From positions 6,266,546 through 6,330,545 of the forward strand of contig NZ_CP032157.1 of NCBI RefSeq assembly GCF_003555545.1: 64,000 bases of DNA. The letters run 5' to 3'. Made by a program: the position numbers and the translations under genes. The DNA comes from Paraflavitalea soli (GTDB lineage: Bacteria > Bacteroidota > Bacteroidia > Chitinophagales > Chitinophagaceae). Positions 1-64,000 of this stretch are shown here, piece after piece; the stretch's first letter is position 1, and every line of letters begins with the position of its first letter. The notes under the pieces were generated by a model that saw nothing but the letters and a program-made list of their open reading frames with translations, made no database searches and was not told where the DNA came from.

Positions 1-332
1 GGTAAAATATATGCCCGGCTTCCTCCGCTCTTTAACTTTCAAATGCTTTCTTTTTATTTAATTTGCTTTATTTTAGTTTAAGTTCATTACATTTGGTTTA
101 TGTAATTGACCTAAATGAAAGCAAAGATCGGCTTTTATAGGTTAATTTGGTTAACGATTGCTCTTTCCAAAGCCTTTAATTCATAATAATTTGTTTACAA
201 ACGGGTAATGTTTTGTTTAATTAGGGATCATTCTTTTGCAAAACATTAATTCTTTTTAACAAAATGAAACAAAATTAAAGGAGTTGATGGCTTTGGAAAA
301 ATTAGTATGTATTCTAAAAACACTAAGCTGTT
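1..332. other. AT-rich leader region upstream of the first susC
   Basis: No gene is visible here. The stretch is AT-rich and precedes the susC start. A candidate Bacteroidota promoter on the plus strand is TACATTTG at 88-95 with TTTG at 62-65. The 22-nt spacing is one base longer than the usual 19-21, and it would leave a leader of about 230 nt. No regulator gene for the locus is present inside the window on this side. Confidence 0.4.
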
Positions 333-3300
333 ATGAAAAAAAATCCCCGCTTTGCCTCCGTAAGGCAGCAAAGCAACTCCCGGAAACTAACCGGCAGCTG
401 GCTACTCAGCCTGTTATGGCTCCTGATCTTCTCTGTGCCTGCCGTAGCGCAGACAAAAAGGGTTACCGGAAAAATTACTGACGAACAAAACAAACCCCTG
501 GAAGGCGTAAGCGTCAGCGTTAAATCTGCCGGTTCTGGCACCGCCAGCAACGCAGAAGGTAATTTTGCGCTCGATGTACCCAATACCCCAGGTGTATTGG
601 TTTTCTCGATGGTAGGCTATGCAGGGAAAGAAATGGCCATCGGCAGCTCCACCGTTATCAATGTTACACTTCAAAAAGATGTAGCGGGTTTAAATGAAGT
701 AGTAGTGGTTGGCTATGGTACACAGAAGAAGGGCAACCTCACAGGCTCCGTTTCTGTGATCGGTAGCAGCCAGATCGAGAGACGCCCCAACACTTCCACC
801 TCTAATGCCCTGCAGGGCCTTGCTCCCGGTGTAACCGTTACCTCTCAAACCGGTTCTCCCGGCGGAGATGGCGGGCAGATCCGCATCAGGGGTATCAACT
901 CCTTTGGAGGGTCCAGCAGTAATCCATTGGTGATCATCGATGGGGTGGCTGGGTCAATGGACGATGTGGATGTCAATCTTATAGAATCCATCTCTGTATT
1001 AAAAGATGCTGCTTCTTCCGCTATTTACGGTTCCCGGGCTGCAAACGGAGTTATATTGATCACCACCAAAAGAGCCAAGGACAAATTGTCTGTCAACTAT
1101 AAGGGATTTGTTGGCAAACAAACAGCCACAGCCATTCCCAAAGTAACAGACGGATTAACCTACATGCGTGTGTTTAACGACGCCAGCATGAATGATAATG
1201 GTATCAAGATCTACAGCGACCAGAATATTGAAGATTTCAGAAAGAAATATGAGGCCAATCCCAAAAACTACGATTGGCAGGACGCCATATTGGATGGCAG
1301 CGGTTTAATGCAGAATCATTTTATTTCATTATCAGCCAACAGCGGTATTGTTCGCGTAACTCCCTCCCTGAGTTTTACAGACCAGGAGGGGATCATTAAG
1401 AACACTAATTTCAAGCGCTATATATTCCGCAATAACCTCGATATAACCCCCAGTAAAAAGTTCAACATCAGGGCTGATATTGCCGTGACCAATAGAGACA
1501 GGCGTCAGATTGCTGATGAAGGAACCATCTGGAATTACCTGGGAAGAATGCCCACCAATATTCCCATCCGCAATGGTGATAAGTGGTCCGACGGCTGGGT
1601 AAAGATCAATCCTGTTGGCTATATTCAGGACGGCGGAAACCGTAAAGCCAATAACCTCGAGTTTTATGGTAATCTTAGCCTCAACTACAAACCTGTAGAA
1701 TGGTTGTCCCTCACAGGCCTGTTTGCTCCCCGTTACTTAACCAGCAACGTTCACACATTCAGAAAAAGTGTACCTACTTATTATGAAGATGGATCAGAAG
1801 CCGGCGCGGGCAACACATTTACTGAATTGACAGAGTCCGCGATCAGGTACTTCTATGGCACCTATCAATTCCAGGCCACTGCCCAAAAAAGTTTCGGCGA
1901 TCATAATTTCAGTTTAATGGGCGGAACCTCCAGGGAAACCTATGATGAGAAACTCTTATCTGGCTACAGGAGGGATTTTGTGTATAATAATTATGAACAA
2001 CTGACCGCCGGTGCAGACAATGCTACGAAAGATAATAACGGCACACAGAACCAGTGGATCCTGATCTCCGGTTTTGGAAGGTTCAATTATGATTACCAGG
2101 GTAAGTACCTGTTTGAAGCCAATTTGCGGTATGATGGTACATCCCGTTTTGCTGGCGACAACCGCTGGGCAGCATTCCCTTCTTTCTCTGCAGGCTGGCT
2201 TATTTCCAAAGAAGATTTCTGGGATAATATGAGCGATGTGGTAAAGATGCTTAAGATCAGGGGATCATGGGGTAAATTAGGCAACCAGAATATTGGCAAT
2301 TCCTACTATCCTTTCGCAGAAGCCTTGTCATTGAGCAGTGTGTCCATGGGTGGAAATATATACCAGATGATCACACAAACCACCCTTTCCAATCCTAATC
2401 TTCGTTGGGAAGAAACGGAAATGAAAGGCATTGGCTTGGATGCAAACCTGTTTAATAAGATATCCATAACAGCCGATTACTATGATAAGAAAACGGATGG
2501 CATCCTGCTTAAATTGAATACCTCACAGCTCACCGGACTGGCTTCACCTTACCAAAATGCCGCAGTAGTAACCAATAAAGGCTGGGAGGTTTCTGCAAGG
2601 TACGACGACAAGTTTGGCGAGTTTCAGCTGGGTGTGGGCTTCAATTTGTCTGATGTAAAGAACAAGATCATCGACATGAAAGGTCAAACTTCCGGCGATC
2701 TCTTACGTCAACAGGAAGGATATTCTATCAACTCTATTTACGGATATATAGCCGATGGCCTTTACCAAACACAGGAAGAGATCAATAATGGACCTGTGCA
2801 GATCGGAACATTAAAACCCGGTGATGTACGGTACAAGGATATTGCAGGCGCCGTTGACGCAAACGGTAAATCCATACCCGACGGTAAAATTACAGATGCT
2901 GATAAAGTGATCATCGGCAACACCATCCCTCGCTATACCTATGGTGCCAACCTCGACCTTGGATGGAAGGGCTTTCGCCTGAGCGGTTTTCTGCAAGGGG
3001 TAGGCAAAGTAGATGGTTACCTGAATGCCCATTACGTGATCCCGGCTGCCAACTCTAGCGCTATCAAACCCTGGCAATTGGATTACTGGACACCGGATAA
3101 CAGGGACGCCGCATTACCACGTGTATCCGTTACTTCCACCAACAACACGCAAAACTCCACCTTGTGGATGAGAAGCGCGTCGTATCTCCGGTTGAAGAAT
3201 ATCCAATTGGGATATGAAGTGCCTGCCACATTCCTGAAAAAAGTTGGCTTACAAAAAGCATTTATATATGTAAACGGTCAAAACCTGTTTACTCAAACCA

Positions 3301-3428
3301 AATTTTACGAGGGGTATGATCCTGAGATCAACTTCGATGCCGGTGCAGCAGATGGTGTGTCATTAGGCGGCGGCAACTACTATCCCCAGGTTAAGGTCTT
3401 CACATTTGGTATTGATATTAAATTCTAA
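333..3428 (+). CDS. SusC/RagA-family TonB-linked outer membrane protein (no STN domain)
   Basis: This 1031-residue protein forms the TonB-dependent outer-membrane pore of a SusCD nutrient importer. A Sec signal peptide ends near residue 40 (VPAVAQ). It is followed by a carboxypeptidase-D-regulatory-like domain (about 42-115, beginning RVTGKITDEQ), the SusC signature LNEVVVVGYGTQKKG near residues 119-133, a plug and a long beta-barrel ending in a C-terminal phenylalanine. It has no N-terminal STN domain, so unlike the SusC proteins at 30651 and 49234 it should not signal to an anti-sigma factor. It is the first gene of a 12-gene plus-strand run, with susD starting 4 bases after its stop codon. 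The linked genes suggest a phosphorylated polyol or sugar substrate, which is inference. Confidence 0.95.
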   Translation: MKKNPRFASVRQQSNSRKLTGSWLLSLLWLLIFSVPAVAQTKRVTGKITDEQNKPLEGVSVSVKSAGSGTASNAEGNFALDVPNTPGVLVFSMVGYAGKEMAIGSSTVINVTLQKDVAGLNEVVVVGYGTQKKGNLTGSVSVIGSSQIERRPNTSTSNALQGLAPGVTVTSQTGSPGGDGGQIRIRGINSFGGSSSNPLVIIDGVAGSMDDVDVNLIESISVLKDAASSAIYGSRAANGVILITTKRAKDKLSVNYKGFVGKQTATAIPKVTDGLTYMRVFNDASMNDNGIKIYSDQNIEDFRKKYEANPKNYDWQDAILDGSGLMQNHFISLSANSGIVRVTPSLSFTDQEGIIKNTNFKRYIFRNNLDITPSKKFNIRADIAVTNRDRRQIADEGTIWNYLGRMPTNIPIRNGDKWSDGWVKINPVGYIQDGGNRKANNLEFYGNLSLNYKPVEWLSLTGLFAPRYLTSNVHTFRKSVPTYYEDGSEAGAGNTFTELTESAIRYFYGTYQFQATAQKSFGDHNFSLMGGTSRETYDEKLLSGYRRDFVYNNYEQLTAGADNATKDNNGTQNQWILISGFGRFNYDYQGKYLFEANLRYDGTSRFAGDNRWAAFPSFSAGWLISKEDFWDNMSDVVKMLKIRGSWGKLGNQNIGNSYYPFAEALSLSSVSMGGNIYQMITQTTLSNPNLRWEETEMKGIGLDANLFNKISITADYYDKKTDGILLKLNTSQLTGLASPYQNAAVVTNKGWEVSARYDDKFGEFQLGVGFNLSDVKNKIIDMKGQTSGDLLRQQEGYSINSIYGYIADGLYQTQEEINNGPVQIGTLKPGDVRYKDIAGAVDANGKSIPDGKITDADKVIIGNTIPRYTYGANLDLGWKGFRLSGFLQGVGKVDGYLNAHYVIPAANSSAIKPWQLDYWTPDNRDAALPRVSVTSTNNTQNSTLWMRSASYLRLKNIQLGYEVPATFLKKVGLQKAFIYVNGQNLFTQTKFYEGYDPEINFDAGAADGVSLGGGNYYPQVKVFTFGIDIKF

Positions 3429-3432
3429 AAAA

Positions 3433-5199
3433 ATGAAACGACTTAATAATATAAATAAGATTGCCACTATAACATTCGGGGCAGTCCTTGCTTTAAGTTC
3501 ATGCAAACCGGACCTTATCTCCCTCAACGGTCCGTCCACAGGCTCATTCCCGGCTAATGCCAAAGAAGCCGAAATGGGATTGTTTGGCGCTTATCAGATC
3601 ATAAGCAAACTGGATGCGGCCAGTACTCCTATGTGGCATGTAATGGATAATATTACTGACATCGGTTTTGCCAGGCCAGGTACTAACTATACCTCCCCGA
3701 TCACCAGCGCTATTACAACAGATAATGCACTGACCAATAAACCCTGGCAGGTACACTACCAAACCATCGCCCGCTGTCACACCGTGCTGGATAACCTGGA
3801 GAAGCTGAAAAGCACCATGACAGACGCAGCCTATAAACAACTGGATGCTGAATTGCGTTTTATCCGTGCTTACTGTTATTCACAACTCATCGAGTTATAC
3901 GGGGCAGTACCTTTATTGAAGCATTCCGTTGACCTGGCCAATGCCAGTGTGCCAAGAACACCCAAGGCAGAGATCGAGCAATTCCTCCTGGACGAATTAA
4001 CAGCCACGGCTGATAATCTTCCACTTTCACAAGCACAATTTGGAAATGTAAGAGCTTCCCGCATAGCAGCCTACATGCTTAAAGCAAGGGTGGCCTTGTA
4101 TGCAAAAAAATATACCGACGCTGCAGCAGCTGCCAACACGGCCATTACATTGGCTAAAACGCAACACGATCTGACACCTTTCAACAGCACGGTCAATTCT
4201 GTTGGGAAAGATCATACCGCTACCGAACCAGACCTCTCCAACATATTTGGTCATGCCGGATTTAAAACCAGTAAAGAATGGATCTGGGTGGCCGAGTACA
4301 ATATGAATGTTCCCGGAAACACCCATAATCAGCAATACTATTCAGCATCACGTTTGGGTAAAGGGGTTTGTTATTGGGGTCCAACGCAAGACCTGATCAA
4401 CACCTTCCAGGCTAAGGACGGATTGCCCATTACTGAATCTCCCCTGTACGACGCTTCCAAACCATTTGAGAACCGCGATCCAAGATTGGATATGTATTGT
4501 GCACGTCCTCACATGCGTTATGTAGGATACCAGTTTGAACCAGCCACCAGCTTTTCAACCGTAAAGAATTATTGGCCCGTGATCAATAGTACCACTACTA
4601 CTGCCCCCTCCGTAGCCAATGCCGATGCCACCAATGCCTTCAGGTCTTTCAGTGGTTACGGCTGGCGCAAGGTGATCGATCTGGCTGATTTTAACTCTAC
4701 TTCTGTAAGCGGCGTATCCGATCTCGATGTAGGTATCTTCCGTTTTGCCGAGCTATTACTGATCTATGCAGAGGCGAAGATCGAAGCCAATGAATTGGAC
4801 AACACCGTGTATGACGCTATTAATCGCATCCGCCGCCGTGCACTGATGCCTGACCTGCCTGCCGGATTAACACAAGCACAATTACGGAAGGCTTTGCGCT
4901 ACGAACGTAAAGTAGAACTGGCCAACGATGGCCTGCGTTGGTACGATCTTCGTCGTTGGGACATTGCCAAAACAGTCATGAATGGTTATATATACCTCAA
5001 CCGGGATGCCAAAGCCTGGACTAAGGAAGTACTGACCGGATTTGATGACAGCTATACCCCGATCTATAATCGTACAGAAGCAATTAAATATTTCACTACC
5101 CAGGAAGTTGTTTACAAAGTGAATAAGGATGAATACTGGCCCATCCCTAAATCAGAAATGGATGCCAACAAACAACTGAAGCAGAATGATGGATATTAG
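3433..5199 (+). CDS. SusD/RagB-family nutrient-binding lipoprotein
   Basis: This 588-residue surface lipoprotein caps the SusC pore and binds the incoming substrate. The lipobox is LALSSC with Cys24, and TPR-like SusD helices follow (for example FIRAYCYSQLIELYGAVPLL). The C-terminal region carries the usual SusD RagB-like motifs (NRIRRRALMP, YERKVELANDGLRWYDLRRW) and ends with YWPIPKSEMDANKQLKQNDGY. I chose the ATG at 3433 because it places a clean lipoprotein signal at the N-terminus; the frame can be extended upstream only through a TTG inside susC. It follows susC by 4 nt and precedes the first permease by 55 nt. Confidence 0.95.
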   Translation: MKRLNNINKIATITFGAVLALSSCKPDLISLNGPSTGSFPANAKEAEMGLFGAYQIISKLDAASTPMWHVMDNITDIGFARPGTNYTSPITSAITTDNALTNKPWQVHYQTIARCHTVLDNLEKLKSTMTDAAYKQLDAELRFIRAYCYSQLIELYGAVPLLKHSVDLANASVPRTPKAEIEQFLLDELTATADNLPLSQAQFGNVRASRIAAYMLKARVALYAKKYTDAAAAANTAITLAKTQHDLTPFNSTVNSVGKDHTATEPDLSNIFGHAGFKTSKEWIWVAEYNMNVPGNTHNQQYYSASRLGKGVCYWGPTQDLINTFQAKDGLPITESPLYDASKPFENRDPRLDMYCARPHMRYVGYQFEPATSFSTVKNYWPVINSTTTTAPSVANADATNAFRSFSGYGWRKVIDLADFNSTSVSGVSDLDVGIFRFAELLLIYAEAKIEANELDNTVYDAINRIRRRALMPDLPAGLTQAQLRKALRYERKVELANDGLRWYDLRRWDIAKTVMNGYIYLNRDAKAWTKEVLTGFDDSYTPIYNRTEAIKYFTTQEVVYKVNKDEYWPIPKSEMDANKQLKQNDGY

Positions 5200-5254
5200 G
5201 AGAGTGAACGCCGAAAAAAGAAAGGTTCTAAATTAAGATCATTAATTGTATGGA

Positions 5255-6523
5255 ATGAAAGCATTGCTTAGCCCTGAAAAGAGACGTTGGTTTATTGTTG
5301 CCATTATTTTTCTGGCCATAGTATTCAACTATGTAGACCGGCAGATCGTGTCAATATTAAAGCCCATACTTAAAGCAGAGTTTACACTCGATGACAGTGG
5401 CTATGCAGTGATCCTGAATATTTTTACCATCTGTTATGCCATCATGTATCCTGTTACCGGATGGATGGTGGACAGGTTTGGGGCCCGCGTGGTGATGTTC
5501 TATGGCATCATCACCTGGTCCCTGGCCTGCATTGGTGGCGGCTTATCCAGAACCATTGGTCAGTTTGGTTTTTTCCGGGGATTGCTCGGAGCCGCCGAGC
5601 CTACCAATTTTCCGGCGCAGCTAAAAGTAATTGCAGTCTGGTTTCCCGGTAAGCTGCGCGCTACTGCAAACAGTCTTTGTATAGCGGGCAGTTCTATCGG
5701 GGCCATCATTGCACCGCCGGCCATTGCCTGGCTGGCCCTTACCTATAGCTGGCATGTGGCCTTTATTACGATGGGCGCTATTGGAATATTGATCGCTGTA
5801 TTGTGGAAGTGGGTCTATAGAGATCCTCCGCCACATATTCTGAAGGAAGCGACTACCTCAGCGTCTGGTGAAATAACACAGCCATTTCAATGGAAGCAGT
5901 TATGGGGCACCCGCAGCCTGTGGGGCGTATTGCTCATACGCTTTGTAAGCGATCCCGTATGGTACTTCTGCCTTTTCTGGTTGCCAGGTTATTTGCAGGA
6001 ACAGTCAGGGTTTACCCTGACGCAGGTAGGTATGTTTGGTTGGATCCCTTTTCTATTTGCCGATCTGGGCGCCATAGCAACTTCCGCATGGTCCGATAAA
6101 CTGGTAAGAAAAGGATATGCCCCATTAAAAGCAAGAAAAGTGATGCTGACCCGTGTTGCCATGCTTGCTCCTTTATGCGCCCTCACACCCTATTTGACCG
6201 GTGCGTGGGCAACATTGGCCGTATTCAGCATTGTGGCCATTGCCTGCCTCAGTTGGTTGTTTACCGTCAGTGTGGTGGTGGCAGAAGCTTTCCCCGTAAA
6301 AAATGTGGCAAGCGTGTTAGGCATTGCAGGTGGGTTTGGCGCAATGGGCGCCGTACTCTTCAATTACTTTGTTGGCCAGTTCATAGGCACACTGGGAGCG
6401 GAGAAAATATTTATTGCCATGGCATTTCTGCATCCATTGGCCGTTTTGATCTTATGGACCATGGTTAGGCCGGAAAAACCGAAAGCAGTTCCGGCATCGA
6501 TGGAGTTAAATAGTAAACTGTAA
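5255..6523 (+). CDS. MFS transporter, anion:cation symporter (ExuT-like) type
   Basis: This 422-residue inner-membrane permease has about 12 hydrophobic segments. The N-terminal NYVDRQIVSILKPILK and the loop GWMVDRFGARVVM between segments 2 and 3 are typical of the ACS family, which moves organic anions such as hexuronates and sugar acids. The ATG at 5255 is preferred over a TTG three codons upstream. It sits 55 nt after susD and 11 nt before the FAD oxidoreductase, so it probably imports an acidic product made in the periplasm. A second, unrelated permease lies 3.5 kb downstream, so the locus may import two breakdown products. Substrate is not readable from sequence. Confidence 0.88.
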   Translation: MKALLSPEKRRWFIVAIIFLAIVFNYVDRQIVSILKPILKAEFTLDDSGYAVILNIFTICYAIMYPVTGWMVDRFGARVVMFYGIITWSLACIGGGLSRTIGQFGFFRGLLGAAEPTNFPAQLKVIAVWFPGKLRATANSLCIAGSSIGAIIAPPAIAWLALTYSWHVAFITMGAIGILIAVLWKWVYRDPPPHILKEATTSASGEITQPFQWKQLWGTRSLWGVLLIRFVSDPVWYFCLFWLPGYLQEQSGFTLTQVGMFGWIPFLFADLGAIATSAWSDKLVRKGYAPLKARKVMLTRVAMLAPLCALTPYLTGAWATLAVFSIVAIACLSWLFTVSVVVAEAFPVKNVASVLGIAGGFGAMGAVLFNYFVGQFIGTLGAEKIFIAMAFLHPLAVLILWTMVRPEKPKAVPASMELNSKL

Positions 6524-6534
6524 ATAAAAATAGC

Positions 6535-7938
6535 ATGTTAAAAACATTCAAAGAGCCAGCCAGGGAAATTGTAGTAAGAAAAGAAACAGATGTACTGGTG
6601 ATTGGCGGAGGGCCTTCAGGTATCATGGCTGCATTGGCGGCAGCTGAAGATGGATTAAATGTTATGCTGGTAGAGAGCCGCAGTTTTGTAGGCGGCAATA
6701 TGACCATCGGCCTGCCCATACTCGGTTTTCTTGGACAAAAAGGAAACCAGATCATAAAAGGCCTCCCACAAAAATTGATCGACCGGTTAAAAGCAGTACA
6801 GGCTTCCAGTGAACACCGGCCCTGCCCCTTGCACATGAGCCTTACCCTGGTAGAGCCGGAGGCGGTAAAAACCGTTGGCCTGCAAATGCTGGTGGAGAGT
6901 AAGGTAGACGTATTGTTCTATGCCTTTTGTGCCGGCGTTGTAATGGAGAAAGATGAATTGAAAGGCGTGATCATTGAAAGCAAAGCGGGCCGCGAAGTAA
7001 TACTGGCCAAAACCATTATCGACTGTAGCGGTGATGCTGATGTGGCTTACCGCGCCGGCGTGCCTTGTGAATATGGGAATGAAGATGGCGGCGTTCAGCC
7101 TCCTACCCTTATGTTTTGTCTCGGAGGCGTGGATACCGAAAAATTGCGCACCAGCGTAGCGGAAGAGCCCAGAACTTACCTGACCGATTTTATCCCTGCC
7201 GAATACTTTGGTCAAAACAATCAATTTGTATTGGTAGGCATGCGCAACCTGATCAAGAAAGCACAGGATGCGGGCCTTACACTGGCAACAGAACGTACCA
7301 TCCTCATCACTGGTTTGCGCAAGGGTGAAGTATGGGTAAACATGACGCGGGTAAACGGCGTAAACGGCACCGATCCCGGCAGCCTTACCCATGGTGAAAT
7401 AGAAGGCAGGCACCAGATACTGGATATTCAGCAATACCTCATCGAATATGTGCCGGGATTTGAGAATGCTTATTTCTTAAAGACAGCTCCTTTCCTCGGC
7501 ATCAGGGAAACCAGGCGTATACAGGGACATTATACCATGACCCGCGAGGATATCATGACTTGCGCGCATTTTGATGATTCGATAGCCGTAGCCAGTTATC
7601 CCCTGGATATCCATCACCCCCAGGGAGGCGGTTGTACCCTGGAATGGTGCGGCGATTGTTACGATATCCCTTATCGATCATTGATCCCCCAAAAGGTGAA
7701 GAACCTGATCGTAGCAGGCCGTTGTATTTCCACTACCCATGAAGCCATGTCTGCTATCCGCGTAATGGCTCCCTGTATGGCCATGGGTGAAGCTGCCGGC
7801 CGGGCAGCCAAGATGGCTGTAAGGCAAGGCATACAGCCTGCAGATATAGATGTGAAGAAACTTCAACAGGAGCTTCTTGAAAAAGGCGCCTACCTGCGTA
7901 TCGAAAAAGAACAACTGGCATCATCAATTAATTCTTAA
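6535..7938 (+). CDS. FAD-dependent oxidoreductase (FAD_oxidored family)
   Basis: This 467-residue protein belongs to the family often seen beside carbohydrate genes in Bacteroidota. The dinucleotide-binding motif GGGPSG is at residues 24-29, followed by VMLVESRSFVGGN. The C-terminal FAD motif reads NLIVAGRCISTTHEAMSAIR and then MAMGEAAG, which matches this family closely. It has no signal peptide and should be cytosolic. The reaction is unknown. In this operon it could oxidise a polyol or hydroxyacid brought in by one of the two permeases, as no classical polyol dehydrogenase is present. It is spaced 11 and 14 nt from its neighbours, so co-transcription is likely. Confidence 0.85.
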   Translation: MLKTFKEPAREIVVRKETDVLVIGGGPSGIMAALAAAEDGLNVMLVESRSFVGGNMTIGLPILGFLGQKGNQIIKGLPQKLIDRLKAVQASSEHRPCPLHMSLTLVEPEAVKTVGLQMLVESKVDVLFYAFCAGVVMEKDELKGVIIESKAGREVILAKTIIDCSGDADVAYRAGVPCEYGNEDGGVQPPTLMFCLGGVDTEKLRTSVAEEPRTYLTDFIPAEYFGQNNQFVLVGMRNLIKKAQDAGLTLATERTILITGLRKGEVWVNMTRVNGVNGTDPGSLTHGEIEGRHQILDIQQYLIEYVPGFENAYFLKTAPFLGIRETRRIQGHYTMTREDIMTCAHFDDSIAVASYPLDIHHPQGGGCTLEWCGDCYDIPYRSLIPQKVKNLIVAGRCISTTHEAMSAIRVMAPCMAMGEAAGRAAKMAVRQGIQPADIDVKKLQQELLEKGAYLRIEKEQLASSINS

Positions 7939-7952
7939 TCAACCTGAATACC

Positions 7953-8870
7953 ATGTCTGCCAACAGGAGAAAATTCTTAAAAGGACTTAGCGCAGCTGCA
8001 CTGCTACCTGTATTGCCTGCTTTCAGCAGCGAAACAGAAATGGCATTCAGCAAGACCGGTTCCCATCGTATCCTGAGCTGTAATATCCGGGTAGCCCTTG
8101 ATGAAGATGAAGCAAAGGGCCTGGGTTGGTCTGCCAGAAAAGATATCTGTCTCAGGATCATTAAAGATAGAAAACCGGATATCGTCGGTTTCCAGGAAGT
8201 CTTGAAAGTGCAGGCCGATGACCTCAGGAAATATTTCTCTTCCTATCAGCTATTCGGCTTTGACGGCCCGGAGATGGATGAGCACACCACAGGTTATTAT
8301 GGCATCGCCAAGAACCCCATCCTTTTTTCCAAAGACCGGTATGAGCTGCTTACCGGTGGTACCTACTGGCTTTCAGAGATGCCCCTGGTAGCAGGAAGCA
8401 AATCCTGGGATACAGCGAGGGCAAGGCACGCTAACTGGGTTCGCCTCAAAGAAAAAAAGACCGGTAAAGAGCTGAGGATTGTGAACCTCCACCTAGATCA
8501 TATTTCCGCCGAAGCAAAGATCCAACAGGCTAAAATGGTGGTGGTAGAGAGTGCCCAGTATCAACCCGATTATATACAGATTCTCACGGGAGATTTCAAT
8601 AGCAGGTTCGATAGTAAGGTATTCGAATCAGTGCGTAATGGCGGCTGGAAAGAAAGCTATGAAACCATCCACGGAGAAAAAGAAGCAGGTCATACCGGCC
8701 ATGAATTCCAGGGAGTCAATTATGACAAAGCTAATGCCAAAGGAAGGATCGATTATATCTGGTACAGGGGGAAAATAAAACCGGCAGATGCAGCTATTGT
8801 CAAAGATGCCGTCAACGGAAAATACCCCAGTGATCATTTCTTTTTACAGGCAGATCTTATTATCGACTAA
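7953..8870 (+). CDS. secreted endonuclease/exonuclease/phosphatase (EEP) family protein
   Basis: This 305-residue metal-dependent phosphoesterase has a twin-arginine-like leader (NRRKFLKG, residues 4-11, then a hydrophobic stretch ending near 25). This predicts a folded exported enzyme. The EEP motifs are all present: Asn44 (CNI), Glu82 (FQE), HLDH, TGDFNS, IDYIW and SDHF near the C-terminus. Members cleave phosphodiester or phosphomonoester bonds in nucleic acids, inositol phosphates or phospholipids. Being exported and sitting with a GDPD and a calcineurin-like enzyme, it more likely attacks an extracellular phosphodiester than DNA. The exact substrate is inference. Confidence 0.88.
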   Translation: MSANRRKFLKGLSAAALLPVLPAFSSETEMAFSKTGSHRILSCNIRVALDEDEAKGLGWSARKDICLRIIKDRKPDIVGFQEVLKVQADDLRKYFSSYQLFGFDGPEMDEHTTGYYGIAKNPILFSKDRYELLTGGTYWLSEMPLVAGSKSWDTARARHANWVRLKEKKTGKELRIVNLHLDHISAEAKIQQAKMVVVESAQYQPDYIQILTGDFNSRFDSKVFESVRNGGWKESYETIHGEKEAGHTGHEFQGVNYDKANAKGRIDYIWYRGKIKPADAAIVKDAVNGKYPSDHFFLQADLIID

Positions 8871-8881
8871 AAGCATTAATA

Positions 8882-9991
8882 ATGAAAAAGAGAATTCTTG
8901 GTTGCATAGGCCTGTTTTTGTTGGCAACTTCTATTTCATTTTCTCAGGAGAAATACCAGAAACCTGCGCTGGAACAGAAAGGTTCCTGGACATTGGTGAT
9001 GGTGCCCGATCTGCAGAATTATGTGAAATGGGGAAGGAATCAGCCATTGGTAGACCTGATGATGGCCTGGATAGTAGATAATATTGATACCCTCAATATT
9101 AAGATGGTAATGGGCATGGGAGATCTTGTAGAAAATGATGGAAAGATCACCAACGATTACGATGGCGATCAAACCTCCAAAAGCCAGTGGGATTATGTTT
9201 CAAAAGCCTTCAGTAAGCTGGACGGGAAAGTGCCCTATATCGCTGCAACCGGTAATCACGATTACAGCATCGACAGACAGGGCAACCGCACATCCCAATA
9301 CAGCCAGTTCTTTACCACCGAAAGAAATCATTTGAACCAGAAGTTCCTTGTACAGAATACCAGGAATATTCAGGGACAACCCACGCTGGAAAACTCAGCT
9401 TATGAGATAAAGGGTTTGAACGGAAAGGACTACCTCTTTATGACCGTAGAGGACGGGCCAAGAGACACCGTGCTGGCATGGGCAAAGAACGTAGCGGCTC
9501 TCCCGCAATACAAGAACCACCGCGTGATCTTGTCCACCCATGAATTCTTAAATGCAAAAGATGCGCGCACCACTGGTGCCATAGACTGGATCTACTGGGA
9601 GCCTTATAATATAGACAATATGATCCAGAAGTCGCCCCGTATCAAACTTCCAGATGCCAACAATGGTCAGCAGATATGGGAAAAAACGGTGCAGCCTTCT
9701 TCCAATATTGAAATGGTACTGTGTGGCCATATTTCAGGCGAAGGGTATAGAAAAGATAGGAATGCCGCAGGTAAAACAGTACACCAGATATTATTCGATG
9801 CACAGTCAATGGGCGGTGGACACCGCGATGGCAATGGCGGCGATGGCTGGCTGCGTATACTGGAGTTTTCGCCCGATGGGAAGACCGTGAAAGTGAAAAC
9901 ATTTTCTCCTTTATTCGGCGTATCCCCTACAACACGGCAGTTTGCCTGGAAAAAGGATGCCAGGAACGAGTACACTCTTAAGTTCGATTAG
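8882..9991 (+). CDS. secreted calcineurin-like metallophosphoesterase
   Basis: This 369-residue protein has a Sec signal peptide ending near FSQ (residue 22). Metal-binding motifs of the calcineurin superfamily are visible: D43-L-Q45 (a D-x-Q variant of D-x-H), MGDLVEND, GNHD, LSTHEF and CGHISGEG. Enzymes with the D-x-Q form often act on phosphodiesters or phosphomonoesters outside the cytoplasm. It starts 11 nt after the EEP gene and ends 26 nt before the polyol-type permease. It is the second of four phosphoesterases in the locus, three of which are exported. Confidence 0.88.
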   Translation: MKKRILGCIGLFLLATSISFSQEKYQKPALEQKGSWTLVMVPDLQNYVKWGRNQPLVDLMMAWIVDNIDTLNIKMVMGMGDLVENDGKITNDYDGDQTSKSQWDYVSKAFSKLDGKVPYIAATGNHDYSIDRQGNRTSQYSQFFTTERNHLNQKFLVQNTRNIQGQPTLENSAYEIKGLNGKDYLFMTVEDGPRDTVLAWAKNVAALPQYKNHRVILSTHEFLNAKDARTTGAIDWIYWEPYNIDNMIQKSPRIKLPDANNGQQIWEKTVQPSSNIEMVLCGHISGEGYRKDRNAAGKTVHQILFDAQSMGGGHRDGNGGDGWLRILEFSPDGKTVKVKTFSPLFGVSPTTRQFAWKKDARNEYTLKFD

Positions 9992-10017
9992 ACCATAGTC
10001 AACAACGATTGCTACAT

Positions 10018-11301
10018 ATGAAACAAAACGATACCATCGCTAACAAAATGGGAATTCCGCCATCCCTCTTATCCGGTTATCTCGGCATACTACTCTTTAT
10101 GATGGGAGATGGTATGGAGCAGGGCTGGCTAAGCCCTTACCTGATAGAACGGGGCATGAGCATACAGCAAAATGCCACCCTGTTTACAGCTTACGGAGTA
10201 ACGATTGCTATCGCCTCCTGGTTTTCCGGCGTGCTGGCAGAGTCACTTACGCCTAAGAAAACCATGCTGATCGGTTTACTGATCTACCTGGCAGGTACAG
10301 CTGGTTTTATAGGTATTGGCCTGGATGTCCTTGACTTTCCAACCATGTTGATCACGTATGCCTTGCGGGGTTTTGGCTATCCCTTGTTTGCTTATTCGTT
10401 CCTGGTATGGGTATCATATGTTACTCCCGCTGGTGCGCTTGGACGAGCCGTGGGATGGTTTTGGTTTGTGTTTACCGGAGGACTGAATGTACTAGGCGCC
10501 TTTTATTCCAGTTGGGCCATTCGTGAGTTGGGGCATATACCTGCTTTGTGGAGTGCCGTCTTTTGGGTGTTGCTGGGGGCCCTGTTTGCCCTGGTGCTCA
10601 ATAAAGCACCTTTCCGGATCAATGAACAGGCACAGAAAAACAAGTGGAAGGAATTAATAAAGGGCCTCACCATTGTTCGTACCGAACCCAAGGTAGCTAT
10701 AGGAGGAATAGTGAGGGTGATCAATACTACCGCACAGTTTGCATTCCCGGTGTTCCTGCCTACCTATATGGCCGGGCATGGATTCAACACCACCGAATGG
10801 TTATACATATGGGGCACCATCTTTACCAGCAATATAGCCTTCAACCTGATCTTTGGTTTTGTTGGCGACCGGCTTGGCTGGCGCCAGACCATTACCTGGT
10901 TTGGCGGAGTAGGTTGTGGCCTCACTACTTTACTACTCTACTACATGCCCCAATACAGTGGTGGTAGTTATTGGCTGGTGATGCTCGCTGGTATTGCCTG
11001 GGGTGCTTGCCTGGCTGGTTATGTGCCCTTGTCGGCATTGGTCCCTTCATTGGTAAAAAAAGACAAAGGCGCCGCAATGGCCATTCTCAACCTGGGTGCA
11101 GGCCTGGCGGTATTTGCAGGCCCTGCTATAGTAGGCTTATTCATAGGCAGTGTTGGCGCGGAGGGAGTCGTATGGATATTGGCTGGTTTATATTTTACCA
11201 GTGCCATACTCACCCGCTTTATCACTTTGCCTTCGCCGGCTACCGGTCATTCAGCAAAGACGACCGTTGCTGAATCACCGGTATTATCGGCAGGAAACTA
11301 A
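10018..11301 (+). CDS. MFS transporter, polyol permease (RbtT/DalT/CsbX-like)
   Basis: This 427-residue permease has about 12 membrane segments. The N-terminal stretch PPSLLSGYLGILLFMMGDGM followed by EQGWLSPYLIERG is characteristic of the ribitol/D-arabinitol (RbtT/DalT/CsbX) family as I remember it. It would bring a linear polyol across the inner membrane. The ATG at 10018 is preferred over a TTG three codons earlier. It is followed after 21 nt by a hydroxyacid dehydrogenase and then two FGGY kinases, a plausible set for metabolising the imported compound. Confidence 0.85.
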   Translation: MKQNDTIANKMGIPPSLLSGYLGILLFMMGDGMEQGWLSPYLIERGMSIQQNATLFTAYGVTIAIASWFSGVLAESLTPKKTMLIGLLIYLAGTAGFIGIGLDVLDFPTMLITYALRGFGYPLFAYSFLVWVSYVTPAGALGRAVGWFWFVFTGGLNVLGAFYSSWAIRELGHIPALWSAVFWVLLGALFALVLNKAPFRINEQAQKNKWKELIKGLTIVRTEPKVAIGGIVRVINTTAQFAFPVFLPTYMAGHGFNTTEWLYIWGTIFTSNIAFNLIFGFVGDRLGWRQTITWFGGVGCGLTTLLLYYMPQYSGGSYWLVMLAGIAWGACLAGYVPLSALVPSLVKKDKGAAMAILNLGAGLAVFAGPAIVGLFIGSVGAEGVVWILAGLYFTSAILTRFITLPSPATGHSAKTTVAESPVLSAGN

Positions 11302-11322
11302 AGAAAGATTTGTTAATAATTA

Positions 11323-12342
11323 ATGAGGAATATGAGAGTATTAATAACTGCGCCTTATCATGAAAAAGGTTTGTTTGATGTAAAACAAGATCTGGGAGAA
11401 GTAATATATCGCCCGTGGAAACCCAATGGCCGCGCTTATAACGAAGATGAGTTAATGGCCCTGTTGTATGAAACCGAAGCAGAGGCACTCATCACAGAGC
11501 ATGACCATGTAACAGAGAAGGTGATCACTGCCAATGCGCACCTGCAATTTATAGGTGTATGCAGGGGCACCCCTTCCAATGTATCTTTGGCCACAGCTTC
11601 CCGTCATGGCATTCCGGTTTTTTATACACCGGCCCGCAACGCACAGGCAGTAGCAGAGATGTTCATTGCCAATGTGATCACCTTTTTGCGCAAGACCTTG
11701 CCTGCCATCAGTTGGCTGCGTGGGCGCAACTGGAATGCAGACGCCCATACTTCTTACCTGGAATTTAAAGGCAACGAACTGGCCGGTAAGAAAATTGGTA
11801 TAGTAGGCTTTGGTGCTATAGGGCAACTGATAGCCAAGCTGGTAGAAAATTATCCCTGTGCCATTGCTTATTATGATCCCTATGTAAATGCAGCTGCTTT
11901 TCCTGCTTACCAGCAGTTGAGCCTGGAAGAACTTTTTTCTACCTGCGATATTGTATCCGTGCATTTGCCCGTAACAGCAGATACAAAGGGAATGATCAAT
12001 AGCCGTTTGTTTGAATTGATGAAACCAGATGCCATTTTTGTCAACACCGCCAGGGCAGTAGTGGTCAATAGAAATGATATGTACAGCGCCCTGTCAGGAA
12101 ATAAGATCAAAGGAGCCATCCTCGACGTGTTTGACAACGAACCCCCGGATGAGTTGGATTATAAAATAATTGACCTGCCCAATGTATTGCCAACACCCCA
12201 TATAGCAGGGGCCACCCACGAAGTGGAAGATCATCATGTGCGCATTCTCAATGAAGTGCTCACAGAATGGTTCGTACATGGCAACCATAGTGCCGATCGC
12301 CTGGCCAATAAGGAAATATTATCATCGTACATTCAACGATAA
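11323..12342 (+). CDS. D-isomer-specific 2-hydroxyacid dehydrogenase family protein
   Basis: This 339-residue NAD(P)-dependent dehydrogenase has the Rossmann motif GFGAIG at residues 162-167. The catalytic residues of the family are in place: Arg244 (NTARA), Glu273 (DNEPPDE) and His293 (TPHIAGAT). It resembles phosphoglycerate or hydroxypyruvate dehydrogenases but has no C-terminal ACT domain, so a SerA role is unlikely. The start could also be the ATG three codons later (11332). It lies 10 nt before the first FGGY kinase and probably interconverts a hydroxyacid and a ketoacid in the same pathway. The true substrate is unknown. Confidence 0.88.
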   Translation: MRNMRVLITAPYHEKGLFDVKQDLGEVIYRPWKPNGRAYNEDELMALLYETEAEALITEHDHVTEKVITANAHLQFIGVCRGTPSNVSLATASRHGIPVFYTPARNAQAVAEMFIANVITFLRKTLPAISWLRGRNWNADAHTSYLEFKGNELAGKKIGIVGFGAIGQLIAKLVENYPCAIAYYDPYVNAAAFPAYQQLSLEELFSTCDIVSVHLPVTADTKGMINSRLFELMKPDAIFVNTARAVVVNRNDMYSALSGNKIKGAILDVFDNEPPDELDYKIIDLPNVLPTPHIAGATHEVEDHHVRILNEVLTEWFVHGNHSADRLANKEILSSYIQR

Positions 12343-12352
12343 AATTTAAAGG

Positions 12353-13807
12353 ATGAAACAACAGGAAGCATACCTGGTGCTCGATATTGGTACAGGCAAT
12401 GTGCGTTCGGCTATTGTAAGCCCATCGGGCAAAATACTCGGTGTGGCAAGAGCTGATATCCGGTACTATCGGGATGACCTGTATCCTGATTCTATTTATT
12501 TCAAGCCCGATGAACTCTGGTCTCAGCTGAGGGAATTAACCGGAGAAGCGTTGAAGCAGGCAGGTGCGGTCACCATAAAGGCTGCCACCACCACCAGCCA
12601 GCGGGAGGGGATTGTATTGATCGATCAGGCTGGCAAGGCCGTTATCGGATTGCCCAATATTGATCACCGCGGACGCGAGTGGGAGGAGAAGTATCTCGAT
12701 AAAAGCAGGATATACCAATTAACAGGTCGATACCCTACTTCTCTATTTTCGGCCTATAAGCTGGTAGGGATACGGGAAAGGAGACAAGATGTCTGGAATG
12801 GGCTTGCCTGCTTTCTCAGCATCAGCGATTGGGCAGCCTGGGAATTGAGTGGTATAACCTTGTATGAACATTCGCAGGCATCAGAAACATTGCTGTATGA
12901 TGTGGCTGCCGGTAACTGGAGTGAGGAGCTTTGCGCCTTGTTTGGTATTTCACAAAAAATATTGCCTCCCCTCTCTCAGTCGGGCAGTATTGCCGGAACA
13001 GTAAAGCAGGATATGGCAGAGCAATGGGGATTTAACCCCGCTGCCCTGGTTATTACAGGCGGTGGAGATACCCAGCTGGCCATTAAAAGCACCAGCCCTT
13101 CCATAGGAGATGTGGTGATCGTATCCGGCACCACTACGCCCGTGGTGAAACTGGAAGGAGACTATATTACTGATCAGCTGGAAAGGACCTGGACAAGCCG
13201 GGATATTACCAAAGACCGGTTTGTATTTGAAGCCAATGCCGGCGTTACAGGTTTGAATTACCAACGGCTCAAAGAAGTCTTTTACCCCAATGAAGGCTAT
13301 GATGTAATTGAGCGGGAGCTGGCGGAGAATAACAACAAACAATGTATGACCTCCCTGGGATCATTGATTGCCGGCGAAACCAAGCCTGTGATACGCGGTG
13401 GTTTTATTTTTCCTGTGCCTGTGTCTCATGAGCTTACCCGCAGCAGTTTTGTGTGGGCTACCCTCATGGATATTGCCTTTTCTATTGCGGAGAACTATAA
13501 AGTGCTGGCCGAAGTATCGGGTCACGACGCCGGTTATATCTGGGCCTGTGGTGGCGGATTACAGAGCAGCGCCTTGCGTAAGCTGATTGCCGCTGTTACG
13601 GGCAATGAAGTACGGGTAAGGAATGGTTTTGAGCAGGCATCCGTGGTGGGTGCTGCCATTCTTTGCAACGAGGCCCTGGGGGTAGCTGTTCAAAGAGAAG
13701 AAGCCGTGCTGGAAAGTTCCATAGCCACGGATCAGGACGCAGCAATGTATAAGACATTTTATGAACAATGGAAGGCAACAAGAGAACAGTTTAGGGCTGT
13801 AAGTTAA
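12353..13807 (+). CDS. FGGY-family carbohydrate kinase, LsrK-like
   Basis: This 484-residue kinase of the actin-like ATPase fold has the N-terminal phosphate-1 motif LDIGTGNVRSA (residues 9-19), the block REGIVLIDQAG and the catalytic-Asp region TGGGDTQ. The ATP-site glycine stretch WACGGGLQSSALRK lies near the C-terminus. REGIVL plus ISDWAAWELSG recalls the autoinducer-2 kinase LsrK more than xylulokinase or glycerol kinase. No lsr transport genes are near, so a small polyol, ketose or dihydroxy-ketone is more likely than AI-2. It is followed after 32 nt by a second, divergent FGGY kinase. Confidence 0.86.
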   Translation: MKQQEAYLVLDIGTGNVRSAIVSPSGKILGVARADIRYYRDDLYPDSIYFKPDELWSQLRELTGEALKQAGAVTIKAATTTSQREGIVLIDQAGKAVIGLPNIDHRGREWEEKYLDKSRIYQLTGRYPTSLFSAYKLVGIRERRQDVWNGLACFLSISDWAAWELSGITLYEHSQASETLLYDVAAGNWSEELCALFGISQKILPPLSQSGSIAGTVKQDMAEQWGFNPAALVITGGGDTQLAIKSTSPSIGDVVIVSGTTTPVVKLEGDYITDQLERTWTSRDITKDRFVFEANAGVTGLNYQRLKEVFYPNEGYDVIERELAENNNKQCMTSLGSLIAGETKPVIRGGFIFPVPVSHELTRSSFVWATLMDIAFSIAENYKVLAEVSGHDAGYIWACGGGLQSSALRKLIAAVTGNEVRVRNGFEQASVVGAAILCNEALGVAVQREEAVLESSIATDQDAAMYKTFYEQWKATREQFRAVS

Positions 13808-13839
13808 ACCGCGTTGCTATTACATTAGAATACTAACCA

Positions 13840-15282
13840 ATGAGTGAAGCTTATTTTATCGGCATTGATATTGGTACACAGGGGGCAAGGGTTGTATTAT
13901 TGGATGAGGTAGGCCAACAACTGGCGGCAAAGGAGGAAGTCTTTCCATTGAACGAGCGTTCCCGCGAAGAGCAGTCGCCGGATATATGGTGGGATTGTTG
14001 CTGCAGGCTTATCCCGGAATTGGTAAAGGAAGTACAAGACAAAATTCCGTTGGATAAGATAAGAGCAGTGGCCGTTACTTCTACCTCGGGTACCATCATT
14101 CCCCTGGACCGGAATTTTAACCCGCTGCATCCTGCCATCATGTACAGCGATCCGCGATCTGGAAAACAAGCGGCTTTTTGTGCAGCAATAGCGCTCAAAG
14201 AAATAAAGGAAGGATATACCGCTTTTAATGCATCCAGCGGATTGCCTAAGATGCGTTGGTTCCTGGATCAGTATCCAGACCGTGCAGCCCAGCTGTACAA
14301 ATTCATTCATGCCGCAGATTTTATCACCGGAAGATTGTGTGGTGAATATGGCGTCACCGATTATACCAATGCCATGAAATCGGGATACGATATTCACCAG
14401 TATAAATGGCAGGAATACATCGTGAAGCAGATCGGCATTCGTAAGGAATGGTTACAGGAAGTAAGACCCTCCGGTGTTCCGCTGGGTACCATAAAGACTG
14501 ATCTGACAACGCAATGGGGACTTCCCGAGGGGATAATAGTAACAACAGGAATGACCGATGGCTGCGCCTCACAGGTGGCCTCAGGCGCCGTAAGTCCGGG
14601 TCAGTGGAATACAACCATCGGCACTACCCTAGTGATAAAGGGGGTGACCGGACAGGCCGTGGCAGATCCGTCAGGAGTTATTTATAACCATCGTCACCCT
14701 ACGGGTTACTGGATGCCGGGTGGCGCCAGTAATACCGGCGCAGATTGGGTGAGTAAACTATTTGCAGGGCAGGATCTGCAGCAGTTAAGTGAGCAGGCTG
14801 CCACAAAATTGCCGGCTGCTTCACTGGCATGGCCCCTGATTCAACAAGGTGAGCGCTTTCCTTTCAAAGCACCCCAGGCCGTGGGATTTTGGCCCGAAGG
14901 CGATCTCGTGGAAAAGTTTACCGCCTGTATGGAAGGCGTGGCCTTTATAGAACGATATGCCTACGAAAGGATCGCTTCTTTGTCTGGTGAGAAAATAGAG
15001 CGCATCTTTTCTGCCGGCGGCGGCAGTAACAGCGATACCTGGCTGCGCATCAGGAGTGCTGTTATCAATGTGTCGGTGTGCAAAATGAAAAACGTATCAG
15101 GTGCCGCTGGCGCCGCCATACTGGCTGCATCCCGTAGTTTTTATTCATCTTTGCAGGACGCTGCTGCTGCCATGGTGAGCCCGGAGTTGACAGTGCAACC
15201 ATCGCCTCCTTTGGTGAATGCCTATGACCTGAAATACAAACTTTTCATTGACGAATTGAAAGCAAGAAAAATATTGAACTAA
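13840..15282 (+). CDS. FGGY-family carbohydrate kinase, second paralogue
   Basis: This 480-residue kinase has the N-terminal motif IGIDIGTQGARVVLLD (residues 7-22), a central TTGMTDGCASQVASGA segment with the predicted catalytic Asp, and the ATP-binding block FSAGGGSNSDTWLRIRS. It resembles ribulo- or xylulokinases in general layout, but the sugar cannot be read from sequence. It differs strongly from the preceding kinase, so the pair is not a recent tandem duplication and probably phosphorylates two different compounds. The next gene starts 2 nt after its stop codon. Confidence 0.86.
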   Translation: MSEAYFIGIDIGTQGARVVLLDEVGQQLAAKEEVFPLNERSREEQSPDIWWDCCCRLIPELVKEVQDKIPLDKIRAVAVTSTSGTIIPLDRNFNPLHPAIMYSDPRSGKQAAFCAAIALKEIKEGYTAFNASSGLPKMRWFLDQYPDRAAQLYKFIHAADFITGRLCGEYGVTDYTNAMKSGYDIHQYKWQEYIVKQIGIRKEWLQEVRPSGVPLGTIKTDLTTQWGLPEGIIVTTGMTDGCASQVASGAVSPGQWNTTIGTTLVIKGVTGQAVADPSGVIYNHRHPTGYWMPGGASNTGADWVSKLFAGQDLQQLSEQAATKLPAASLAWPLIQQGERFPFKAPQAVGFWPEGDLVEKFTACMEGVAFIERYAYERIASLSGEKIERIFSAGGGSNSDTWLRIRSAVINVSVCKMKNVSGAAGAAILAASRSFYSSLQDAAAAMVSPELTVQPSPPLVNAYDLKYKLFIDELKARKILN

Positions 15283-15284
15283 GT

Positions 15285-15884
15285 ATGCTGAAGATATTTT
15301 TACTCCGACATGGTGAGACTGCGTACAATGCCGATAATAACCGCTACTGCGGGCATACCGATATTCCCCTTACGGAAAAAGGTGTCCGCCAGGCCCAGGA
15401 AGTGAAGCGGCAACTGGAAGGAATAGAGTTTGTGAATGTATATTCTTCTCCTTTGCAGCGCGCGTTTACTACAGCTTGCATAGCTTCCGGAAAGGAGGCT
15501 GTAAAAGATGAGCGACTGATTGAAGCTGATTTCGGTAGCTGGGAGGCGAAGACTAGGGAAGAGTTCGTTGCTGAGAATGAGACCCTCTGGCTCAACTGGA
15601 TGAATGATCCGGCGATACATCGGGCAGGTGGCACCGGGGAAACAGGGGCCGAAATTGTAGCCAGGGTGGATAGCTTTTTTCATTTCTTACAACAAACCTA
15701 TGCTGAGGGCAATATTATGGTAGTGGCCCATAATGGTATTAACCGCTTGTACATGGCCCATAAACTGGGCATGCCTTTGAAAAATTACCGCCAGTTGGTG
15801 CAGCAAAATTCCTCCATTACCTGCTTTACACTGGATCAGCATGGAACGCTGACACTTGAATTATTGAATTCAAAACTCCGCTAA
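15285..15884 (+). CDS. histidine phosphatase family protein (phosphoglycerate mutase-like)
   Basis: This 199-residue cytosolic enzyme has the catalytic LLRHGE motif with His9. The second histidine is in VVAHNGINR, and GHTDIPLTEKG is a typical substrate-loop segment. Family members include cofactor-dependent mutases and small-molecule phosphatases such as CobC. In this operon it most likely removes phosphate from a sugar- or polyol-phosphate. It begins 2 nt after the upstream kinase, and its stop codon directly abuts the ATG of the GDPD gene, so translation is likely coupled. Confidence 0.88.
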   Translation: MLKIFLLRHGETAYNADNNRYCGHTDIPLTEKGVRQAQEVKRQLEGIEFVNVYSSPLQRAFTTACIASGKEAVKDERLIEADFGSWEAKTREEFVAENETLWLNWMNDPAIHRAGGTGETGAEIVARVDSFFHFLQQTYAEGNIMVVAHNGINRLYMAHKLGMPLKNYRQLVQQNSSITCFTLDQHGTLTLELLNSKLR

Positions 15885-16814
15885 ATGAAGATCAGTACGC
15901 CTACAATCATGGCTTTGTTGGCTACCTTGTTTGCTGTTTCGTCAGGATACACACAGTTGCATACGTTGCCAATAAAGAGTACTCCGGACCTCCAGGCTTA
16001 CTTTCATTATACAGGTAATGGTAAACAGATCATTAGTGGGCATCGGGGCAGTTATATAGCAGGGTATCCTGAAAATGCCATTGAAACATTCGAGTATGTG
16101 TTGAAACATACAGCTGCTTTTTTTGAAATAGATCCCCGTCTCACAAAAGATAGTGTGATCGTGTTGTTGCACGATTCCACTTTAGACAGAACAACCACCG
16201 GTAAAGGCAGGCTGGCCGACTATACCTGGGAAGAGGTGAAGCAGTTGAGGTTGAAAGATAAAGATGGTAAGCCAACCCCTTACCGCATACCCACCTTGCA
16301 GGAAGCCATTGACTGGGCAAGGGGCAAAACAGTACTGAACCTGGATAAAAAGGATGTTCCCCTGCCAATGACAGCCAACATCATAAAGAAGAATAATGCA
16401 GCCACTTTCGTAATGGTTACCGTCCACAACGCAAAGCAGGCGAAGTTTTACTATGATGCCGATTCCCGCTTAATGATGTCAGCTTTTGTAAAGACCGAAA
16501 AGGCCCTGAAGGAATATGAGGACGCCGGCGTGCCTTGGAAAAACATGATTGCTTATATAGGCTCTGAAAACAAGCCTGCCAATAAGATCATGTTCGATCT
16601 GCTGCATGCCCGTGCCGTGATGTGTATGATCTCTGCAGCGCCTGTTTATGATAAGTTACCCATTGTACAGGAGCGGGCTGCCTCCTATCGCGATATATTT
16701 GTGCAGGGAGCGGATATCCTGGAGTCTGATTATCCGGTAGAAGTAGCTGCCGCGATGAAAAAGGCTGCTGGCGTTTCCGATGTAGCGTCGTGTTTAAACT
16801 GCCAACCCCCATGA
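15885..16814 (+). CDS. exported glycerophosphodiester phosphodiesterase family protein
   Basis: This 309-residue protein has a signal peptide ending near residue 22 (SSGYTQ). GDPD motifs are present: His53-Arg54 (SGHRG), ENAIETF, Glu81-x-Asp83 (FEIDPRL) and His96-Asp97 (LLHDSTLDRTT). The family hydrolyses glycerophosphodiesters to glycerol-3-phosphate and an alcohol, and some members act on teichoic acids or inositol-containing diesters. The last residues (about VASCLNCQPP) come from DNA that reads antisense as the start of a DHFR-family gene. The C-terminus may therefore have been altered by a recombination junction near 16796. It is the last gene of the operon. Confidence 0.88.
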   Translation: MKISTPTIMALLATLFAVSSGYTQLHTLPIKSTPDLQAYFHYTGNGKQIISGHRGSYIAGYPENAIETFEYVLKHTAAFFEIDPRLTKDSVIVLLHDSTLDRTTTGKGRLADYTWEEVKQLRLKDKDGKPTPYRIPTLQEAIDWARGKTVLNLDKKDVPLPMTANIIKKNNAATFVMVTVHNAKQAKFYYDADSRLMMSAFVKTEKALKEYEDAGVPWKNMIAYIGSENKPANKIMFDLLHARAVMCMISAAPVYDKLPIVQERAASYRDIFVQGADILESDYPVEVAAAMKKAAGVSDVASCLNCQPP

Positions 16815-16894
16815 GGATGAAGGGTTTCATCGCCGCCAGGCGCCTCTACAACACCATCGAGGGTGATGAATTCGGTTACGATAATTTTCCGCAT
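16730..16894 (-). pseudogene. truncated start of a DHFR/RibD-like family gene
   Basis: Read on the minus strand from ATG 16894, the frame encodes MRKIIVTEFITLDG followed by VVEAPGGDET and then HPHGGWQF. This is the conserved N-terminus of the dihydrofolate-reductase-family (RibD C-terminal domain) proteins common in Bacteroidota. Similarity stops near 16796, after which the frame runs antisense through the GDPD gene and ends at a stop at 16730-16732. Only about 33 of the expected roughly 180 residues remain. It is a truncated relic marking a deletion or recombination breakpoint next to the GDPD stop codon. The family call is from memory of the motif. Confidence 0.72.
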
Positions 16895-16975
16895 GGTCTA
16901 TTTTTGTAAAACTAGCGGATGGCGTTTTATCCCAGGAGGGGAGAAAAGGACATTCCAAGGGGTAGATATGTCGGA

Positions 16976-17398
16976 CTAACGCCGGGATGTGCGGGTGGAT
17001 ACCTTGTCGGCAATCACCCAGCCTTCATTGGTCTTCATGAGGTTGAAGTAGTCCGTAAACAGATCCCGTTCCGTGCTGATCTCCACTTTTGCACTACCCA
17101 TATTATTGGTGATATCAATCGATACAATACGGGTGCTGAGGTTTTGGGGTCTTTCGTGTGGTTTAAACAAACTTAGATACTGATTCCTGGAATATTCGAT
17201 GAATTTCCCATCCCGGTAGTTCTTTAAATGACAGGACGAATGCATGGCTTTACCTAGTTTCACGGTGTCTCCCGTTGCCCAGCCATCGAAATAGAGCTGG
17301 ATCATATTTTCTATCAATGGTCTTTCGGTGATAGTATCCTGAGAAAATGCAGCAATAAGGCTGACAGATAAACCGGCTAACAGGATCAATTTTTTCAT
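16976..17398 (-). CDS. exported NTF2-like (lumazine-binding type) small protein
   Basis: This 140-residue protein has a signal peptide (MKKLILLAGLSVSLIAAFSQ). The mature part (LIENMIQLYFDGWATGDTVK through ATG-rich core to NEGWVIADKVS) matches the SnoaL/NTF2-like or putative lumazine-binding fold, in which a cone-shaped pocket binds small ligands. The closing NEGWVIADK segment is characteristic. ATG 17398 is chosen because it gives a proper signal peptide. Function is unknown. It lies on the opposite strand to the operon before it and 81 nt upstream of the truncated DHFR-like start, in a patchwork region. Confidence 0.75.
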   Translation of the reverse strand: MKKLILLAGLSVSLIAAFSQDTITERPLIENMIQLYFDGWATGDTVKLGKAMHSSCHLKNYRDGKFIEYSRNQYLSLFKPHERPQNLSTRIVSIDITNNMGSAKVEISTERDLFTDYFNLMKTNEGWVIADKVSTRTSRR

Positions 17399-17825
17399 TG
17401 TAAAGTGTTTTTGATGAGCAGAATGATGCATGAATGTTCGCTCTCAAAAATCAGTTTTACTTCAAAGCCGAAGGTCCTGTAAAGCGGATTCAGGCGTACG
17501 GTTTTATAAATCCGGACCAGGTGGCCGTCGCACAGTACCGGGGTTAATGCTTTGGTGCAGATCAGTTGAAGTCCCTGGGTATCAGGTCTAAAACCCGTGG
17601 ACAACTTTTATACTGAGGATCAAAACTCAACCTGAGATCAAAACCAACCCTTTTCGCGCCTGCTGAAATATTGAACCTCGACATTTCATTTCCTGTATCG
17701 GTCTCTGCCGGCGGGAGAGGGTGGGCAGGTTCGCTCTTCCTGCTTTCCCAAGCGAAATCTCCTTTTGGCAGTGACAGACTGATACAACAAATCTACAATG
17801 GTTCCTCATCCTGTTGTTCAAAAAT

Positions 17826-17959
17826 GGGACGGTCTCCCCGGAATGTTGGGACGGCCTGAGGAAAAGCCTGGGACGAACAGCATTTTTTCCCCGGAAGTAC
17901 CAGCAATTTTGGGACGATAGTCGGCAGAAGCCGGGACGAACAGCCTATGTCCTGGGACG
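17826..17959. repeat. degenerate 22-nt-spaced GGGACG repeat
   Basis: GGGACG occurs at 17826, 17848, 17870, 17911, 17933 and 17954, giving intervals of 22, 22, 41, 22 and 21 nt. Three copies extend to GGGACGAACA. The intervening sequence is not conserved, so this is neither a simple tandem repeat nor a CRISPR array. The spacing is two helical turns, which would put all copies on one face of the DNA. Confidence 0.6.
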
Positions 17960-18037
17960 AACAACACATTTTCTCCATTTTCTTCGCTTTGCTTCCCCGG
18001 AATCGGCCTCTTTCTCCTCGGATTGTTCGCATTGGGT

Positions 18038-18097
18038 CCTCTTTGCTTCCTCGGATTCTCCTCTTTGGCTCCCCGGGCCCCGGGGAAGCAAAGAGGA
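18038..18097. repeat. GC-rich inverted repeat
   Basis: CCTCTTTGCTTCC at 18038-18050 is the exact reverse complement of GGAAGCAAAGAGG at 18084-18096. A nearer left arm, 18058-18076, also pairs with the right arm around CCCCGGGCCCCGGGG with two mismatches. There is no T-run after it. It sits about 115 nt upstream of the hydrolase gene at 18212 and could be a structural or repeat element rather than a terminator. Confidence 0.55.
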
Positions 18098-18211
18098 GGA
18101 TGTTCGAATCTATCGGGTTACCATTGTGGACAAACCCTGCGGAAATCGGCGTACCGGATGGGGCGGTGAGTATACTAACGGTGGGGGCACAATGTTTGAA
18201 GCCTGTAAAAC

Positions 18212-19111
18212 ATGAGTAGTCAAATTTTTAACAGAACTATTAAGGTGGGTGGGATCGATATTTTTTATCGGGAGGCTGGCGATAGAAATAATCCATCCTT
18301 GTTACTCTTACCTGGTTTTCCAACCTCGTCGGTAATGTTTAAAAACCTGATGACTGCCTTATCAGACAGGCTTCACCTGGTAGCTCCCGATTTTCCTGGA
18401 TTTGGCTTTAGCGCTTTTCCCCCTAAAGATCAATTTGAATATTCATTCGGGAATATATCAGCCTTTATGAACAAGTTTACCGATGCGATAAACCTGCAGT
18501 CATTCACCATCTATCTGCACGACTATGGAGCTCCTGTTGGTCTGCGACTATGCGTAAACCATCCTGAAAAGATCGAGGGAATAATTGTCCAAAGCGGTAA
18601 CGCCTATGAGGAAGGTGTTGCGGGGATATGGGATGAAATGAAAGACTATTGGGAAAACCCTACCCCTGAAAAAAAGAAAAAACTGTATGCTTTCCTAAGC
18701 GAGGAAGGGGTGAAGTGGCAGTATACGGCAGGCTTACCCGAAGAAATGCTGCCAACAATAAGCCCTGAATTGTGGGTACTTGATTGGGATTCGATGAAAA
18801 GACCTGGTAATATCGATATGCAATATGAACTGAATTGTGACTATATGAACCACATGAAAATGTTCCCTGTCTTCCAGGAGTATTTCCGGGTTCATCAACC
18901 TCGGGCGCTCGTCATTTGGGGAAAACATGATCCGTTTTTTAATGTGGAAGAGGCTGCCTGTTACAAGCGGGATTTACCTGATGCTCAGGTTCATATTCTC
19001 AATGGCAGCCATTGGGTACTGGAAACAAATTTTGAGGAAGTGTTGGAGCTTATTAGTGGATTTTTTAAGCAGCATTGGCCGACCGGTATTCCGGGGCAAC
19101 ATGCTGGTTGA
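18212..19111 (+). CDS. alpha/beta hydrolase, haloalkane dehalogenase/epoxide hydrolase-like
   Basis: This 299-residue alpha/beta-hydrolase has the oxyanion-hole motif PGFPTSS (residues 34-40) and the nucleophile elbow LHDYGAPVG with Asp104 in the nucleophile position. An Asp nucleophile is the mark of haloalkane dehalogenases and epoxide hydrolases rather than Ser-esterases. The acid (WGKHDPFF) and the base histidine (NGSHWVLE) follow. There is no signal peptide, so it is cytosolic. It stands alone after the repeat-rich stretch, with 268 nt to the next gene. Substrate is unknown. Confidence 0.85.
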   Translation: MSSQIFNRTIKVGGIDIFYREAGDRNNPSLLLLPGFPTSSVMFKNLMTALSDRLHLVAPDFPGFGFSAFPPKDQFEYSFGNISAFMNKFTDAINLQSFTIYLHDYGAPVGLRLCVNHPEKIEGIIVQSGNAYEEGVAGIWDEMKDYWENPTPEKKKKLYAFLSEEGVKWQYTAGLPEEMLPTISPELWVLDWDSMKRPGNIDMQYELNCDYMNHMKMFPVFQEYFRVHQPRALVIWGKHDPFFNVEEAACYKRDLPDAQVHILNGSHWVLETNFEEVLELISGFFKQHWPTGIPGQHAG

Positions 19112-19379
19112 TATTCAAAAGTGCCATGGACCGAAGATCGATAAGAGACTCAAAAATCATACATTTGTTCATTAAACCTGTCTCCAACCCTAATTTATGA
19201 CTCTATCGAAACAGTCAGCCACTTTATAATGCGATTAGTGAAATTGCTTAGTAATGGAAAAATAGAGAAAGTCGGCTTGAATTCCGTGAAGTTTACAAAT
19301 ACCTGACAGCCTCGCACAGGATTTATCGGATTTGGTAAGCATGATTGTATAACAATTTGCATTAAATGTCCGGAATTAC

Positions 19380-20639
19380 ATGAAAAAATACAAGTCGATA
19401 TATTTCCTGGTATTCTTGGTGGCTGTATTGACCCTGGAGCCACAACGGTTGTGGTCACAGCGCCTGCCTTTGCCTTCAGGGAAATTCAGCATAGGCCATC
19501 ACCAGCTTGAATGGGTAGATATTAATCGAATAGAAATTTTAGCACCAGACAATATGATGCGCAGGTTGTTAGCCGATATATGGTACCCTGCCGAAAATGT
19601 TACGGGCCTGCCAGTTCCTTATCTTGATACTGTTATGATTAACCGGGCTTTGGGAAATAAAGGATTACAGTCGCTTCTTGGTGCAAACGGTGCGGCAAGG
19701 ATTCGATCGGGTGAAATGAATACACATGGTCGGGAAGAAGCAGCTTTTGACCATCGCCTGAGGTCGGCTCCAGTTATTTTCTTTTCACACGGCATGGGTA
19801 TGATCACGCAACTGTACACAGCGCAGATAGAAGAACTGGTGAGCCATGGATACGTAGTAGTGGCCCTTTCGCATCCTTATGACGCATGGCTTGTTTCGTT
19901 CACAGATGGGATACAGATCCCTTTTGAAAGAAAACAGCGTAATGCAGCGGGCAACACCGAAGAGCAGCATATCGCTTATGAGAATAAAAGAATAGAATGG
20001 TGGGCAGCTGACATCCGTTTTGCACTGCATCAACTTGAGATTATCAACAACATGAATGCTGACACGATTCCTTTTGCCGGTCATTTGGACCTGTCCCGCG
20101 TGGGTGCTATGGGCCATTCAGCAGGAGGGCGGGCAGCGGCTCGCGCCTGCCAACTTGATGCACGAATAAAAAGTTGCGCTGACCAGGATGGTGTGGCCAT
20201 GATGCAACCATTTTATTTAAACCCTGATGGAATTGGGATGAAACAATCCTTCTTATTGTTCGAGCGTGTACGCAATGTTACCCTTGGCGAAGCTGACGCT
20301 GCTTCTATGGGCATGACGCTTCCGGCGTTGAATGCCCTGGTAGATAGCCTGCGCCGTGGTAAAAGAAATGCGTTGGCTGCGACAGGAGGAGCTTACCACG
20401 TGCTGCTTCGATTTGACAGTTCAAGTCACATGAGTTTTAGCGATTTGCCTTTACTCCAGGCAAAAAGCGAGTTGGAATCTGCCGCGGCCAGCCGTGTGTT
20501 ACAGATAACCTGCCGTTACACACGCGAATTTTTCGACAAAACGCTGCGAGGCGCATCTTCTACACTGTACGATACCAACAAAAGGCTGAACTATATAGAT
20601 CTTGTTGAATGGTACCCAAAAGCCAGGAACAGAAAGTGA
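19380..20639 (+). CDS. exported PAF-acetylhydrolase-like lipase/esterase
   Basis: This 419-residue hydrolase has a signal peptide ending near residue 27 (RLWSQ). The motif GHSAGG with Ser247 is the nucleophile. SHPYDAW, ADQDGVAM and SSHMSFSD are the blocks expected around the active site of platelet-activating-factor acetylhydrolase-like enzymes. These cleave short acyl groups from phospholipids or other esters in the periplasm or outside the cell. It is followed 19 nt downstream by a hairpin that can terminate transcription from the opposite strand. Confidence 0.8.
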   Translation: MKKYKSIYFLVFLVAVLTLEPQRLWSQRLPLPSGKFSIGHHQLEWVDINRIEILAPDNMMRRLLADIWYPAENVTGLPVPYLDTVMINRALGNKGLQSLLGANGAARIRSGEMNTHGREEAAFDHRLRSAPVIFFSHGMGMITQLYTAQIEELVSHGYVVVALSHPYDAWLVSFTDGIQIPFERKQRNAAGNTEEQHIAYENKRIEWWAADIRFALHQLEIINNMNADTIPFAGHLDLSRVGAMGHSAGGRAAARACQLDARIKSCADQDGVAMMQPFYLNPDGIGMKQSFLLFERVRNVTLGEADAASMGMTLPALNALVDSLRRGKRNALAATGGAYHVLLRFDSSSHMSFSDLPLLQAKSELESAAASRVLQITCRYTREFFDKTLRGASSTLYDTNKRLNYIDLVEWYPKARNRK

Positions 20640-20657
20640 GTGTTGTAATAAATAAAA

Positions 20658-20686
20658 AGGCAGTTATACGCTCCGCGTAACTGCCT
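20658..20686 (-). terminator. intrinsic terminator (minus direction)
   Basis: AGGCAGTTA (20658-20666) pairs with TAACTGCCT (20678-20686), with an inner CGC/GCG pairing around a three-base loop. On the minus strand the hairpin is followed by TTTTTATTTATT. It would stop transcripts of the serine hydrolase at 20781. Its place directly after a tRNA-like 3' remnant suggests it was the original terminator of a tRNA-Asn gene. Confidence 0.7.
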
Positions 20687-20693
20687 GGTTGCT

Positions 20694-20723
20694 GCTTCCC
20701 CTGCTGGACAGTTCTTGAACCAG
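20694..20723 (-). pseudogene. decayed 3' end of tRNA-Asn (att-like direct repeat)
   Basis: The plus-strand sequence GCTTCCCCTGCTGGAC then TTGAACCAG matches the 3' end and T-arm of the intact tRNA-Asn at 21971 (GCTCCCCCTGCTGGAC then TTGAACCAG). There is one substitution and a 5-nt insertion (20710-20714). Orientation is the same as in the intact gene. This is what remains when an element integrates into a tRNA 3' end and displaces the original end. Confidence 0.75.
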
Positions 20724-20780
20724 TTAGCTCATGATTTACAAGCATTTTGCTGATACTCAAGGTCGCGTGTTAGCGATGGT

Positions 20781-21854
20781 TTACTTTTTTTTAGCAGCAA
20801 TTAACTTCTCTAAAACGCTTAAATATACGTCGGTTGGCGTTTGTCGTTCGTACGCATACTTTGTCTTAAAAGCTACAACTAAATCAAGTTTGGGAAAAAC
20901 GGTAATAAATTGTCCAAAAGCACCTGTTGCAGAATAAGCACCTTCATAAGCACTTTTGTTGTAGGGAGTATCCCAAACCCACCATAAATAACCATATCCA
21001 AAATGAAAATAAGCTGTCTTTTCTTCTACAGCTTCTTTATAAGTTGTAACAACTGAAGTAGTAGTTTTTACCCAACTAGCCGGAATGATCTGTTGGTCTC
21101 TCCATTTTCCGTTTCTCGACATTAAATATCCAATTCTCGCCATATCCCGAGTCGAAAACCATATGTGATAAGCCGGATATTTTGATTTTGATGTATCTCC
21201 TGTTTTGCGCTGCTCTTTGATATTCCAGTCTTGCATTTGCAGTGGTTTTGCAAGAATAGAATCAATTAATTCATAGATAGTTTTGCCTGTCTGTTGTTCT
21301 AATATATAACCTGCTATATTGAAATCCCAATTGTTGTATAACCAGTAACTTCCGGGTTGAATACTACCTCTTTTAGGAGCCATTGCAGATGCATCCCCTG
21401 AATTACTTGCCGGATGATAAACACCCGAACGGGCAGTAAGTAGGTCCTTAATTGTAGCTTTTTTTTCTATTGGTAACAAACCTCCGATATCATCAAGATG
21501 CAACTGTTCAATGGTGGTAGAAAGATTTATTTTACCAGTTTTCACAAAGGGGCCATACAACATGGAAAGAATACTCTTTCGGCACGATGCCAGATAACTT
21601 GTTTCTTTAGTGTCTCCATAATCAAAAAGTATTCTGCCAGACTGAATGACGACGACTCCAGTAGCATTTGTACTGTCAATAATGAATTTTTTTAGTTTAT
21701 AAAGGCTGTCGTTGCTCCAACCTTCTTTAGTGGCATCGCTCATAAATTGCCAGGTGCTGTCGGGATAAATGTAATCACTGCTTTTAGTGATTGTAGTTTG
21801 TTGGCAAAAAGATATACAAGGGAGAAATTGAAAATACAACAGAAGTTTTCGCAT
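20781..21854 (-). CDS. exported serine hydrolase, class C beta-lactamase-like
   Basis: This 357-residue protein has a signal peptide (about residues 1-18, ending ISFCQQ). The S-x-x-K motif is Ser90-Cys-Arg-Lys93 (LASCRKSILS). A Y-x-N element is seen in LYNNWDFN. The fold is that of penicillin-binding-protein-like or class C beta-lactamase-like serine hydrolases, often esterases or D-aminopeptidases; resistance activity cannot be inferred. The third motif (KTG) is not obvious; FGYGYLWW lies in that region. Its AT-rich codons and position between two copies of the tRNA-Asn 3' end point to horizontal acquisition. Confidence 0.82.
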   Translation of the reverse strand: MRKLLLYFQFLPCISFCQQTTITKSSDYIYPDSTWQFMSDATKEGWSNDSLYKLKKFIIDSTNATGVVVIQSGRILFDYGDTKETSYLASCRKSILSMLYGPFVKTGKINLSTTIEQLHLDDIGGLLPIEKKATIKDLLTARSGVYHPASNSGDASAMAPKRGSIQPGSYWLYNNWDFNIAGYILEQQTGKTIYELIDSILAKPLQMQDWNIKEQRKTGDTSKSKYPAYHIWFSTRDMARIGYLMSRNGKWRDQQIIPASWVKTTTSVVTTYKEAVEEKTAYFHFGYGYLWWVWDTPYNKSAYEGAYSATGAFGQFITVFPKLDLVVAFKTKYAYERQTPTDVYLSVLEKLIAAKKK

Positions 21855-21926
21855 GGTTGTAATGCATTTGAGGCTAATCGTAATTACCGCTAACTTCTAA
21901 ATATACGTGCCTTCTTTCAAAAAGCG

Positions 21927-21950
21927 CAAAGCCACCCGAAGGTGGCTTTG
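21927..21950 (-). terminator. terminator of tRNA-Asn (minus direction)
   Basis: CAAAGCCACC (21927-21936) and GGTGGCTTTG (21941-21950) form a perfect 10-bp stem with a four-base loop. On the minus strand it is followed by CGCTTTTTG. It lies 20 nt beyond the tRNA-Asn 3' end and would end that transcript. Confidence 0.75.
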
Positions 21951-21970
21951 TAAGCTGTTGATTTTGAGTG

Positions 21971-22044
21971 CTCCCCCTGCTGGACTTGAACCAGCGACCC
22001 TCTGATTAACAGTCAGATGCTCTAACCAACTGAGCTAAGGAGGA
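21971..22044 (-). tRNA. tRNA-Asn (anticodon GTT)
   Basis: On the minus strand a full cloverleaf of 74 nt can be folded. The acceptor is TCCTCCT paired with AGGGGGA, discriminator G, D-arm TAGCTCAGTTGG, anticodon loop CTGTTAA with anticodon GTT, and T-arm CTGGTTCAAGTCCAG. CCA is not encoded. Its 3' end has been used as an integration site, as a decayed copy lies at 20694-20723. Confidence 0.95.
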
Positions 22045-22328
22045 ATCTATAGGCCAGTAACTTTTTATAGCCCTGGATATACCCGTTTGAAGGATGACTG
22101 TCAGGACTTTAGCCGTCCTTTCCACATCATGTCCCAAAGGGGTTGCAAAAATAGGGATTTTTACTTTTCATAGCACCTACTGGTAAAATTTTCTGCAGGA
22201 AATCTTTGTCTTTTATTTCCACCGTCTCCTGGTGCACATTTCCCCGCCTCACCATAACAAATTATAGTAACTTACTATTTGTTCCGTCCCCTCATGGCTC
22301 AACAATAACCTTTGATACACAAATATCC

Positions 22329-25298
22329 ATGAAGACATACAGACCTATATTGTTTGTGATCTCCATCGTCCTGGCCGGGGTAACTTTCTTCATCTGGTCG
22401 GCCTGGCAGGACCGCCTTCGTGCCGGCAACTCCCAGCAACAGCTCACCCACAACAATAAGGTCATCCAGGCATTCGACAGCGTTCAAATTCTCATTACCT
22501 CCAAAGAATCTGCTGTAAGAGGTTATACGATCACCGGCGATTATGTGTTCATTGCCCATTTGACCCATTACAATAAGATTATACAGAATAGCCTGGAAGA
22601 AGCCGGCAGATTAATAGCCGACAACCCGCAACAAGTAGCCCGCTTGCAGGAACTCGTACAACTGGTCAATGAAAAGGATCGGTTTCAGCAACAGATCATC
22701 CAGGCACGTAAAAGCTCCTTCGAAGAGGCCCTTCAACTTACTTCCAGCCTCAAAGGCAAAAACCTCATGGACAAGATAGCCGCCGATCTGGCGCAGATGA
22801 AGGCCGACCAAAACAAACTACTCCAGGCCAGCATTCTTCGCAATCACGAGGCAGGCCGCCAATCGCTGCAAACAGCCATCATCGGAGCACTTACTGTCCT
22901 TGTCTTTATTGCCATCCTGTTATTCCGCCTCAATCGTGATATACAACTCCGCCGCAAAGCAGAAGGTGAACTGCTGAAAAGCGAAGCCAAATACCGTGAA
23001 TTTGTGGAAAATGCTGGCGTGATCACCTACACGGCCGACATCACCGGTACCTTTACTTTCATTAGCAAACAGGTCGAGACCTTAACAGGGTATACGCCGG
23101 AAGAAATGCTGGGCAAACATTTTTCATCACTCATCCCGGCCGAATGGATACCCCATGTGGCTGCCCAATATGAACAGCAGTTCATCAACCGCACCCGCGA
23201 ATCCAACCTCATTTTCCCCATTACTTTCAAAAACAATGGTATTCGCTGGGTAGAACAAGATGCCATCCTGCTGGAAAAAGATGGTAAGGTCACCGGCTTC
23301 CAGTGTGTAGTAAAAGATGTTACCGAACAGGAACTGGTAAGACAGAAATTGCAGAAAATTGAAGCCGAACAAAAAGAATATCAATACCGCATTCAGGCCA
23401 TCCTCGACAATGCCCCCCTCATGATCTATGTAAAAGACCTGGAAGGGCGATACCTGCTGGTGAATAAACAATGCAGGGAAATATTTGGCCTCACGGATGA
23501 CATGGTGATTGGTAAAACGGTATTCGATGTACAGGCTAAAAAAAGCTCCGCTGAAAGATATTTTGAAGCGGATAAACAGGTCATCAAAACAAGAAAGCCC
23601 GTAGAACTGGAAGAAGTATTGCACCTGGCCGATGGCGACCGCCACCTGCTGACCATCAAATTCCCCCTGTTTGATAAAGACAACCAACTGCTGGGAGTTA
23701 GCGGTTTTATGAAAGATATTAGCGAAATGGTCAAGTCCCGACAGGAGATGATCCTGGCCCGCCAAAAGGCGGAGGCCGCAGAAACACTGCAGGAACAGTT
23801 CCTGGCCAATATGAGCCATGAAATACGCACGCCTATGAATGGCATCATTGGCATGACGAATCTCCTGATGCAAACCCCGCTCTTGCAACACCAGCAGGAA
23901 TACGTGCAAATGATCAAACAATCTTCCGACAACCTGCTCGTACTGATCAATGATATTCTCGACCTGTCCAAGATCAAAGCTGGCAAGATCAGTATTGAAA
24001 AGATACCGTTCAGCCTGGGCGACATTATCAAAAACCTCAACGGTACTTTCAAGATCAAAGCAGGGGAGAAAGCACTTAATTTTTCTACGCTCGTACAACC
24101 GGAAGTGCCGATGTACCTGGTAGGCGACCCCCACAGGCTTGGTCAGGTATTAACCAACCTGCTGAGCAATGCCATTAAGTTTACCGAAAAAGGCTACGTG
24201 ACACTGGAAATAAATGTGCAGCAACAAGGCAGCCAGGAAGTAACCCTTTGCCTGCAGGTAAGTGATTCAGGCATTGGCATCGATACCAAACAGCTAGCCC
24301 TTATCTTCGAAAGTTTCTCCCAGGCTTCCTCTGATACTACCAGGCGCTTTGGCGGCACAGGTCTTGGCCTTGCCATCACCAGGCAATTGGTCGAACTGCA
24401 GCAGGGTAGTGTGCATGTGACCAGCAAACCCGGTGCCGGTACCACCTTTACTATTTTGCTTCCCTTTGGTATCAGCACAGCGCAGGAAGTACAGGGTAAT
24501 GTGAAACCAGTAATGCAGCCCCATGATCTGGAAGATTATTCCGGCAAACATGTGCTCATCGTAGAGGACAATGATGTGAACCAACGGGTATTGAAATACA
24601 ATCTCGAACAGTATAACCTCAACGTTACCGTCGTTGACAATGGTAAGGAGGCTATCCGGTGGCTGGAAAAAAACAAGACCGACCTCATTATGATGGACCT
24701 CCACATGCCCTTAATGGATGGCTTCCAGGCTACCGATTATATCCGCAGACAACTACACCTTCCGGTGCCCATTGTTGTCTTAACCGCCAGCGTGCTGCGC
24801 AATGAACGGCAACGTTGCCTGCAGATAGGCGCCAATGATTATGTGGCCAAGCCATTTGCCCCGGAAGAATTACGCCGCTGCCTGGAGAAATTCCTGTTGA
24901 ATCGTGAAGGAGAAGTGATGGATCACCGGGCCATCACCACCTATGATGCAGTTCAACCGGTCTTTGATCTTTCTGTATTGCTGCAGTTAAATGATAACAA
25001 CGTCATCAAAGAGATCTACAAAGTATTTGAGACCATGGTGCCCTCCGGCCTGGAAGAAATGAAACAACTGGCTATTAAAGAAGACTGGCAGGCCGTATTT
25101 GAATTGGCCCACAAGTTGAAAAGCAGCCTCAGTATCATACAGGTGAAGGACCTGCATTCGAAAATGGCTACTATTGAATCCAATGCACGCTCTCAAAAAC
25201 AGCTATCCGAAATACTGCCCATGATCAATGAGTCAATAGCCGCCTACTACCACGTAGCTCCCATGATCAAAATGGAAATTGAAAAAGACCTGGTATGA
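22329..25298 (+). CDS. hybrid sensor histidine kinase (CHASE3-PAS-PAS-HisKA-HATPase-REC-HPt)
   Basis: This 989-residue inner-membrane kinase has two membrane segments (about 5-25 and 178-200) that enclose a periplasmic CHASE3 domain. Two PAS domains follow (about 215-330 and 350-465). The HisKA motif NMSHEIRTPMNG has phospho-acceptor His497, and the ATPase has DSGIGI and GGTGLGLAI boxes. The receiver has Asp790 (MDLHMPLMDG) and the HPt domain has His928 (LAHKLKSS). All phosphorelay residues are present, so it should pass phosphate from His497 to Asp790 to His928 and then to an unlinked regulator. ATG 22329 is chosen because it starts just before the first membrane segment. No partner gene is adjacent. 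Confidence 0.93.
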   Translation: MKTYRPILFVISIVLAGVTFFIWSAWQDRLRAGNSQQQLTHNNKVIQAFDSVQILITSKESAVRGYTITGDYVFIAHLTHYNKIIQNSLEEAGRLIADNPQQVARLQELVQLVNEKDRFQQQIIQARKSSFEEALQLTSSLKGKNLMDKIAADLAQMKADQNKLLQASILRNHEAGRQSLQTAIIGALTVLVFIAILLFRLNRDIQLRRKAEGELLKSEAKYREFVENAGVITYTADITGTFTFISKQVETLTGYTPEEMLGKHFSSLIPAEWIPHVAAQYEQQFINRTRESNLIFPITFKNNGIRWVEQDAILLEKDGKVTGFQCVVKDVTEQELVRQKLQKIEAEQKEYQYRIQAILDNAPLMIYVKDLEGRYLLVNKQCREIFGLTDDMVIGKTVFDVQAKKSSAERYFEADKQVIKTRKPVELEEVLHLADGDRHLLTIKFPLFDKDNQLLGVSGFMKDISEMVKSRQEMILARQKAEAAETLQEQFLANMSHEIRTPMNGIIGMTNLLMQTPLLQHQQEYVQMIKQSSDNLLVLINDILDLSKIKAGKISIEKIPFSLGDIIKNLNGTFKIKAGEKALNFSTLVQPEVPMYLVGDPHRLGQVLTNLLSNAIKFTEKGYVTLEINVQQQGSQEVTLCLQVSDSGIGIDTKQLALIFESFSQASSDTTRRFGGTGLGLAITRQLVELQQGSVHVTSKPGAGTTFTILLPFGISTAQEVQGNVKPVMQPHDLEDYSGKHVLIVEDNDVNQRVLKYNLEQYNLNVTVVDNGKEAIRWLEKNKTDLIMMDLHMPLMDGFQATDYIRRQLHLPVPIVVLTASVLRNERQRCLQIGANDYVAKPFAPEELRRCLEKFLLNREGEVMDHRAITTYDAVQPVFDLSVLLQLNDNNVIKEIYKVFETMVPSGLEEMKQLAIKEDWQAVFELAHKLKSSLSIIQVKDLHSKMATIESNARSQKQLSEILPMINESIAAYYHVAPMIKMEIEKDLV

Positions 25299-25655
25299 TC
25301 ACCAAAGGCCAAACAGGCCATTGTCTGGCAAGCCGAAAAACAAGCCATCCTCCCGTTGCTCTATGGGATAGGTCTTCAGGTAATATCCTTCCCCACTGGT
25401 ATTGCGGCCATTCTTCACACTGAATTTATAGCGGTGCAGCGGACATACCACATTGCCCACTGCATCAATATAGCCATCGGCCATAATACCGCCGGCGTGT
25501 GGACATTTATAGGCAAAGCCAAACCACTCCTGCTGGTATTTACCCACACATATTTTCCTGCCCTTCACTTCTATTACGGCAATATGACTATCACTCATAG
25601 ATAGCTCAGTCTCTGCTTCCGCAATCTTGTGCCAGTTGTATTGCTTCTCAGCCAT
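25299..25655 (-). CDS. Rieske [2Fe-2S] ferredoxin-like protein
   Basis: This 118-residue soluble protein has a complete Rieske cluster site, Cys51-Pro-His53 and Cys71-Pro-Leu-His74 (KCPHAGG and CPLHRYKF). It resembles the small-subunit-type ferredoxins that feed electrons to oxygenases or nitrite reductases. The ATG at 25655 is chosen because upstream residues do not look like a Rieske protein and would overlap hflX. It ends converging tail to tail with the histidine kinase and starts 14 nt after the hflX stop, so it is probably co-transcribed with hflX. The redox partner is unknown. Confidence 0.88.
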   Translation of the reverse strand: MAEKQYNWHKIAEAETELSMSDSHIAVIEVKGRKICVGKYQQEWFGFAYKCPHAGGIMADGYIDAVGNVVCPLHRYKFSVKNGRNTSGEGYYLKTYPIEQREDGLFFGLPDNGLFGLW

Positions 25656-25669
25656 AGAGCAGGTATGAA

Positions 25670-26857
25670 TTACAGGTAGGTGGTCTTGTAAGGATAACGG
25701 ATCGTGTAAAGCTCTTTTACTTTGGTGAGGATTGTATTCCTGAGTTCTTCCAGGTTCCTCCTTTCCAGCGCAGAGATGAAAACACAATTGCCCTGAAGGG
25801 TATTCTCCCAGCGTTCTTTCAGCTCTTTAATGATCTCCTGCTTTACTTCCTCTTCCAGCCAGGGGTCAAACGTATTCTTCTCATACAGATCCATCTTATT
25901 GAAGATCGTGATCACTGGCTTGTCATAAGCGCCCAATTCTTGCAGGGTGCTATTGACCACGTTGATCTGGTCCTCATAATGCGTATGTGAAATATCTACT
26001 ACATGCAACAGGATGTCTGCTTCCCTTACTTCATCCAGCGTGCTTTTAAAACTCTCCACCAGGTGGTGGGGCAGCTTGCGGATAAAACCAACGGTATCAC
26101 TCAGCAGGAAGGGAGTCGTTTCAAATACTACCTTGCGTGTAGTGGTTTCCAGCGTGGCAAATAACTTGTTTTCTGCAAACACATCGCTTTTACTCAGCAG
26201 GTTCATGATCGTAGATTTTCCTACGTTGGTATAACCCACCAGCGATACCCGGATAAATTCTCCCCGGTCTTTACGTTGTACAAAAGCCTGCTTGTCGATC
26301 TCCCCCAGCCGTCTGCGCAGCAAGGCGATCTTGTCTTTTACAATACGACGGTCAGTTTCGATTTCCGTTTCACCAGGTCCCCGGGTACCGATACCGCCTC
26401 CCAAACGTTCCAGGTGACTCCACATCCCTTTCAGGCGGGGTAGCAGGTATTGGTATTGCGCCAGCTCTACCTGCGTTTTGGCCTGTGCTGTCTTGGCCCG
26501 GCGGGCAAAGATGTCCAGGATCAGGTCAGATCGGTCAATAACCTTTATCCCAAGCGCCTTTTCTATATTGGTGATCTGTGAGCCCGTAAGCTCATCATCA
26601 AAAATGATCAGGTTGATGTCTTTTCCCGTCACAAAGTTCTTGATCTCCTCCAGCTTTCCCTTTCCCAGGAAGGTTTTACTGTCGGGGTGCGGCAGCTTCT
26701 GGATATACCGCTTTACCGCCGTAGCCCCGGCTGTTTCTGCCAGGAAAGCCAGTTCTTCCAGGTATTCTTTTACCTGCTCTTCCGTTTGCGTTTTGTATAC
26801 CAGCCCCGCCAGTACCGCTTTCTCCTCTTTTTCGATAATGTTCTTGTTCTCTAGCAA
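25670..26857 (-). CDS. hflX: ribosome-associated GTPase HflX
   Basis: This 395-residue GTPase splits or rescues ribosomes under stress. It has the HflX N-terminal domain (GKGKLEEIKNFV, FDDELTGSQ), the linker LERLGGGIGTRGPGETEIET, the P-loop GYTNVGKST (208-216), G3 DTVGFI and G4 NKMD. The start codon appears to be TTG at 26857: an in-frame TAA lies only two codons upstream and no ATG occurs before conserved residues. A -7 box TATTTTTG lies at 26878-26885 on this strand, so the leader would be very short. Confidence 0.93.
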   Translation of the reverse strand: MLENKNIIEKEEKAVLAGLVYKTQTEEQVKEYLEELAFLAETAGATAVKRYIQKLPHPDSKTFLGKGKLEEIKNFVTGKDINLIIFDDELTGSQITNIEKALGIKVIDRSDLILDIFARRAKTAQAKTQVELAQYQYLLPRLKGMWSHLERLGGGIGTRGPGETEIETDRRIVKDKIALLRRRLGEIDKQAFVQRKDRGEFIRVSLVGYTNVGKSTIMNLLSKSDVFAENKLFATLETTTRKVVFETTPFLLSDTVGFIRKLPHHLVESFKSTLDEVREADILLHVVDISHTHYEDQINVVNSTLQELGAYDKPVITIFNKMDLYEKNTFDPWLEEEVKQEIIKELKERWENTLQGNCVFISALERRNLEELRNTILTKVKELYTIRYPYKTTYL

Positions 26858-26877
26858 CGATTAAAATTTTGTGAGTG

Positions 26878-26885
26878 CAAAAATA
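26878..26885 (-). promoter_or_regulatory. candidate -7 promoter box of hflX
   Basis: The minus strand reads TATTTTTG, which fits the Bacteroidota TAnnTTTG consensus, 20 nt before the TTG start codon. No good -33 element was found at the normal distance. Confidence 0.45.
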
Positions 26886-27017
26886 ACCATAATAATCTCA
26901 AAGCCCGCGACTTCACCTGCCTGCAGCACTACAAACTACGTTCCTTACAGGTTTGCCTTTATTCCTGCGACCGAAGCATCCGCTGACTTCCTCCAGGTTC
27001 GAAAGGGTGGAAAACAA

Positions 27018-27047
27018 AAAAGGAAACAGTATTTACTGTCTCCTTTC
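27018..27047 (-). terminator. terminator after the beta-barrel gene
   Basis: A hairpin of roughly 11 bp (AGGAAACAGTA with TACTGTCTCCT, one mismatch) is followed on the minus strand by TTTTTTGTTTT. It lies about 48 nt beyond the stop of the gene ending at 27095 and separates it from hflX. Confidence 0.65.
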
Positions 27048-27094
27048 AATATTTTTTGTCTTCTGTGAGATCCTTCAGATCCTGCCATCCGCGA

Positions 27095-27847
27095 TTACAA
27101 TCCACTCAGCGTCAAACCGATCTGGAAGGGCCGGACATCCGGGCCAAAGCCTTCTTTGATAAAGGCATTTACCTGGTAGCTGCCATATAGGCTCAACGCG
27201 CCATAGCCAATGCGGCCGGTAACGCTCAAACGGGTACTATTGAAATATCTTTTGGATTTCTCTTTCAGCGTATAAGCATTGATGGTGTTGCCGCTTCTGT
27301 TCTGCCACGTCTTTCCTTTTACACTGGCGCTCATCATGGTGCCGATCTTACCACCGACAGCAATTTTCCAGCTTTTGTTGGTATTCTCGGGGTTGGAAAC
27401 GAAACGCAATTCAACCGGTGCTTCCAGGAAGGTAGTAGCCAGTTTATATTTCTTAAAATGGTTGGTATCGGCCACATTCCTGAAGCCAAGGGTATTGGCC
27501 CTACGCCCGGTAATGTCGATCTCTGTTTTATCGAAGAACATATTGTCTGTGCCTACACCTGCACCGATACCTACGCTAAAGCGGGGATCGCTTTTGAAAG
27601 GCAGGTCAAACATGAAATAAGCATTGAAGCTGCGGGAAAGTCCTTTGGTGTTGATCGTATCCGGTATCTGCGACCAGCCATTGTATCCCAACTGAAACAT
27701 GAGGTGATCATTGGGCCGGTTGGAAAGCTTGACCTTACTCCAGTCTTTTTTCTTCTTCTTAGTAGTTACAGTAGTGGTCGTAGAGTCCTGGGCCATAACA
27801 GCAGTCATAGAGGCCAGGGCAACGAAAAGCGTCAGGATTTTTTTCAT
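27095..27847 (-). CDS. outer membrane beta-barrel (PorT-like) protein
   Basis: This 250-residue protein has a signal peptide ending near ASMTAVMAQ (residue 19), a short Thr/Lys-rich segment and then alternating beta-strands (FMFDLPFKSDPRFSVGIGAG, YFNSTRLSVTGRIGYG) typical of a small outer-membrane barrel. It ends in LTLSGL. Such proteins are abundant in Bacteroidota and mostly uncharacterised. ATG 27847 gives the signal peptide; an upstream extension would lack one. It is bounded by hairpin terminators on both sides, so it is probably a single transcription unit. Confidence 0.75.
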   Translation of the reverse strand: MKKILTLFVALASMTAVMAQDSTTTTVTTKKKKKDWSKVKLSNRPNDHLMFQLGYNGWSQIPDTINTKGLSRSFNAYFMFDLPFKSDPRFSVGIGAGVGTDNMFFDKTEIDITGRRANTLGFRNVADTNHFKKYKLATTFLEAPVELRFVSNPENTNKSWKIAVGGKIGTMMSASVKGKTWQNRSGNTINAYTLKEKSKRYFNSTRLSVTGRIGYGALSLYGSYQVNAFIKEGFGPDVRPFQIGLTLSGL

Positions 27848-27908
27848 ACCAGATAAATAATTGATCAAATGTATCCTACCAACGGTTAACGAAAGGTTAA
27901 AGAAAAAA

Positions 27909-27930
27909 CTCACAGCATTTTTGCTGTGAG
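27909..27930 (-). terminator. terminator after the GIY-YIG gene
   Basis: CTCACAGCA (27909-27917) pairs with TGCTGTGAG (27922-27930) around a short T-rich loop. On the minus strand the stem is followed by TTTTTTCTTT. It sits 8 nt past the GIY-YIG stop codon. Confidence 0.75.
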
Positions 27931-27937
27931 CACTAAT

Positions 27938-28210
27938 TTAAAGATGTGGTGTGGCCTGATGTGAATTTTTCTGAATAAGTTGTTCTACCCGTATCCTGCT
28001 TTTCCAGCCTTTAAGCTGTCGTTCCCTTTTGAGGGCAGCTGTTTTGTCAGGATGAAGCTCTGTGAAACGAATCGACCAATCGGATGCCTTACCTGTAAAT
28101 CCACTGTGATTACATTGGTGTTTGCGCAATCTTTCCTCTACATTTTCTGTAACACCAATATAATACTTGTCCAGTTTTTCAGAATATAGGATGTACACAA
28201 AAAAAGCCAT
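27938..28210 (-). CDS. small GIY-YIG domain protein
   Basis: This 90-residue protein consists of little more than one GIY-YIG nuclease domain. The motif is visible as FVYILYS and KYYIGVT, followed by the conserved Arg in NVEERLRKH. The stand-alone type (YhbQ/UPF0213-like) is common in Bacteroidota, and its DNA substrate is generally unknown. It lies just downstream of the CAU-anticodon tRNA on the same strand, with 16 nt between the tRNA 3' end and its ATG, so the two may share a transcript. Confidence 0.85.
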   Translation of the reverse strand: MAFFVYILYSEKLDKYYIGVTENVEERLRKHQCNHSGFTGKASDWSIRFTELHPDKTAALKRERQLKGWKSRIRVEQLIQKNSHQATPHL

Positions 28211-28226
28211 CCGGCAACTATTAATG

Positions 28227-28300
28227 TGGGCCCTGTTGGTATCGAACCAACGACCCCCTGATTATGAGTCAGGTGCTCTAACCGACTGAGCTAAGGGCCC
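28227..28300 (-). tRNA. tRNA with CAT anticodon (Met, or Ile2)
   Basis: The minus strand folds into a 74-nt cloverleaf: acceptor GGGCCCT with AGGGCCC, discriminator A, D-arm TAGCTCAGTCGG, anticodon loop CTCATAA with anticodon CAT, and T-arm TTGGTTCGATACCAA. It is not an initiator, since the 1-72 pair is G-C. The CTTAGCTCAG and GGTCG context recalls E. coli tRNA-Ile2, whose C34 is modified to lysidine, so elongator Met versus Ile2 is open. Confidence 0.9.
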
Positions 28301-28346
28301 CTTCTCCTTTCGGAGAAACTATTTCAAATAAAGAACTATTAAACTT

Positions 28347-28401
28347 AACGACCCTCCCGACTTTCAGTCGGGATGCTCTAACCGACTGAGCTAAGGGCCC
28401 C
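28347..28401 (-). pseudogene. tRNA relic, tandem partner of the CAT tRNA
   Basis: The minus strand starts GGGCCCTTAGCTCAGTCGG, as in the intact tRNA exactly 100 nt away, and keeps the D-arm, an anticodon arm and the variable loop GGTCGTT. It then diverges where the T-arm should begin. The anticodon arm differs completely: TCCCGACTGAAAGTCGGGA, with a Phe-type GAA anticodon. The leader before each copy is also similar, including TTCTCC hairpins, so the unit is a roughly 100-bp tandem duplication. It cannot give a functional tRNA. Confidence 0.75.
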
Positions 28402-28579
28402 TCTCCCAGAGGAGAAAATATTTAAAAGAAAGAACTGTCTACAATACACCGGAATTTCCAGCGAGTGGCAAAATTATAGAAATTCAGTAACTATGGGGAA
28501 GAAATCTGCTTTATTTTTTGATTTACCTTGTGCAGGCAGCAATGCTGCAGGATACTTGGTCTTTAAATAGCCGGTTGCT

Positions 28580-29152
28580 ATGTCTAAGCTTGCTAATATC
28601 AAGGAAATACAGCGTCGTATAGCCTTATATGACGACGAAGTTGCTTATAAAGAGCTGTTCTGTCTCTTTTATAAGCCCCTGCTCCGGTTTGCGTATACCT
28701 TTTGTCATGCCCATGAAATGGCCGAAGAGATCGTTTCAGATGTTTTTATCAGCATATGGCAGCGCCGCTCCCACCTCGACGACATCAATAACCTCAAAGT
28801 ATACCTCTATATAAGTACCAAAAATATGGCCCTGAAATACCTGCTCAAACAGCAAAAGCAGGTGTCTATTACCATCGACGATCTCCAGGTAGAGCTGGAA
28901 AGCCAGTATAATAATCCCGAACAGCTCATGATGACCGCCGAAATGCTGGCCCGGGTAGAACAGGCCATTACCCACCTTCCCCCCCGTTGTAAATTGGTCT
29001 TTAAACTCATTAAAGAAGACGGCCTGCGGTATAAAGAGGTAGCCGAAATCCTTGGCATCTCTGTCAAAACCATTGACAACCAGCTGGCTATAGCCCTTGG
29101 CAAGATCGGCAAGGCCCTCAATGTAAACCTCAAAAAGATCGTTCGCTTCTAA
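28580..29152 (+). CDS. ECF RNA polymerase sigma factor (sigma-70 family)
   Basis: This 190-residue ECF sigma factor has region 2 (LFYKPLLRFAYTFCHAHEMA, then AEEIVSDVFISIWQRR) and region 4 (LPPRCKLVFKLIKEDGLRYK, then EVAEILGISVKTIDNQL). It is followed by a FecR anti-sigma gene 205 nt downstream and then an STN-type SusC. This is the trans-envelope relay in which substrate binding at SusC signals through FecR to release the sigma factor. It most likely drives the downstream glucan locus. Confidence 0.93.
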   Translation: MSKLANIKEIQRRIALYDDEVAYKELFCLFYKPLLRFAYTFCHAHEMAEEIVSDVFISIWQRRSHLDDINNLKVYLYISTKNMALKYLLKQQKQVSITIDDLQVELESQYNNPEQLMMTAEMLARVEQAITHLPPRCKLVFKLIKEDGLRYKEVAEILGISVKTIDNQLAIALGKIGKALNVNLKKIVRF

Positions 29153-29284
29153 AAAATTCAACTCTTCTGTAAAAACGCCAGTGCAGGTAGCAGCGCTTTT
29201 CAGGCTCCTGAAAATTCCCGCTATGGGCTAATGGGGTCTGCTTTCCCTTCAACTGATCACTCCACAAACTTTTTTTTCAAACGC

Positions 29285-29303
29285 TTTAGGGGATTCCCCT
29301 AAA
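29285..29303. promoter_or_regulatory. 19-bp palindrome upstream of fecR
   Basis: TTTAGGGGATTCCCCTAAA is a perfect palindrome with a three-base centre, 54 bp upstream of the FecR start and downstream of the sigma gene. No T-run follows. It could be an operator or an RNA hairpin that sets the sigma to anti-sigma ratio. Confidence 0.45.
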
Positions 29304-29357
29304 ACGCGGCTCCTTATTTAGATAACAACCAAAAACAACCAGGCAAGCAACCACCTT

Positions 29358-30473
29358 ATGTCGACTGAACGCATTTGGGAACTGATGGCGCGGAAGCTCG
29401 CGGAAGAGGCCTCTGATGAAGAATTAGGAGAGCTGGAGCAATTGTTACGTACCCATCCCGACCTTCATTTCCCTATCCAGACTATTACCGATCTATGGCA
29501 ACAGCCGTCGCAGCCTGCCGACCAGGTTTCCATAGAAACGGGCTATCACCAACACATTGCACGCATGCAGGAAATGGGTATTCTAATCGGCCAGGCGCCG
29601 GATGACAATGCTTTATTGCTGGAGGGTTCGCGCAAGCCTTCCCGGCGCCGTTTCATGTCATGGGCCGCAGTGGGTGCTGCCGCAATAGCTGCGGCATGGT
29701 TTTTTTATTGGCTGCAGCCTCCTGCGTCCGTTAAAACACCGCTCCTGGCCGAAAAAAGCCCGCTTAGTGAGATAATCACCCGGCAGGGCTCCAGAACCAA
29801 GGTGCAATTGCCCGATGGTACCCATGTATGGCTTAATGCCGGCAGTAAATTGATCTATGATAAAGACTTTAACGGCTCCAAACGTGAAGTAACACTCACC
29901 GGTGAAGGGTACTTTGATGTAGTAAGAAACGAAAAGAAGCCCTTTATCATCCACACCGTTAAAATGGACGTAAAAGTGTTGGGTACTCAATTCAACGTAA
30001 AATCATATCCCAATGATAAGACCACCGAAGCTGCCCTCATTCATGGCAGCATCGAGGTTTCGCTCAAAGACCGGCCAGCCCAAAAGATCATCCTCAAGCC
30101 CAATGAAAAGATTGTAGTGGCCAATAAGGATACCTTATTGACCAGCGAAAATAATACACGGCCCCGCGGAGAAGAAACCGAGCCCCTGGTGGTGATCAGA
30201 AACCTTACCTACCAGAAAAAAGACAGTTCTATTCTGGAAACTTCCTGGCTGGAAAATAAGCTGGTTTTTGAAAACGAATCCTTTAAGGAATTAGCACTGA
30301 AAATGGAACGCTGGTATGGGGTGTCAATAAACTTTAAAGATGAAAAGATGGATACCCTTCACTTTACCGGCGTATTTGAAAATGAAACCATCGAAGAGGC
30401 AATGCGCGCACTTAAAATAACCGGTTCCTTCAACTATAAATTTCAGGGTAAAACGATCATGATATCTCGATAA
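29358..30473 (+). CDS. FecR-family anti-sigma factor
   Basis: This 371-residue inner-membrane regulator has a cytosolic N-terminal sigma-binding part (1-95) and one membrane segment (about 99-118, WAAVGAAAIAAAWFFYWL). A periplasmic FecR domain follows (TRQGSRTKVQLPDGTHVWLN through EGYFDVV), then a C-terminal DUF4974-like domain (FENESFKELALKMERWYG). The C-terminal part contacts the STN domain of the SusC transducer encoded next. It lies 205 nt after its sigma factor and 177 nt before susC. Confidence 0.93.
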   Translation: MSTERIWELMARKLAEEASDEELGELEQLLRTHPDLHFPIQTITDLWQQPSQPADQVSIETGYHQHIARMQEMGILIGQAPDDNALLLEGSRKPSRRRFMSWAAVGAAAIAAAWFFYWLQPPASVKTPLLAEKSPLSEIITRQGSRTKVQLPDGTHVWLNAGSKLIYDKDFNGSKREVTLTGEGYFDVVRNEKKPFIIHTVKMDVKVLGTQFNVKSYPNDKTTEAALIHGSIEVSLKDRPAQKIILKPNEKIVVANKDTLLTSENNTRPRGEETEPLVVIRNLTYQKKDSSILETSWLENKLVFENESFKELALKMERWYGVSINFKDEKMDTLHFTGVFENETIEEAMRALKITGSFNYKFQGKTIMISR

Positions 30474-30530
30474 CGATTACTAACGAAAATTAAAACTGCC
30501 AATGGTTCAAGCCAATAGTACTTAAAAATG

Positions 30531-30573
30531 TATAAAAAAAACAGGATTCCGTTGACGCGGAACCCCGTTGTAG
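30531..30573 (+). promoter_or_regulatory. conserved A-tract/hairpin element in the susC leader
   Basis: TATAAAAAAAACA is followed by a hairpin: GGATTCCG (30544-30551), loop TTGACG and CGGAACCCC (30558-30566), then GTTGTAG. A closely similar element lies in the leader of the other STN-type susC (52561-52598, minus). The same A-tract, six-base TTGxxG loop and stem position are kept despite base changes in the stem. It lies about 80-120 nt before the susC start. Confidence 0.6.
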
Positions 30574-30650
30574 TTGAAAAAAGTCTCGGTACACTCCAAC
30601 CCTCGGAAAGTTGATGTTACCATTTGTTAACCCTTTTCAATGCTTAAAGT

Positions 30651-33600
30651 ATGAAAAAAATAAGGACTTTTCCCGATTTCCTCGGGAAGCCTAACCTTTT
30701 AAAGCTTGCATTTATCATGAAATTAACGGTTGCCATTCTCCTGGTCAGTTGCCTGCATGTGTCAGCCGGTGTTTACTCCCAATCGCGGGTCACCCTAAAC
30801 ATGCAATCTGCCGACATTAAAAAGGTATTGTCGGCCATCGAAAAAAAGACCAACTATCGTTTTTTATACAATCAAAGTCTGCTCCCGGCAGACCAGAAAG
30901 TCAACGTCACCGCTATTAATGAAGAAGTGCTATCCGTGATCAACAGGATATTGCAGAATACTTCTTTAACCTATGAAGTTCTTAACTCGAACCTGGTAGT
31001 GTTGAAGAAAATGAATACAGTACTGCTGCAAGCCCAGATCACTGGTCGTGTTACCGATTCAACCGGCGCTCCCATAACCGGCGTGTCGGTACGGGTGAAA
31101 GGCAGTAACGCCGGCACTTCCACCGATGCCAACGGTGCTTTTTCCATTACCGTGCCCGACAATGCTACCCTCGTCTTTTCCTCTGTTGGGTATACTACCA
31201 AGGAGGTGGCCGTTGCCGGTCAAACGACTATTAATGTAACCCTCGAGGCCACCAATACACCACTCGACCAGGTGATCGTAGTAGGCTATGGCACCCAACG
31301 CAAAATTGATGTTACCGGTTCCGTGGCCAATATAAAGGGCGAGGAAATATCCAAGCAGGCCTCTGTTAACCCCATCAGTGCTTTACAGGGTAAAGTGGCC
31401 GGGGTACAAATTACCAATTCAGGTGCACCCGGTGCTTCTCCGGAGATCAGGATACGTGGTGTGGGAACTGTTTTTGGAAGCACCAGTCCTTTATATGTAG
31501 TAGATGGTGTGTGGTTTGATAATATCGCCTTCCTCAATCCGGCTGATATTGAAAGCTTGAGTATCCTGAAGGATGCCTCCAGTGAATCCATATATGGTAT
31601 CAGGGCCGCCAATGGTGTGGTGCTCATTACCACCAAAAAAGGGAAAGCAGGCAAACCTGTTATTAATTATAATGGTTATGTGGGCTACCAGAAAGTGACC
31701 AACCAGATCGAAATGGCCAATGCCAATCAGTATGCCACCATGATCAATGAAAAAGAAGGTACACAGGTACTTGACCCGTCTAAATTTGGAGAAGGCACCG
31801 ATTGGTACCACCAGGTGCTTAGAAATGCCATCATCACCAACCACCAGGTATCTATATCAGGAGGGGCCGATAAATCCAATTATGCGGTTTCTTTTGGCTA
31901 CCTCAACCAGGACGGTATTGTAGAAACAAACAACTACCAGCGCTATACCATCCGCCTGCAACAGGAATTCCAGGTGGCAGCCCCCCTTAAAATGGGCTAT
32001 ACACTGACGGGTGCCTATAGCAAATCCGATGATATTGATGGCGCCATATTCCGCCAGTTGTATACAGCCTATCCTGTATTGCCTGTTTACTATGCCGATG
32101 GTTCCTATGGCGATCCCGGTGATTTCCCGCTGGGCGATGGCGCCAAATACAACCCACAGGTGACCATTGACTATTTTGACCAGGATACAAGACAATACCG
32201 CGCTACCGGAAATGTATTTGCCGAACTGAAAATCGCTAAATACTTCACTTTCCGTTCCAGCATCGGGGGCGAATATACCGATCAGAATATCCGCAACTAC
32301 CGTCCTGTTTATAACGTAGGGCCCAGTTTGCGCAATGACATCAGTCTCCTTACCCTGACCGATGAACATACCCGCAACTGGATATTGGAGAATACCCTTA
32401 CCTACGATAGGAAATTTGGTGACCACACCATAAAAGTACTGGGTGGCCAGGGAGCTCAATCCTACCAGTTTACCAAGCGCATTGGATCAGCCCAAAATGT
32501 ACCCAATGGCCGCAACTTCGAATACCTGACCCTGGGTACCAACCGCTTCGTACAGGATGCTGATTATCCCAACTATCCATTGAAGAGCACCATTGCGTCT
32601 TACTTCGCCAGGCTGAACTATTCATTTCAGAATAAATACCTGCTTACAGCATCATTCCGGGCCGATGGTTCTTCCAAGTTCTCCGGCTCCGACAAATGGG
32701 GTTATTTCCCGGCCGTAGGCATAGGCTGGGTGATCAGCAAGGAAAGCTTTATGGAATCGCAGGATCTTTTCGACAACCTCAAGCTGCGGGCCAGCTGGGG
32801 CCAGGTAGGAAACGCCTCTGTTCCGGCTAACTTGTCTGTTCAGTCCGTGACCCAAACGCCACAACTGATCGCCAACTTTGGCGGTCAAACCTATACCGGC
32901 GCCAGTATTGATAAGATTGTTCCCCCTACTACTTTTTGGGAAAAAAGTGTGGGTACTGATATCGCGATCGAAGCGGCTTTGTTGAAAAACAAGTTGAATG
33001 TAGAAGTGGGCTGGTACAACCGCAAAACCGAAGATGCCATTTTTGCCATTGATATCCTGGGTTCATTGGGTGTATCAGGAAGCAATATCGTTGGTAACCA
33101 GGCTACCTATCAGAACAGGGGTTGGGAGTTTTTAGTATCCTGGAAAGACAATGTGGCCAATGACTGGACTTATTCTGTGAGCGCCAACCTGGGCATTAAT
33201 GATAATAAAGTATTATCTACCATTACCGGTAGCAATCCTATTTATGGTGGAGGCGCAGGCCTGGCCAATGGATCATTGGCTACCCGCACGGTATTGGGTC
33301 AGCCCATCGGCCATTTCTACGGATATAAAATAGCAGGTGTATTTCAAACTGATGCTGAAGCTGCTCCCTGGGGCGCCAAAGCAGGTGATTTTAAATTTGA
33401 AGACATCAGCGGCCCCGAAGGAAAGCCTGATGGTGTAATTGATGGTAAATATGACAGGGCCGTGCTGGGCAATCCCAACCCCCGGTACAGCTATGGTATA
33501 AATACCACTGTTACCTACAAGGACTTTGACCTGGCGCTGGATTTCCAGGGCGTGGCTGATGTAGAGGTCTACAATGCCAATGTAGGCTGGCGCTATGGTA

Positions 33601-33965
33601 ATGAGAATTTCTCCAAAGACTTTTACGACAACCGCTGGCATGGGCAAGGTACTTCCAATAGCTATCCTTCAGCTAAAATAGGCAGTACGTACAATGCAAA
33701 ACCCAGCTCCTTCTTTGTAGAGAACGGCAGCTATTTCAGGGTACGGAATATTCAGCTGGGCTACACACTTCCCACAGACCTCATCAACAGATGGCATCTT
33801 TCCCGGTTGCGTGTATTTGTCAATGCCCAAAATCCTTTTACCTTTTTCAATTACAAAGGATTCTCTCCTGAAATTATCGGTGGCGGGCCTACGGGCTCAG
33901 GTATTGATGCCAATGTGTATCCCTTGTCTGCTATCTACAACTTTGGCGTAAACCTTAGTCTCTAA
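30651..33965 (+). CDS. SusC/RagA-family TonB-linked transducer with STN domain
   Basis: This 1104-residue outer-membrane importer has a signal peptide ending near VYSQ (residue 44). An STN signalling domain follows (about 46-120, LNMQSADIKKVLSAIEKKT), then a carboxypeptidase-regulatory-like domain (ITGRVTDSTGAP), the SusC signature DQVIVVGYGTQRK and a barrel ending in LSL. The STN domain means it both imports oligosaccharide and signals through the FecR at 29358. The start at 30651 gives a long basic n-region; an internal ATG at 30717 (MKLTVAILLV) is a possible alternative. SusD follows 18 nt later. Confidence 0.95.
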   Translation: MKKIRTFPDFLGKPNLLKLAFIMKLTVAILLVSCLHVSAGVYSQSRVTLNMQSADIKKVLSAIEKKTNYRFLYNQSLLPADQKVNVTAINEEVLSVINRILQNTSLTYEVLNSNLVVLKKMNTVLLQAQITGRVTDSTGAPITGVSVRVKGSNAGTSTDANGAFSITVPDNATLVFSSVGYTTKEVAVAGQTTINVTLEATNTPLDQVIVVGYGTQRKIDVTGSVANIKGEEISKQASVNPISALQGKVAGVQITNSGAPGASPEIRIRGVGTVFGSTSPLYVVDGVWFDNIAFLNPADIESLSILKDASSESIYGIRAANGVVLITTKKGKAGKPVINYNGYVGYQKVTNQIEMANANQYATMINEKEGTQVLDPSKFGEGTDWYHQVLRNAIITNHQVSISGGADKSNYAVSFGYLNQDGIVETNNYQRYTIRLQQEFQVAAPLKMGYTLTGAYSKSDDIDGAIFRQLYTAYPVLPVYYADGSYGDPGDFPLGDGAKYNPQVTIDYFDQDTRQYRATGNVFAELKIAKYFTFRSSIGGEYTDQNIRNYRPVYNVGPSLRNDISLLTLTDEHTRNWILENTLTYDRKFGDHTIKVLGGQGAQSYQFTKRIGSAQNVPNGRNFEYLTLGTNRFVQDADYPNYPLKSTIASYFARLNYSFQNKYLLTASFRADGSSKFSGSDKWGYFPAVGIGWVISKESFMESQDLFDNLKLRASWGQVGNASVPANLSVQSVTQTPQLIANFGGQTYTGASIDKIVPPTTFWEKSVGTDIAIEAALLKNKLNVEVGWYNRKTEDAIFAIDILGSLGVSGSNIVGNQATYQNRGWEFLVSWKDNVANDWTYSVSANLGINDNKVLSTITGSNPIYGGGAGLANGSLATRTVLGQPIGHFYGYKIAGVFQTDAEAAPWGAKAGDFKFEDISGPEGKPDGVIDGKYDRAVLGNPNPRYSYGINTTVTYKDFDLALDFQGVADVEVYNANVGWRYGNENFSKDFYDNRWHGQGTSNSYPSAKIGSTYNAKPSSFFVENGSYFRVRNIQLGYTLPTDLINRWHLSRLRVFVNAQNPFTFFNYKGFSPEIIGGGPTGSGIDANVYPLSAIYNFGVNLSL

Positions 33966-33983
33966 TTTCAAAATTGCATTACA

Positions 33984-35483
33984 ATGAAACGAATCAAGTT
34001 CAATATAAAATCATCCGTCTTACTGGCAATAACTATTATTGCTGCTAATGGATGTAGTAAAAGTTTTATTGATGTTCCCCTGGAAGGCGCTCAGCCATCG
34101 GAGCAATTCTGGAAAAATGCCGAAGATGCTACCAAGGCTGTTAATGCCATGTACGCCTATACAAGGGCCTGGCCCATGGTAGGGTTTGCAACAGTTGCTG
34201 TGGAAAGTCTCGGATCAGATGATACTGAAAAAGGTAGTTCAACTGGCGACGCCTCCTACCTCGATGATTTTGACAACTTCACCGTTGGCCCCTCTTCCGC
34301 CAACTCATCCGGTCAGGTATATGATTTCTGGAAAGGTCAGTATCTGCAGATCAATTATTGCAACCAGATACTGGACAATGTTCCTGCGATAGAAATGGAT
34401 GCCAACCTGAAAAACCGTTACCTCGCAGAAGCCAAATTCCTGAGAGCTTACAGTTATTTCCGGTTGGTAAGGGCTTTTGGTGATGTTCCTTTAAGACTGA
34501 CTGTTCCCAAAGATGCGGCACAGTTCAATATTCCCCGTACTCCAAAGACCGAAGTTTGGGCCGCTATTGAAAAGGACCTTTCCGAGGCGGCGGCTGTATT
34601 ACCTCAAAGCTATGGTCCTGCTGATGTAGGGCACGCAACCAAAGGAGCAGCACTGGCCCTCAATGCCAAAGTTGCCATGTACCAGAAAAAGTGGGACCAG
34701 GTGCTGGCACTTACCAACCAGGTAATGGGAATGGGTTATGACCTTTATGCTGATTACGAAAAACTATTCCGCATTCAGAACGAAAATAGCGTTGAATCTA
34801 TTTTTGAAGTACAGGCCGCATTGATCCCGGATAATAAGGATGCTTCTAACTCACAATACTCCCAGATCCAGGGAGTTCGTGGTATGTCGCCCAGTATGGG
34901 ATGGGGCTTCAATGTACCGACTGCTGATCTGGCGGCTTCTTATGAAGCGGATGATCCCCGGAGAGATGCCACCATTATTTTCAGGGGCGAAATAACGCCG
35001 CAGGGTGATGCCATTCCTGCCGCTGGCGATAATCCCCGGTACAACCAAAAGTCATATGTACCTCAGGCCCTGATGGTTTCCGGCTTTACTGAAGGCAGCC
35101 AGCAAAACTTCAGGGTGATCCGCTTTGCAGAAGTATTATTAATGAATGCTGAGGCCGCCAATGAATTAGGTGGCGCCAATACAGCCCTGGCACTCACCTC
35201 GCTCAACAGGGTAAGGGCAAGAGCCAGAGGTGCTAATCCAATAACGGTACTGCCTCCTGTTGTGGTTACCGATCAGGCCCAGCTGCGTGCCGCTATCTGG
35301 CGCGAAAGAAGGTCTGAGCTGGCCATGGAAAATGACAGGTATTTTGATGTCATCCGCCAGGGACGTGCAGCCACTTTATTCGGCCCCAAAGGTTGGAAAG
35401 CAAATAAGAATGAAGTGTGGCCTATTCCACAGGCAGAAATTGACATCAGCGCCGGTGTGTTAACACAAAATACCGGTTATTAA
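33984..35483 (+). CDS. SusD/RagB-family binding lipoprotein
   Basis: This 499-residue lipoprotein has lipobox Cys24 (IIAANGC). SusD helices (FLRAYSYFRLVRAFGDVPLR) and the C-terminal RagB motif (WRERRSELAMENDRYFDVIR) are clear, and it ends with WPIPQAEIDISAGVLTQNTGY. It pairs with the SusC at 30651 and delivers glycan to it. It lies 18 nt after susC and 23 nt before the LamG lipoprotein. Confidence 0.95.
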   Translation: MKRIKFNIKSSVLLAITIIAANGCSKSFIDVPLEGAQPSEQFWKNAEDATKAVNAMYAYTRAWPMVGFATVAVESLGSDDTEKGSSTGDASYLDDFDNFTVGPSSANSSGQVYDFWKGQYLQINYCNQILDNVPAIEMDANLKNRYLAEAKFLRAYSYFRLVRAFGDVPLRLTVPKDAAQFNIPRTPKTEVWAAIEKDLSEAAAVLPQSYGPADVGHATKGAALALNAKVAMYQKKWDQVLALTNQVMGMGYDLYADYEKLFRIQNENSVESIFEVQAALIPDNKDASNSQYSQIQGVRGMSPSMGWGFNVPTADLAASYEADDPRRDATIIFRGEITPQGDAIPAAGDNPRYNQKSYVPQALMVSGFTEGSQQNFRVIRFAEVLLMNAEAANELGGANTALALTSLNRVRARARGANPITVLPPVVVTDQAQLRAAIWRERRSELAMENDRYFDVIRQGRAATLFGPKGWKANKNEVWPIPQAEIDISAGVLTQNTGY

Positions 35484-35506
35484 AATCAGCTCTTAAATTC
35501 ATTGAT

Positions 35507-36343
35507 ATGAAACAGCAAAATTTTAAACCATTGCTCAGCGTCATGGCTGCTGGTTTATTGTTTACGTCTTGTTATAAAAAATTTGATGAGAGCAGCTATG
35601 CTCCCAAGCTTGAGATCGCCGGTTATACCAGTTCCAAGGAAATTGCACCCACCAACCTGGTAGCCTATTGGGCTTTCAATGGTAATCTCATTGACAGTGT
35701 TTCCGGTACTGCAGGTGTTAATACCGGCACCAGCTTCGCCCCGGGTTATAAAGGGCAGGCCATGCAAGGCGCCCTCAATAGTTATGTAATAGCTACTCCC
35801 GGTGCTTCTATTACCGGTATGCATAGTTTTACTGTTGCCTATTGGGTCAACAGCCCCTTGCATCCTGCAGGTATAGCAGGGTTGGTAACGCTCTCCAATA
35901 ATTCCCAGTTCTGGGGTAATATCGAAATGTTCCTGGAGAATGGCGGCACGCTGGAAGCCATGAAGTTCAGGGCTAAAGTGATCAATAACGGTACCACGGA
36001 GATTGGTATTGATAAAGATGGTATTCCTAACTTTTATACCAAATGGAATCACCTGGCATTGTCTTATAACGAGACTACTTCCACTTTCAAGTTGTACGTG
36101 AATGGTTCCGTTTCCACTACCAAAACGGTAGCAGGATTAGGACCATTGAATTTTGTGAACAGTGGCAAGATGGTGTTTGGGGCCGATCAGTTTATGACAT
36201 CACCCAGTCTCACCAGCGGCCATGGTGCTGAGCCATGGGCCAGTTATTTAACAGGTCGCCTGGATGAAGTAAGGATTTACAACAAGGCCCTTAGCGATGC
36301 TGATGTAAGTGCATTGGTATTGCTGGAAGGCAGAGGTAAATAA
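35507..36343 (+). CDS. LamG/concanavalin-like surface glycan-binding lipoprotein
   Basis: This 278-residue lipoprotein has Cys22 in LLFTSC. After a short linker comes one LamG-type beta-sandwich (about 50-270: LVAYWAFNGNLIDSVSG, HSFTVAYWVNSP, WNHLALSYNETTSTFKLYVN, RLDEVRIYNKALSDADV). No catalytic residues are evident. Its place after susCD fits a surface glycan-binding protein. A hairpin terminator follows 10 nt after its stop, so it belongs to the highly expressed susCD part of the operon. Confidence 0.85.
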   Translation: MKQQNFKPLLSVMAAGLLFTSCYKKFDESSYAPKLEIAGYTSSKEIAPTNLVAYWAFNGNLIDSVSGTAGVNTGTSFAPGYKGQAMQGALNSYVIATPGASITGMHSFTVAYWVNSPLHPAGIAGLVTLSNNSQFWGNIEMFLENGGTLEAMKFRAKVINNGTTEIGIDKDGIPNFYTKWNHLALSYNETTSTFKLYVNGSVSTTKTVAGLGPLNFVNSGKMVFGADQFMTSPSLTSGHGAEPWASYLTGRLDEVRIYNKALSDADVSALVLLEGRGK

Positions 36344-36353
36344 TTGAACGATG

Positions 36354-36401
36354 GGGTATGAAAGAGGGAGTTGCTGAAACTGCCTCTTTTCATACCCTTT
36401 T
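36354..36401 (+). terminator. internal terminator between susCD-LamG and enzyme genes
   Basis: GGGTATGAAAGAGG (36354-36367) pairs with CCTCTTTTCATACCC (36383-36397) with one bulged base, followed by TTTTAT. It lies inside the locus, where partial termination would lower enzyme expression relative to SusCD. Confidence 0.75.
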
Positions 36402-36432
36402 ATAGTTTATCGTTACCACATGGAAATTATTA

Positions 36433-38115
36433 ATGATGAAATCGATCCCTGTTGTTTTATTGGGTTTAGTGCTACTGGGTATGGGTTGCGGCAAGGGCGG
36501 AAGCGATACGCCAGAGCCTCCACCACCACCTCCTCCATCTTCTTTCTCTTTTTCAGCGTTGAAAGTAGACGGCAGTTTTAATGGATTTTCTTATACCAGT
36601 ACAAGCTACCGGCCTGTCTTGAAATTTTCCTTCTCCACAAAGGTTAACCAAGCCACCGTCAGCGGTGCGGTATCCTTCAAAGCAAATGCCGGAGCTGCTG
36701 TTCCTTATTCCATTGCCATGGAAAATAATGACAGCACGATAGTCATTCAGTCTGCCGGAAATTTATCACCACTTACCCGGTATACCGTATCAGTGGCTAC
36801 CTCCCTCCAATCAAAAGACAATGGAAGCCTGCTATCGGCTATTGATGTAAACCTCTATACCAAAATTGATTCTTCCCGGAAGTTCCCCCAGATCACTGAC
36901 GAGCAGTTGCTGGATAAAGTGCAGCAACAGACCTTCAAATACTTCTGGGATTTTGCCCATCCCGTTTCAGGCCTCGCCAGGGAGAGAAACACTTCCGGCG
37001 ATATTGTCACCTCTGGTGGGTCGGGCTTTGGCATCATGGCCATGGTCGCGGCTGTCAATCGTGGGTTTATTACCCGCACACAAGGCCTTACCCGCATGCA
37101 AACCATCGTAGCCTTCTTAAAAAATACAGCGCAAAAATTTCATGGCGCATTTCCCCACTGGCTCAACGGCGCCACAGGGGCAGTAGTACCTTTCAGTACC
37201 AAAGATAACGGCGCCGACCTGGTAGAGACTTCTTACCTCATCCAGGGGCTGCTGGCTGCCCGGCAATATTTTAATGGTGTCGATGCGGCAGAAACAACCT
37301 TGCGTGCCGATATCAATACCATATGGAATGGGGTAGAGTGGAGCTGGTTCAGACAGAACAACCAGGATGTTCTGTACTGGCACTGGAGTCCCGATTATGC
37401 CTGGCAAATGAACCTGCCTATTAAAGGATGGAATGAATGCCTTATTACCTATATCCTTGCCGCTTCTTCCACTACGTCAGCGATTCCCAAATCAGTATAT
37501 ACAGGAGGATGGACCGCTAATGGCGCCAATGGTTTTACCAATGGCAATACCTATTACGGCCTTACCTTACCACTCGGACCAGCATATGGCGGCCCCCTGT
37601 TCTTTTCCCATTATTCTTTTTTAGGGGTTAACCCCAATGGACTTACAGATACCTATGCCGCTTACCAGTCGCAGGTAGTCAACCATTCCCGGATCAATTA
37701 TGAATATTGCAAAGCCAATCCAAAGACTTATTTCGGATATAGCGACTCCTGCTGGGGCCTTACGGCCAGCGATATTGCTGGTGGTTATGCTGCCAGTTCA
37801 CCGGCCAATGACCTGGGTTTCATTGCGCCAACAGCCGGGTTGTCATCCTTTCCCTATACGCCTGTCGAATCCATGAAGGCATTAAAGTTCTTTTATTATG
37901 TGCTGGGCGATAAACTCTGGAAGGAATATGGTTTTGTAGATGCCTTCTCGTTAAAAGACCCCTGGTTTGCCGATTCCTTCCTCGCCATTGATCAGGGTCC
38001 CATTATCGTAATGATCGAAAACCACCGCACTGGCTTGCTTTGGAACCTCTTTACCAGTTGCCCCGAAGTAAAAGCGGGCATGAAAAATCTTGGCTTTACA
38101 GCACCTTACTTATAA
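36433..38115 (+). CDS. GH144-type glucanase lipoprotein (glycoamylase-like) with Ig-like domain
   Basis: This 560-residue surface lipoprotein has Cys19 (LLGMGC), a proline-rich linker (about 28-35) and a bacterial Ig-like domain (about 40-145). A C-terminal glycoamylase-like (PF10091) catalytic domain follows, beginning QQQTFKYFWDFAHP. Conserved blocks include TSGGSGFGIMAMV, WHWSPDYAWQMN, GWNECLITYILAAS and AIDQGPIIVMIENHRTGLLW. This family contains the endo-beta-1,2-glucanase of Chitinophaga (GH144), so cleavage of beta-1,2-glucan outside the cell is the best guess. A second ATG (36436) directly follows the first. A close paralogue starts 13 nt downstream. Confidence 0.85.
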   Translation: MMKSIPVVLLGLVLLGMGCGKGGSDTPEPPPPPPPSSFSFSALKVDGSFNGFSYTSTSYRPVLKFSFSTKVNQATVSGAVSFKANAGAAVPYSIAMENNDSTIVIQSAGNLSPLTRYTVSVATSLQSKDNGSLLSAIDVNLYTKIDSSRKFPQITDEQLLDKVQQQTFKYFWDFAHPVSGLARERNTSGDIVTSGGSGFGIMAMVAAVNRGFITRTQGLTRMQTIVAFLKNTAQKFHGAFPHWLNGATGAVVPFSTKDNGADLVETSYLIQGLLAARQYFNGVDAAETTLRADINTIWNGVEWSWFRQNNQDVLYWHWSPDYAWQMNLPIKGWNECLITYILAASSTTSAIPKSVYTGGWTANGANGFTNGNTYYGLTLPLGPAYGGPLFFSHYSFLGVNPNGLTDTYAAYQSQVVNHSRINYEYCKANPKTYFGYSDSCWGLTASDIAGGYAASSPANDLGFIAPTAGLSSFPYTPVESMKALKFFYYVLGDKLWKEYGFVDAFSLKDPWFADSFLAIDQGPIIVMIENHRTGLLWNLFTSCPEVKAGMKNLGFTAPYL

Positions 38116-38128
38116 TATTATTACGTGT

Positions 38129-39544
38129 ATGAAGAACTTGATCGCACTTATAACATTGCCCATTGTTTTATTGGTGGGTTGTGCCTCTGCAGATAATAAG
38201 CCTGCTGACGACAAATCAACCACAGATACCCTGGCTGCCGATAATGGCGGCGCCGCCTTATCAGACTCGGCTTTGTTTCGCCTGGTACAACAACAAACCT
38301 TCCAGTATTTCTGGGACGGGGCCGAACCAACCAGCGGCATGGGCAGGGAAAGATTTCACGCCGACAATATTTACCCGGACAACGATAAAAACATCGTAAC
38401 CAGCGGAGGTAGTGGATTTGGCGTGATGGCTATCCTGGTGGGTATTGAGCGTGGGTTCATTACCCGGGAGGAAGGAAGGGCAAGGCTGGAAAAGATCGTC
38501 GGCTTTTTGGAAAAGGCCGATCGCTTTCACGGCGCCTGGTCACACTGGATCAATGGCGAAACCGGAAAAGTAAAGCCCTTTGGTCAAAAAGACAATGGCG
38601 GCGACCTGGTAGAATCTTCCTTCCTGTTGCAAGGTCTTCTTTGTGTACGTCAGTATTTCGCAAAGGGCAACGAAGCAGAAAAACAATTGGCTGCCCGGGC
38701 CGACAAACTGTGGAAAGAGGTTGACTTTAACTGGTACCGCAATGGAAAGAACGTGTTGTACTGGCACTGGAGCCCCTCTTATGGATGGGAGATGAACTTT
38801 GCAGTACATGGATACAACGAATGCCTCATTATGTATGTATTGGCCGCTTCTTCTCCCACTCACGGTGTGCCTGCTGAAGTATACCACGAAGGTTGGGCCG
38901 AAAACGGGAAGATTGTAGCTAATCCCCCGCTCAAAACAGGAACGGATAGCATCACCTTTAAATACCAGCTGCACCTGCGTCACCAGGGCAATCCGCCCAA
39001 CGGCGGGCCTCTGTTCTGGGCCCATTATTCTTACCTCGGTCTTGATCCGAGAGGACTAAAGGATAAGTATGCAGATTATTGGGAAGAAACAAAGAACCAG
39101 GCGCTGATCAATTACGAGTGGTGTGTGGCCAACCCCAAAAAATACAAGGGATATGGTCCGGACAACTGGGGCCTCACCGCCAGCTATTCGGTAGATGGCT
39201 ATGCTGCTCATGCGCCGGACAACAAAAACGACCTGGGCGTTATATCTCCTACCGCAGCCCTTTCTTCTTTTCCCTATACACCCGATCAATCCATGGCAGC
39301 TATGAAGCATTGGTACACTACTATGAAAGATAAGTTGTGGGGACCTTATGGATTTTATGATGCATTCAGCGAAACTGCCAACTGGTACCTGCCCCGTTAC
39401 CTGGCTATTGACCAGGGTCCCATTGTGGTGATGATGGAAAACCACCGCACTGGCTTGTTGTGGCAATTGTTTATGAGCTGCCCCGAAGTAAAAACGGGGT
39501 TAAAGAAATTAGGTTTTGAAAGCCCTTACCTGAAAGAGAAATGA
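38129..39544 (+). CDS. GH144-type glucanase lipoprotein, second paralogue
   Basis: This 471-residue lipoprotein has Cys18 (IVLLVGC), a short Asp/Thr-rich linker and the same glycoamylase-like catalytic domain as the preceding gene (QQQTFQYFWDGAEP, TSGGSGFGVMAIL, WHWSPSYGWEMNFAVHGYNE, AIDQGPIVVMMENHRTGLLW). It lacks the Ig-like domain. The two are clear tandem paralogues but well diverged, so they may split endo- and exo- (for example sophorose-releasing) activities; this is inference. ATG 38129 follows the upstream stop by 13 nt, and its stop codon overlaps the next ATG (ATGA). Confidence 0.86.
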   Translation: MKNLIALITLPIVLLVGCASADNKPADDKSTTDTLAADNGGAALSDSALFRLVQQQTFQYFWDGAEPTSGMGRERFHADNIYPDNDKNIVTSGGSGFGVMAILVGIERGFITREEGRARLEKIVGFLEKADRFHGAWSHWINGETGKVKPFGQKDNGGDLVESSFLLQGLLCVRQYFAKGNEAEKQLAARADKLWKEVDFNWYRNGKNVLYWHWSPSYGWEMNFAVHGYNECLIMYVLAASSPTHGVPAEVYHEGWAENGKIVANPPLKTGTDSITFKYQLHLRHQGNPPNGGPLFWAHYSYLGLDPRGLKDKYADYWEETKNQALINYEWCVANPKKYKGYGPDNWGLTASYSVDGYAAHAPDNKNDLGVISPTAALSSFPYTPDQSMAAMKHWYTTMKDKLWGPYGFYDAFSETANWYLPRYLAIDQGPIVVMMENHRTGLLWQLFMSCPEVKTGLKKLGFESPYLKEK

Positions 39545-41367
39545 AAAAGAAATATAAATTCTCCACAAGCAGCGCAGTAGCAAGGATGTATATGCATGTA
39601 TGGCTTTTGTGTGTGATGATAGTGCTCTATGGATCATTTGAAGCCATACATGCCCAATCAAAACCGGCTACTTATTGCAATCCCATCAATATCGACTATG
39701 GCTACTCACCCATCCCCAATTTTAGTGAATGGGGCAGGCACCGTGCTACCGCCGATCCTGTGATCGTAAATTATAAAGGCGATTATTATTTGTTCTCCAC
39801 CAACCAATGGGGTTATTGGTGGAGTAGTGACCTCAGTAACTGGCATTTTATTTCCCGCCGATTCCTCAAGCCCTGGCATAAAGTATATGATGACCTATGC
39901 GCCCCTGCCGTATGTGTAATGGGTGATACTATGCTCGTATTTGGCTCTACCTATACCAGCAATTTCCCCATCTGGATGAGTACCGATCCCAAAGCCAACC
40001 AATGGAAGGAAGCCGTCGATTCATTTGCGATCGGTGGCTGGGACCCTGATTTCTTCCCCGATGATGATGGTAAGCTGTACATGTACAATGGCAGCAGCAA
40101 CAGGTACCCTTTGTACGGAGTGGAGTTAAACCGGAAAACCCTTCAGCCCATCGGCGCCCGGAAAGAAATGTACCTGCTGGAAGATTGGCGATATGGCTGG
40201 CAGCGCTTTGGTGAATACCTCGACAATACTTTCCTGGACCCCTTCATTGAAGGCGCCTGGATGACCAAACACAATGGTAAGTACTACTTGCAATACGGTG
40301 CTCCTGGTACCGAGTTCAGCGGTTATGCCGACGGTGTAGTGGTGGGCGATCATCCATTGGGTCCCTTTACACCCCAGCCCGATCCGTTTAGCTATAAGCC
40401 CGGCGGCTTTGCCCGGGGTGCGGGACATGGCAGTACCTTCCAGGACAACCAGCACAACTGGTGGCATATCTCTACCATCGCCATCTCTGTAAAGAATAAT
40501 TTCGAGCGTCGCCTGGGATTGTGGCCGGCCGGCTTCGACAACGATGGCGTGATGTGGTGTAATACCGCCTTTGGCGATTACCCCCATTACCTGCCTTCCG
40601 CCGCTTCTCACCAGGGAGCCACAGGGGGAAACACGGGCTGGATGCTGCTCAATTACAATAAACCAGTAGCCGTATCCTCCACCCTGGCCAGCTATTATGC
40701 CAACTATGCGGTAGATGAGAATATCAAAACGTATTGGAGCGCCGCTACTGCCAACAAAGGCGAATGGATACAGACCGATCTCGGCAACCTCAGTACCGTC
40801 AATGCCATCCAGATCAATTATGCCGACCAGGATGTTTCCTTCCCCAAAGCGATGGATACCGTCTTCTTGGGCAAAACAGTAAGGCTGTACCACCAATACA
40901 AGCTCTACCATTCGGAGGACGGTAAGAAATGGAAACTCCTGGTGGATAAAAGCAACAACAAGACCGATGTGCCCCACGATTATATAGAGCTGGAACAACC
41001 CGTACAAACCCGGTTCATAAAACTGGAGAACATCCATATGCCAACCGGTAAGTTTGCGGTGAGCGGCCTGCGGGTGTTTGGCAATGGAAATGGCAGCAAG
41101 CCCGATTCCGTCAGATCCTTTATGGTGCTGCGTACGGAAAAAGACAAACGCAGCGCCTGGATCAAATGGTCGCCGGTCGACAATGCCTACGCGTACAATA
41201 TCTATTTCGGCACAGCTCCCGGTAAATGGTACAATTGCATCATGGTGCACAATGTCAATGAATACTATTTTAAAGGCATGGACAGAACTTTGCCCTATTA
41301 TTTTTGTATTGAATCTGTCAACGAAAATGGGGTATCTAAAAAAGCCCATATCATGAAAGTGGAATAG
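39541..41367 (+). CDS. GH43-like enzyme with F5/8-type C and FN3-like domains
   Basis: This 608-residue exported protein has a signal peptide ending near IHAQ (residue 39). The N-terminal domain is a five-bladed propeller: HRATADPVIVNYKGDYYLFS has the catalytic base Asp, WDPDFFPDDDGKLYMYNG the pKa modulator, and FIEGAWMTKHNGKYYLQY the acid Glu. A discoidin-like domain follows (ASYYANYAVDENIKTYWSA), and then an FN3-like module (RSAWIKWSPVDNAYAYNIYF). GH43 enzymes usually remove arabinose, xylose or galactose, so this may trim side chains. Its ATG overlaps the previous stop by 4 nt. Confidence 0.82.
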   Translation: MKKKYKFSTSSAVARMYMHVWLLCVMIVLYGSFEAIHAQSKPATYCNPINIDYGYSPIPNFSEWGRHRATADPVIVNYKGDYYLFSTNQWGYWWSSDLSNWHFISRRFLKPWHKVYDDLCAPAVCVMGDTMLVFGSTYTSNFPIWMSTDPKANQWKEAVDSFAIGGWDPDFFPDDDGKLYMYNGSSNRYPLYGVELNRKTLQPIGARKEMYLLEDWRYGWQRFGEYLDNTFLDPFIEGAWMTKHNGKYYLQYGAPGTEFSGYADGVVVGDHPLGPFTPQPDPFSYKPGGFARGAGHGSTFQDNQHNWWHISTIAISVKNNFERRLGLWPAGFDNDGVMWCNTAFGDYPHYLPSAASHQGATGGNTGWMLLNYNKPVAVSSTLASYYANYAVDENIKTYWSAATANKGEWIQTDLGNLSTVNAIQINYADQDVSFPKAMDTVFLGKTVRLYHQYKLYHSEDGKKWKLLVDKSNNKTDVPHDYIELEQPVQTRFIKLENIHMPTGKFAVSGLRVFGNGNGSKPDSVRSFMVLRTEKDKRSAWIKWSPVDNAYAYNIYFGTAPGKWYNCIMVHNVNEYYFKGMDRTLPYYFCIESVNENGVSKKAHIMKVE

Positions 41368-41401
41368 TAAATTTGACGATCTATTTTTTCAACCAACCAA
41401 T

Positions 41402-42115
41402 ATGCAACCAGTACAACGATCCCTTGTCCCAACGTTTATGTACCGTAGTCGTTTTTTTCCGGTGGCTCAAAGAGCGCTGTTTATGCTTGTTTTGCTCATA
41501 TCCACCTGCCAGCTACAGGCTCAGGAAGGCCTTTGGGGTGAAATAAAAGCCTTTAAAAAACAGGACAGCCTGCAACCTCCTCCAAAAAATGCTATCTTGT
41601 TTGTCGGCAGCTCTTCCTTCCGTTTGTGGCATGATGTACAGACCGCCTTTCCGGCCTATACCATCATCAACCGCGGCTTTGGCGGTTCCACTTTACCGGA
41701 TGTAATTCAGTATGCCGATGATATCATTTTCCCCTATCAGCCCAAAGAGATTGTGATCTATTGTGGTGAGAATGATATTTCTTCCTCCGATACCATCACC
41801 TCCAAGACCGTCTTTGCCCGCTTTGAAAAATTGTTTACCCTCATCCGTAAGAAACTGCCCAAAGTGCCCGTAGTCTTTGTGGCCATGAAGCCCAGCCCCA
41901 GCCGCGAGAAGTTTCACCAAAAGCTGGTGCAGGCCAACCTGCTGATCAAAAACTTCCTTTCCCGCCAATCCAAAACCGGCTATGTAGATGTGTATAAGCT
42001 GATGATGGAGAATGGGAAGCCCAATGAGAGTTTATATATAAATGACAGGCTGCACATGAATGCCAAAGGATACGCCATCTGGCAAAAAGCCATTCAACCT
42101 TACCTGATCAAATAA
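41402..42115 (+). CDS. SGNH/GDSL-family hydrolase
   Basis: This 237-residue exported esterase has a hydrophobic signal segment (about 22-41, ending QLQAQEG). SGNH blocks are present: block I LFVGSSSFRLW (GSSS 69-72), the Gly block NRGFGGST, block III YCGENDISSSD and block V NDRLHMN with the catalytic Asp and His. Such enzymes remove acetyl or other acyl groups from sugars. In this locus it may deacylate substituted glucan. The start may instead be the ATG at residue 13 (41438). It is 34 nt after the GH43-like gene and 44 nt before bglX. Confidence 0.82.
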   Translation: MQPVQRSLVPTFMYRSRFFPVAQRALFMLVLLISTCQLQAQEGLWGEIKAFKKQDSLQPPPKNAILFVGSSSFRLWHDVQTAFPAYTIINRGFGGSTLPDVIQYADDIIFPYQPKEIVIYCGENDISSSDTITSKTVFARFEKLFTLIRKKLPKVPVVFVAMKPSPSREKFHQKLVQANLLIKNFLSRQSKTGYVDVYKLMMENGKPNESLYINDRLHMNAKGYAIWQKAIQPYLIK

Positions 42116-42159
42116 CATTACCGGAAAGGATTAACCGGTATTATATAAAATAAGCGCAT

Positions 42160-44427
42160 ATGCTCAGAAAATTATGTACGCTTGCTATGCTGATAGCTTG
42201 CCTGCAAGCGAATGCCCAGCTGAACAAGGAGGTTAAAATGAACCAGTTCATTACCGCCCTCATGCAGAAGATGACACTGGAAGAAAAGATAGGCCAGCTC
42301 AACCTGCCATCCGTTGGTTTTGATGTGACAGGCCCTATATTGAGCCAGGGCGTGGAAGATAAAATTAAGAAGGGGCTGGTAGGGGGTGTATTCAATACCT
42401 ACACACCAGTAGCCGTGCGCAAACTGCAGGACATTGCCGTCAATGAAACCCGCTTAAAGATACCCCTCCTCTTTGGTTATGATGTGATACATGGTCACCG
42501 CACCATATTCCCCATCCCCCTTGGCCTGTCGGCCACCTGGGACCCCAAACTGGTAGAGCGTACCGCCCGCGCAGCCGCTGATGAAGCTACTGCCGATGGG
42601 CTTAACTGGGCTTACTCTCCCATGGTAGACATTGCCCGCGATCCACGCTGGGGCCGTGTCAGTGAAGGAGCCGGTGAAGATCCCTGGCTGGGTTCACAAA
42701 TGGCCCGGGCCATGGTAAAAGGTTACCAGGGTACGGATTATGTCCATGACAACACACTCCTGGCTTGTGTAAAGCACTTTGCTTTGTATGGTGCTGCAGA
42801 AGCCGGCAGGGATTACAATACCGTCGACATGAGCCGTGTGAAGATGTACAATGAATACCTGCCTCCCTACAAAGCAGCCATCGATGCAGGCGTAGCCACC
42901 GTAATGACTTCCTTCAATGAAATAGATGGTATACCCGCTACCGCCAATAAATGGTTGCTCACCGATCTGCTGCGCAAGCAATGGGGCTTCAAAGGAATGA
43001 TCGTGACCGACTATACCGCCATCAATGAAATGATGGCCCATGGTATGGGCGATGCGAAGAAAGTAGGAGAGCTCTCCCTCAATGCCGGAGTAGACATGGA
43101 TATGGTGGGTGAGATATTTCTGAATTATGGCGCCGACCTGGTGAAGTCAGGTAAAGTTTCACAAGCGGTGATAGATGCAGCCTGCCGCCGTGTACTGGAG
43201 CAGAAATACAAGTTGGGTTTATTTGATGATCCTTACCGCTATGTGAATGAAGCGCGCAATAAAACGGCGATCATGAATGCCGAAAAGATCCTGCTCAGCA
43301 AAGAAGCAGCCATCAAAAGCATGGTACTGCTGAAGAATGCCAACCAGGCCCTGCCGTTGAATGCTGCAAAGAAGATTGCCTTTATTGGCCCCCTCGTAAA
43401 GGATCAACGTAACCTCATCGGTAACTGGAGTGGCGCCGGCGATTATAAGAAAGCCGTCAGCATCTGGGCCGCACTGGAACAGAAGTTTGGAGCCGATAAG
43501 TTTTTATATGCCAAAGGTTGTAACCTGGTAGACGATGCCGGCTTGCGCAAAAGGCTCAACGACCATGATGGCCAGATCGTGCCCGATGAAAAAACGCCCG
43601 ATCAGCTGATTGCCGAAGCGGTGCAAACGGCACAGCAGGCCGATGTAGTGGTAGCCGTATTGGGCGAAGCTTTTGGTATGACCGGTGAGGCTGCCAGCCG
43701 TAGCATGATCGGCCTGCTCGACAACCAGGTGGAACTCCTGAAAGCCCTGAAGAAAACGGGCAAGCCCATCGTATTGGTGCTCATGAATGGCCGCCCGCTC
43801 ACCCTCTCCTGGGAAGACCAGAATATGGAAGCCATCCTCGAGACCTGGTTTGGTGGTACCCAGGCAGGCCCGGCCATTGCCGATGTATTGTTTGGCGAAG
43901 CCAACCCCTCCGGCAAGCTCAGCATGACCTTTCCCCGCAATGTAGGTCAGGTGCCCATCTATTACAATGCCAAGAATACCGGCCGTCCCTACGACGAGAA
44001 CCAGAAATATACCTCCAAATACCTCGATGTGCCCAATTCGCCCCTGTATCCTTTTGGACATGGCCTTAGCTATACCACCTTTGGTTATGGAGATATTAAA
44101 CTCAGCAAAACATCCATCACCCCAGCCGATAAATTGCAGGTTACCGTCAATGTGACCAACACCGGCAATGTAGAGGGTGAAGAAACCGTGCAGCTGTACA
44201 TCCGCGACCTGGTGGGCAGTATTACCCGGCCCGTAAAACAATTGCGTCGTTTTGAAAAGGTAACACTCAAAAAAGGAGAGAGCCGCGAAGTAAGCTTTAC
44301 CCTCACGGTGGAAGACCTGAAGTTTTTCAATAGCGACCTCAAATGGGTGGCTGAACCCGGCGACTTCCATGTATTTGTAGGTACCAATTCTCAGGAGGTG
44401 AAGCAAGCTGCTTTCAGTTTGAAATAA
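42160..44427 (+). CDS. bglX: GH3 beta-glucosidase (BglX-like)
   Basis: This 755-residue periplasmic enzyme has a signal peptide (LACLQANAQ), a GH3 N-terminal barrel, a C-terminal domain and a fibronectin-III-like domain (VNVTNTGNVEGEETVQLYIR). The nucleophile is Asp284 in MIVTDYTAIN, and KHFALYGAAEAGRDYN is the typical KH block. It releases glucose from the ends of beta-gluco-oligosaccharides. In a GH144 locus it would finish digestion of beta-1,2-gluco-oligosaccharides such as sophorose; GH3 enzymes with that role are known in other Bacteroidota. It lies 22 nt before the sulfatase. Confidence 0.9.
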   Translation: MLRKLCTLAMLIACLQANAQLNKEVKMNQFITALMQKMTLEEKIGQLNLPSVGFDVTGPILSQGVEDKIKKGLVGGVFNTYTPVAVRKLQDIAVNETRLKIPLLFGYDVIHGHRTIFPIPLGLSATWDPKLVERTARAAADEATADGLNWAYSPMVDIARDPRWGRVSEGAGEDPWLGSQMARAMVKGYQGTDYVHDNTLLACVKHFALYGAAEAGRDYNTVDMSRVKMYNEYLPPYKAAIDAGVATVMTSFNEIDGIPATANKWLLTDLLRKQWGFKGMIVTDYTAINEMMAHGMGDAKKVGELSLNAGVDMDMVGEIFLNYGADLVKSGKVSQAVIDAACRRVLEQKYKLGLFDDPYRYVNEARNKTAIMNAEKILLSKEAAIKSMVLLKNANQALPLNAAKKIAFIGPLVKDQRNLIGNWSGAGDYKKAVSIWAALEQKFGADKFLYAKGCNLVDDAGLRKRLNDHDGQIVPDEKTPDQLIAEAVQTAQQADVVVAVLGEAFGMTGEAASRSMIGLLDNQVELLKALKKTGKPIVLVLMNGRPLTLSWEDQNMEAILETWFGGTQAGPAIADVLFGEANPSGKLSMTFPRNVGQVPIYYNAKNTGRPYDENQKYTSKYLDVPNSPLYPFGHGLSYTTFGYGDIKLSKTSITPADKLQVTVNVTNTGNVEGEETVQLYIRDLVGSITRPVKQLRRFEKVTLKKGESREVSFTLTVEDLKFFNSDLKWVAEPGDFHVFVGTNSQEVKQAAFSLK

Positions 44428-44449
44428 CAGCAACCCAATCACGCATGCA

Positions 44450-45955
44450 ATGAAGAATCGACACTGCCTGTTCTTTAGTATAGGCTTTCTGCTTTGCCTT
44501 ACCGCCGGACAGGCTCAATCGACCGCCCGCACCAGGCCTATAAACATCATTTTCATACTGGCCGATGATCACCGGTATGATGCCATGGGATTCATGAATA
44601 AGATCAAAGGACTGCAAACACCCGGCATGGACCGCATGGCCAGAGAAGGCGCCCATCTGGCCAATGCTTTTGTTTCCACAGCCCTCTGCTCTCCCAGTCG
44701 GGCTTCTATTTTAACTGGTCAATATGCGCATACACATACCGTCGTGGACAATGAAGCCGCGTTGCCGGCCAACCTTACCTTCTTTCCCCAATACCTGCAG
44801 AAGAGCGGTTACCAAACGGCTTTCCTGGGCAAATGGCATATGGGCAATACCGACGATAAACCACAGCCCGGCTTCGATCATTGGGTAAGCTTCCAGGGGC
44901 AGGGTGTTTATTACAATCCTACTTTCAATATCAATGGCCAGCGGGTAAAACAGCCGGAAGACAGTTACACCACCGACCTGCTTACCGACAACGCCATCAA
45001 CTGGCTCAACCAGCGCAATAAGCAAAAACCATTCTTTGTTTACCTCTCCCACAAGGGAGTGCATGCAGAGTTCAAACCCGCCAGGCGGCATGCTGGTAGA
45101 TATGCCAACCTGCCGATCGTGTGCCCGCCTTCTATGTACCTAACTGCTACCGATAGCAGCAAAGTATATGGCGAAGTAACCGCCCCGGCCACTACCGTTA
45201 ACTACAAAGACATTCCCCAATGGGTGCGCCGCCAGCGGTATAGCTGGCATGGGGTTGATTATATGTACCATGGCGATATCAGGTTCAACGACTTTTACCG
45301 CAATTACCTGGAAACACTGCTGGCCGTAGATGAAAGCATTCAGCGCGTATTGGATTGGGTGAAAGAACAAGGTCTGGAACAAAACACCATGGTGGTGTAT
45401 ATGGGTGATAATGGCTTTTCATTTGGTGAACACGGTCTGATTGACAAGCGCCATGCTTATGAAGAATCCATGCGTGTACCCCTTCTATGCTGGGCGCCAG
45501 GCTTTGTAAAAGCAGGTAGTGTGGTACAGCAGATCATTATGAATATCGACATTGCCCCTACCTTCCTGGAAATGGCGGGTATTGCCAAACCCGCCAATAT
45601 GCAGGGCAGCTCTTTTGCTGATCTGCTATGCGGAAAGCAAATTCCCTGGCGTGATAGGGTCTTTTATGAATATTACTGGGAGGCCTCCTTTCCGCAAACA
45701 CCCACCGTATTTGCCATCCGCACCAATCAATACAAGTATATTTATAATCATGGAGTGTGGGATATCAACGAGCTGTATGACCTGCAAAAGGACCCCTACG
45801 AAATGAATAACCTGATACGCGATACCAGCCTGCGGAAAACAGGCCAGCAGCTCAAAAAGGAATTGTTTCAGTGGCTGGAAACCACCAATGGCCTTCAGAT
45901 CCCTCTCAAACAGCCACCGGGAAGAATTGATCACCAGTTCCGGAACACATACTAA
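44450..45955 (+). CDS. type I sulfatase, exported
   Basis: This 501-residue sulfatase has a signal peptide ending near GQAQ (residue 23). The maturation motif CSPSRASILTG starts at Cys80, which must be converted to formylglycine. Metal ligands are seen in ILADDHRYD and VVYMGDNGFSFGEHG, with KRHAYEESMRVPL typical of the family. It is the last gene of the glucan locus. No formylglycine-generating enzyme is nearby, so maturation must come from elsewhere in the genome. Its presence suggests that the natural substrate carries sulfate or that the locus handles a mixed polymer. Confidence 0.88.
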   Translation: MKNRHCLFFSIGFLLCLTAGQAQSTARTRPINIIFILADDHRYDAMGFMNKIKGLQTPGMDRMAREGAHLANAFVSTALCSPSRASILTGQYAHTHTVVDNEAALPANLTFFPQYLQKSGYQTAFLGKWHMGNTDDKPQPGFDHWVSFQGQGVYYNPTFNINGQRVKQPEDSYTTDLLTDNAINWLNQRNKQKPFFVYLSHKGVHAEFKPARRHAGRYANLPIVCPPSMYLTATDSSKVYGEVTAPATTVNYKDIPQWVRRQRYSWHGVDYMYHGDIRFNDFYRNYLETLLAVDESIQRVLDWVKEQGLEQNTMVVYMGDNGFSFGEHGLIDKRHAYEESMRVPLLCWAPGFVKAGSVVQQIIMNIDIAPTFLEMAGIAKPANMQGSSFADLLCGKQIPWRDRVFYEYYWEASFPQTPTVFAIRTNQYKYIYNHGVWDINELYDLQKDPYEMNNLIRDTSLRKTGQQLKKELFQWLETTNGLQIPLKQPPGRIDHQFRNTY

Positions 45956-45980
45956 AGCCAACACAGTGAATACATTATAC

Positions 45981-46010
45981 CATACCCCGGGCCACCTTGC
46001 CCGGGGTATG
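45981..46010. terminator. strong hairpin terminator after the sulfatase
   Basis: CATACCCCGGGC (45981-45992) and GCCCGGGGTATG (45999-46010) form a perfect 12-bp stem with a six-base loop, followed by TGTTTTGC. It closes the plus-strand glucan locus. Confidence 0.75.
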
Positions 46011-46041
46011 TGTTTTGCATAGGTTGAGTAAACATTAACTT

Positions 46042-46260
46042 ATGCGCATCCTTGGCATTCTTCTAATCGTAGGCGGCATTTTGCTGGGCTACTTTGGCTA
46101 CCAGAAATATGATGACAATAAAGCCAATATTAAGATCGGTGACCTGGAACTCAGTGCCAAAGACAAAGGCAATACCACTACAGGCTATGTCATGATGGGC
46201 GCCGGTGTGGTGGCCTTGATTGTGGGCGCCGTGATGCTTTCCCGAAAGAGCAATGCGTAA
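46042..46260 (+). CDS. small DUF3185-like membrane protein
   Basis: This 72-residue protein has two hydrophobic segments (about 3-20, LGILLIVGGILLGYFGY, and about 48-66, VMMGAGVVALIVGAVML) joined by a polar loop. The arrangement matches the DUF3185 family of unknown function. It sits between the two convergent glucan loci and after a strong terminator, so it is probably expressed alone. Confidence 0.7.
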   Translation: MRILGILLIVGGILLGYFGYQKYDDNKANIKIGDLELSAKDKGNTTTGYVMMGAGVVALIVGAVMLSRKSNA

Positions 46261-46294
46261 GTAACCGGCATAATGCCCTGTCTCCTTTTCATCC

Positions 46295-47737
46295 TTACCA
46301 TACATAGGTCGCTACAGCACCCGCATTCAGCGAATGCGTCACCCATTTCCCTTTGAACCGGATATTGAAGGTCTCCGGGCTATTGCCATCATTGGAGATG
46401 ATCAATACTTTTTTCCCGCCAGGCGTGAGGAAGGCTACATTCTGCAGACTGCCGGTAATATTGCTGGCAATGCGTACTGAGCCCGAAGGCACAAATTTAG
46501 ATGCATGACCAATGATATAGTAAGCTACATTACGCGTAGCTGCTCCGCCAATCGTGAGCGCTCCTTTACAGGTGGTACAACCACCGGGCGTATGAGGCCC
46601 AAAACTGGGATCGTTGGCCAGGTTCCATTCCAGCGCCGTCTTGCTCCAGTTGCGCGTAGCGCCGATCACTACATTTTTGAGGTGCCACTTCAGGTCCCCG
46701 TCGAAGCCGCCCGTCGAAGCCGTGTATTGCTCTGTGAAGTACACGTGTTTGTCCGGATGTGCATTGTGCACCTGCGTTAAAGCATTGATATCTCCTGCAT
46801 ACAGGTGAAAGGCGCTGCCATATACAAATGGTTTGGCAGCTGCATCATTCAGGATGGCCAGCGGGTAATCGGGCCGGTCACAATTGTGATCATAGACAAT
46901 GATCTTCGTTGTCAGGCTGGCCGTCTGGAAAGCTGGCCCCAGGTGGTTCTTGATGAAATCAGCTTGCTGAGCGGCAGTCATGTACAGGCTCGGGTTATTG
47001 CCCGCATGCAGCGGCTCATTTTGCGGCGTGATGGCATCAATCGTAATACCTTCCGCTTTCATTTGCTGGATATACTTCACCAGGTATTTGGCGTACACAC
47101 TATAATATTCCGGCTTTAGGCTTCCGCCAACAGAAAGACCATTGTCCTTCATCCACACCGGCGGTGTCCAGGGGCTGCCCAGGAATTTGATGGAAGGATT
47201 AATAGCAATGATCTCTTTCAGCAGGGGGATCAGGTCCGTCTTATCGGGGTTAAGACTAAACTGATCGAGGTTCACATCCGTTTGCCCTGCCGGCATATCA
47301 TCATACGTAAATACAGAAGCACTCAGGTCCGAGGCGCCAATGCTCAGGCGCAGGTAGCTCACGCTGATCGCGTTTTCCTGCGTACCGAAGAGCTCTTTCA
47401 GCAGGTTGGTTTTATCCGTTGCGTTCATGCGGTTGATCACATAAGCGCTGCCGCCTGTGAGCGTATAGCCAAAGCCATCAATGCTTTGATACTGCTGTGT
47501 GCTGTCTACATCAATAAAAGGGAAAGCATTGGCCGTAGTGCCAAACGACAGTACTATCGTTTGTTTTTGTAACAAGGCTGTTTGATCACCTGTCGTCATC
47601 CAGGCTGCCACATCAGGATTGCCAGCGGGAGGATTGGGCGGAGGATTGCCACCGCCACCATCATCTCCTTTCTTACCCGAGCAGCTGCAGCTGGCCAGCC
47701 AGGTGAGCATTACAAAAAAAAGGATGCGCGATTGCAT
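46295..47737 (-). CDS. GH30 glycosidase lipoprotein (endo-beta-1,6-glucanase-like)
   Basis: This 480-residue protein has a lipoprotein signal (LASCSC, Cys near 17-19) and a Gly/Pro-rich linker. The GH30 TIM barrel then begins at IDGFGYTLTGGSAYVI. The acid/base Glu is in TPQNEPLH and the nucleophile Glu in YFTEQYTAS. The closing beta-sandwich ends with LNAGAVATYVW. This subgroup is usually active on beta-1,6-glucan or glucosylceramide-like glucosides; the SusCD context favours a polysaccharide. ATG 47737 is preferred over a TTG two codons upstream. It is the only enzyme in this locus and is separated from susD by a hairpin. Confidence 0.86.
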   Translation of the reverse strand: MQSRILFFVMLTWLASCSCSGKKGDDGGGGNPPPNPPAGNPDVAAWMTTGDQTALLQKQTIVLSFGTTANAFPFIDVDSTQQYQSIDGFGYTLTGGSAYVINRMNATDKTNLLKELFGTQENAISVSYLRLSIGASDLSASVFTYDDMPAGQTDVNLDQFSLNPDKTDLIPLLKEIIAINPSIKFLGSPWTPPVWMKDNGLSVGGSLKPEYYSVYAKYLVKYIQQMKAEGITIDAITPQNEPLHAGNNPSLYMTAAQQADFIKNHLGPAFQTASLTTKIIVYDHNCDRPDYPLAILNDAAAKPFVYGSAFHLYAGDINALTQVHNAHPDKHVYFTEQYTASTGGFDGDLKWHLKNVVIGATRNWSKTALEWNLANDPSFGPHTPGGCTTCKGALTIGGAATRNVAYYIIGHASKFVPSGSVRIASNITGSLQNVAFLTPGGKKVLIISNDGNSPETFNIRFKGKWVTHSLNAGAVATYVW

Positions 47738-47762
47738 GTACAATAGGGTTTTGATGTAAAAT

Positions 47763-47796
47763 AGAAAGGTGGGTTTCTATAGTCGCCCACCTTTCT
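47763..47796 (-). terminator. hairpin between susD and the GH30 gene
   Basis: AGAAAGGTGGG (47763-47773) pairs perfectly with CCCACCTTTCT (47786-47796). It lies in the 75-nt gap between the SusD stop and the GH30 start on the minus strand. The T-run after it is weak, so it may reduce or protect rather than end transcription. Confidence 0.6.
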
Positions 47797-47812
47797 GTAA
47801 GTCAATACACGC

Positions 47813-49210
47813 TTATTTGTTAATATTCGGATTCCGGTCGATCTCATCCTGAGATATCGGGAAATACAATTTGTCCGCTGTTACATTATAATTCAGCGGC
47901 GTACCATTGCCATCTACCTGTGCATTCATCACTGCTACAGCCCGGCCCGTACGGATCAGGTCATACATACGCTGACCTTCAAAGGCCAGTTCCAGTTGAC
48001 GTTCTTTTTCTACAGCCAGCCTCAGCGCTGCTTGTGTAGTAGCAGGTGTGTTGCCCAATCCTACACGTTTCCTGATCTTATTTACATAAAATTGAGCCCC
48101 CGTAGCATTGTCCAGTTGGTTCAACTCTGTCAGCGCCTCTGCTTTCATCAACAGGATATCAGCATACCGCAAACGAAAGGTATGACTCTTGGCATCCGGA
48201 TCACGGTATTTGAAGATCACTGGTGTAGGTTTGGGCCAGTAGTCATCTGTCCAGGAAGGATTAACATAAGTAATGCTGGCATTCTTTCTCACTGCATCAC
48301 CTTCCGCATCCCAGGCCTTCACAATAGTGTGGGAAGGAATATTGAACTTCTTCCAGTCGCCCCACATGAACGGTGTATTCATACCCGTAAGCCAGTTCTG
48401 ACGTACAGAGCCATCATACTGTGTTTCCCAGATAGACTCCACACTATTGGTAGTGGCTGTCAGGAACAGGTCCGCATAATTGGGCAGCAGGTCATAACCA
48501 AGCGCAGTCACTGCGTCGGCATACTGCACTACTTTGGCCCAGTCGGGGTTGGGTTTTTGGGCATATACTTTTGCCAGCAGGGCGTTCACGGCTCCTTTGC
48601 CGATCAGCGTTTTGTTGGGCACCGTCTGCCGCACTTTTGGCAAGGCAAACTCCAGGTCTTTAATGATCTGCGCATACACCTCTTCTGCTCCTTTTTTGCT
48701 AGGGAACATTTCAGATACAGTACCTGGTACTTCCAGGATGATCGGTATCTCTTTCCAGGTCCTGATCAGGTTGAAATAATGCCAGGCCCTTAAGAAGGAA
48801 GCCTCCCCCAGTATTTGCTGACGGCGTTCTTCTGTCAATGCCCTGTCCTTGATCTCAGGCACATAGGTCAATACGATATTGCAGTTCTTGATATCCGTAT
48901 ACAGGTAGCTCCAGTCGCGCTTTACGTTGCCGTTATTGGCATTCACCGTATACTTGTCAATACTGAAATTGGCCGCATTGTCTCCGCCGGCATACGCATT
49001 GTCTGCCATCACATCTCCATTCACCAGGAAGTCGAGCGTATAATATTCATCAAAGATATTGCCATATGCGCCCTCCAGCAATGGTTCAGCGGTGATACCA
49101 TCCGGCTTGGCATCGGAAATAGGTTCCTTTTCCAGGAAATCTTTTGTACAGGAACTGAAGCTGGCAATACCAACCAGGCCTGCTGCTATATAATATGAAA
49201 AGCGTTTCAT
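47813..49210 (-). CDS. SusD/RagB-family binding lipoprotein
   Basis: This 465-residue lipoprotein has lipobox Cys21 (ASFSSC). SusD motifs include FLRAWHYFNLIRTWKEIPII, YADILLMKAEALTEL and VEKERQLELAFEGQRMYDLI, with the end YFPISQDEIDRNPNINK. It partners the SusC encoded just upstream (23 nt gap) and feeds the GH30 substrate to it. It is shorter than the other two SusD proteins of the window. Confidence 0.94.
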   Translation of the reverse strand: MKRFSYYIAAGLVGIASFSSCTKDFLEKEPISDAKPDGITAEPLLEGAYGNIFDEYYTLDFLVNGDVMADNAYAGGDNAANFSIDKYTVNANNGNVKRDWSYLYTDIKNCNIVLTYVPEIKDRALTEERRQQILGEASFLRAWHYFNLIRTWKEIPIILEVPGTVSEMFPSKKGAEEVYAQIIKDLEFALPKVRQTVPNKTLIGKGAVNALLAKVYAQKPNPDWAKVVQYADAVTALGYDLLPNYADLFLTATTNSVESIWETQYDGSVRQNWLTGMNTPFMWGDWKKFNIPSHTIVKAWDAEGDAVRKNASITYVNPSWTDDYWPKPTPVIFKYRDPDAKSHTFRLRYADILLMKAEALTELNQLDNATGAQFYVNKIRKRVGLGNTPATTQAALRLAVEKERQLELAFEGQRMYDLIRTGRAVAVMNAQVDGNGTPLNYNVTADKLYFPISQDEIDRNPNINK

Positions 49211-49233
49211 AGCTCTTGCTTTAAAAGGTTACA

Positions 49234-52200
49234 TTAAAAATCAGCTCTTACACCAAAAATAAAAGACCGTGATTGCGGATAAGTACCATAGTCGATACCC
49301 ATGCCTGGACCGTTTGGACTGTTCTGGCTCACTTCCGGATCAAAGCCCGAATAATTGGTGATCGTAAACAGGTTCTGTGCAGTCACATAAAAGTTCATGC
49401 GGCTGATACCTACTTTTTCCAACAGGTTGTTGCCAAACTTATAGCTCAGTGTTACTGCTTTCAAACGCAGGTACGAACCATCTTCTATAAATCGGGAGGA
49501 TACGAAGGTGTTATAGTCATTGGAATAGCCTGCAGGAGCGCCGGCTGATCCACCTGTAGCCCGGGGGATATCCGTGTTTTGTCCGGCTGCTGTCCAGCGC
49601 CTCAATACCTTGGTGCTTTGATTCTTGGAATCATACATCCCTTCTGTTTCAATGCGGGAGGCATTGAAGATATCATTGCCCTGGATACCCTGGAAGAATA
49701 CATTCAGTTCAAAAGCCTTATAGCTCAGCGTATTCGTAAGGCCGTAAATGAAATCAGGTTGTGCATAGCCAATATAGGTACGGTCGCCATCAGAAAGTCC
49801 GCCGCTCTTATCCAGGTCCGCATATTTCATCATACCATTGGCCGGGTCTACCCCTTCTGATACATATCCATAAAAGGAGCCCAATGGTTTGCCTGCTTCT
49901 GCACGGATCGCATTGCCCCGTTCATATACCGCACCATAAGGAATGCTGGTGGTAAAGGCGCCCAGGCTGGTGACCTTATTGCGGTTGAAAGAGATATTAC
50001 CGTTGATATTCCACCGGAGGCTTTTGCTGTTGATGGCAACGGCATTCACGGCAAATTCAATCCCTTTGTTTTCAATAGCACCTACATTGTAGGTCTGACT
50101 GCCAAAGCCGGAAGAAGGAGGAGGCTGTACAGCCACCAGCAGGTCATCCGTCTTTTTGATATAGGCGTCGATCGTTACATTCAGGCGGTTGTTCAAAAAG
50201 CTCGCATCGATACCCACGTTTGTTTGCGTGGTCTTCTCCCAGGTAAGCTCATCCTTGGGCAGGTTGTTGAAGGTAAATCCGCCAGCACCATCAGGAGAGA
50301 AAAGACCATAGTAGTCATAATCACCAATCGCATCATTACCAGTCTTACCCCAGCCCACACGCAGTTTCAGGTCCGAGAAAAGGTTGTTGCTGGCCATAAA
50401 GTCTTCACTGCTGATACGCCAGGCCACCGCCACAGATGGGAATAAGCCCCAGCGTTCGTCTTTAGGAAAACGTGAGGAGCCATCGTAGCGCAGGTTGGTA
50501 GTCAGCAGGTATTTGTCCTTATAAGAATAATTGAGCCTGGCCAGGTAAGAGCGCTTGCTCCATTGTGCCATCGTGGTGGGCAAACTGATCCTTATCTTGG
50601 CTGCATTGAGCGTGCGTACAGAAGCATTGGGGAAATCACGGCCCTCTGCAGAACTGAATTTATAATCACTCTCCTGCATCGTATGACCCACCAAAGCAGT
50701 GAGCGTATGATCACCATAATTCTTGGTATAGTTCAGCGTGTTTTCAAACAGCCATACAAAACGTTGCGTAGAGGTAGAATAACCCACACCCTTTACCGAC
50801 CTTCCATAGTCTGTCATATAAGGGTCCTGGAACTTATCCCAGCGGCTACTTTGTGATTCGATACCAAAGTTGGAACGGAAGTTCAGCCCCGGTATGATCC
50901 TGAAATCGGCCATGATATTGCCCAGTACACGGTTGTCGATACTTTTCTGGTCGGCACCAAATGCCATAGCGATGGGGTTTTCCCAGCTGCCCTGGTTTAC
51001 ATTGGAGGTATACGTGCCATCAGGTTTATAAATGCCGAGAGTAGGAGGCGAGCTGAGCGTAGAGAGGATAGTACCACCCCGCGCACCACCGGCATTGTCC
51101 GTAATGTCTACAAACTCAGACCTTAAATAAGTAAGGTTGGTGGTTACATTCAGCCAATCCTTCACTTTATTCTCCAGGTTGGCGCGTACAGAGTAACGAT
51201 CGTAATCTGCGGGCGCTACCACACCTTGTTGTTTTTGATAGCCGCCGGAAATATAATAGCGGTTACCGGCATTGCCACCGGATACAGCCACTTGTATATT
51301 TTGTTCTTTACCCGTACCGAAGGCTACATCCTGCCAATCCGTATTGTTGTTATTGGGATCAGTATAGCCCATTGATTTTACCAGTGTGAGGTATTGATCA
51401 CTGTTCAACACATCGATCTTCTTGGCGAATTTGGAAAAGCCCGTATACGCGTTCAGTGTTATTTTGGCTTTGCCGGAGGTACCTTTCTTGGTGGTGATCA
51501 GTACTACACCGTTGGCGCCGCTGGCGCCATAGATGGCGGCAGAAGACGCATCTTTCAGTACAGAGAAACTTTCAATATCCTGGGGATTAATGAAGTCGAT
51601 GCTGTTAACGATCACACCATCTACTACATATAAGGGATCATTCTTAGCCGTGAGCGAAGTATTGCCGCGTACACTGACCGTGAGACCCCAGCCCGGTTTG
51701 CCCGAGGAGGCAAATACATTCACACCCGCAGCTTGACCTTGCAATCCGGCAGCAGCACTTACGATCGGCCTGCTGTCGAAGTCAGTAGCTTTGACTACCG
51801 ATACAGCGCCTGTAATATCTTTTTTGCGCTGGCTGCCATATCCTACCACCACTACCTGGTCCAGCGGTACTTCGGAAGGGGTAAGTTCTACATTCACTAC
51901 ATTCTGGCCGTTCACCGCCACTTCTTTATCTGAATAGCCGATGTAGGAGAATTTCAGCGTAGCGTTTTCGGCCGCTGTGATACTGAATTCACCGGCGTTA
52001 TTGGTGGAAGTACCAGTAGTGGTGCCTTTTACCTGTACCGATACACCAAAAAGCGGATCATTGTTAGGGCCTGTTACTTTGCCCGTAATACGGATCTCCT
52101 GTTTCTCCTTCGTTTGTGAAATAATGGCTACCAGGTTATTGTCCAGCAGCTTGTAAGTAAGATCTGTATTCGAAAGTATCTTATCCAGCGTTTCCCGGAT

Positions 52201-52479
52201 GCTGGAGTTCCTGACATCCACATTCACCTTTGTCTTCAGCGCTTTCAGGTCATAATTGTAGAGGAACCGGAATCCGCCTGCTTTTTCAATCTTGTTGAGA
52301 ACCTTGTCGATGGAAGTCTGTTGCAGATTCAGTGTAATGCTTCCCTGCCCATACACATTGGCATGTACATGGCAAACACTTAGTACAATGAGGAAGAGTG
52401 TAATCTTCATAATCACGAACAGTTTAAAGAGCGATGGGGCGAGTGCATACCTCCTCCCGGGAGGCGTACTTTTTTTCAT
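49234..52479 (-). CDS. SusC/RagA-family TonB-linked transducer with STN domain
   Basis: This 1081-residue outer-membrane importer has a signal peptide ending near NVYGQ and an STN domain (LNLQQTSIDKVLNKIEKAGG). A carboxypeptidase-regulatory domain (ITGKVTGPNNDPLFGVSVQV), the signature DQVVVVGYGSQRKKD and a barrel ending in GVRADF follow. The STN domain indicates signalling to the FecR at 52732. ATG 52479 is chosen; a longer reading from 52575 would run through the leader hairpin and lacks a normal signal sequence. It precedes susD by 23 nt. Confidence 0.94.
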   Translation of the reverse strand: MKKSTPPGRRYALAPSLFKLFVIMKITLFLIVLSVCHVHANVYGQGSITLNLQQTSIDKVLNKIEKAGGFRFLYNYDLKALKTKVNVDVRNSSIRETLDKILSNTDLTYKLLDNNLVAIISQTKEKQEIRITGKVTGPNNDPLFGVSVQVKGTTTGTSTNNAGEFSITAAENATLKFSYIGYSDKEVAVNGQNVVNVELTPSEVPLDQVVVVGYGSQRKKDITGAVSVVKATDFDSRPIVSAAAGLQGQAAGVNVFASSGKPGWGLTVSVRGNTSLTAKNDPLYVVDGVIVNSIDFINPQDIESFSVLKDASSAAIYGASGANGVVLITTKKGTSGKAKITLNAYTGFSKFAKKIDVLNSDQYLTLVKSMGYTDPNNNNTDWQDVAFGTGKEQNIQVAVSGGNAGNRYYISGGYQKQQGVVAPADYDRYSVRANLENKVKDWLNVTTNLTYLRSEFVDITDNAGGARGGTILSTLSSPPTLGIYKPDGTYTSNVNQGSWENPIAMAFGADQKSIDNRVLGNIMADFRIIPGLNFRSNFGIESQSSRWDKFQDPYMTDYGRSVKGVGYSTSTQRFVWLFENTLNYTKNYGDHTLTALVGHTMQESDYKFSSAEGRDFPNASVRTLNAAKIRISLPTTMAQWSKRSYLARLNYSYKDKYLLTTNLRYDGSSRFPKDERWGLFPSVAVAWRISSEDFMASNNLFSDLKLRVGWGKTGNDAIGDYDYYGLFSPDGAGGFTFNNLPKDELTWEKTTQTNVGIDASFLNNRLNVTIDAYIKKTDDLLVAVQPPPSSGFGSQTYNVGAIENKGIEFAVNAVAINSKSLRWNINGNISFNRNKVTSLGAFTTSIPYGAVYERGNAIRAEAGKPLGSFYGYVSEGVDPANGMMKYADLDKSGGLSDGDRTYIGYAQPDFIYGLTNTLSYKAFELNVFFQGIQGNDIFNASRIETEGMYDSKNQSTKVLRRWTAAGQNTDIPRATGGSAGAPAGYSNDYNTFVSSRFIEDGSYLRLKAVTLSYKFGNNLLEKVGISRMNFYVTAQNLFTITNYSGFDPEVSQNSPNGPGMGIDYGTYPQSRSFIFGVRADF

Positions 52480-52560
52480 ATATTTACGCTTTAAGGTGAT
52501 CAAATCAGAACCCCGGACCGATTTACCAGATCTTATTCCAGGATTCTGTACTGCCTTAAC

Positions 52561-52598
52561 GGGATTCCGCTCCAACGGGATCCCATTTTTTTTATATA
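52561..52598 (-). promoter_or_regulatory. conserved A-tract/hairpin element in the susC leader
   Basis: On the minus strand TATATAAAAAAAAT precedes a hairpin GGGATCCCG, loop TTGGAG, CGGAATCCC (stem arms at 52576-52584 and 52561-52569). The same layout appears before the other STN-type susC at 30531-30573. A related CCCTGTTGGAGCAGGGG hairpin lies just upstream at about 52611-52628. Confidence 0.6.
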
Positions 52599-52731
52599 GC
52601 TGGTCTTAATCCCCTGCTCCAACAGGGTTTCAGGCCATTAACTTCTATAGTAACTAGCCATTTGTCAGCTTTTTAAAAACTTACGGATTCATTGCCGATT
52701 CATCCCGCCAAGGGGCGGGACCGACTGCCGC

Positions 52732-53847
52732 TCACTTCACTTCCACTTCTCTTCCCTCCACCCGGTATTCAAAGGGCGTAATGATCCGGAGCGCTTCCAG
52801 CGCTTGTCGCACAGTTTCGTTCTCAAAACTTCCTTTCAACCGGGTGTGCTTTAGCCGTTCATTGTTGATCACGATCTTCACATCGTACCAGCGCTCCATT
52901 TTGGCCGCCAGCTCTTCAAAACTGTCTCCATCAAAATTCAATTTATTGTACAGCCAGGAAGTCTCTTTGATGATGCTGTCAGGCTTGTTTTTGGGAAGCA
53001 TCGTCACCGAAATACCGGCTTGCAGCGGTGTGGTAGCCGATGACAGGGCCTTGTCCGTGCTCACATCCTTGTCCATCAATTCCTCTTTATTGAATACCAG
53101 CTTTTCATGCGGGCGAAGGATCACTTTAGGTGCAGCCGGATCATTCTTTCGCACTACTTCAATGGAGCCCCTTAACAGCGTAGTTTCTATCGTTTCATCC
53201 GAGGCGTAGGATTTTACATTGAATGCCGTGCCCAATACCTTGATATCGATACCCGAAGTATGTACTGTGAAAGGTCTTTGTGCATCATGCGTTACATCAA
53301 AAAAAGCTTCCCCTTCCAGGTCTACTTCCCGTTGATCCGTGTTGAAATTGTTGTGGTAAGTGATCCGGCTTTCGGCATTCAGCCATACCTGAGTACCATC
53401 CGGCAATACCAGCTTTGACCGGCTGCCTGGTCTTGCTACTACCTCATTGATGGCCGTATTGGCTGCCAGCAGATCGGGTGATTTTTTTTGTGGCCCTTTA
53501 TTGAACCAGTAGAGAGCAAGGGCGCTGCCTGCCAGGGCGATGATAATAGCGGCATAGGAAAGCCATCTGCGCAGCGGGATCACTTTTTTTGGGGGTACAG
53601 GAATGGCTATTAAGGGAGTAGAGCCAGGGTGATCAGAGGCATCCAGGATACGCTGGAATCTTTCTGCTTCGTCGTTGGCTTCTTCCTGGAATAGATCGGG
53701 ATGTTGTTGCCAGTAAGAAGACAGTATTTCATAAATGTACTGGTCGTCGCCATTTTGCTGCAGGTAGCCCTGTAGCTCTTCCAGTTCCGCCGCTGAGGCT
53801 TCTCCGGACAGTTTACGGGCAACCAGTTCATAAATACGCTGGGACAT
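52732..53847 (-). CDS. FecR-family anti-sigma factor
   Basis: This 371-residue inner-membrane anti-sigma factor has a cytosolic part (1-92) and a membrane segment (about 95-114, WLSYAAIIIALAGSALALYW). The periplasmic FecR domain (VARPGSRSKLVLPDGTQVWL to EGEAFFDV) and the C-terminal DUF4974-like domain (FDGDSFEELAAKMERWYDVK) follow. It has the same length and order of domains as the FecR at 29358. It should hold the sigma factor encoded at 54316 until the STN-SusC signals substrate. Confidence 0.93.
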   Translation of the reverse strand: MSQRIYELVARKLSGEASAAELEELQGYLQQNGDDQYIYEILSSYWQQHPDLFQEEANDEAERFQRILDASDHPGSTPLIAIPVPPKKVIPLRRWLSYAAIIIALAGSALALYWFNKGPQKKSPDLLAANTAINEVVARPGSRSKLVLPDGTQVWLNAESRITYHNNFNTDQREVDLEGEAFFDVTHDAQRPFTVHTSGIDIKVLGTAFNVKSYASDETIETTLLRGSIEVVRKNDPAAPKVILRPHEKLVFNKEELMDKDVSTDKALSSATTPLQAGISVTMLPKNKPDSIIKETSWLYNKLNFDGDSFEELAAKMERWYDVKIVINNERLKHTRLKGSFENETVRQALEALRIITPFEYRVEGREVEVK

Positions 53848-54315
53848 TTAATGGCAAGCTTTGTACATAAGACAAGCATTTTAAAACCATCTACTAAGAC
53901 CTTGTTAACTTTTTTTTAAGAAATGCTGCAAACTGAAAAAACTCGCAGCAGGAAAGGCAGGATTATTATCTGTCCGGAGAGCTCAATAGCTTGTAATACA
54001 TTGATAATAATGTCATTAATGTAGGCGAAAGTAGTTGCTTCTTACGGTGAGGAAATATCTGTCTTATCTGTGACATAAATAGCACAAATTTGAAAGAAAG
54101 TAACTATAAATACGGATTAGACAGGCTGCATACCTGCCCTTTATCCGTCTTTTGTCCGAGTTTGGTCCGTCTTTGATCCGTCTTTGGTCCCTGTTTAATC
54201 CCTGCTTAAGATAGTATGGATATATCAATATTATTGAAGTTGCCGCATCGGGCAGGCTAGAGAAATAGCAAAATAATGCAGGTGGTTAATAAGATAGCGA
54301 GGTGCGAAGGCAGGC
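53848..54315. other. long sigma-fecR intergenic region with 11-bp repeats
   Basis: This 468-nt gap separates the sigma gene from fecR on the minus strand. I see no gene. It contains the 11-bp tandem repeat at 54140-54204, an AT-rich part with imperfect palindromes (CATTGATAATAATG near 54000) and a T8 run near 53914. The length contrasts with the 205-nt gap in the other locus. Confidence 0.6.
54140..54204. repeat. degenerate 11-bp tandem repeat, six copies
   Basis: Six head-to-tail units fit TTTGGTCCGTC: TTTATCCGTC, TTTTGTCCGAG, TTTGGTCCGTC, TTTGATCCGTC, TTTGGTCCCTG and TTTAATCCCTG. Five of the six are exactly 11 bp and the first is 10. The array lies between the ECF sigma gene and fecR. Confidence 0.75.
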
Positions 54316-54927
54316 TTACCCTTTTTTAGTAGTAGAAGATTTACTGCGGGGAAACTTCTCAAAGTCTTTCCGGACCGCTTCCGTGATCCGTTGAATGGCG
54401 ATAGCCATTTGAGCATCAATCGTATTGATCGAAATATTCAGGATTTCAGATACCTCCTTGTAGCGGAGGCCATCTTCGCGGATCAGCTTAAAGATCATTT
54501 TACAGCGCGGAGGGAGCGCATCCACCGCTTGCCGTATCTTTTGGTAGATCTCGGCCGTGATCATGATCTGCTCTGGCGAAACCCCCGTTTCCTGCAGCGC
54601 AATATCAATATTGTCAAAGGGTTCAATGATGCTTTCCCTTGCTTTCCGCGATAGATAATTTAACGCTGTATTCTTGGTGGCCGTGTAGAGGTAGATCTTC
54701 AGGTTGTTGATCTCAGTAATCGTTGCCCGCTGGTTCCAAAGCCGGATAAAAACATCTTCTACGATCTCTTCAGCAGCTTCTTTCGTCTTCACCAGCGCAA
54801 AAGCGAAGTAATGTAGCCGTTTATGAAATATATGGTACAGCTCACGGAACGCAAGCTGGTCACCCAATGCTACCTTTTGCAGCAATGGCTCTCTATACGC
54901 AAATTCATGATCCTGATGATGCTCCAT
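54316..54927 (-). CDS. ECF RNA polymerase sigma factor (sigma-70 family)
   Basis: This 203-residue ECF sigma factor has region 2 (FHKRLHYFAFALVKTKEAAE, then EIVEDVFIRLWNQR) and region 4 (LPPRCKMIFKLIREDGLRYK, then EVSEILNISINTIDAQMA). It has a basic C-terminal tail (KFPRSKSSTTKKG). ATG 54927 is used because the only longer start is a TTG. It is the first gene of the minus-strand GH30 locus and should be controlled by the FecR at 52732. It is transcribed divergently from paaA, with a 198-nt shared intergenic region. Confidence 0.92.
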   Translation of the reverse strand: MEHHQDHEFAYREPLLQKVALGDQLAFRELYHIFHKRLHYFAFALVKTKEAAEEIVEDVFIRLWNQRATITEINNLKIYLYTATKNTALNYLSRKARESIIEPFDNIDIALQETGVSPEQIMITAEIYQKIRQAVDALPPRCKMIFKLIREDGLRYKEVSEILNISINTIDAQMAIAIQRITEAVRKDFEKFPRSKSSTTKKG

Positions 54928-55073
54928 GTTCGGCAATCGTTAACAAACAAGTCAGTGCAATCTTTTCAATAATAAGGCATTTCAGCGTGCCCTGCCACTA
55001 TCATTCGACACTCCAGGGCTTTTTTCTGCTGCTTTAGTATGCAAAATACAACAAAACAATAAGCTAACAACTG

Positions 55074-55104
55074 TTAGCGAAACTGCAAATAATAATTATC
55101 TTTG
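55074..55104 (+). promoter_or_regulatory. candidate promoter of the paa operon
   Basis: TATCTTTG at 55097-55104 matches the Bacteroidota -7 consensus TAnnTTTG. TTAG at 55074-55077 lies 19 nt upstream, close to the -33 element TTTG. The paaA start is 22 nt downstream. AACAACTGTTAG at about 55067-55077 overlaps the -33 site and could be an operator half. Confidence 0.55.
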
Positions 55105-55125
55105 GAACACTTAAACATTGTCACC

Positions 55126-56073
55126 ATGTCTGTGCAGGAACTGGAAAAAATATTTCAGGATAAAGTCGACCAGGAAATCAAGATAGAACCTAAGGACTGG
55201 ATGCCCGACGCCTACCGTAAAACATTGGTGCGGCAGATCAGTCAACATGCTCACAGCGAGATCGTGGGTATGTTGCCCGAGGGTAATTGGATATCCCGGG
55301 CGCCCAGCCTCAAACGCAAAGCTATCCTGCTGGCCAAAGTGCAGGATGAAGCTGGTCATGGTTTATATCTTTATTCCGCTGTAGAGACATTGGGCACTAC
55401 CCGCAACCAGACCATTGAAGACCTGCACAGCGGTAAGGCCAAATACTCTTCCATCTTTAATTATCCCACCCTTACCTGGGCCGATATTGGCGCCATTGGA
55501 TGGCTGGTAGATGGGGCGGCTATTCTCAACCAGGTGATGCTTTGTCGTGCTTCCTATGGCCCATATGCCCGGGCGATGGTACGCATATGCAAGGAAGAAA
55601 GCTTTCACCAGCGGCAGGGATTTGAAATATTACTCGTGCTCTCCAAAGGCACACCCGAACAACAGGCCATGTGCCAGGATGCCATCAACCGTTGGTGGTG
55701 GCCTTCCCTCATGATGTTTGGTCCTAAAGACAGTGAATCGACCCACTCCGACCAAAGCATGACCTGGAAAATAAAACGCAAGAGCAACGATGAATTGCGG
55801 CAGCAGTTTGTAGATATGATTGTGGAGCAGGCTAAAATATTGAATGTTACCCTGCCCGATCCTGCCCTGCAATGGAATGCCGAAAGAGGCCATTATGATT
55901 TTGGCGAGATCGACTGGGTAGAATTTTGGAATGTAGTGAAAGGCAATGGCCCCTGCAACAAGCAAAGGCTGGAAGCCCGCCGCAAAGCCTGGGACGAAGG
56001 CGCCTGGGTACGCGATGCCGCCGCTGCCCATGCAGAAAAACGAAAGGCAAGACAGGAAGTGAAGGCAGCTTGA
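55126..56073 (+). CDS. paaA: 1,2-phenylacetyl-CoA epoxidase, subunit PaaA
   Basis: This 315-residue protein is the catalytic di-iron subunit of the phenylacetyl-CoA epoxidase. It has a ferritin-like fold with the metal-binding motifs DEAGH (in [14 protein letters not shown]) and EESFH (in [13 protein letters not shown]). The N-terminal [14 protein letters not shown] is typical. The complex inserts oxygen into the ring of phenylacetyl-CoA. ATG 55126 follows a good -7 box by 22 nt. It begins a run paaA-B-C-D-G-I-Y. Confidence 0.95.
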
Positions 56074-56142
56074 TATTGATAAATAGTTGAAGGCTGCCAA
56101 GGCTTCAGTAACCCAATAATAAATAATTAGTAATTAATAATA

Positions 56143-56505
56143 ATGAACTTAAGGATAACCAAATACTATTATGGTGATATACCCGAGGAGAATGGAGGAG
56201 TTTCCTATGAAAACAAATCCATTGCCGCCGACTGGCCCTTATGGGAAGTATTCATCCGCAGCAAGCAGGGCCTGGATCACAAACACGTAGGCAGTTTACA
56301 GGCAGCCGATGCACAGATGGCTATTGAGAATGCCCGGGATGTATATACACGCCGGTCAGAAGGCATTAGCATTTGGGTGGTGGAAAGCAAATTCATCCAT
56401 GCTTCCAATCCCGATGATGCCGGTGAGTTTTATGAACCCGCCAACGATAAAGTGTACCGTCACCCTACATTTTATGACCTGCCCGACGAATTGAAACATA
56501 TGTAG
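56143..56505 (+). CDS. paaB: 1,2-phenylacetyl-CoA epoxidase, subunit PaaB
   Basis: This 120-residue small structural subunit bridges PaaAC heterodimers of the epoxidase. WPLWEVFIRSKQGLDHKHVG followed by SLQAADAQMAIENARDVYTR is the family signature. It is longer at the N-terminus than proteobacterial PaaB (about 95 residues), as is common in Bacteroidota. It lies 69 nt after paaA, in an AT-rich spacer, and 1 nt before paaC. Confidence 0.93.
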   Translation: MNLRITKYYYGDIPEENGGVSYENKSIAADWPLWEVFIRSKQGLDHKHVGSLQAADAQMAIENARDVYTRRSEGISIWVVESKFIHASNPDDAGEFYEPANDKVYRHPTFYDLPDELKHM

Positions 56506-56506
56506 T

Positions 56507-57286
56507 ATGCAGCAACCTGTCAACTTTTCAACTGATCAACTGGTCAACTATATTCTGAACCTGGCCGATAATACCCTCATCCTGTCGCAGCGCAACAGCG
56601 AATGGTGTGGACATGGCCCCGTGCTGGAACAGGATATTGCCATTACCAATATCTCCCTTGACCTCATCGGGCAGGCACGCAGCCTGTATCAATATGCGGC
56701 CTCCCTGCAAGGTGGCGGCACCACCGAAGATGCACTGGCCTACCTGCGTGGAGAACGGGAATTTAAGAACTGCCTGATCACCGAATTGCCCAATGGCGAT
56801 TGGGGCCAAACCATCCTCCGCCAGCTCTTTTTCAGCGTGTTTCAGCAACTGCTCTATGCGCAACTGCTGCAATCGAAGGATGCTACCCTGGCTGCCATTG
56901 CAGAAAAATCATTGAAGGAAGTAACCTACCATGTGCGGTGGAGCAGTGAGTGGGTCATTCGCCTGGGCGATGGTACCGAAGAAAGTCACCAGCGCATGGA
57001 GAAAGCCCTGGAAACATTGTGGAGTTATACCGGCGAATTTTTTATACCGGCTGATTACGAAACAGCGGCCGTTGCTGAAAGCATAGGGGTTGATGTCACG
57101 GCCTTACAACAACCCTGGCTGGAGAAGGTGCAGGAAGTTTTACAGGAAGCTACCCTGCCCGTGAAGGAAGATGCAAAGGCCTGGATGCATACCGGTGGTA
57201 AATCCGGTCGGCATACCGAACACCTGGGTTTTATACTGGCCGAAATGCAATACATGCAACGTGCCTATCCGGGTGCTGAGTGGTAA
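56507..57286 (+). CDS. paaC: 1,2-phenylacetyl-CoA epoxidase, subunit PaaC
   Basis: This 259-residue ferritin-like subunit partners PaaA but lacks its active metal site. Signature parts are LADNTLILSQRNSEWCGHGP, ISLDLIGQARSLYQYAA and EKSLKEVTYHVRWSSEWVIR. It starts 1 nt after paaB. Its TAA stop overlaps by one base with the first ATG of the paaD frame (TAATG). Confidence 0.93.
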   Translation: MQQPVNFSTDQLVNYILNLADNTLILSQRNSEWCGHGPVLEQDIAITNISLDLIGQARSLYQYAASLQGGGTTEDALAYLRGEREFKNCLITELPNGDWGQTILRQLFFSVFQQLLYAQLLQSKDATLAAIAEKSLKEVTYHVRWSSEWVIRLGDGTEESHQRMEKALETLWSYTGEFFIPADYETAAVAESIGVDVTALQQPWLEKVQEVLQEATLPVKEDAKAWMHTGGKSGRHTEHLGFILAEMQYMQRAYPGAEW

Positions 57287-57903
57287 TGGCTCTTGATCCT
57301 TGCCACTTCGACTCTTTCTTTTTTTGTTATTTGACTTTCTTTTTTGTCATTCCGACCGCAGGGAGGAATCTCTTATCGGAGCAAACGAATTTTATATTGA
57401 CCGCCACATCACACATATCAACAACTGAACTCTGGTCATTACTGGAGCAGGTCACCGATCCGGAAGTACCTGTATTGTCCATTATTGACCTGGGTATCGT
57501 GCGCGACATCCAAACCGGGCCGGATGATGCTGTGGAAGTCACCATCACGCCTACTTACAGCGGCTGCCCGGCAATGGACGTTATCAGCATCAACATCCGG
57601 TTGCTATTACTGGAAAAGGGTTTCAAAAATGTAACCATCAAACAAGTGTTGTCTCCTGCCTGGACTACCGACTGGATGAGCGAGGCCGGCAAACAAAAAC
57701 TGGCAGCTTACGGCATTGCACCACCCAATCCCGTACAACAAGTGTGCAATGTTCAATTGTTTGCAGAAGAGGAAGCCGTGGCTTGTCCGCAATGCGGGTC
57801 TTTCCATACCCGGCGCATCAGCGAGTTTGGTTCTACCGCCTGTAAAGCATTGTACCAGTGCAACGACTGCCAGGAACCATTCGATTATTTTAAATGCCAT
57901 TAA
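57286..57903 (+). CDS. paaD: PaaD, MIP18/DUF59-type iron-sulfur assembly protein for the epoxidase
   Basis: The conserved part starts near residue 46 (ELWSLLEQVTDPEVPVLSII) and shows the DUF59/MIP18 fold with the reactive SGCPAM cysteine. A C-terminal zinc-ribbon-like region follows (CPQCGSFHTR and CNDCQEPFDYFKCH). PaaD helps assemble the Fe-S cluster of the PaaE reductase. From ATG 57286, which overlaps the paaC stop, the protein has an odd leader of about 45 residues that includes a translated interspersed repeat (57341-57379). A start at a TTG near 57396 would avoid it. The real start is therefore uncertain. Confidence 0.88.
   Translation: MALDPCHFDSFFFCYLTFFFVIPTAGRNLLSEQTNFILTATSHISTTELWSLLEQVTDPEVPVLSIIDLGIVRDIQTGPDDAVEVTITPTYSGCPAMDVISINIRLLLLEKGFKNVTIKQVLSPAWTTDWMSEAGKQKLAAYGIAPPNPVQQVCNVQLFAEEEAVACPQCGSFHTRRISEFGSTACKALYQCNDCQEPFDYFKCH
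57341..57379. repeat. interspersed TCATTCCGACC...GGAGGAATCT repeat
   Basis: GTCATTCCGACCGCAGGGAG followed by GAATCTCTTATCGG has ATTCC/GGAAT inverted ends. Sequences of this form (TCATTCCGA...GAGGAATCT) recur in intergenic DNA of many Bacteroidota as I remember. It lies at the 5' end of paaD, in frame and without stop codons, after a T-rich tract. Confidence 0.6.
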
Positions 57904-57936
57904 AACTTACCTACTTTTATTCTTCAATCTACCTTC

Positions 57937-58713
57937 ATGTCATCTGTACTTTTTCAAATTGAAAATAATGTGGCCGTCATTACCCTCAATCGCCCCGATA
58001 AACTCAATGCTTTTAATCGGGAGATGGCCTTATTGCTGCAGCAGCAACTGGATGAATGTGCTTCCCTGCAGGAAATCCGTTGCGTATACCTTACCGGCGC
58101 CGGCAAAGGGTTTAGTGCCGGGCAGGACCTGGCCGAGATCGTTGCAACCGATGGCCCCACCATGACGCAGATCCTAAGCGAACATTACAATCCCATCATC
58201 GACCGCATTCGAAAACTGCCCAAGCCCGTAGTTGCAGCCGTAAATGGCGTAGCGGCCGGTGCAGGCGCCAATATAGCTTTGTGCTGTGATATAGTAGTGG
58301 CTGCACAATCTGCTTCTTTTATACAGGCTTTTTCCAAACTGGGGCTGATACCCGACAGTGGCGGTACCTATTTCCTGCCCCGTCTTATTGGTTGGCAAAA
58401 AGCCTCGGCCCTGGCAATGCTGGGTGATAAGATATCGGCCGAAGAAGCCGAACGCATGGGCATGATCTATAAAGTGATTGCCGGCGAAGGATTTGCTTCT
58501 GCTACCCTCCAGCTGGCGCAGCAACTGGCACAAATGCCTACCCAGGGACTGGCCCTCATCAAACAGGCTTTCAACCAGTCCTTCACCAACAACTATGAAC
58601 AGCAGCTGGCCGTGGAAGACCAGCTCCAGCAACAGGCCGCCCTCACCGATGATTACAAAGAGGGTGTCAATGCCTTTCTGGAAAAAAGAACACCCCAATT
58701 CAAGGGCAAATAA
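57937..58713 (+). CDS. paaG: enoyl-CoA hydratase/isomerase, PaaG-like
   Basis: This 258-residue crotonase-fold enzyme has oxyanion-hole segments GAGKGFSAGQDLAEI and AVNGVAAGAGANIALCCD. The catalytic Asp lies in KLGLIPDSGGTYFLPRLIG, the pattern of PaaG, which isomerises the ring epoxide of phenylacetyl-CoA to the oxepin. PaaF-type hydratases normally carry Glu there. Its place after paaABCD and before the PaaI thioesterase supports PaaG. It starts 33 nt after paaD. Confidence 0.9.
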   Translation: MSSVLFQIENNVAVITLNRPDKLNAFNREMALLLQQQLDECASLQEIRCVYLTGAGKGFSAGQDLAEIVATDGPTMTQILSEHYNPIIDRIRKLPKPVVAAVNGVAAGAGANIALCCDIVVAAQSASFIQAFSKLGLIPDSGGTYFLPRLIGWQKASALAMLGDKISAEEAERMGMIYKVIAGEGFASATLQLAQQLAQMPTQGLALIKQAFNQSFTNNYEQQLAVEDQLQQQAALTDDYKEGVNAFLEKRTPQFKGK

Positions 58714-58735
58714 TCAAACCATACAAGCACAGCAC

Positions 58736-59182
58736 ATGCAGGCAGATCAGTTGGCACAACAGGTAGTTGATAAAATGATGGAGCACGATGCATTTAGTCA
58801 ATGGCTGGGTATAGAGGTCGTCGCCGTGCGCGAAGGATACAGCAAATTAAAAATGACACTCCGTCCGGAGATGCTCAATGGCTTTGGCGTGATACATGGC
58901 GGTGTTACTTTCTCCCTGGCCGATAGCGCCCTGGCTTTTGCCTGCAATAACCGCAATAACCTCTCCCTGGCATTGGATGTGTCCATCACCTTTACCAAAT
59001 CCGGTATGCCGGGTGATGTGTTTACCGCCGAAGCCAAAGAGATGCACAATGGCCGCAGTACAGGTTTGTACCTGATCAATGTTACCAATCAGCACAACCA
59101 GTCTGTAGCCGTATTCAAAGGCACCTGCTTCAGGACCGGTAAGGAACTGGTCAATATCCAACCCGAAACCGGCGAAGTATAA
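58736..59182 (+). CDS. paaI: hotdog-fold thioesterase PaaI
   Basis: This 148-residue thioesterase has the hotdog-fold signature NGFGVIHGGVTFSLADSALAF, including the HGG turn and the catalytic Asp/Ser region. PaaI hydrolyses ring-hydroxylated phenylacetyl-CoA or other dead-end CoA esters and so protects the CoA pool. ATG 58736 is 22 nt after the paaG stop; longer readings overlap paaG out of frame. Confidence 0.92.
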   Translation: MQADQLAQQVVDKMMEHDAFSQWLGIEVVAVREGYSKLKMTLRPEMLNGFGVIHGGVTFSLADSALAFACNNRNNLSLALDVSITFTKSGMPGDVFTAEAKEMHNGRSTGLYLINVTNQHNQSVAVFKGTCFRTGKELVNIQPETGEV

Positions 59183-59260
59183 ACAAAGGCCAATAATCAC
59201 TGCCACCAATAAGGGTAACGATTTGCTAATAATCCAATAATTAATAATCAGTAATCAAAA

Positions 59261-59863
59261 ATGACCTACTCCTTCAAAGGCTTCATTCCCGTGGTCCATG
59301 CCTCTTCATTTATTCATCCCCAGGCCGCCGTTACCGGCAATGTCATCATCGGAAAAAATGTGTATGTAGGTCCAGGAGCAGCTATCCGGGGCGATTGGGG
59401 TGGGATCATTATTGAAGATGGGTGTAATGTGCAGGAAAATTGTACCATCCACATGTTTCCCGGGGTTACCGTTTTGCTCAAAGAAGGAGCTCATATTGGT
59501 CATGGCGCCATTATTCATGGCGCTGTCATAGGAAAGAATTGCCTTATTGGGATGAACAGCGTTATTATGGACAATGTGGAGTTGGGCGATGAATGCGTGG
59601 TGGGTGCTTTGTCTTTCATCAAGGCCAATGAGAAAGTACCTTCCCGGAGCTTATTGATGGGCAATCCCGCCCGGATCATCAAACAGGTGAGCGATGATAT
59701 GGTAGACTGGAAAACGGCCGGCACACGCCTGTATCAGGCCCTTCCCGGCGAAATGCAGGAGCATTGGGAGCCCTGCGAACCCCTGTGCGAAATACCTGCC
59801 GTGAGACCTTCCCAGGAAGCTTTATATCAAACCTGGAACAGTATCAAAAACGAAACAAAATAG
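59261..59863 (+). CDS. paaY: PaaY-like hexapeptide-repeat thioesterase
   Basis: This 200-residue left-handed beta-helix protein has hexapeptide repeats (VTGNVIIGKNVYVGPGAAIR). Metal-ligand histidines lie in ENCTIHMFPG and AHIGHGAIIHG, as in gamma-carbonic anhydrases. PaaY members of this family hydrolyse stalled CoA intermediates of phenylacetate breakdown. The C-terminal extension (EPCEPLCEIPAV) matches PaaY rather than generic carbonic anhydrase. A 78-nt AT-rich spacer, similar in sequence to that before paaB, separates it from paaI. Confidence 0.87.
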   Translation: MTYSFKGFIPVVHASSFIHPQAAVTGNVIIGKNVYVGPGAAIRGDWGGIIIEDGCNVQENCTIHMFPGVTVLLKEGAHIGHGAIIHGAVIGKNCLIGMNSVIMDNVELGDECVVGALSFIKANEKVPSRSLLMGNPARIIKQVSDDMVDWKTAGTRLYQALPGEMQEHWEPCEPLCEIPAVRPSQEALYQTWNSIKNETK

Positions 59864-59972
59864 GCCCTGGCTTTTCAAGCATCTTAAATCTCCCGGGTCT
59901 GGATAAACCGCGGCAGCAATCCTCCGGTAGCCACCCGAAACGCCAAACCCCGAAACCCGGAACATTTTGCCG

Positions 59973-59980
59973 TATCTTTG
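59973..59980 (+). promoter_or_regulatory. candidate -7 promoter box of obg
   Basis: TATCTTTG matches TAnnTTTG and ends 9 nt before the obg ATG, which implies a nearly leaderless mRNA. No clear -33 element was found. Confidence 0.45.
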
Positions 59981-59989
59981 CCCCTCGCA

Positions 59990-60997
59990 ATGGAAAAGAC
60001 AAACTTTGTAGATCAGATCAGGATATTTTGCCGCAGTGGACATGGAGGTGCTGGTAGTAAGCACTTTATGCGTACTAAATTCAATGCAATGGCCGGTCCC
60101 GACGGGGGCAATGGCGGTAGAGGTGGCCATATTATTCTTCGTGGAAATAAGAACCTCTGGACTTTATTACACCTTCGTTACTATAAGAACGTACTGGCCG
60201 AAAACGGTGAAAGCGGCAGTGGCAACAACTGCTCTGGCCGTAGCGGTAAAGATGTTATCATCGAGGTGCCGCTGGGTACCGTTGCCCGTGATGAGGAGAC
60301 AGGTGAGACCGAAGCCGAAATACTGGAAGATGGTCAGGAGATCGTTTGGATCAAAGGTGGCAGAGGTGGTTTGGGTAATGCTGAATTCGCTACCGCTACC
60401 AACCAGGCTCCGGAACATGCCCAACCTGGCGAGCCAGGTGAAGAAGCCTGGAAAGTGGTGGAGCTTAAAGTGTTGGCCGATGTAGGACTGGTAGGTTTCC
60501 CCAATGCCGGTAAATCTACCCTCTTGTCAGTAATGACGGCTGCCAAACCCAAGATTGCCGATTATGCTTTTACCACCATCAACCCCCAGCTGGGCATGGT
60601 AGAGTACCGCAATGACAGGAGCTTTTGTATAGCCGATCTGCCCGGTATCATTGAAGGCGCTGCCGAAGGAAAAGGCCTCGGCCATCGCTTCCTGCGCCAT
60701 ATCGAACGCAACCCCGTGCTTTTATTCCTGATCCCTGCCGATAGCAGCGATCATAAAAAGGAATTCGAGATACTTGTCAACGAGCTTGAACAATACAATC
60801 CCGAACTGCTGCACAAGCAATTTATCATCGCCATCAGTAAGAGCGATATGTTGGACGACGAACTTAAAGAAGCCATCCGCAAAGAGCTCCCCCAAACCCT
60901 TCCCCATATCTTCATTTCATCTGTTGCCCAAAAAGGCATCTCTGAGCTGAAAGACCTGCTCTGGAAAGTGCTGAATGAAGAGAATAACAAGATCTAA
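59990..60997 (+). CDS. obg: GTPase Obg/CgtA
   Basis: This 335-residue essential GTPase acts in large-ribosomal-subunit assembly. It has the Gly-rich Obg fold ([16 protein letters not shown], about 35-50, and [12 protein letters not shown]), the P-loop GFPNAGKST (169-177), G3 DLPGI and G4 SKSD. It lacks the C-terminal OCT domain, as is usual for Bacteroidota. ATG 59990 is supported by alignment of [17 protein letters not shown] with other Obg starts. Confidence 0.95.
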
Positions 60998-61017
60998 ATA
61001 GTTCCACTTATACAACA

Positions 61018-61043
61018 ACAGCCTCCATACCCATGGAGGCTGT
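61018..61043 (+). terminator. hairpin after obg
   Basis: ACAGCCTCCAT (61018-61028) and ATGGAGGCTGT (61033-61043) form a perfect 11-bp stem with a four-base loop, 20 nt after the obg stop. The T-run is absent directly after it, so termination efficiency is uncertain. Confidence 0.6.
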
Positions 61044-61162
61044 GCACGTTATACGTATTCTTTTCGCTCAAAGATTGTGGTGCCCTACTCAACGCTCGTA
61101 GCTCGTCGCTCAAAACTTGTCCCGCCACAGCAGGAGCCGGTAGCTGTTTCACATAATTATTC

Positions 61163-61170
61163 TAGCTTTG
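61163..61170 (+). promoter_or_regulatory. candidate -7 promoter box of the patatin-like gene
   Basis: TAGCTTTG matches TAnnTTTG and lies 26 nt before the ATG at 61197. It supports that start over a longer upstream reading frame. No convincing -33 element. Confidence 0.45.
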
Positions 61171-61196
61171 GGACCTTACTAACCAATGCCTGTCTT

Positions 61197-63605
61197 ATGT
61201 CAATTGTTGACTCCAAGTTCGTCAGAACTACCTGGTACCTGTGTACCATCGTGTTGCTATTCGTTTCCCGTCTCCTCAAATCTATATGGCTTTTCTTTCC
61301 CGGTATCCTCTTCCTGGTGCTGGCCATGTGGTGCTTCTGGAGCCTCAACCAGGGTAAGGACATCATAGTCTCTTTTACAGAGAACAACCAGGCCAAAACC
61401 TTCTTCTTTATCGCCATTGCCTTCTGGATCTACGTTACCTGGTATTCTGCCCGGGTGGTAGCCTATCTCAAAAAAAGCAAACAGGAAGACCGTATCATAA
61501 AGATCATGGGCAATTGTCCGCCCGAAGAAGCTGCCCGCAAGTTGGCCAATACCCAATACTTTGAACTGCCACCCGGCTGGCTATCCATCTTTCCGCATAT
61601 TCTCGGCTATGCCTGTCTGCTGGTGATAGAGTTGGCCGTGTTGCAATCGCCCGTACGGGGAGCTGATGCCATCACGTCGTCTAAGGCCACCTGGTTCTTT
61701 GTGCTGGGAATGATCATCTCCTGGGGACTGGATGGTATCGTGCGCGACTTCTCAGCCAAGCAACTACGGGTCTCCCGCATACTCTTTTATGCAGTGCTGG
61801 CCATCTTCCTCCTGTCAGCCTTCCTGGTGATCAGCAATCCCAAAGGATCTATTTTATCCCTGCTGTGGGTATTGCTCCTGTTGCATGCTGTATTTCTGCT
61901 GTACATCAATCTCCGCAAGAAAATAGTCCGGAATACTACACCTGCCAAACCATTCATAATTACCCGGGCCATGTATACCATGATGGACTTTTTGCGTATA
62001 CCCCGTACGGAGACCGGCTACTTCCGGTGGTTCAATATCGTAGCCATTGGCGGCCTCATCGTATACATCATGACCATCCGTTCTATTGAGGTGTCCTGGC
62101 AGCTGGGGCCCTTTCCCCTGGTCTTACTGGCATTTGCCGTATTGCTGGGTTTTGGCAATATCATTACCGCCCTCTCTGTTAAGCTCAACATCAACCTCCA
62201 TTTCATCATCTTTATAGTAGCCTTCCTCCTGGGATCAAAAGAGACCCACTACGTGCGTACCAAACGATTTGATACCCCTGCCCGGCACGGCATCTACAAC
62301 CAGCGGCAGGATATACAAACCTATGCCCGCAACTGGATCACCGACCGGGGGCCTGCTATCGACAGCGCCAAAGGATCTTATCCCGTATATTATGTGCTGG
62401 CCAATGGAGGCGCTTCCCGTTCCGGCTACTGGACCGCTTCCGTACTTGGACAACTGGAAGACGCCACTGCCCATACCAATGACCCTTTCTCCCGTCACGT
62501 ATTTTGTTTGTCAGGCACCTCCGGTGGAGGCGTAGGCGTGGCCACTTTCTTTTCCCTGCTCTATCAGCGCAATAAAATGTCGAAGGATGTTGATGTATCC
62601 TACCTCCGCTCGGCACGCCTCTTTCTGAAGCAGGATTTCCTTACCCATACCCTGGCCCATATGCTGGGGCCCGATTACTTTAAATACATCTTCCATGTGA
62701 ATAATGATGACCTGTCCGATAGGGCAGGTGCGCTCGAAGAAACCATTGAGGCCGGCGCCCGTAAAGTGAATGACACCCTGAAAGCAGCGATGGACGAGCC
62801 TTTCTCCAACATGATCGCCCTGCGCAACCAGCCTTATAACCTGCCCATACTTTGTATCAATACCACCCGCATGCAGGATGGCAATCCCGCTGTAGTAACC
62901 AATATCCGGTTGAACAAAGAGATATTCAATAACCGCGAGGACGTATTGGATGTGCTCAATGATACCCTGGATATGCGCCTCAGCACTGCCTCCATATTAG
63001 GCGCGCGATTCCCGTATATCAGTCCGGCTGGTCGCGTAGACCAGTGGCTTCCGGAAAGGGTCCGCGTAAAAAAGTCAGACAGTATGCTGATCCACTACTT
63101 TGTGGATGGCGGCTATTTTGATAACTCAGGCGCAGGCGTAGTACAGGAAATGATGCGCGCCATGCTCATCCAGGCCGATACCTCTACCGATCAGGTATTC
63201 AAAAGAAGAGTGGCCAAATTGCACCTGGTCGTATTGCACATCACCAATAGCCCCGTAGGCGTAGCGCCGCTGGGCAGTGTAGGCCCTTTGAAGAATGATC
63301 TTTCATCGCCCATCCTTACCGTGCTGGGAGCCTATGATATGCAAACCACCGTCAATGATAAGCGCCTGATCAATTTCCTGAAAGATATTGATAGAGATTC
63401 CAGTTGTAATAGTGCTGAATACTATCCCGTACACTTATACAAAGACCCCACCGAAAAACAGGAAGAAAGAAAGCGGGGTGATACCCTTAAAGAGATCCCT
63501 TATGCCATGAACTGGTTTATTTCCGATACCACCCTCAAGCGTATGGACAACCGTTTATTGAAACAGCCTAAGCTCCAGGCGCTTATTAAAAGAATGATCC
63601 CTTGA
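61197..63605 (+). CDS. membrane-anchored patatin-like phospholipase family protein
   Basis: This 802-residue protein has an N-terminal half with about nine to ten hydrophobic segments (residues 10-345) and a C-terminal patatin-like domain. The catalytic dyad appears as Ser442 in LSGTSGGGVG and Asp637 in FVDGGYFDNSGAG; an oxyanion-type Gly-rich stretch (LANGGASRSGYW) precedes the serine. Patatin-like enzymes are acyl hydrolases acting on phospholipids. The fusion to a large membrane domain is unusual and suggests action at the inner membrane on lipids. ATG 61197 follows a good -7 box. Confidence 0.8.
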   Translation: MSIVDSKFVRTTWYLCTIVLLFVSRLLKSIWLFFPGILFLVLAMWCFWSLNQGKDIIVSFTENNQAKTFFFIAIAFWIYVTWYSARVVAYLKKSKQEDRIIKIMGNCPPEEAARKLANTQYFELPPGWLSIFPHILGYACLLVIELAVLQSPVRGADAITSSKATWFFVLGMIISWGLDGIVRDFSAKQLRVSRILFYAVLAIFLLSAFLVISNPKGSILSLLWVLLLLHAVFLLYINLRKKIVRNTTPAKPFIITRAMYTMMDFLRIPRTETGYFRWFNIVAIGGLIVYIMTIRSIEVSWQLGPFPLVLLAFAVLLGFGNIITALSVKLNINLHFIIFIVAFLLGSKETHYVRTKRFDTPARHGIYNQRQDIQTYARNWITDRGPAIDSAKGSYPVYYVLANGGASRSGYWTASVLGQLEDATAHTNDPFSRHVFCLSGTSGGGVGVATFFSLLYQRNKMSKDVDVSYLRSARLFLKQDFLTHTLAHMLGPDYFKYIFHVNNDDLSDRAGALEETIEAGARKVNDTLKAAMDEPFSNMIALRNQPYNLPILCINTTRMQDGNPAVVTNIRLNKEIFNNREDVLDVLNDTLDMRLSTASILGARFPYISPAGRVDQWLPERVRVKKSDSMLIHYFVDGGYFDNSGAGVVQEMMRAMLIQADTSTDQVFKRRVAKLHLVVLHITNSPVGVAPLGSVGPLKNDLSSPILTVLGAYDMQTTVNDKRLINFLKDIDRDSSCNSAEYYPVHLYKDPTEKQEERKRGDTLKEIPYAMNWFISDTTLKRMDNRLLKQPKLQALIKRMIP

Positions 63606-63910
63606 ACATGTATAAGAGGTGACACCTTTCCCCTGCGTCGAAGAAAGAAAGGTGTCACCTCTAAGTGGAAGCTTCTATGTAGCTTGGGCTGCCAGGTCAG
63701 TGTTGCTGCATAGAAACATAATGATGACTTAACTCCTGTTTGCCCTACTTTATTTGCTTTGGTAAATAAAATGCCGTACTTTTATAGTATACGCTATTCG
63801 CTCCCCCTCAATGATTGTTTTCCCTTCCTGATTTTGCTGCCTCCATGATTGCTTACCACCCCGGTTCTTGCGCATACAACTATTAATCATTCAATTAAAT
63901 TCCATTTTGT
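63606..63910. other. intergenic region after the patatin-like gene
   Basis: No gene is seen. It holds a long inverted repeat (63615-63662) just after the upstream stop and an otherwise unremarkable AT-rich stretch leading to the next start codon. CTTTATTTGCTTTGG near 63748 has no clear -7 consensus. Confidence 0.55.
63615..63662. terminator. 15-bp perfect inverted repeat, likely terminator
   Basis: AGAGGTGACACCTTT (63615-63629) and AAAGGTGTCACCTCT (63648-63662) pair perfectly around an 18-nt loop, 10 nt after the stop codon. There is no T-run on the plus side. Each arm contains the near-palindrome AGGTGACACCT, so it could also be a protein-binding or interspersed repeat. Confidence 0.6.
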
Positions 63911-64000
63911 ATGAAAAAGCTATTCGTGTATGTGGTAAAAACCATTATCCGCAACAAATTAGTGCGCAGTACAATCGCCCTCCTCATCCTTTCACAGGTA
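63911..64000 (+). CDS. N-terminus of an exported or membrane protein (cut by window end)
   Basis: Only 30 codons are present. They begin MKKLFVYVVKTIIRNK with a basic start, followed by the hydrophobic STIALLILSQV, which looks like a signal peptide or first membrane segment. The family cannot be identified from this fragment. Confidence 0.55.
   Translation, partial: MKKLFVYVVKTIIRNKLVRSTIALLILSQV

Follow-up and report, generated by a model that had tools for sequence, protein, structure and literature searches.

Two separable gene modules beside a DeoR-type regulator in Paraflavitalea soli, probably for catabolism of a phosphate-ester-bound polyol- or sugar-acid-like unit

The window, a 64,000-nucleotide stretch of the Paraflavitalea soli chromosome (NZ_CP032157.1), carries twelve plus-strand open reading frames between positions 333 and 16814, with zero internal stops. 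With ATG starts read from the sequence for the SusD gene (3433), the ACS-like MFS gene (5255) and the RbtT gene (10018), the gaps between genes are 0-55 nt, and the gene layout given in the original prediction is borne out. Its family assignments for the twelve genes also agree with the Pfam and NCBIfam profile matches. The run opens with genes for a SusC-like TonB-dependent transporter of 1031 aa (333-3428; ORF and Pfam) and a SusD-like protein (3433-5199; PF07980 and PF14322), followed by the genes of what we call module B and module A. A sigma-70 and terminator scan 3' of the locus gave nothing exceeding shuffles. When Bacteroidota were searched for the same gene set, its order and content recurred in relatives, and the locus is therefore more than a chance arrangement.

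Module A consists of an RbtT/DalT/CsbX-family permease (10018-11301), a 2-hydroxyacid dehydrogenase (11323-12342; Pfam), FGGY kinase 1 (12353-13807; Pfam), FGGY kinase 2 (13840-15282), a histidine phosphatase (15285-15884; PF00300, His_Phos_1) and, as the last gene, a putatively exported GDPD-family phosphodiesterase (15885-16814; PF03009), all on the plus strand. These genes are widespread in Bacteroidota, each being found in 67-80 of the 80 loci of our locus set, which comprises the best 80 of 138 relatives. Several of these loci come from genomes that are also in the G set (e.g. L033, L036, L037, L045, L073, L090), and the two sets thus overlap. Kinase 2 was present in 80/80 of these best loci, kinase 1 in 79 (that of L055 was missed by the ORF caller), the dehydrogenase and the histidine phosphatase in 78 each, the permease in 75, the GDPD in 67 and a DeoR-type gene in 61. 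No GDPD was found in 13 of the 80 (best of 138), some of which are incomplete loci; a GDPD occurs without the core in G036, and RbtT is absent beside the core in G003.

The active-site residues of module A are strongly conserved. The permease scored 547.8 bits against TIGR00897 (RbtT/DalT/CsbX; cut-off 375) and is the single match to this family in the genome. R244, E273 and H293 of the dehydrogenase, which we take to be catalytic, are unchanged in 77/77 aligned sequences. Among solved structures, the one nearest to kinase 1 is AI-2 kinase. The nearest solved relatives of kinase 2 are 5htr (E 9e-52) and 5htn (E 2e-46), presumably AtXK-1 and SePSK. Its residues D10, T13, S83, K180 and D240 are unchanged in 80/80 loci (best 80 of 138), and in an alignment read by hand they correspond to Asp8, Thr11, Ser72, Lys163 and Asp221 of SePSK, while Q14 and G241 stand where SePSK has Ser12 and Ser222. 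Kinase 2 resembles a D-ribulokinase, which fits ribitol without being proof of it. The histidine phosphatase reached the curated cut-off of none of the named subfamilies listed, and its R8, H9, R59, E80 and H149 are unchanged in 77/77 sequences; the pairing of kinases with a phosphatase has no obvious role. The catalytic set of GDPD (PF03009) enzymes is HR...E.D...H, and its residues here (H53, R54, E81, D83 and H96) are unchanged in 66/66 aligned sequences; a PDB relative is 3mz2 (E 3e-95).

Module B, also on the plus strand, comprises an ACS-like MFS permease (5255-6523; PF07690), an FAD-dependent oxidoreductase (6535-7938; PF12831, 432.7 bits) and an EEP-family phosphoesterase with a twin-arginine-like start (7953-8870; PF03372); the SusC/SusD pair and a calcineurin-like phosphoesterase (8882-9991) are optional members. 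The ACS-type label stands as the best NCBIfam match of the permease, TIGR00893 at 212.5 bits, but falls under the family cut-off of 395. Structure prediction for the FAD enzyme yielded a weak model (pLDDT 62.4) and generic FAD folds. In 20 EEP sequences the RRxF start and R5, R6, N44, E82, D214, N216, D294 and H295 are invariant, and the PDB relatives of this enzyme include mannosyl-6-phosphatase 4c1r. The calcineurin-like protein has a weak match to Metallophos PF00149 (22.0 bits, cut-off 21.5), and its GNHD and GH motifs do not vary across 17 sequences. Its model is nearest Lmo2642 and purple acid phosphatases, with low TM-scores, and a sequence search for a solved relative found none. Export-signal-like N-termini, read from the sequence by eye, are present on the EEP, calcineurin-like and GDPD proteins and were not seen on the FAD enzyme or the histidine phosphatase; of the four phosphoesterases of the original prediction, all but the histidine phosphatase thus look exported.

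The two modules are coupled in one direction. The FAD enzyme was found in 8/147 genomes of the family, all within the 9 that have kinase 1 and the dehydrogenase (Fisher p 2e-12), and in 3/395 genomes of the phylum, exactly those with kinase 1; the two sets overlap (G000 and G022 are in both) and related genomes are not independent. It was never seen without module A (8/8 and 3/3 in these overlapping sets). The FAD enzyme as a requirement for the core was rejected: among 40 core-positive genomes searched, taken from the 58 loci without a linked FAD gene, it was not found in 31 and was present in 9. One of the 9 is L067 (stretch L137), in which the gene lies in the same cluster, just past the 10-kb flank. 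In the core-positive genome G098 neither the FAD enzyme nor a GDPD was found. Module B forms a separate operon in G022, G071 and 8 further genomes. Module B is optional and module A often stands alone.

A DeoR-type gene, named by reading, lies 78 nt before base 1 of the window (14701-15468 of stretch L015, minus strand). We built a position weight matrix (PWM) from 58 DeoR-flanking regions, whose own scores are training scores; one region (L067, score 6.0) belongs to a GlpD-side DeoR gene. A scan of the 64-kb window with the PWM gave two sites with a score of 14 or more, an operator-like direct repeat of 10-bp period at 58-81 (minus strand, 26.9) and a second site at 255-278 (plus strand, 25.6). 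A genome-wide pattern search recovered them with 2 and 0 mismatches, respectively; both matches in G000 fall at this locus, and no further regulon member was found in that scan. The operator controls are noisy: the reversed sequence reached 19.8 in the window and 18.4 and 17.4 in two other stretches, and, over 10 genomes, the pattern run backward was matched 10 times where the true pattern was matched 20 times, with 2 matches each in G000. In all ten genomes with module B as a separate operon (10/10), the top-scoring site of the stretch lies 49-343 nt upstream of the first gene. As judged from these sites, both modules appear to answer to a single DeoR-type regulator, whose gene lies just beyond the window edge and which we infer to bind the candidate repeat.

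We considered the SusC/SusD pair as the organizing core of the locus and rejected this. Orthologues of this SusC and SusD are in at least 7 and at least 11, respectively, of the 80 loci (best 80 of 138), these counts being lower bounds because the flanks were 10 kb, and further loci have SusC-like genes of another kind within the run. The pair is peripheral. As in a classical Sus-type PUL, adjacent SusC and SusD homologues are present, whereas no glycoside hydrolase family match or other carbohydrate-active enzyme was found among the 12 proteins (Pfam), as the original prediction had held; a glycan PUL was rejected for this genome. GH106-like proteins lie near the core in 12 of the 80 loci (best 80 of 138) and in G071, so the substrate of some relatives may include a glycoside.

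Phosphoesterases of types PF03009, PF03372, PF00149, PF01663 and PF04185 recur across the loci of relatives, with EEP, calcineurin-like, PF01663, PF04185-like or second GDPD enzymes beside the system, and where the module has moved, SusCD remains with phosphoesterases. The co-occurrence of phosphoesterases with SusCD in relatives, named beforehand as a point on which the prediction could fail, was thus found. Because several exported families recur, a phosphate-ester substrate is supported. Nothing points to a polymer, and the proposed teichoic acid or phosphoinositide is not supported; no PhoD-family match and no inositol-pathway enzyme were found among the 12 proteins. In L105, a single linkage to ribokinase-like and nucleoside-hydrolase-like genes was observed.

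Several known systems share parts of this gene set. Flavobacterium PUSI and PUSII (PMC8115612) place a SusCD-type pair beside periplasmic phosphodiesterases or phosphomonoesterases, not CAZymes, and are induced by low phosphate with ECF or FecR-like regulators; "little-described" was therefore too strong a term for a SusCD locus with phosphodiesterases. The present locus shares the pairing with PUS as described there, but has a DeoR-type gene with repeats and a dedicated intracellular carbon pathway, and no ECF sigma or FecR-like regulator is among its 12 genes. The enteric ribitol-arabinitol operons are rbtT-rbtK-rbtD and dalT-dalK-dalD. The locus has their RbtT/DalT-family permease and FGGY ketopentose kinase, but lacks the usual polyol dehydrogenase among its 12 genes, in which the only dehydrogenase or oxidoreductase genes are those of the 2-hydroxyacid dehydrogenase and the PF12831 FAD enzyme, and adds the 2-hydroxyacid dehydrogenase, a second FGGY kinase, phosphatases and a GDPD. 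Bacillus subtilis yoaDCB, under S-box control, likewise encodes an RbtT/CsbX-type permease, a 2-hydroxyacid dehydrogenase and an FGGY kinase, but is not known to include a kinase 2, phosphatase, GDPD or FAD enzyme. YoaDC is predicted to lead to phosphoglycerate (PMC2885750), and the excerpts of the matches listed give its function as prediction only. Within the collection of papers searched, nothing joined teichoic acid, SusD, polysaccharide utilization locus and phosphodiesterase; a looser search returned no teichoic-acid SusCD locus by title among the matches listed. None was returned on FGGY with 2-hydroxyacid dehydrogenase and ribitol, or on any two of FGGY, hydroxyacid dehydrogenase and S-box riboswitch.

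What, then, might the substrate be? A phospholipid head group or glycerophosphodiester such as glycerophosphoinositol or glycerophosphoglycerol, freed by phospholipase C or GDPD and dephosphorylated by EEP, is unlikely, though the best of the alternatives. PF04185-type enzymes lie beside the ACS-like permease and FAD genes in three genomes (L067/L137 by Pfam, G018 by reading, and L138, whose enzyme matches that of G018 at 55%), second GDPDs occur in L067, L068 and L107 (the last grouped with that of L067), and GlpD- and GlpK-like genes adjoin the core in L067 (by reading). However, a GlpD-like gene is in just 1 of the 80 loci (best 80 of 138), and the missing inositol pathway also counts against it. 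Somewhat less likely is a ribitol- or arabinitol-phosphate teichoic-acid locus, with the GDPD and calcineurin-like proteins as GlpQ/PhoD-like teichoicases, RbtT taking up ribitol and kinase 2 as D-ribulokinase. The permease score, the five SePSK residues and the intact GDPD residues agree with it, but there is no ribitol dehydrogenase, the calcineurin-like protein matches PF00149 alone and not the PhoD family of PhoD-type teichoicases, and the dehydrogenase, kinase 1 and FAD enzyme are left without a role.

We consider two further readings improbable. One is a phosphate-starvation locus like PUS, with carbon use secondary; the resemblance to PUSI/PUSII and sigma-factor- and FecR-like genes after the locus in G002/L033 and L097 (by reading) favor it, but a sugar-kinase pathway makes up half of the genes, and a DeoR-type regulator with operator-like sites accompanies these modules. 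The other is salvage of a 5-deoxy- or methylthio-pentose, in which the dehydrogenase and kinase 1 would act on deoxyketoses. In Enterococcus raffinosus, counterparts of this pair (40% and 33% identity, respectively) lie in a run with class-II-aldolase-, iron-ADH-, MtnK/DrdK- and MtnA/DrdI-like genes (by reading), and the AI-2 kinase likeness points the same way, as would the S-box of yoaDCB. This run is similar in appearance to the 5-deoxyribose salvage genes drdK, drdI and drdA (PMC6079011), but the kinase, isomerase and class II aldolase of the DHAP shunt (drd/mtn) are absent among the 12 genes, and salvage would leave the phosphodiesterases unexplained. A chance neighborhood of unrelated operons could account for the separability of the modules, but the one-way co-occurrence and shared operator-like sites make it extremely improbable.

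We favor instead, at a probability of roughly 0.55, a catabolic regulon under DeoR control, which would draw carbon, with phosphate as a by-product, from a phosphate-ester-bound polyol- or sugar-acid-like unit. The co-regulated genes would probably release a carbon source resembling a sugar alcohol from its phosphate linkages and feed it into a two-kinase pathway. Gene content, active-site residue conservation, modular conservation, co-occurrence and the shared operator-like repeat were computed; all substrates, the reaction order, the import route, the inducer and DeoR binding to the repeat are our proposals. Uptake of a phosphorylated ligand through the outer membrane would fall to SusCD, the GDPD would open phosphodiesters, and the EEP and calcineurin-like enzymes would remove the remaining phosphate. 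RbtT would import the neutral unit, and the ACS-like permease a related, perhaps anionic unit, which the FAD enzyme would oxidize. The 2-hydroxyacid dehydrogenase, kinase 1 and histidine phosphatase may interconvert intermediates, and kinase 2 would supply the pentose phosphate pathway with a phosphorylated ketopentose, D-ribulose 5-phosphate being the likeliest.

SusCD loci with phosphodiesterases are already known from Flavobacterium PUS. What is new is the dedicated carbon-catabolic core, its regulon, and a dehydrogenase-kinase pair that also occurs in Enterococcus, in an operon that looks like a DHAP shunt. More tentatively, at somewhat less than even odds, the FAD oxidoreductase, 2-hydroxyacid dehydrogenase, LsrK-like kinase, histidine phosphatase and ribulokinase-like kinase may form an undescribed pathway for a polyol or sugar acid bound through phosphodiesters, as one DeoR regulon in two separable modules across Bacteroidota, and give a functional handle on the orphan Firmicutes YoaDC-type pair. 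If true, soil and rhizosphere Bacteroidota would own a dedicated, carbon-regulated organophosphate route besides phosphate scavenging, and the function of the orphan dehydrogenase-kinase pair would become open to experiment, since many cultured genera carry a regulated system that has a candidate operator.

The genome consists of one contig of 8.44 Mb, of which the window occupies positions 6266546-6330545. The twelve genes at 333-16814 are intact and stand on the plus strand in the order originally described, separated by 0-55 nt. A gene that reads as a DeoR-type regulator (14701-15468 of the fetched stretch L015) is located 78 nt outside the window, ahead of base 1, and runs in the direction opposite to the locus. 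Downstream, at 16976-20639, lie apparently unrelated genes, two of which were checked against Pfam.

We looked at how the locus is conserved. Of the 146 other genomes of the family, 8 carried the first FGGY kinase (FGGY1, E <= 1e-60), and in all 8 the neighbourhood held the dehydrogenase, FGGY1, the second kinase (FGGY2) and the histidine phosphatase, with the RbtT-type permease in 7. Genes were then counted in 80 loci from named genomes, the best 80 of 138 relatives, taking best matches to the window proteins that exceeded fixed identity limits. FGGY2 was found in 80, FGGY1 in 79 (the ORF caller overlooked the one in L055), the dehydrogenase and the histidine phosphatase in 78 each, RbtT in 75, GDPD in 67 and DeoR in 61. 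The rarer genes were EEP (23), the ACS-like permease MFS_ACS (22), the FAD oxidoreductase FADox (22), the calcineurin-like enzyme (15), SusD (11) and SusC (7), which are lower bounds because the flanks were 10 kb or less. Some further loci, L042, L050 and L088 among them, have SusC-like genes of other kinds in their gene run. Module A is RbtT-dehydrogenase-FGGY1-FGGY2-histidine phosphatase-GDPD with DeoR, and module B is MFS_ACS-FADox-EEP, to which SusCD and the calcineurin-like enzyme are often added. One locus, L045 (JADCRZ010000016.1), is labelled as a Williamsia MAG and holds a typical Chitinophagaceae-type copy; it is probably a mislabelled bin.

We then asked how the two modules are coupled. 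FADox (E <= 1e-100) was found in 8 of 147 family genomes, all among the 9 with FGGY1 and the dehydrogenase (Fisher p 2e-12; by genus 5e-10; neither corrected for kinship). Across 395 phylum genomes, FGGY1 and FADox occurred in exactly the same three, two of which (G000, the genome under study, and G022) also belong to the family set. Among 40 core-positive genomes with no FADox in the fetched locus, 31 do not carry it and 9 do: in one (L067/L137) it lies in the same cluster as the core, just past the flank, and in 8 it lies in a separate operon. Contig names and coordinates place 7 of these on a different contig or no less than 0.8 Mb from the core; in the eighth (L138) some 18 kb separate it from the core of L061. 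Since core genomes often lack FADox and FADox was not found without the core, it seems to be module B that depends on module A, not the reverse. Separate modules read MFS_ACS-FADox-GDPD-EEP-calcineurin-like in G022 and SusC-SusD-calcineurin-like-MFS_ACS-FADox-EEP in G071; the order MFS_ACS-FADox-EEP is kept in the other eight. GDPD is less exclusive: 7 of 147 family genomes have it, among them G036, in which the core was not found. In core-positive G018 the best GDPD match (C1:2034736-2035629, 37% identity) is interrupted by stop codons and is a long way from the core.

A matrix derived from 58 intergenic regions adjoining DeoR described an operator-like repeat of 10-bp period, TTAAACAAAA twice and then TTAA; 49 of these 58 training regions scored above the 99% level of shuffles. 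The two window sites scoring >= 14 both lie upstream of SusC. In all ten separate module-B stretches, which were left out of matrix building, the top site of the fetched 15-20 kb preceded the module's first gene by 49-343 nt; one of them (L135) has its own DeoR-like gene there. Because reversed-sequence controls reached 18.4 and 17.4 in two such stretches and 19.8 in the window, several single site scores (17.5-18.6) carry little weight alone; it is site position that counts for the candidate operator. A search pattern matched 20 times in 10 genomes and its backward control 10 times, and 11 of the 20, including both in G000, fell at modules A or B by place or identical sequence. In G000 the control also gave 2 matches, and no further regulon member was found with the pattern used.

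Catalytic residues in the alignments were our own assignment. They are kept in all aligned relatives for GDPD (66/66), and for the dehydrogenase and the histidine phosphatase (77/77 each). In EEP the active-site motifs and a twin-arginine-like start are conserved across 20 sequences, as are the GNHD and GH motifs of the calcineurin-like enzyme across 17. The model of the latter (pLDDT 79.5) comes closest to Lmo2642 and purple acid phosphatases, with low TM-scores. Further phosphoesterases recur in relatives: PF01663 enzymes in L081 and L097 (Pfam) and L094 (similarity), PF04185 enzymes in L067 (Pfam), G018 (by reading) and L138 (similarity), and second GDPDs in L067 and L068 (Pfam) and L107 (grouping). 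These conserved residues and recurring phosphoesterases thus make a phosphate-ester type of substrate well supported, not one particular compound. The phosphate-linked substrate of the original prediction is likely; the data do not establish its SusCD-centred polymer or teichoic acid. GH106-like proteins (~1000 aa; one checked by Pfam) neighbour the core in 12 of the 80 loci (L054, L056, L057, L058, L059, L062, L063, L065, L069, L075, L092, L111) and in G071 (L024/L025), so that some relatives may draw the unit from a glycoside.

L067:13734-21433 with L137 forms a ~30-kb cluster of SusCD, MFS_ACS-FADox, the PF04185 enzyme, the core, two GDPDs and DeoR-, GlpD- and GlpK-like genes (the last two in L067, by reading). 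In one Sphingobacterium the core is immediately followed by genes that read as ribokinase-like, permease, nucleoside-hydrolase-like and EEP-like (L105:14618-18564).

SusCD-type transporters paired with phosphodiesterases are already described for Flavobacterium phosphate utilisation systems (PMC8115612). The present locus may act like these at the outer membrane, but unlike them it combines a DeoR-type regulator with a carbon pathway, and we therefore do not class it with them.

FGGY2 keeps its putative catalytic residues in 80 of 80 aligned relatives, and its nearest solved structures are 5htr and 5htn, which we take to be AtXK-1 and SePSK. SePSK responded to D-ribulose and AtXK-1 only slightly (PMC4880283). 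Because the pattern used picked out no other regulon member in G000, the pathway is expected to end in a central metabolite; our preferred guess would be D-ribulose 5-phosphate via FGGY2. FGGY1 is nearest to AI-2 kinase among solved structures, and B. subtilis YoaDC is presumably a relative of the dehydrogenase-FGGY1 pair. YoaDC was predicted by genome re-annotation to lead to phosphoglycerate (PMC2885750). Homologues of the dehydrogenase and FGGY1, at 40% and 33% identity, stand side by side on an Enterococcus raffinosus plasmid (L112:6655-15687, NZ_CP104765.1) in a gene run that looks like a DHAP shunt. The other genes there read as class-II-aldolase-, iron-ADH-, MtnK/DrdK- and MtnA/DrdI-like, and a DeoR-type gene (by reading) adjoins the run. 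This gene run gives a clue to what the pair may do.
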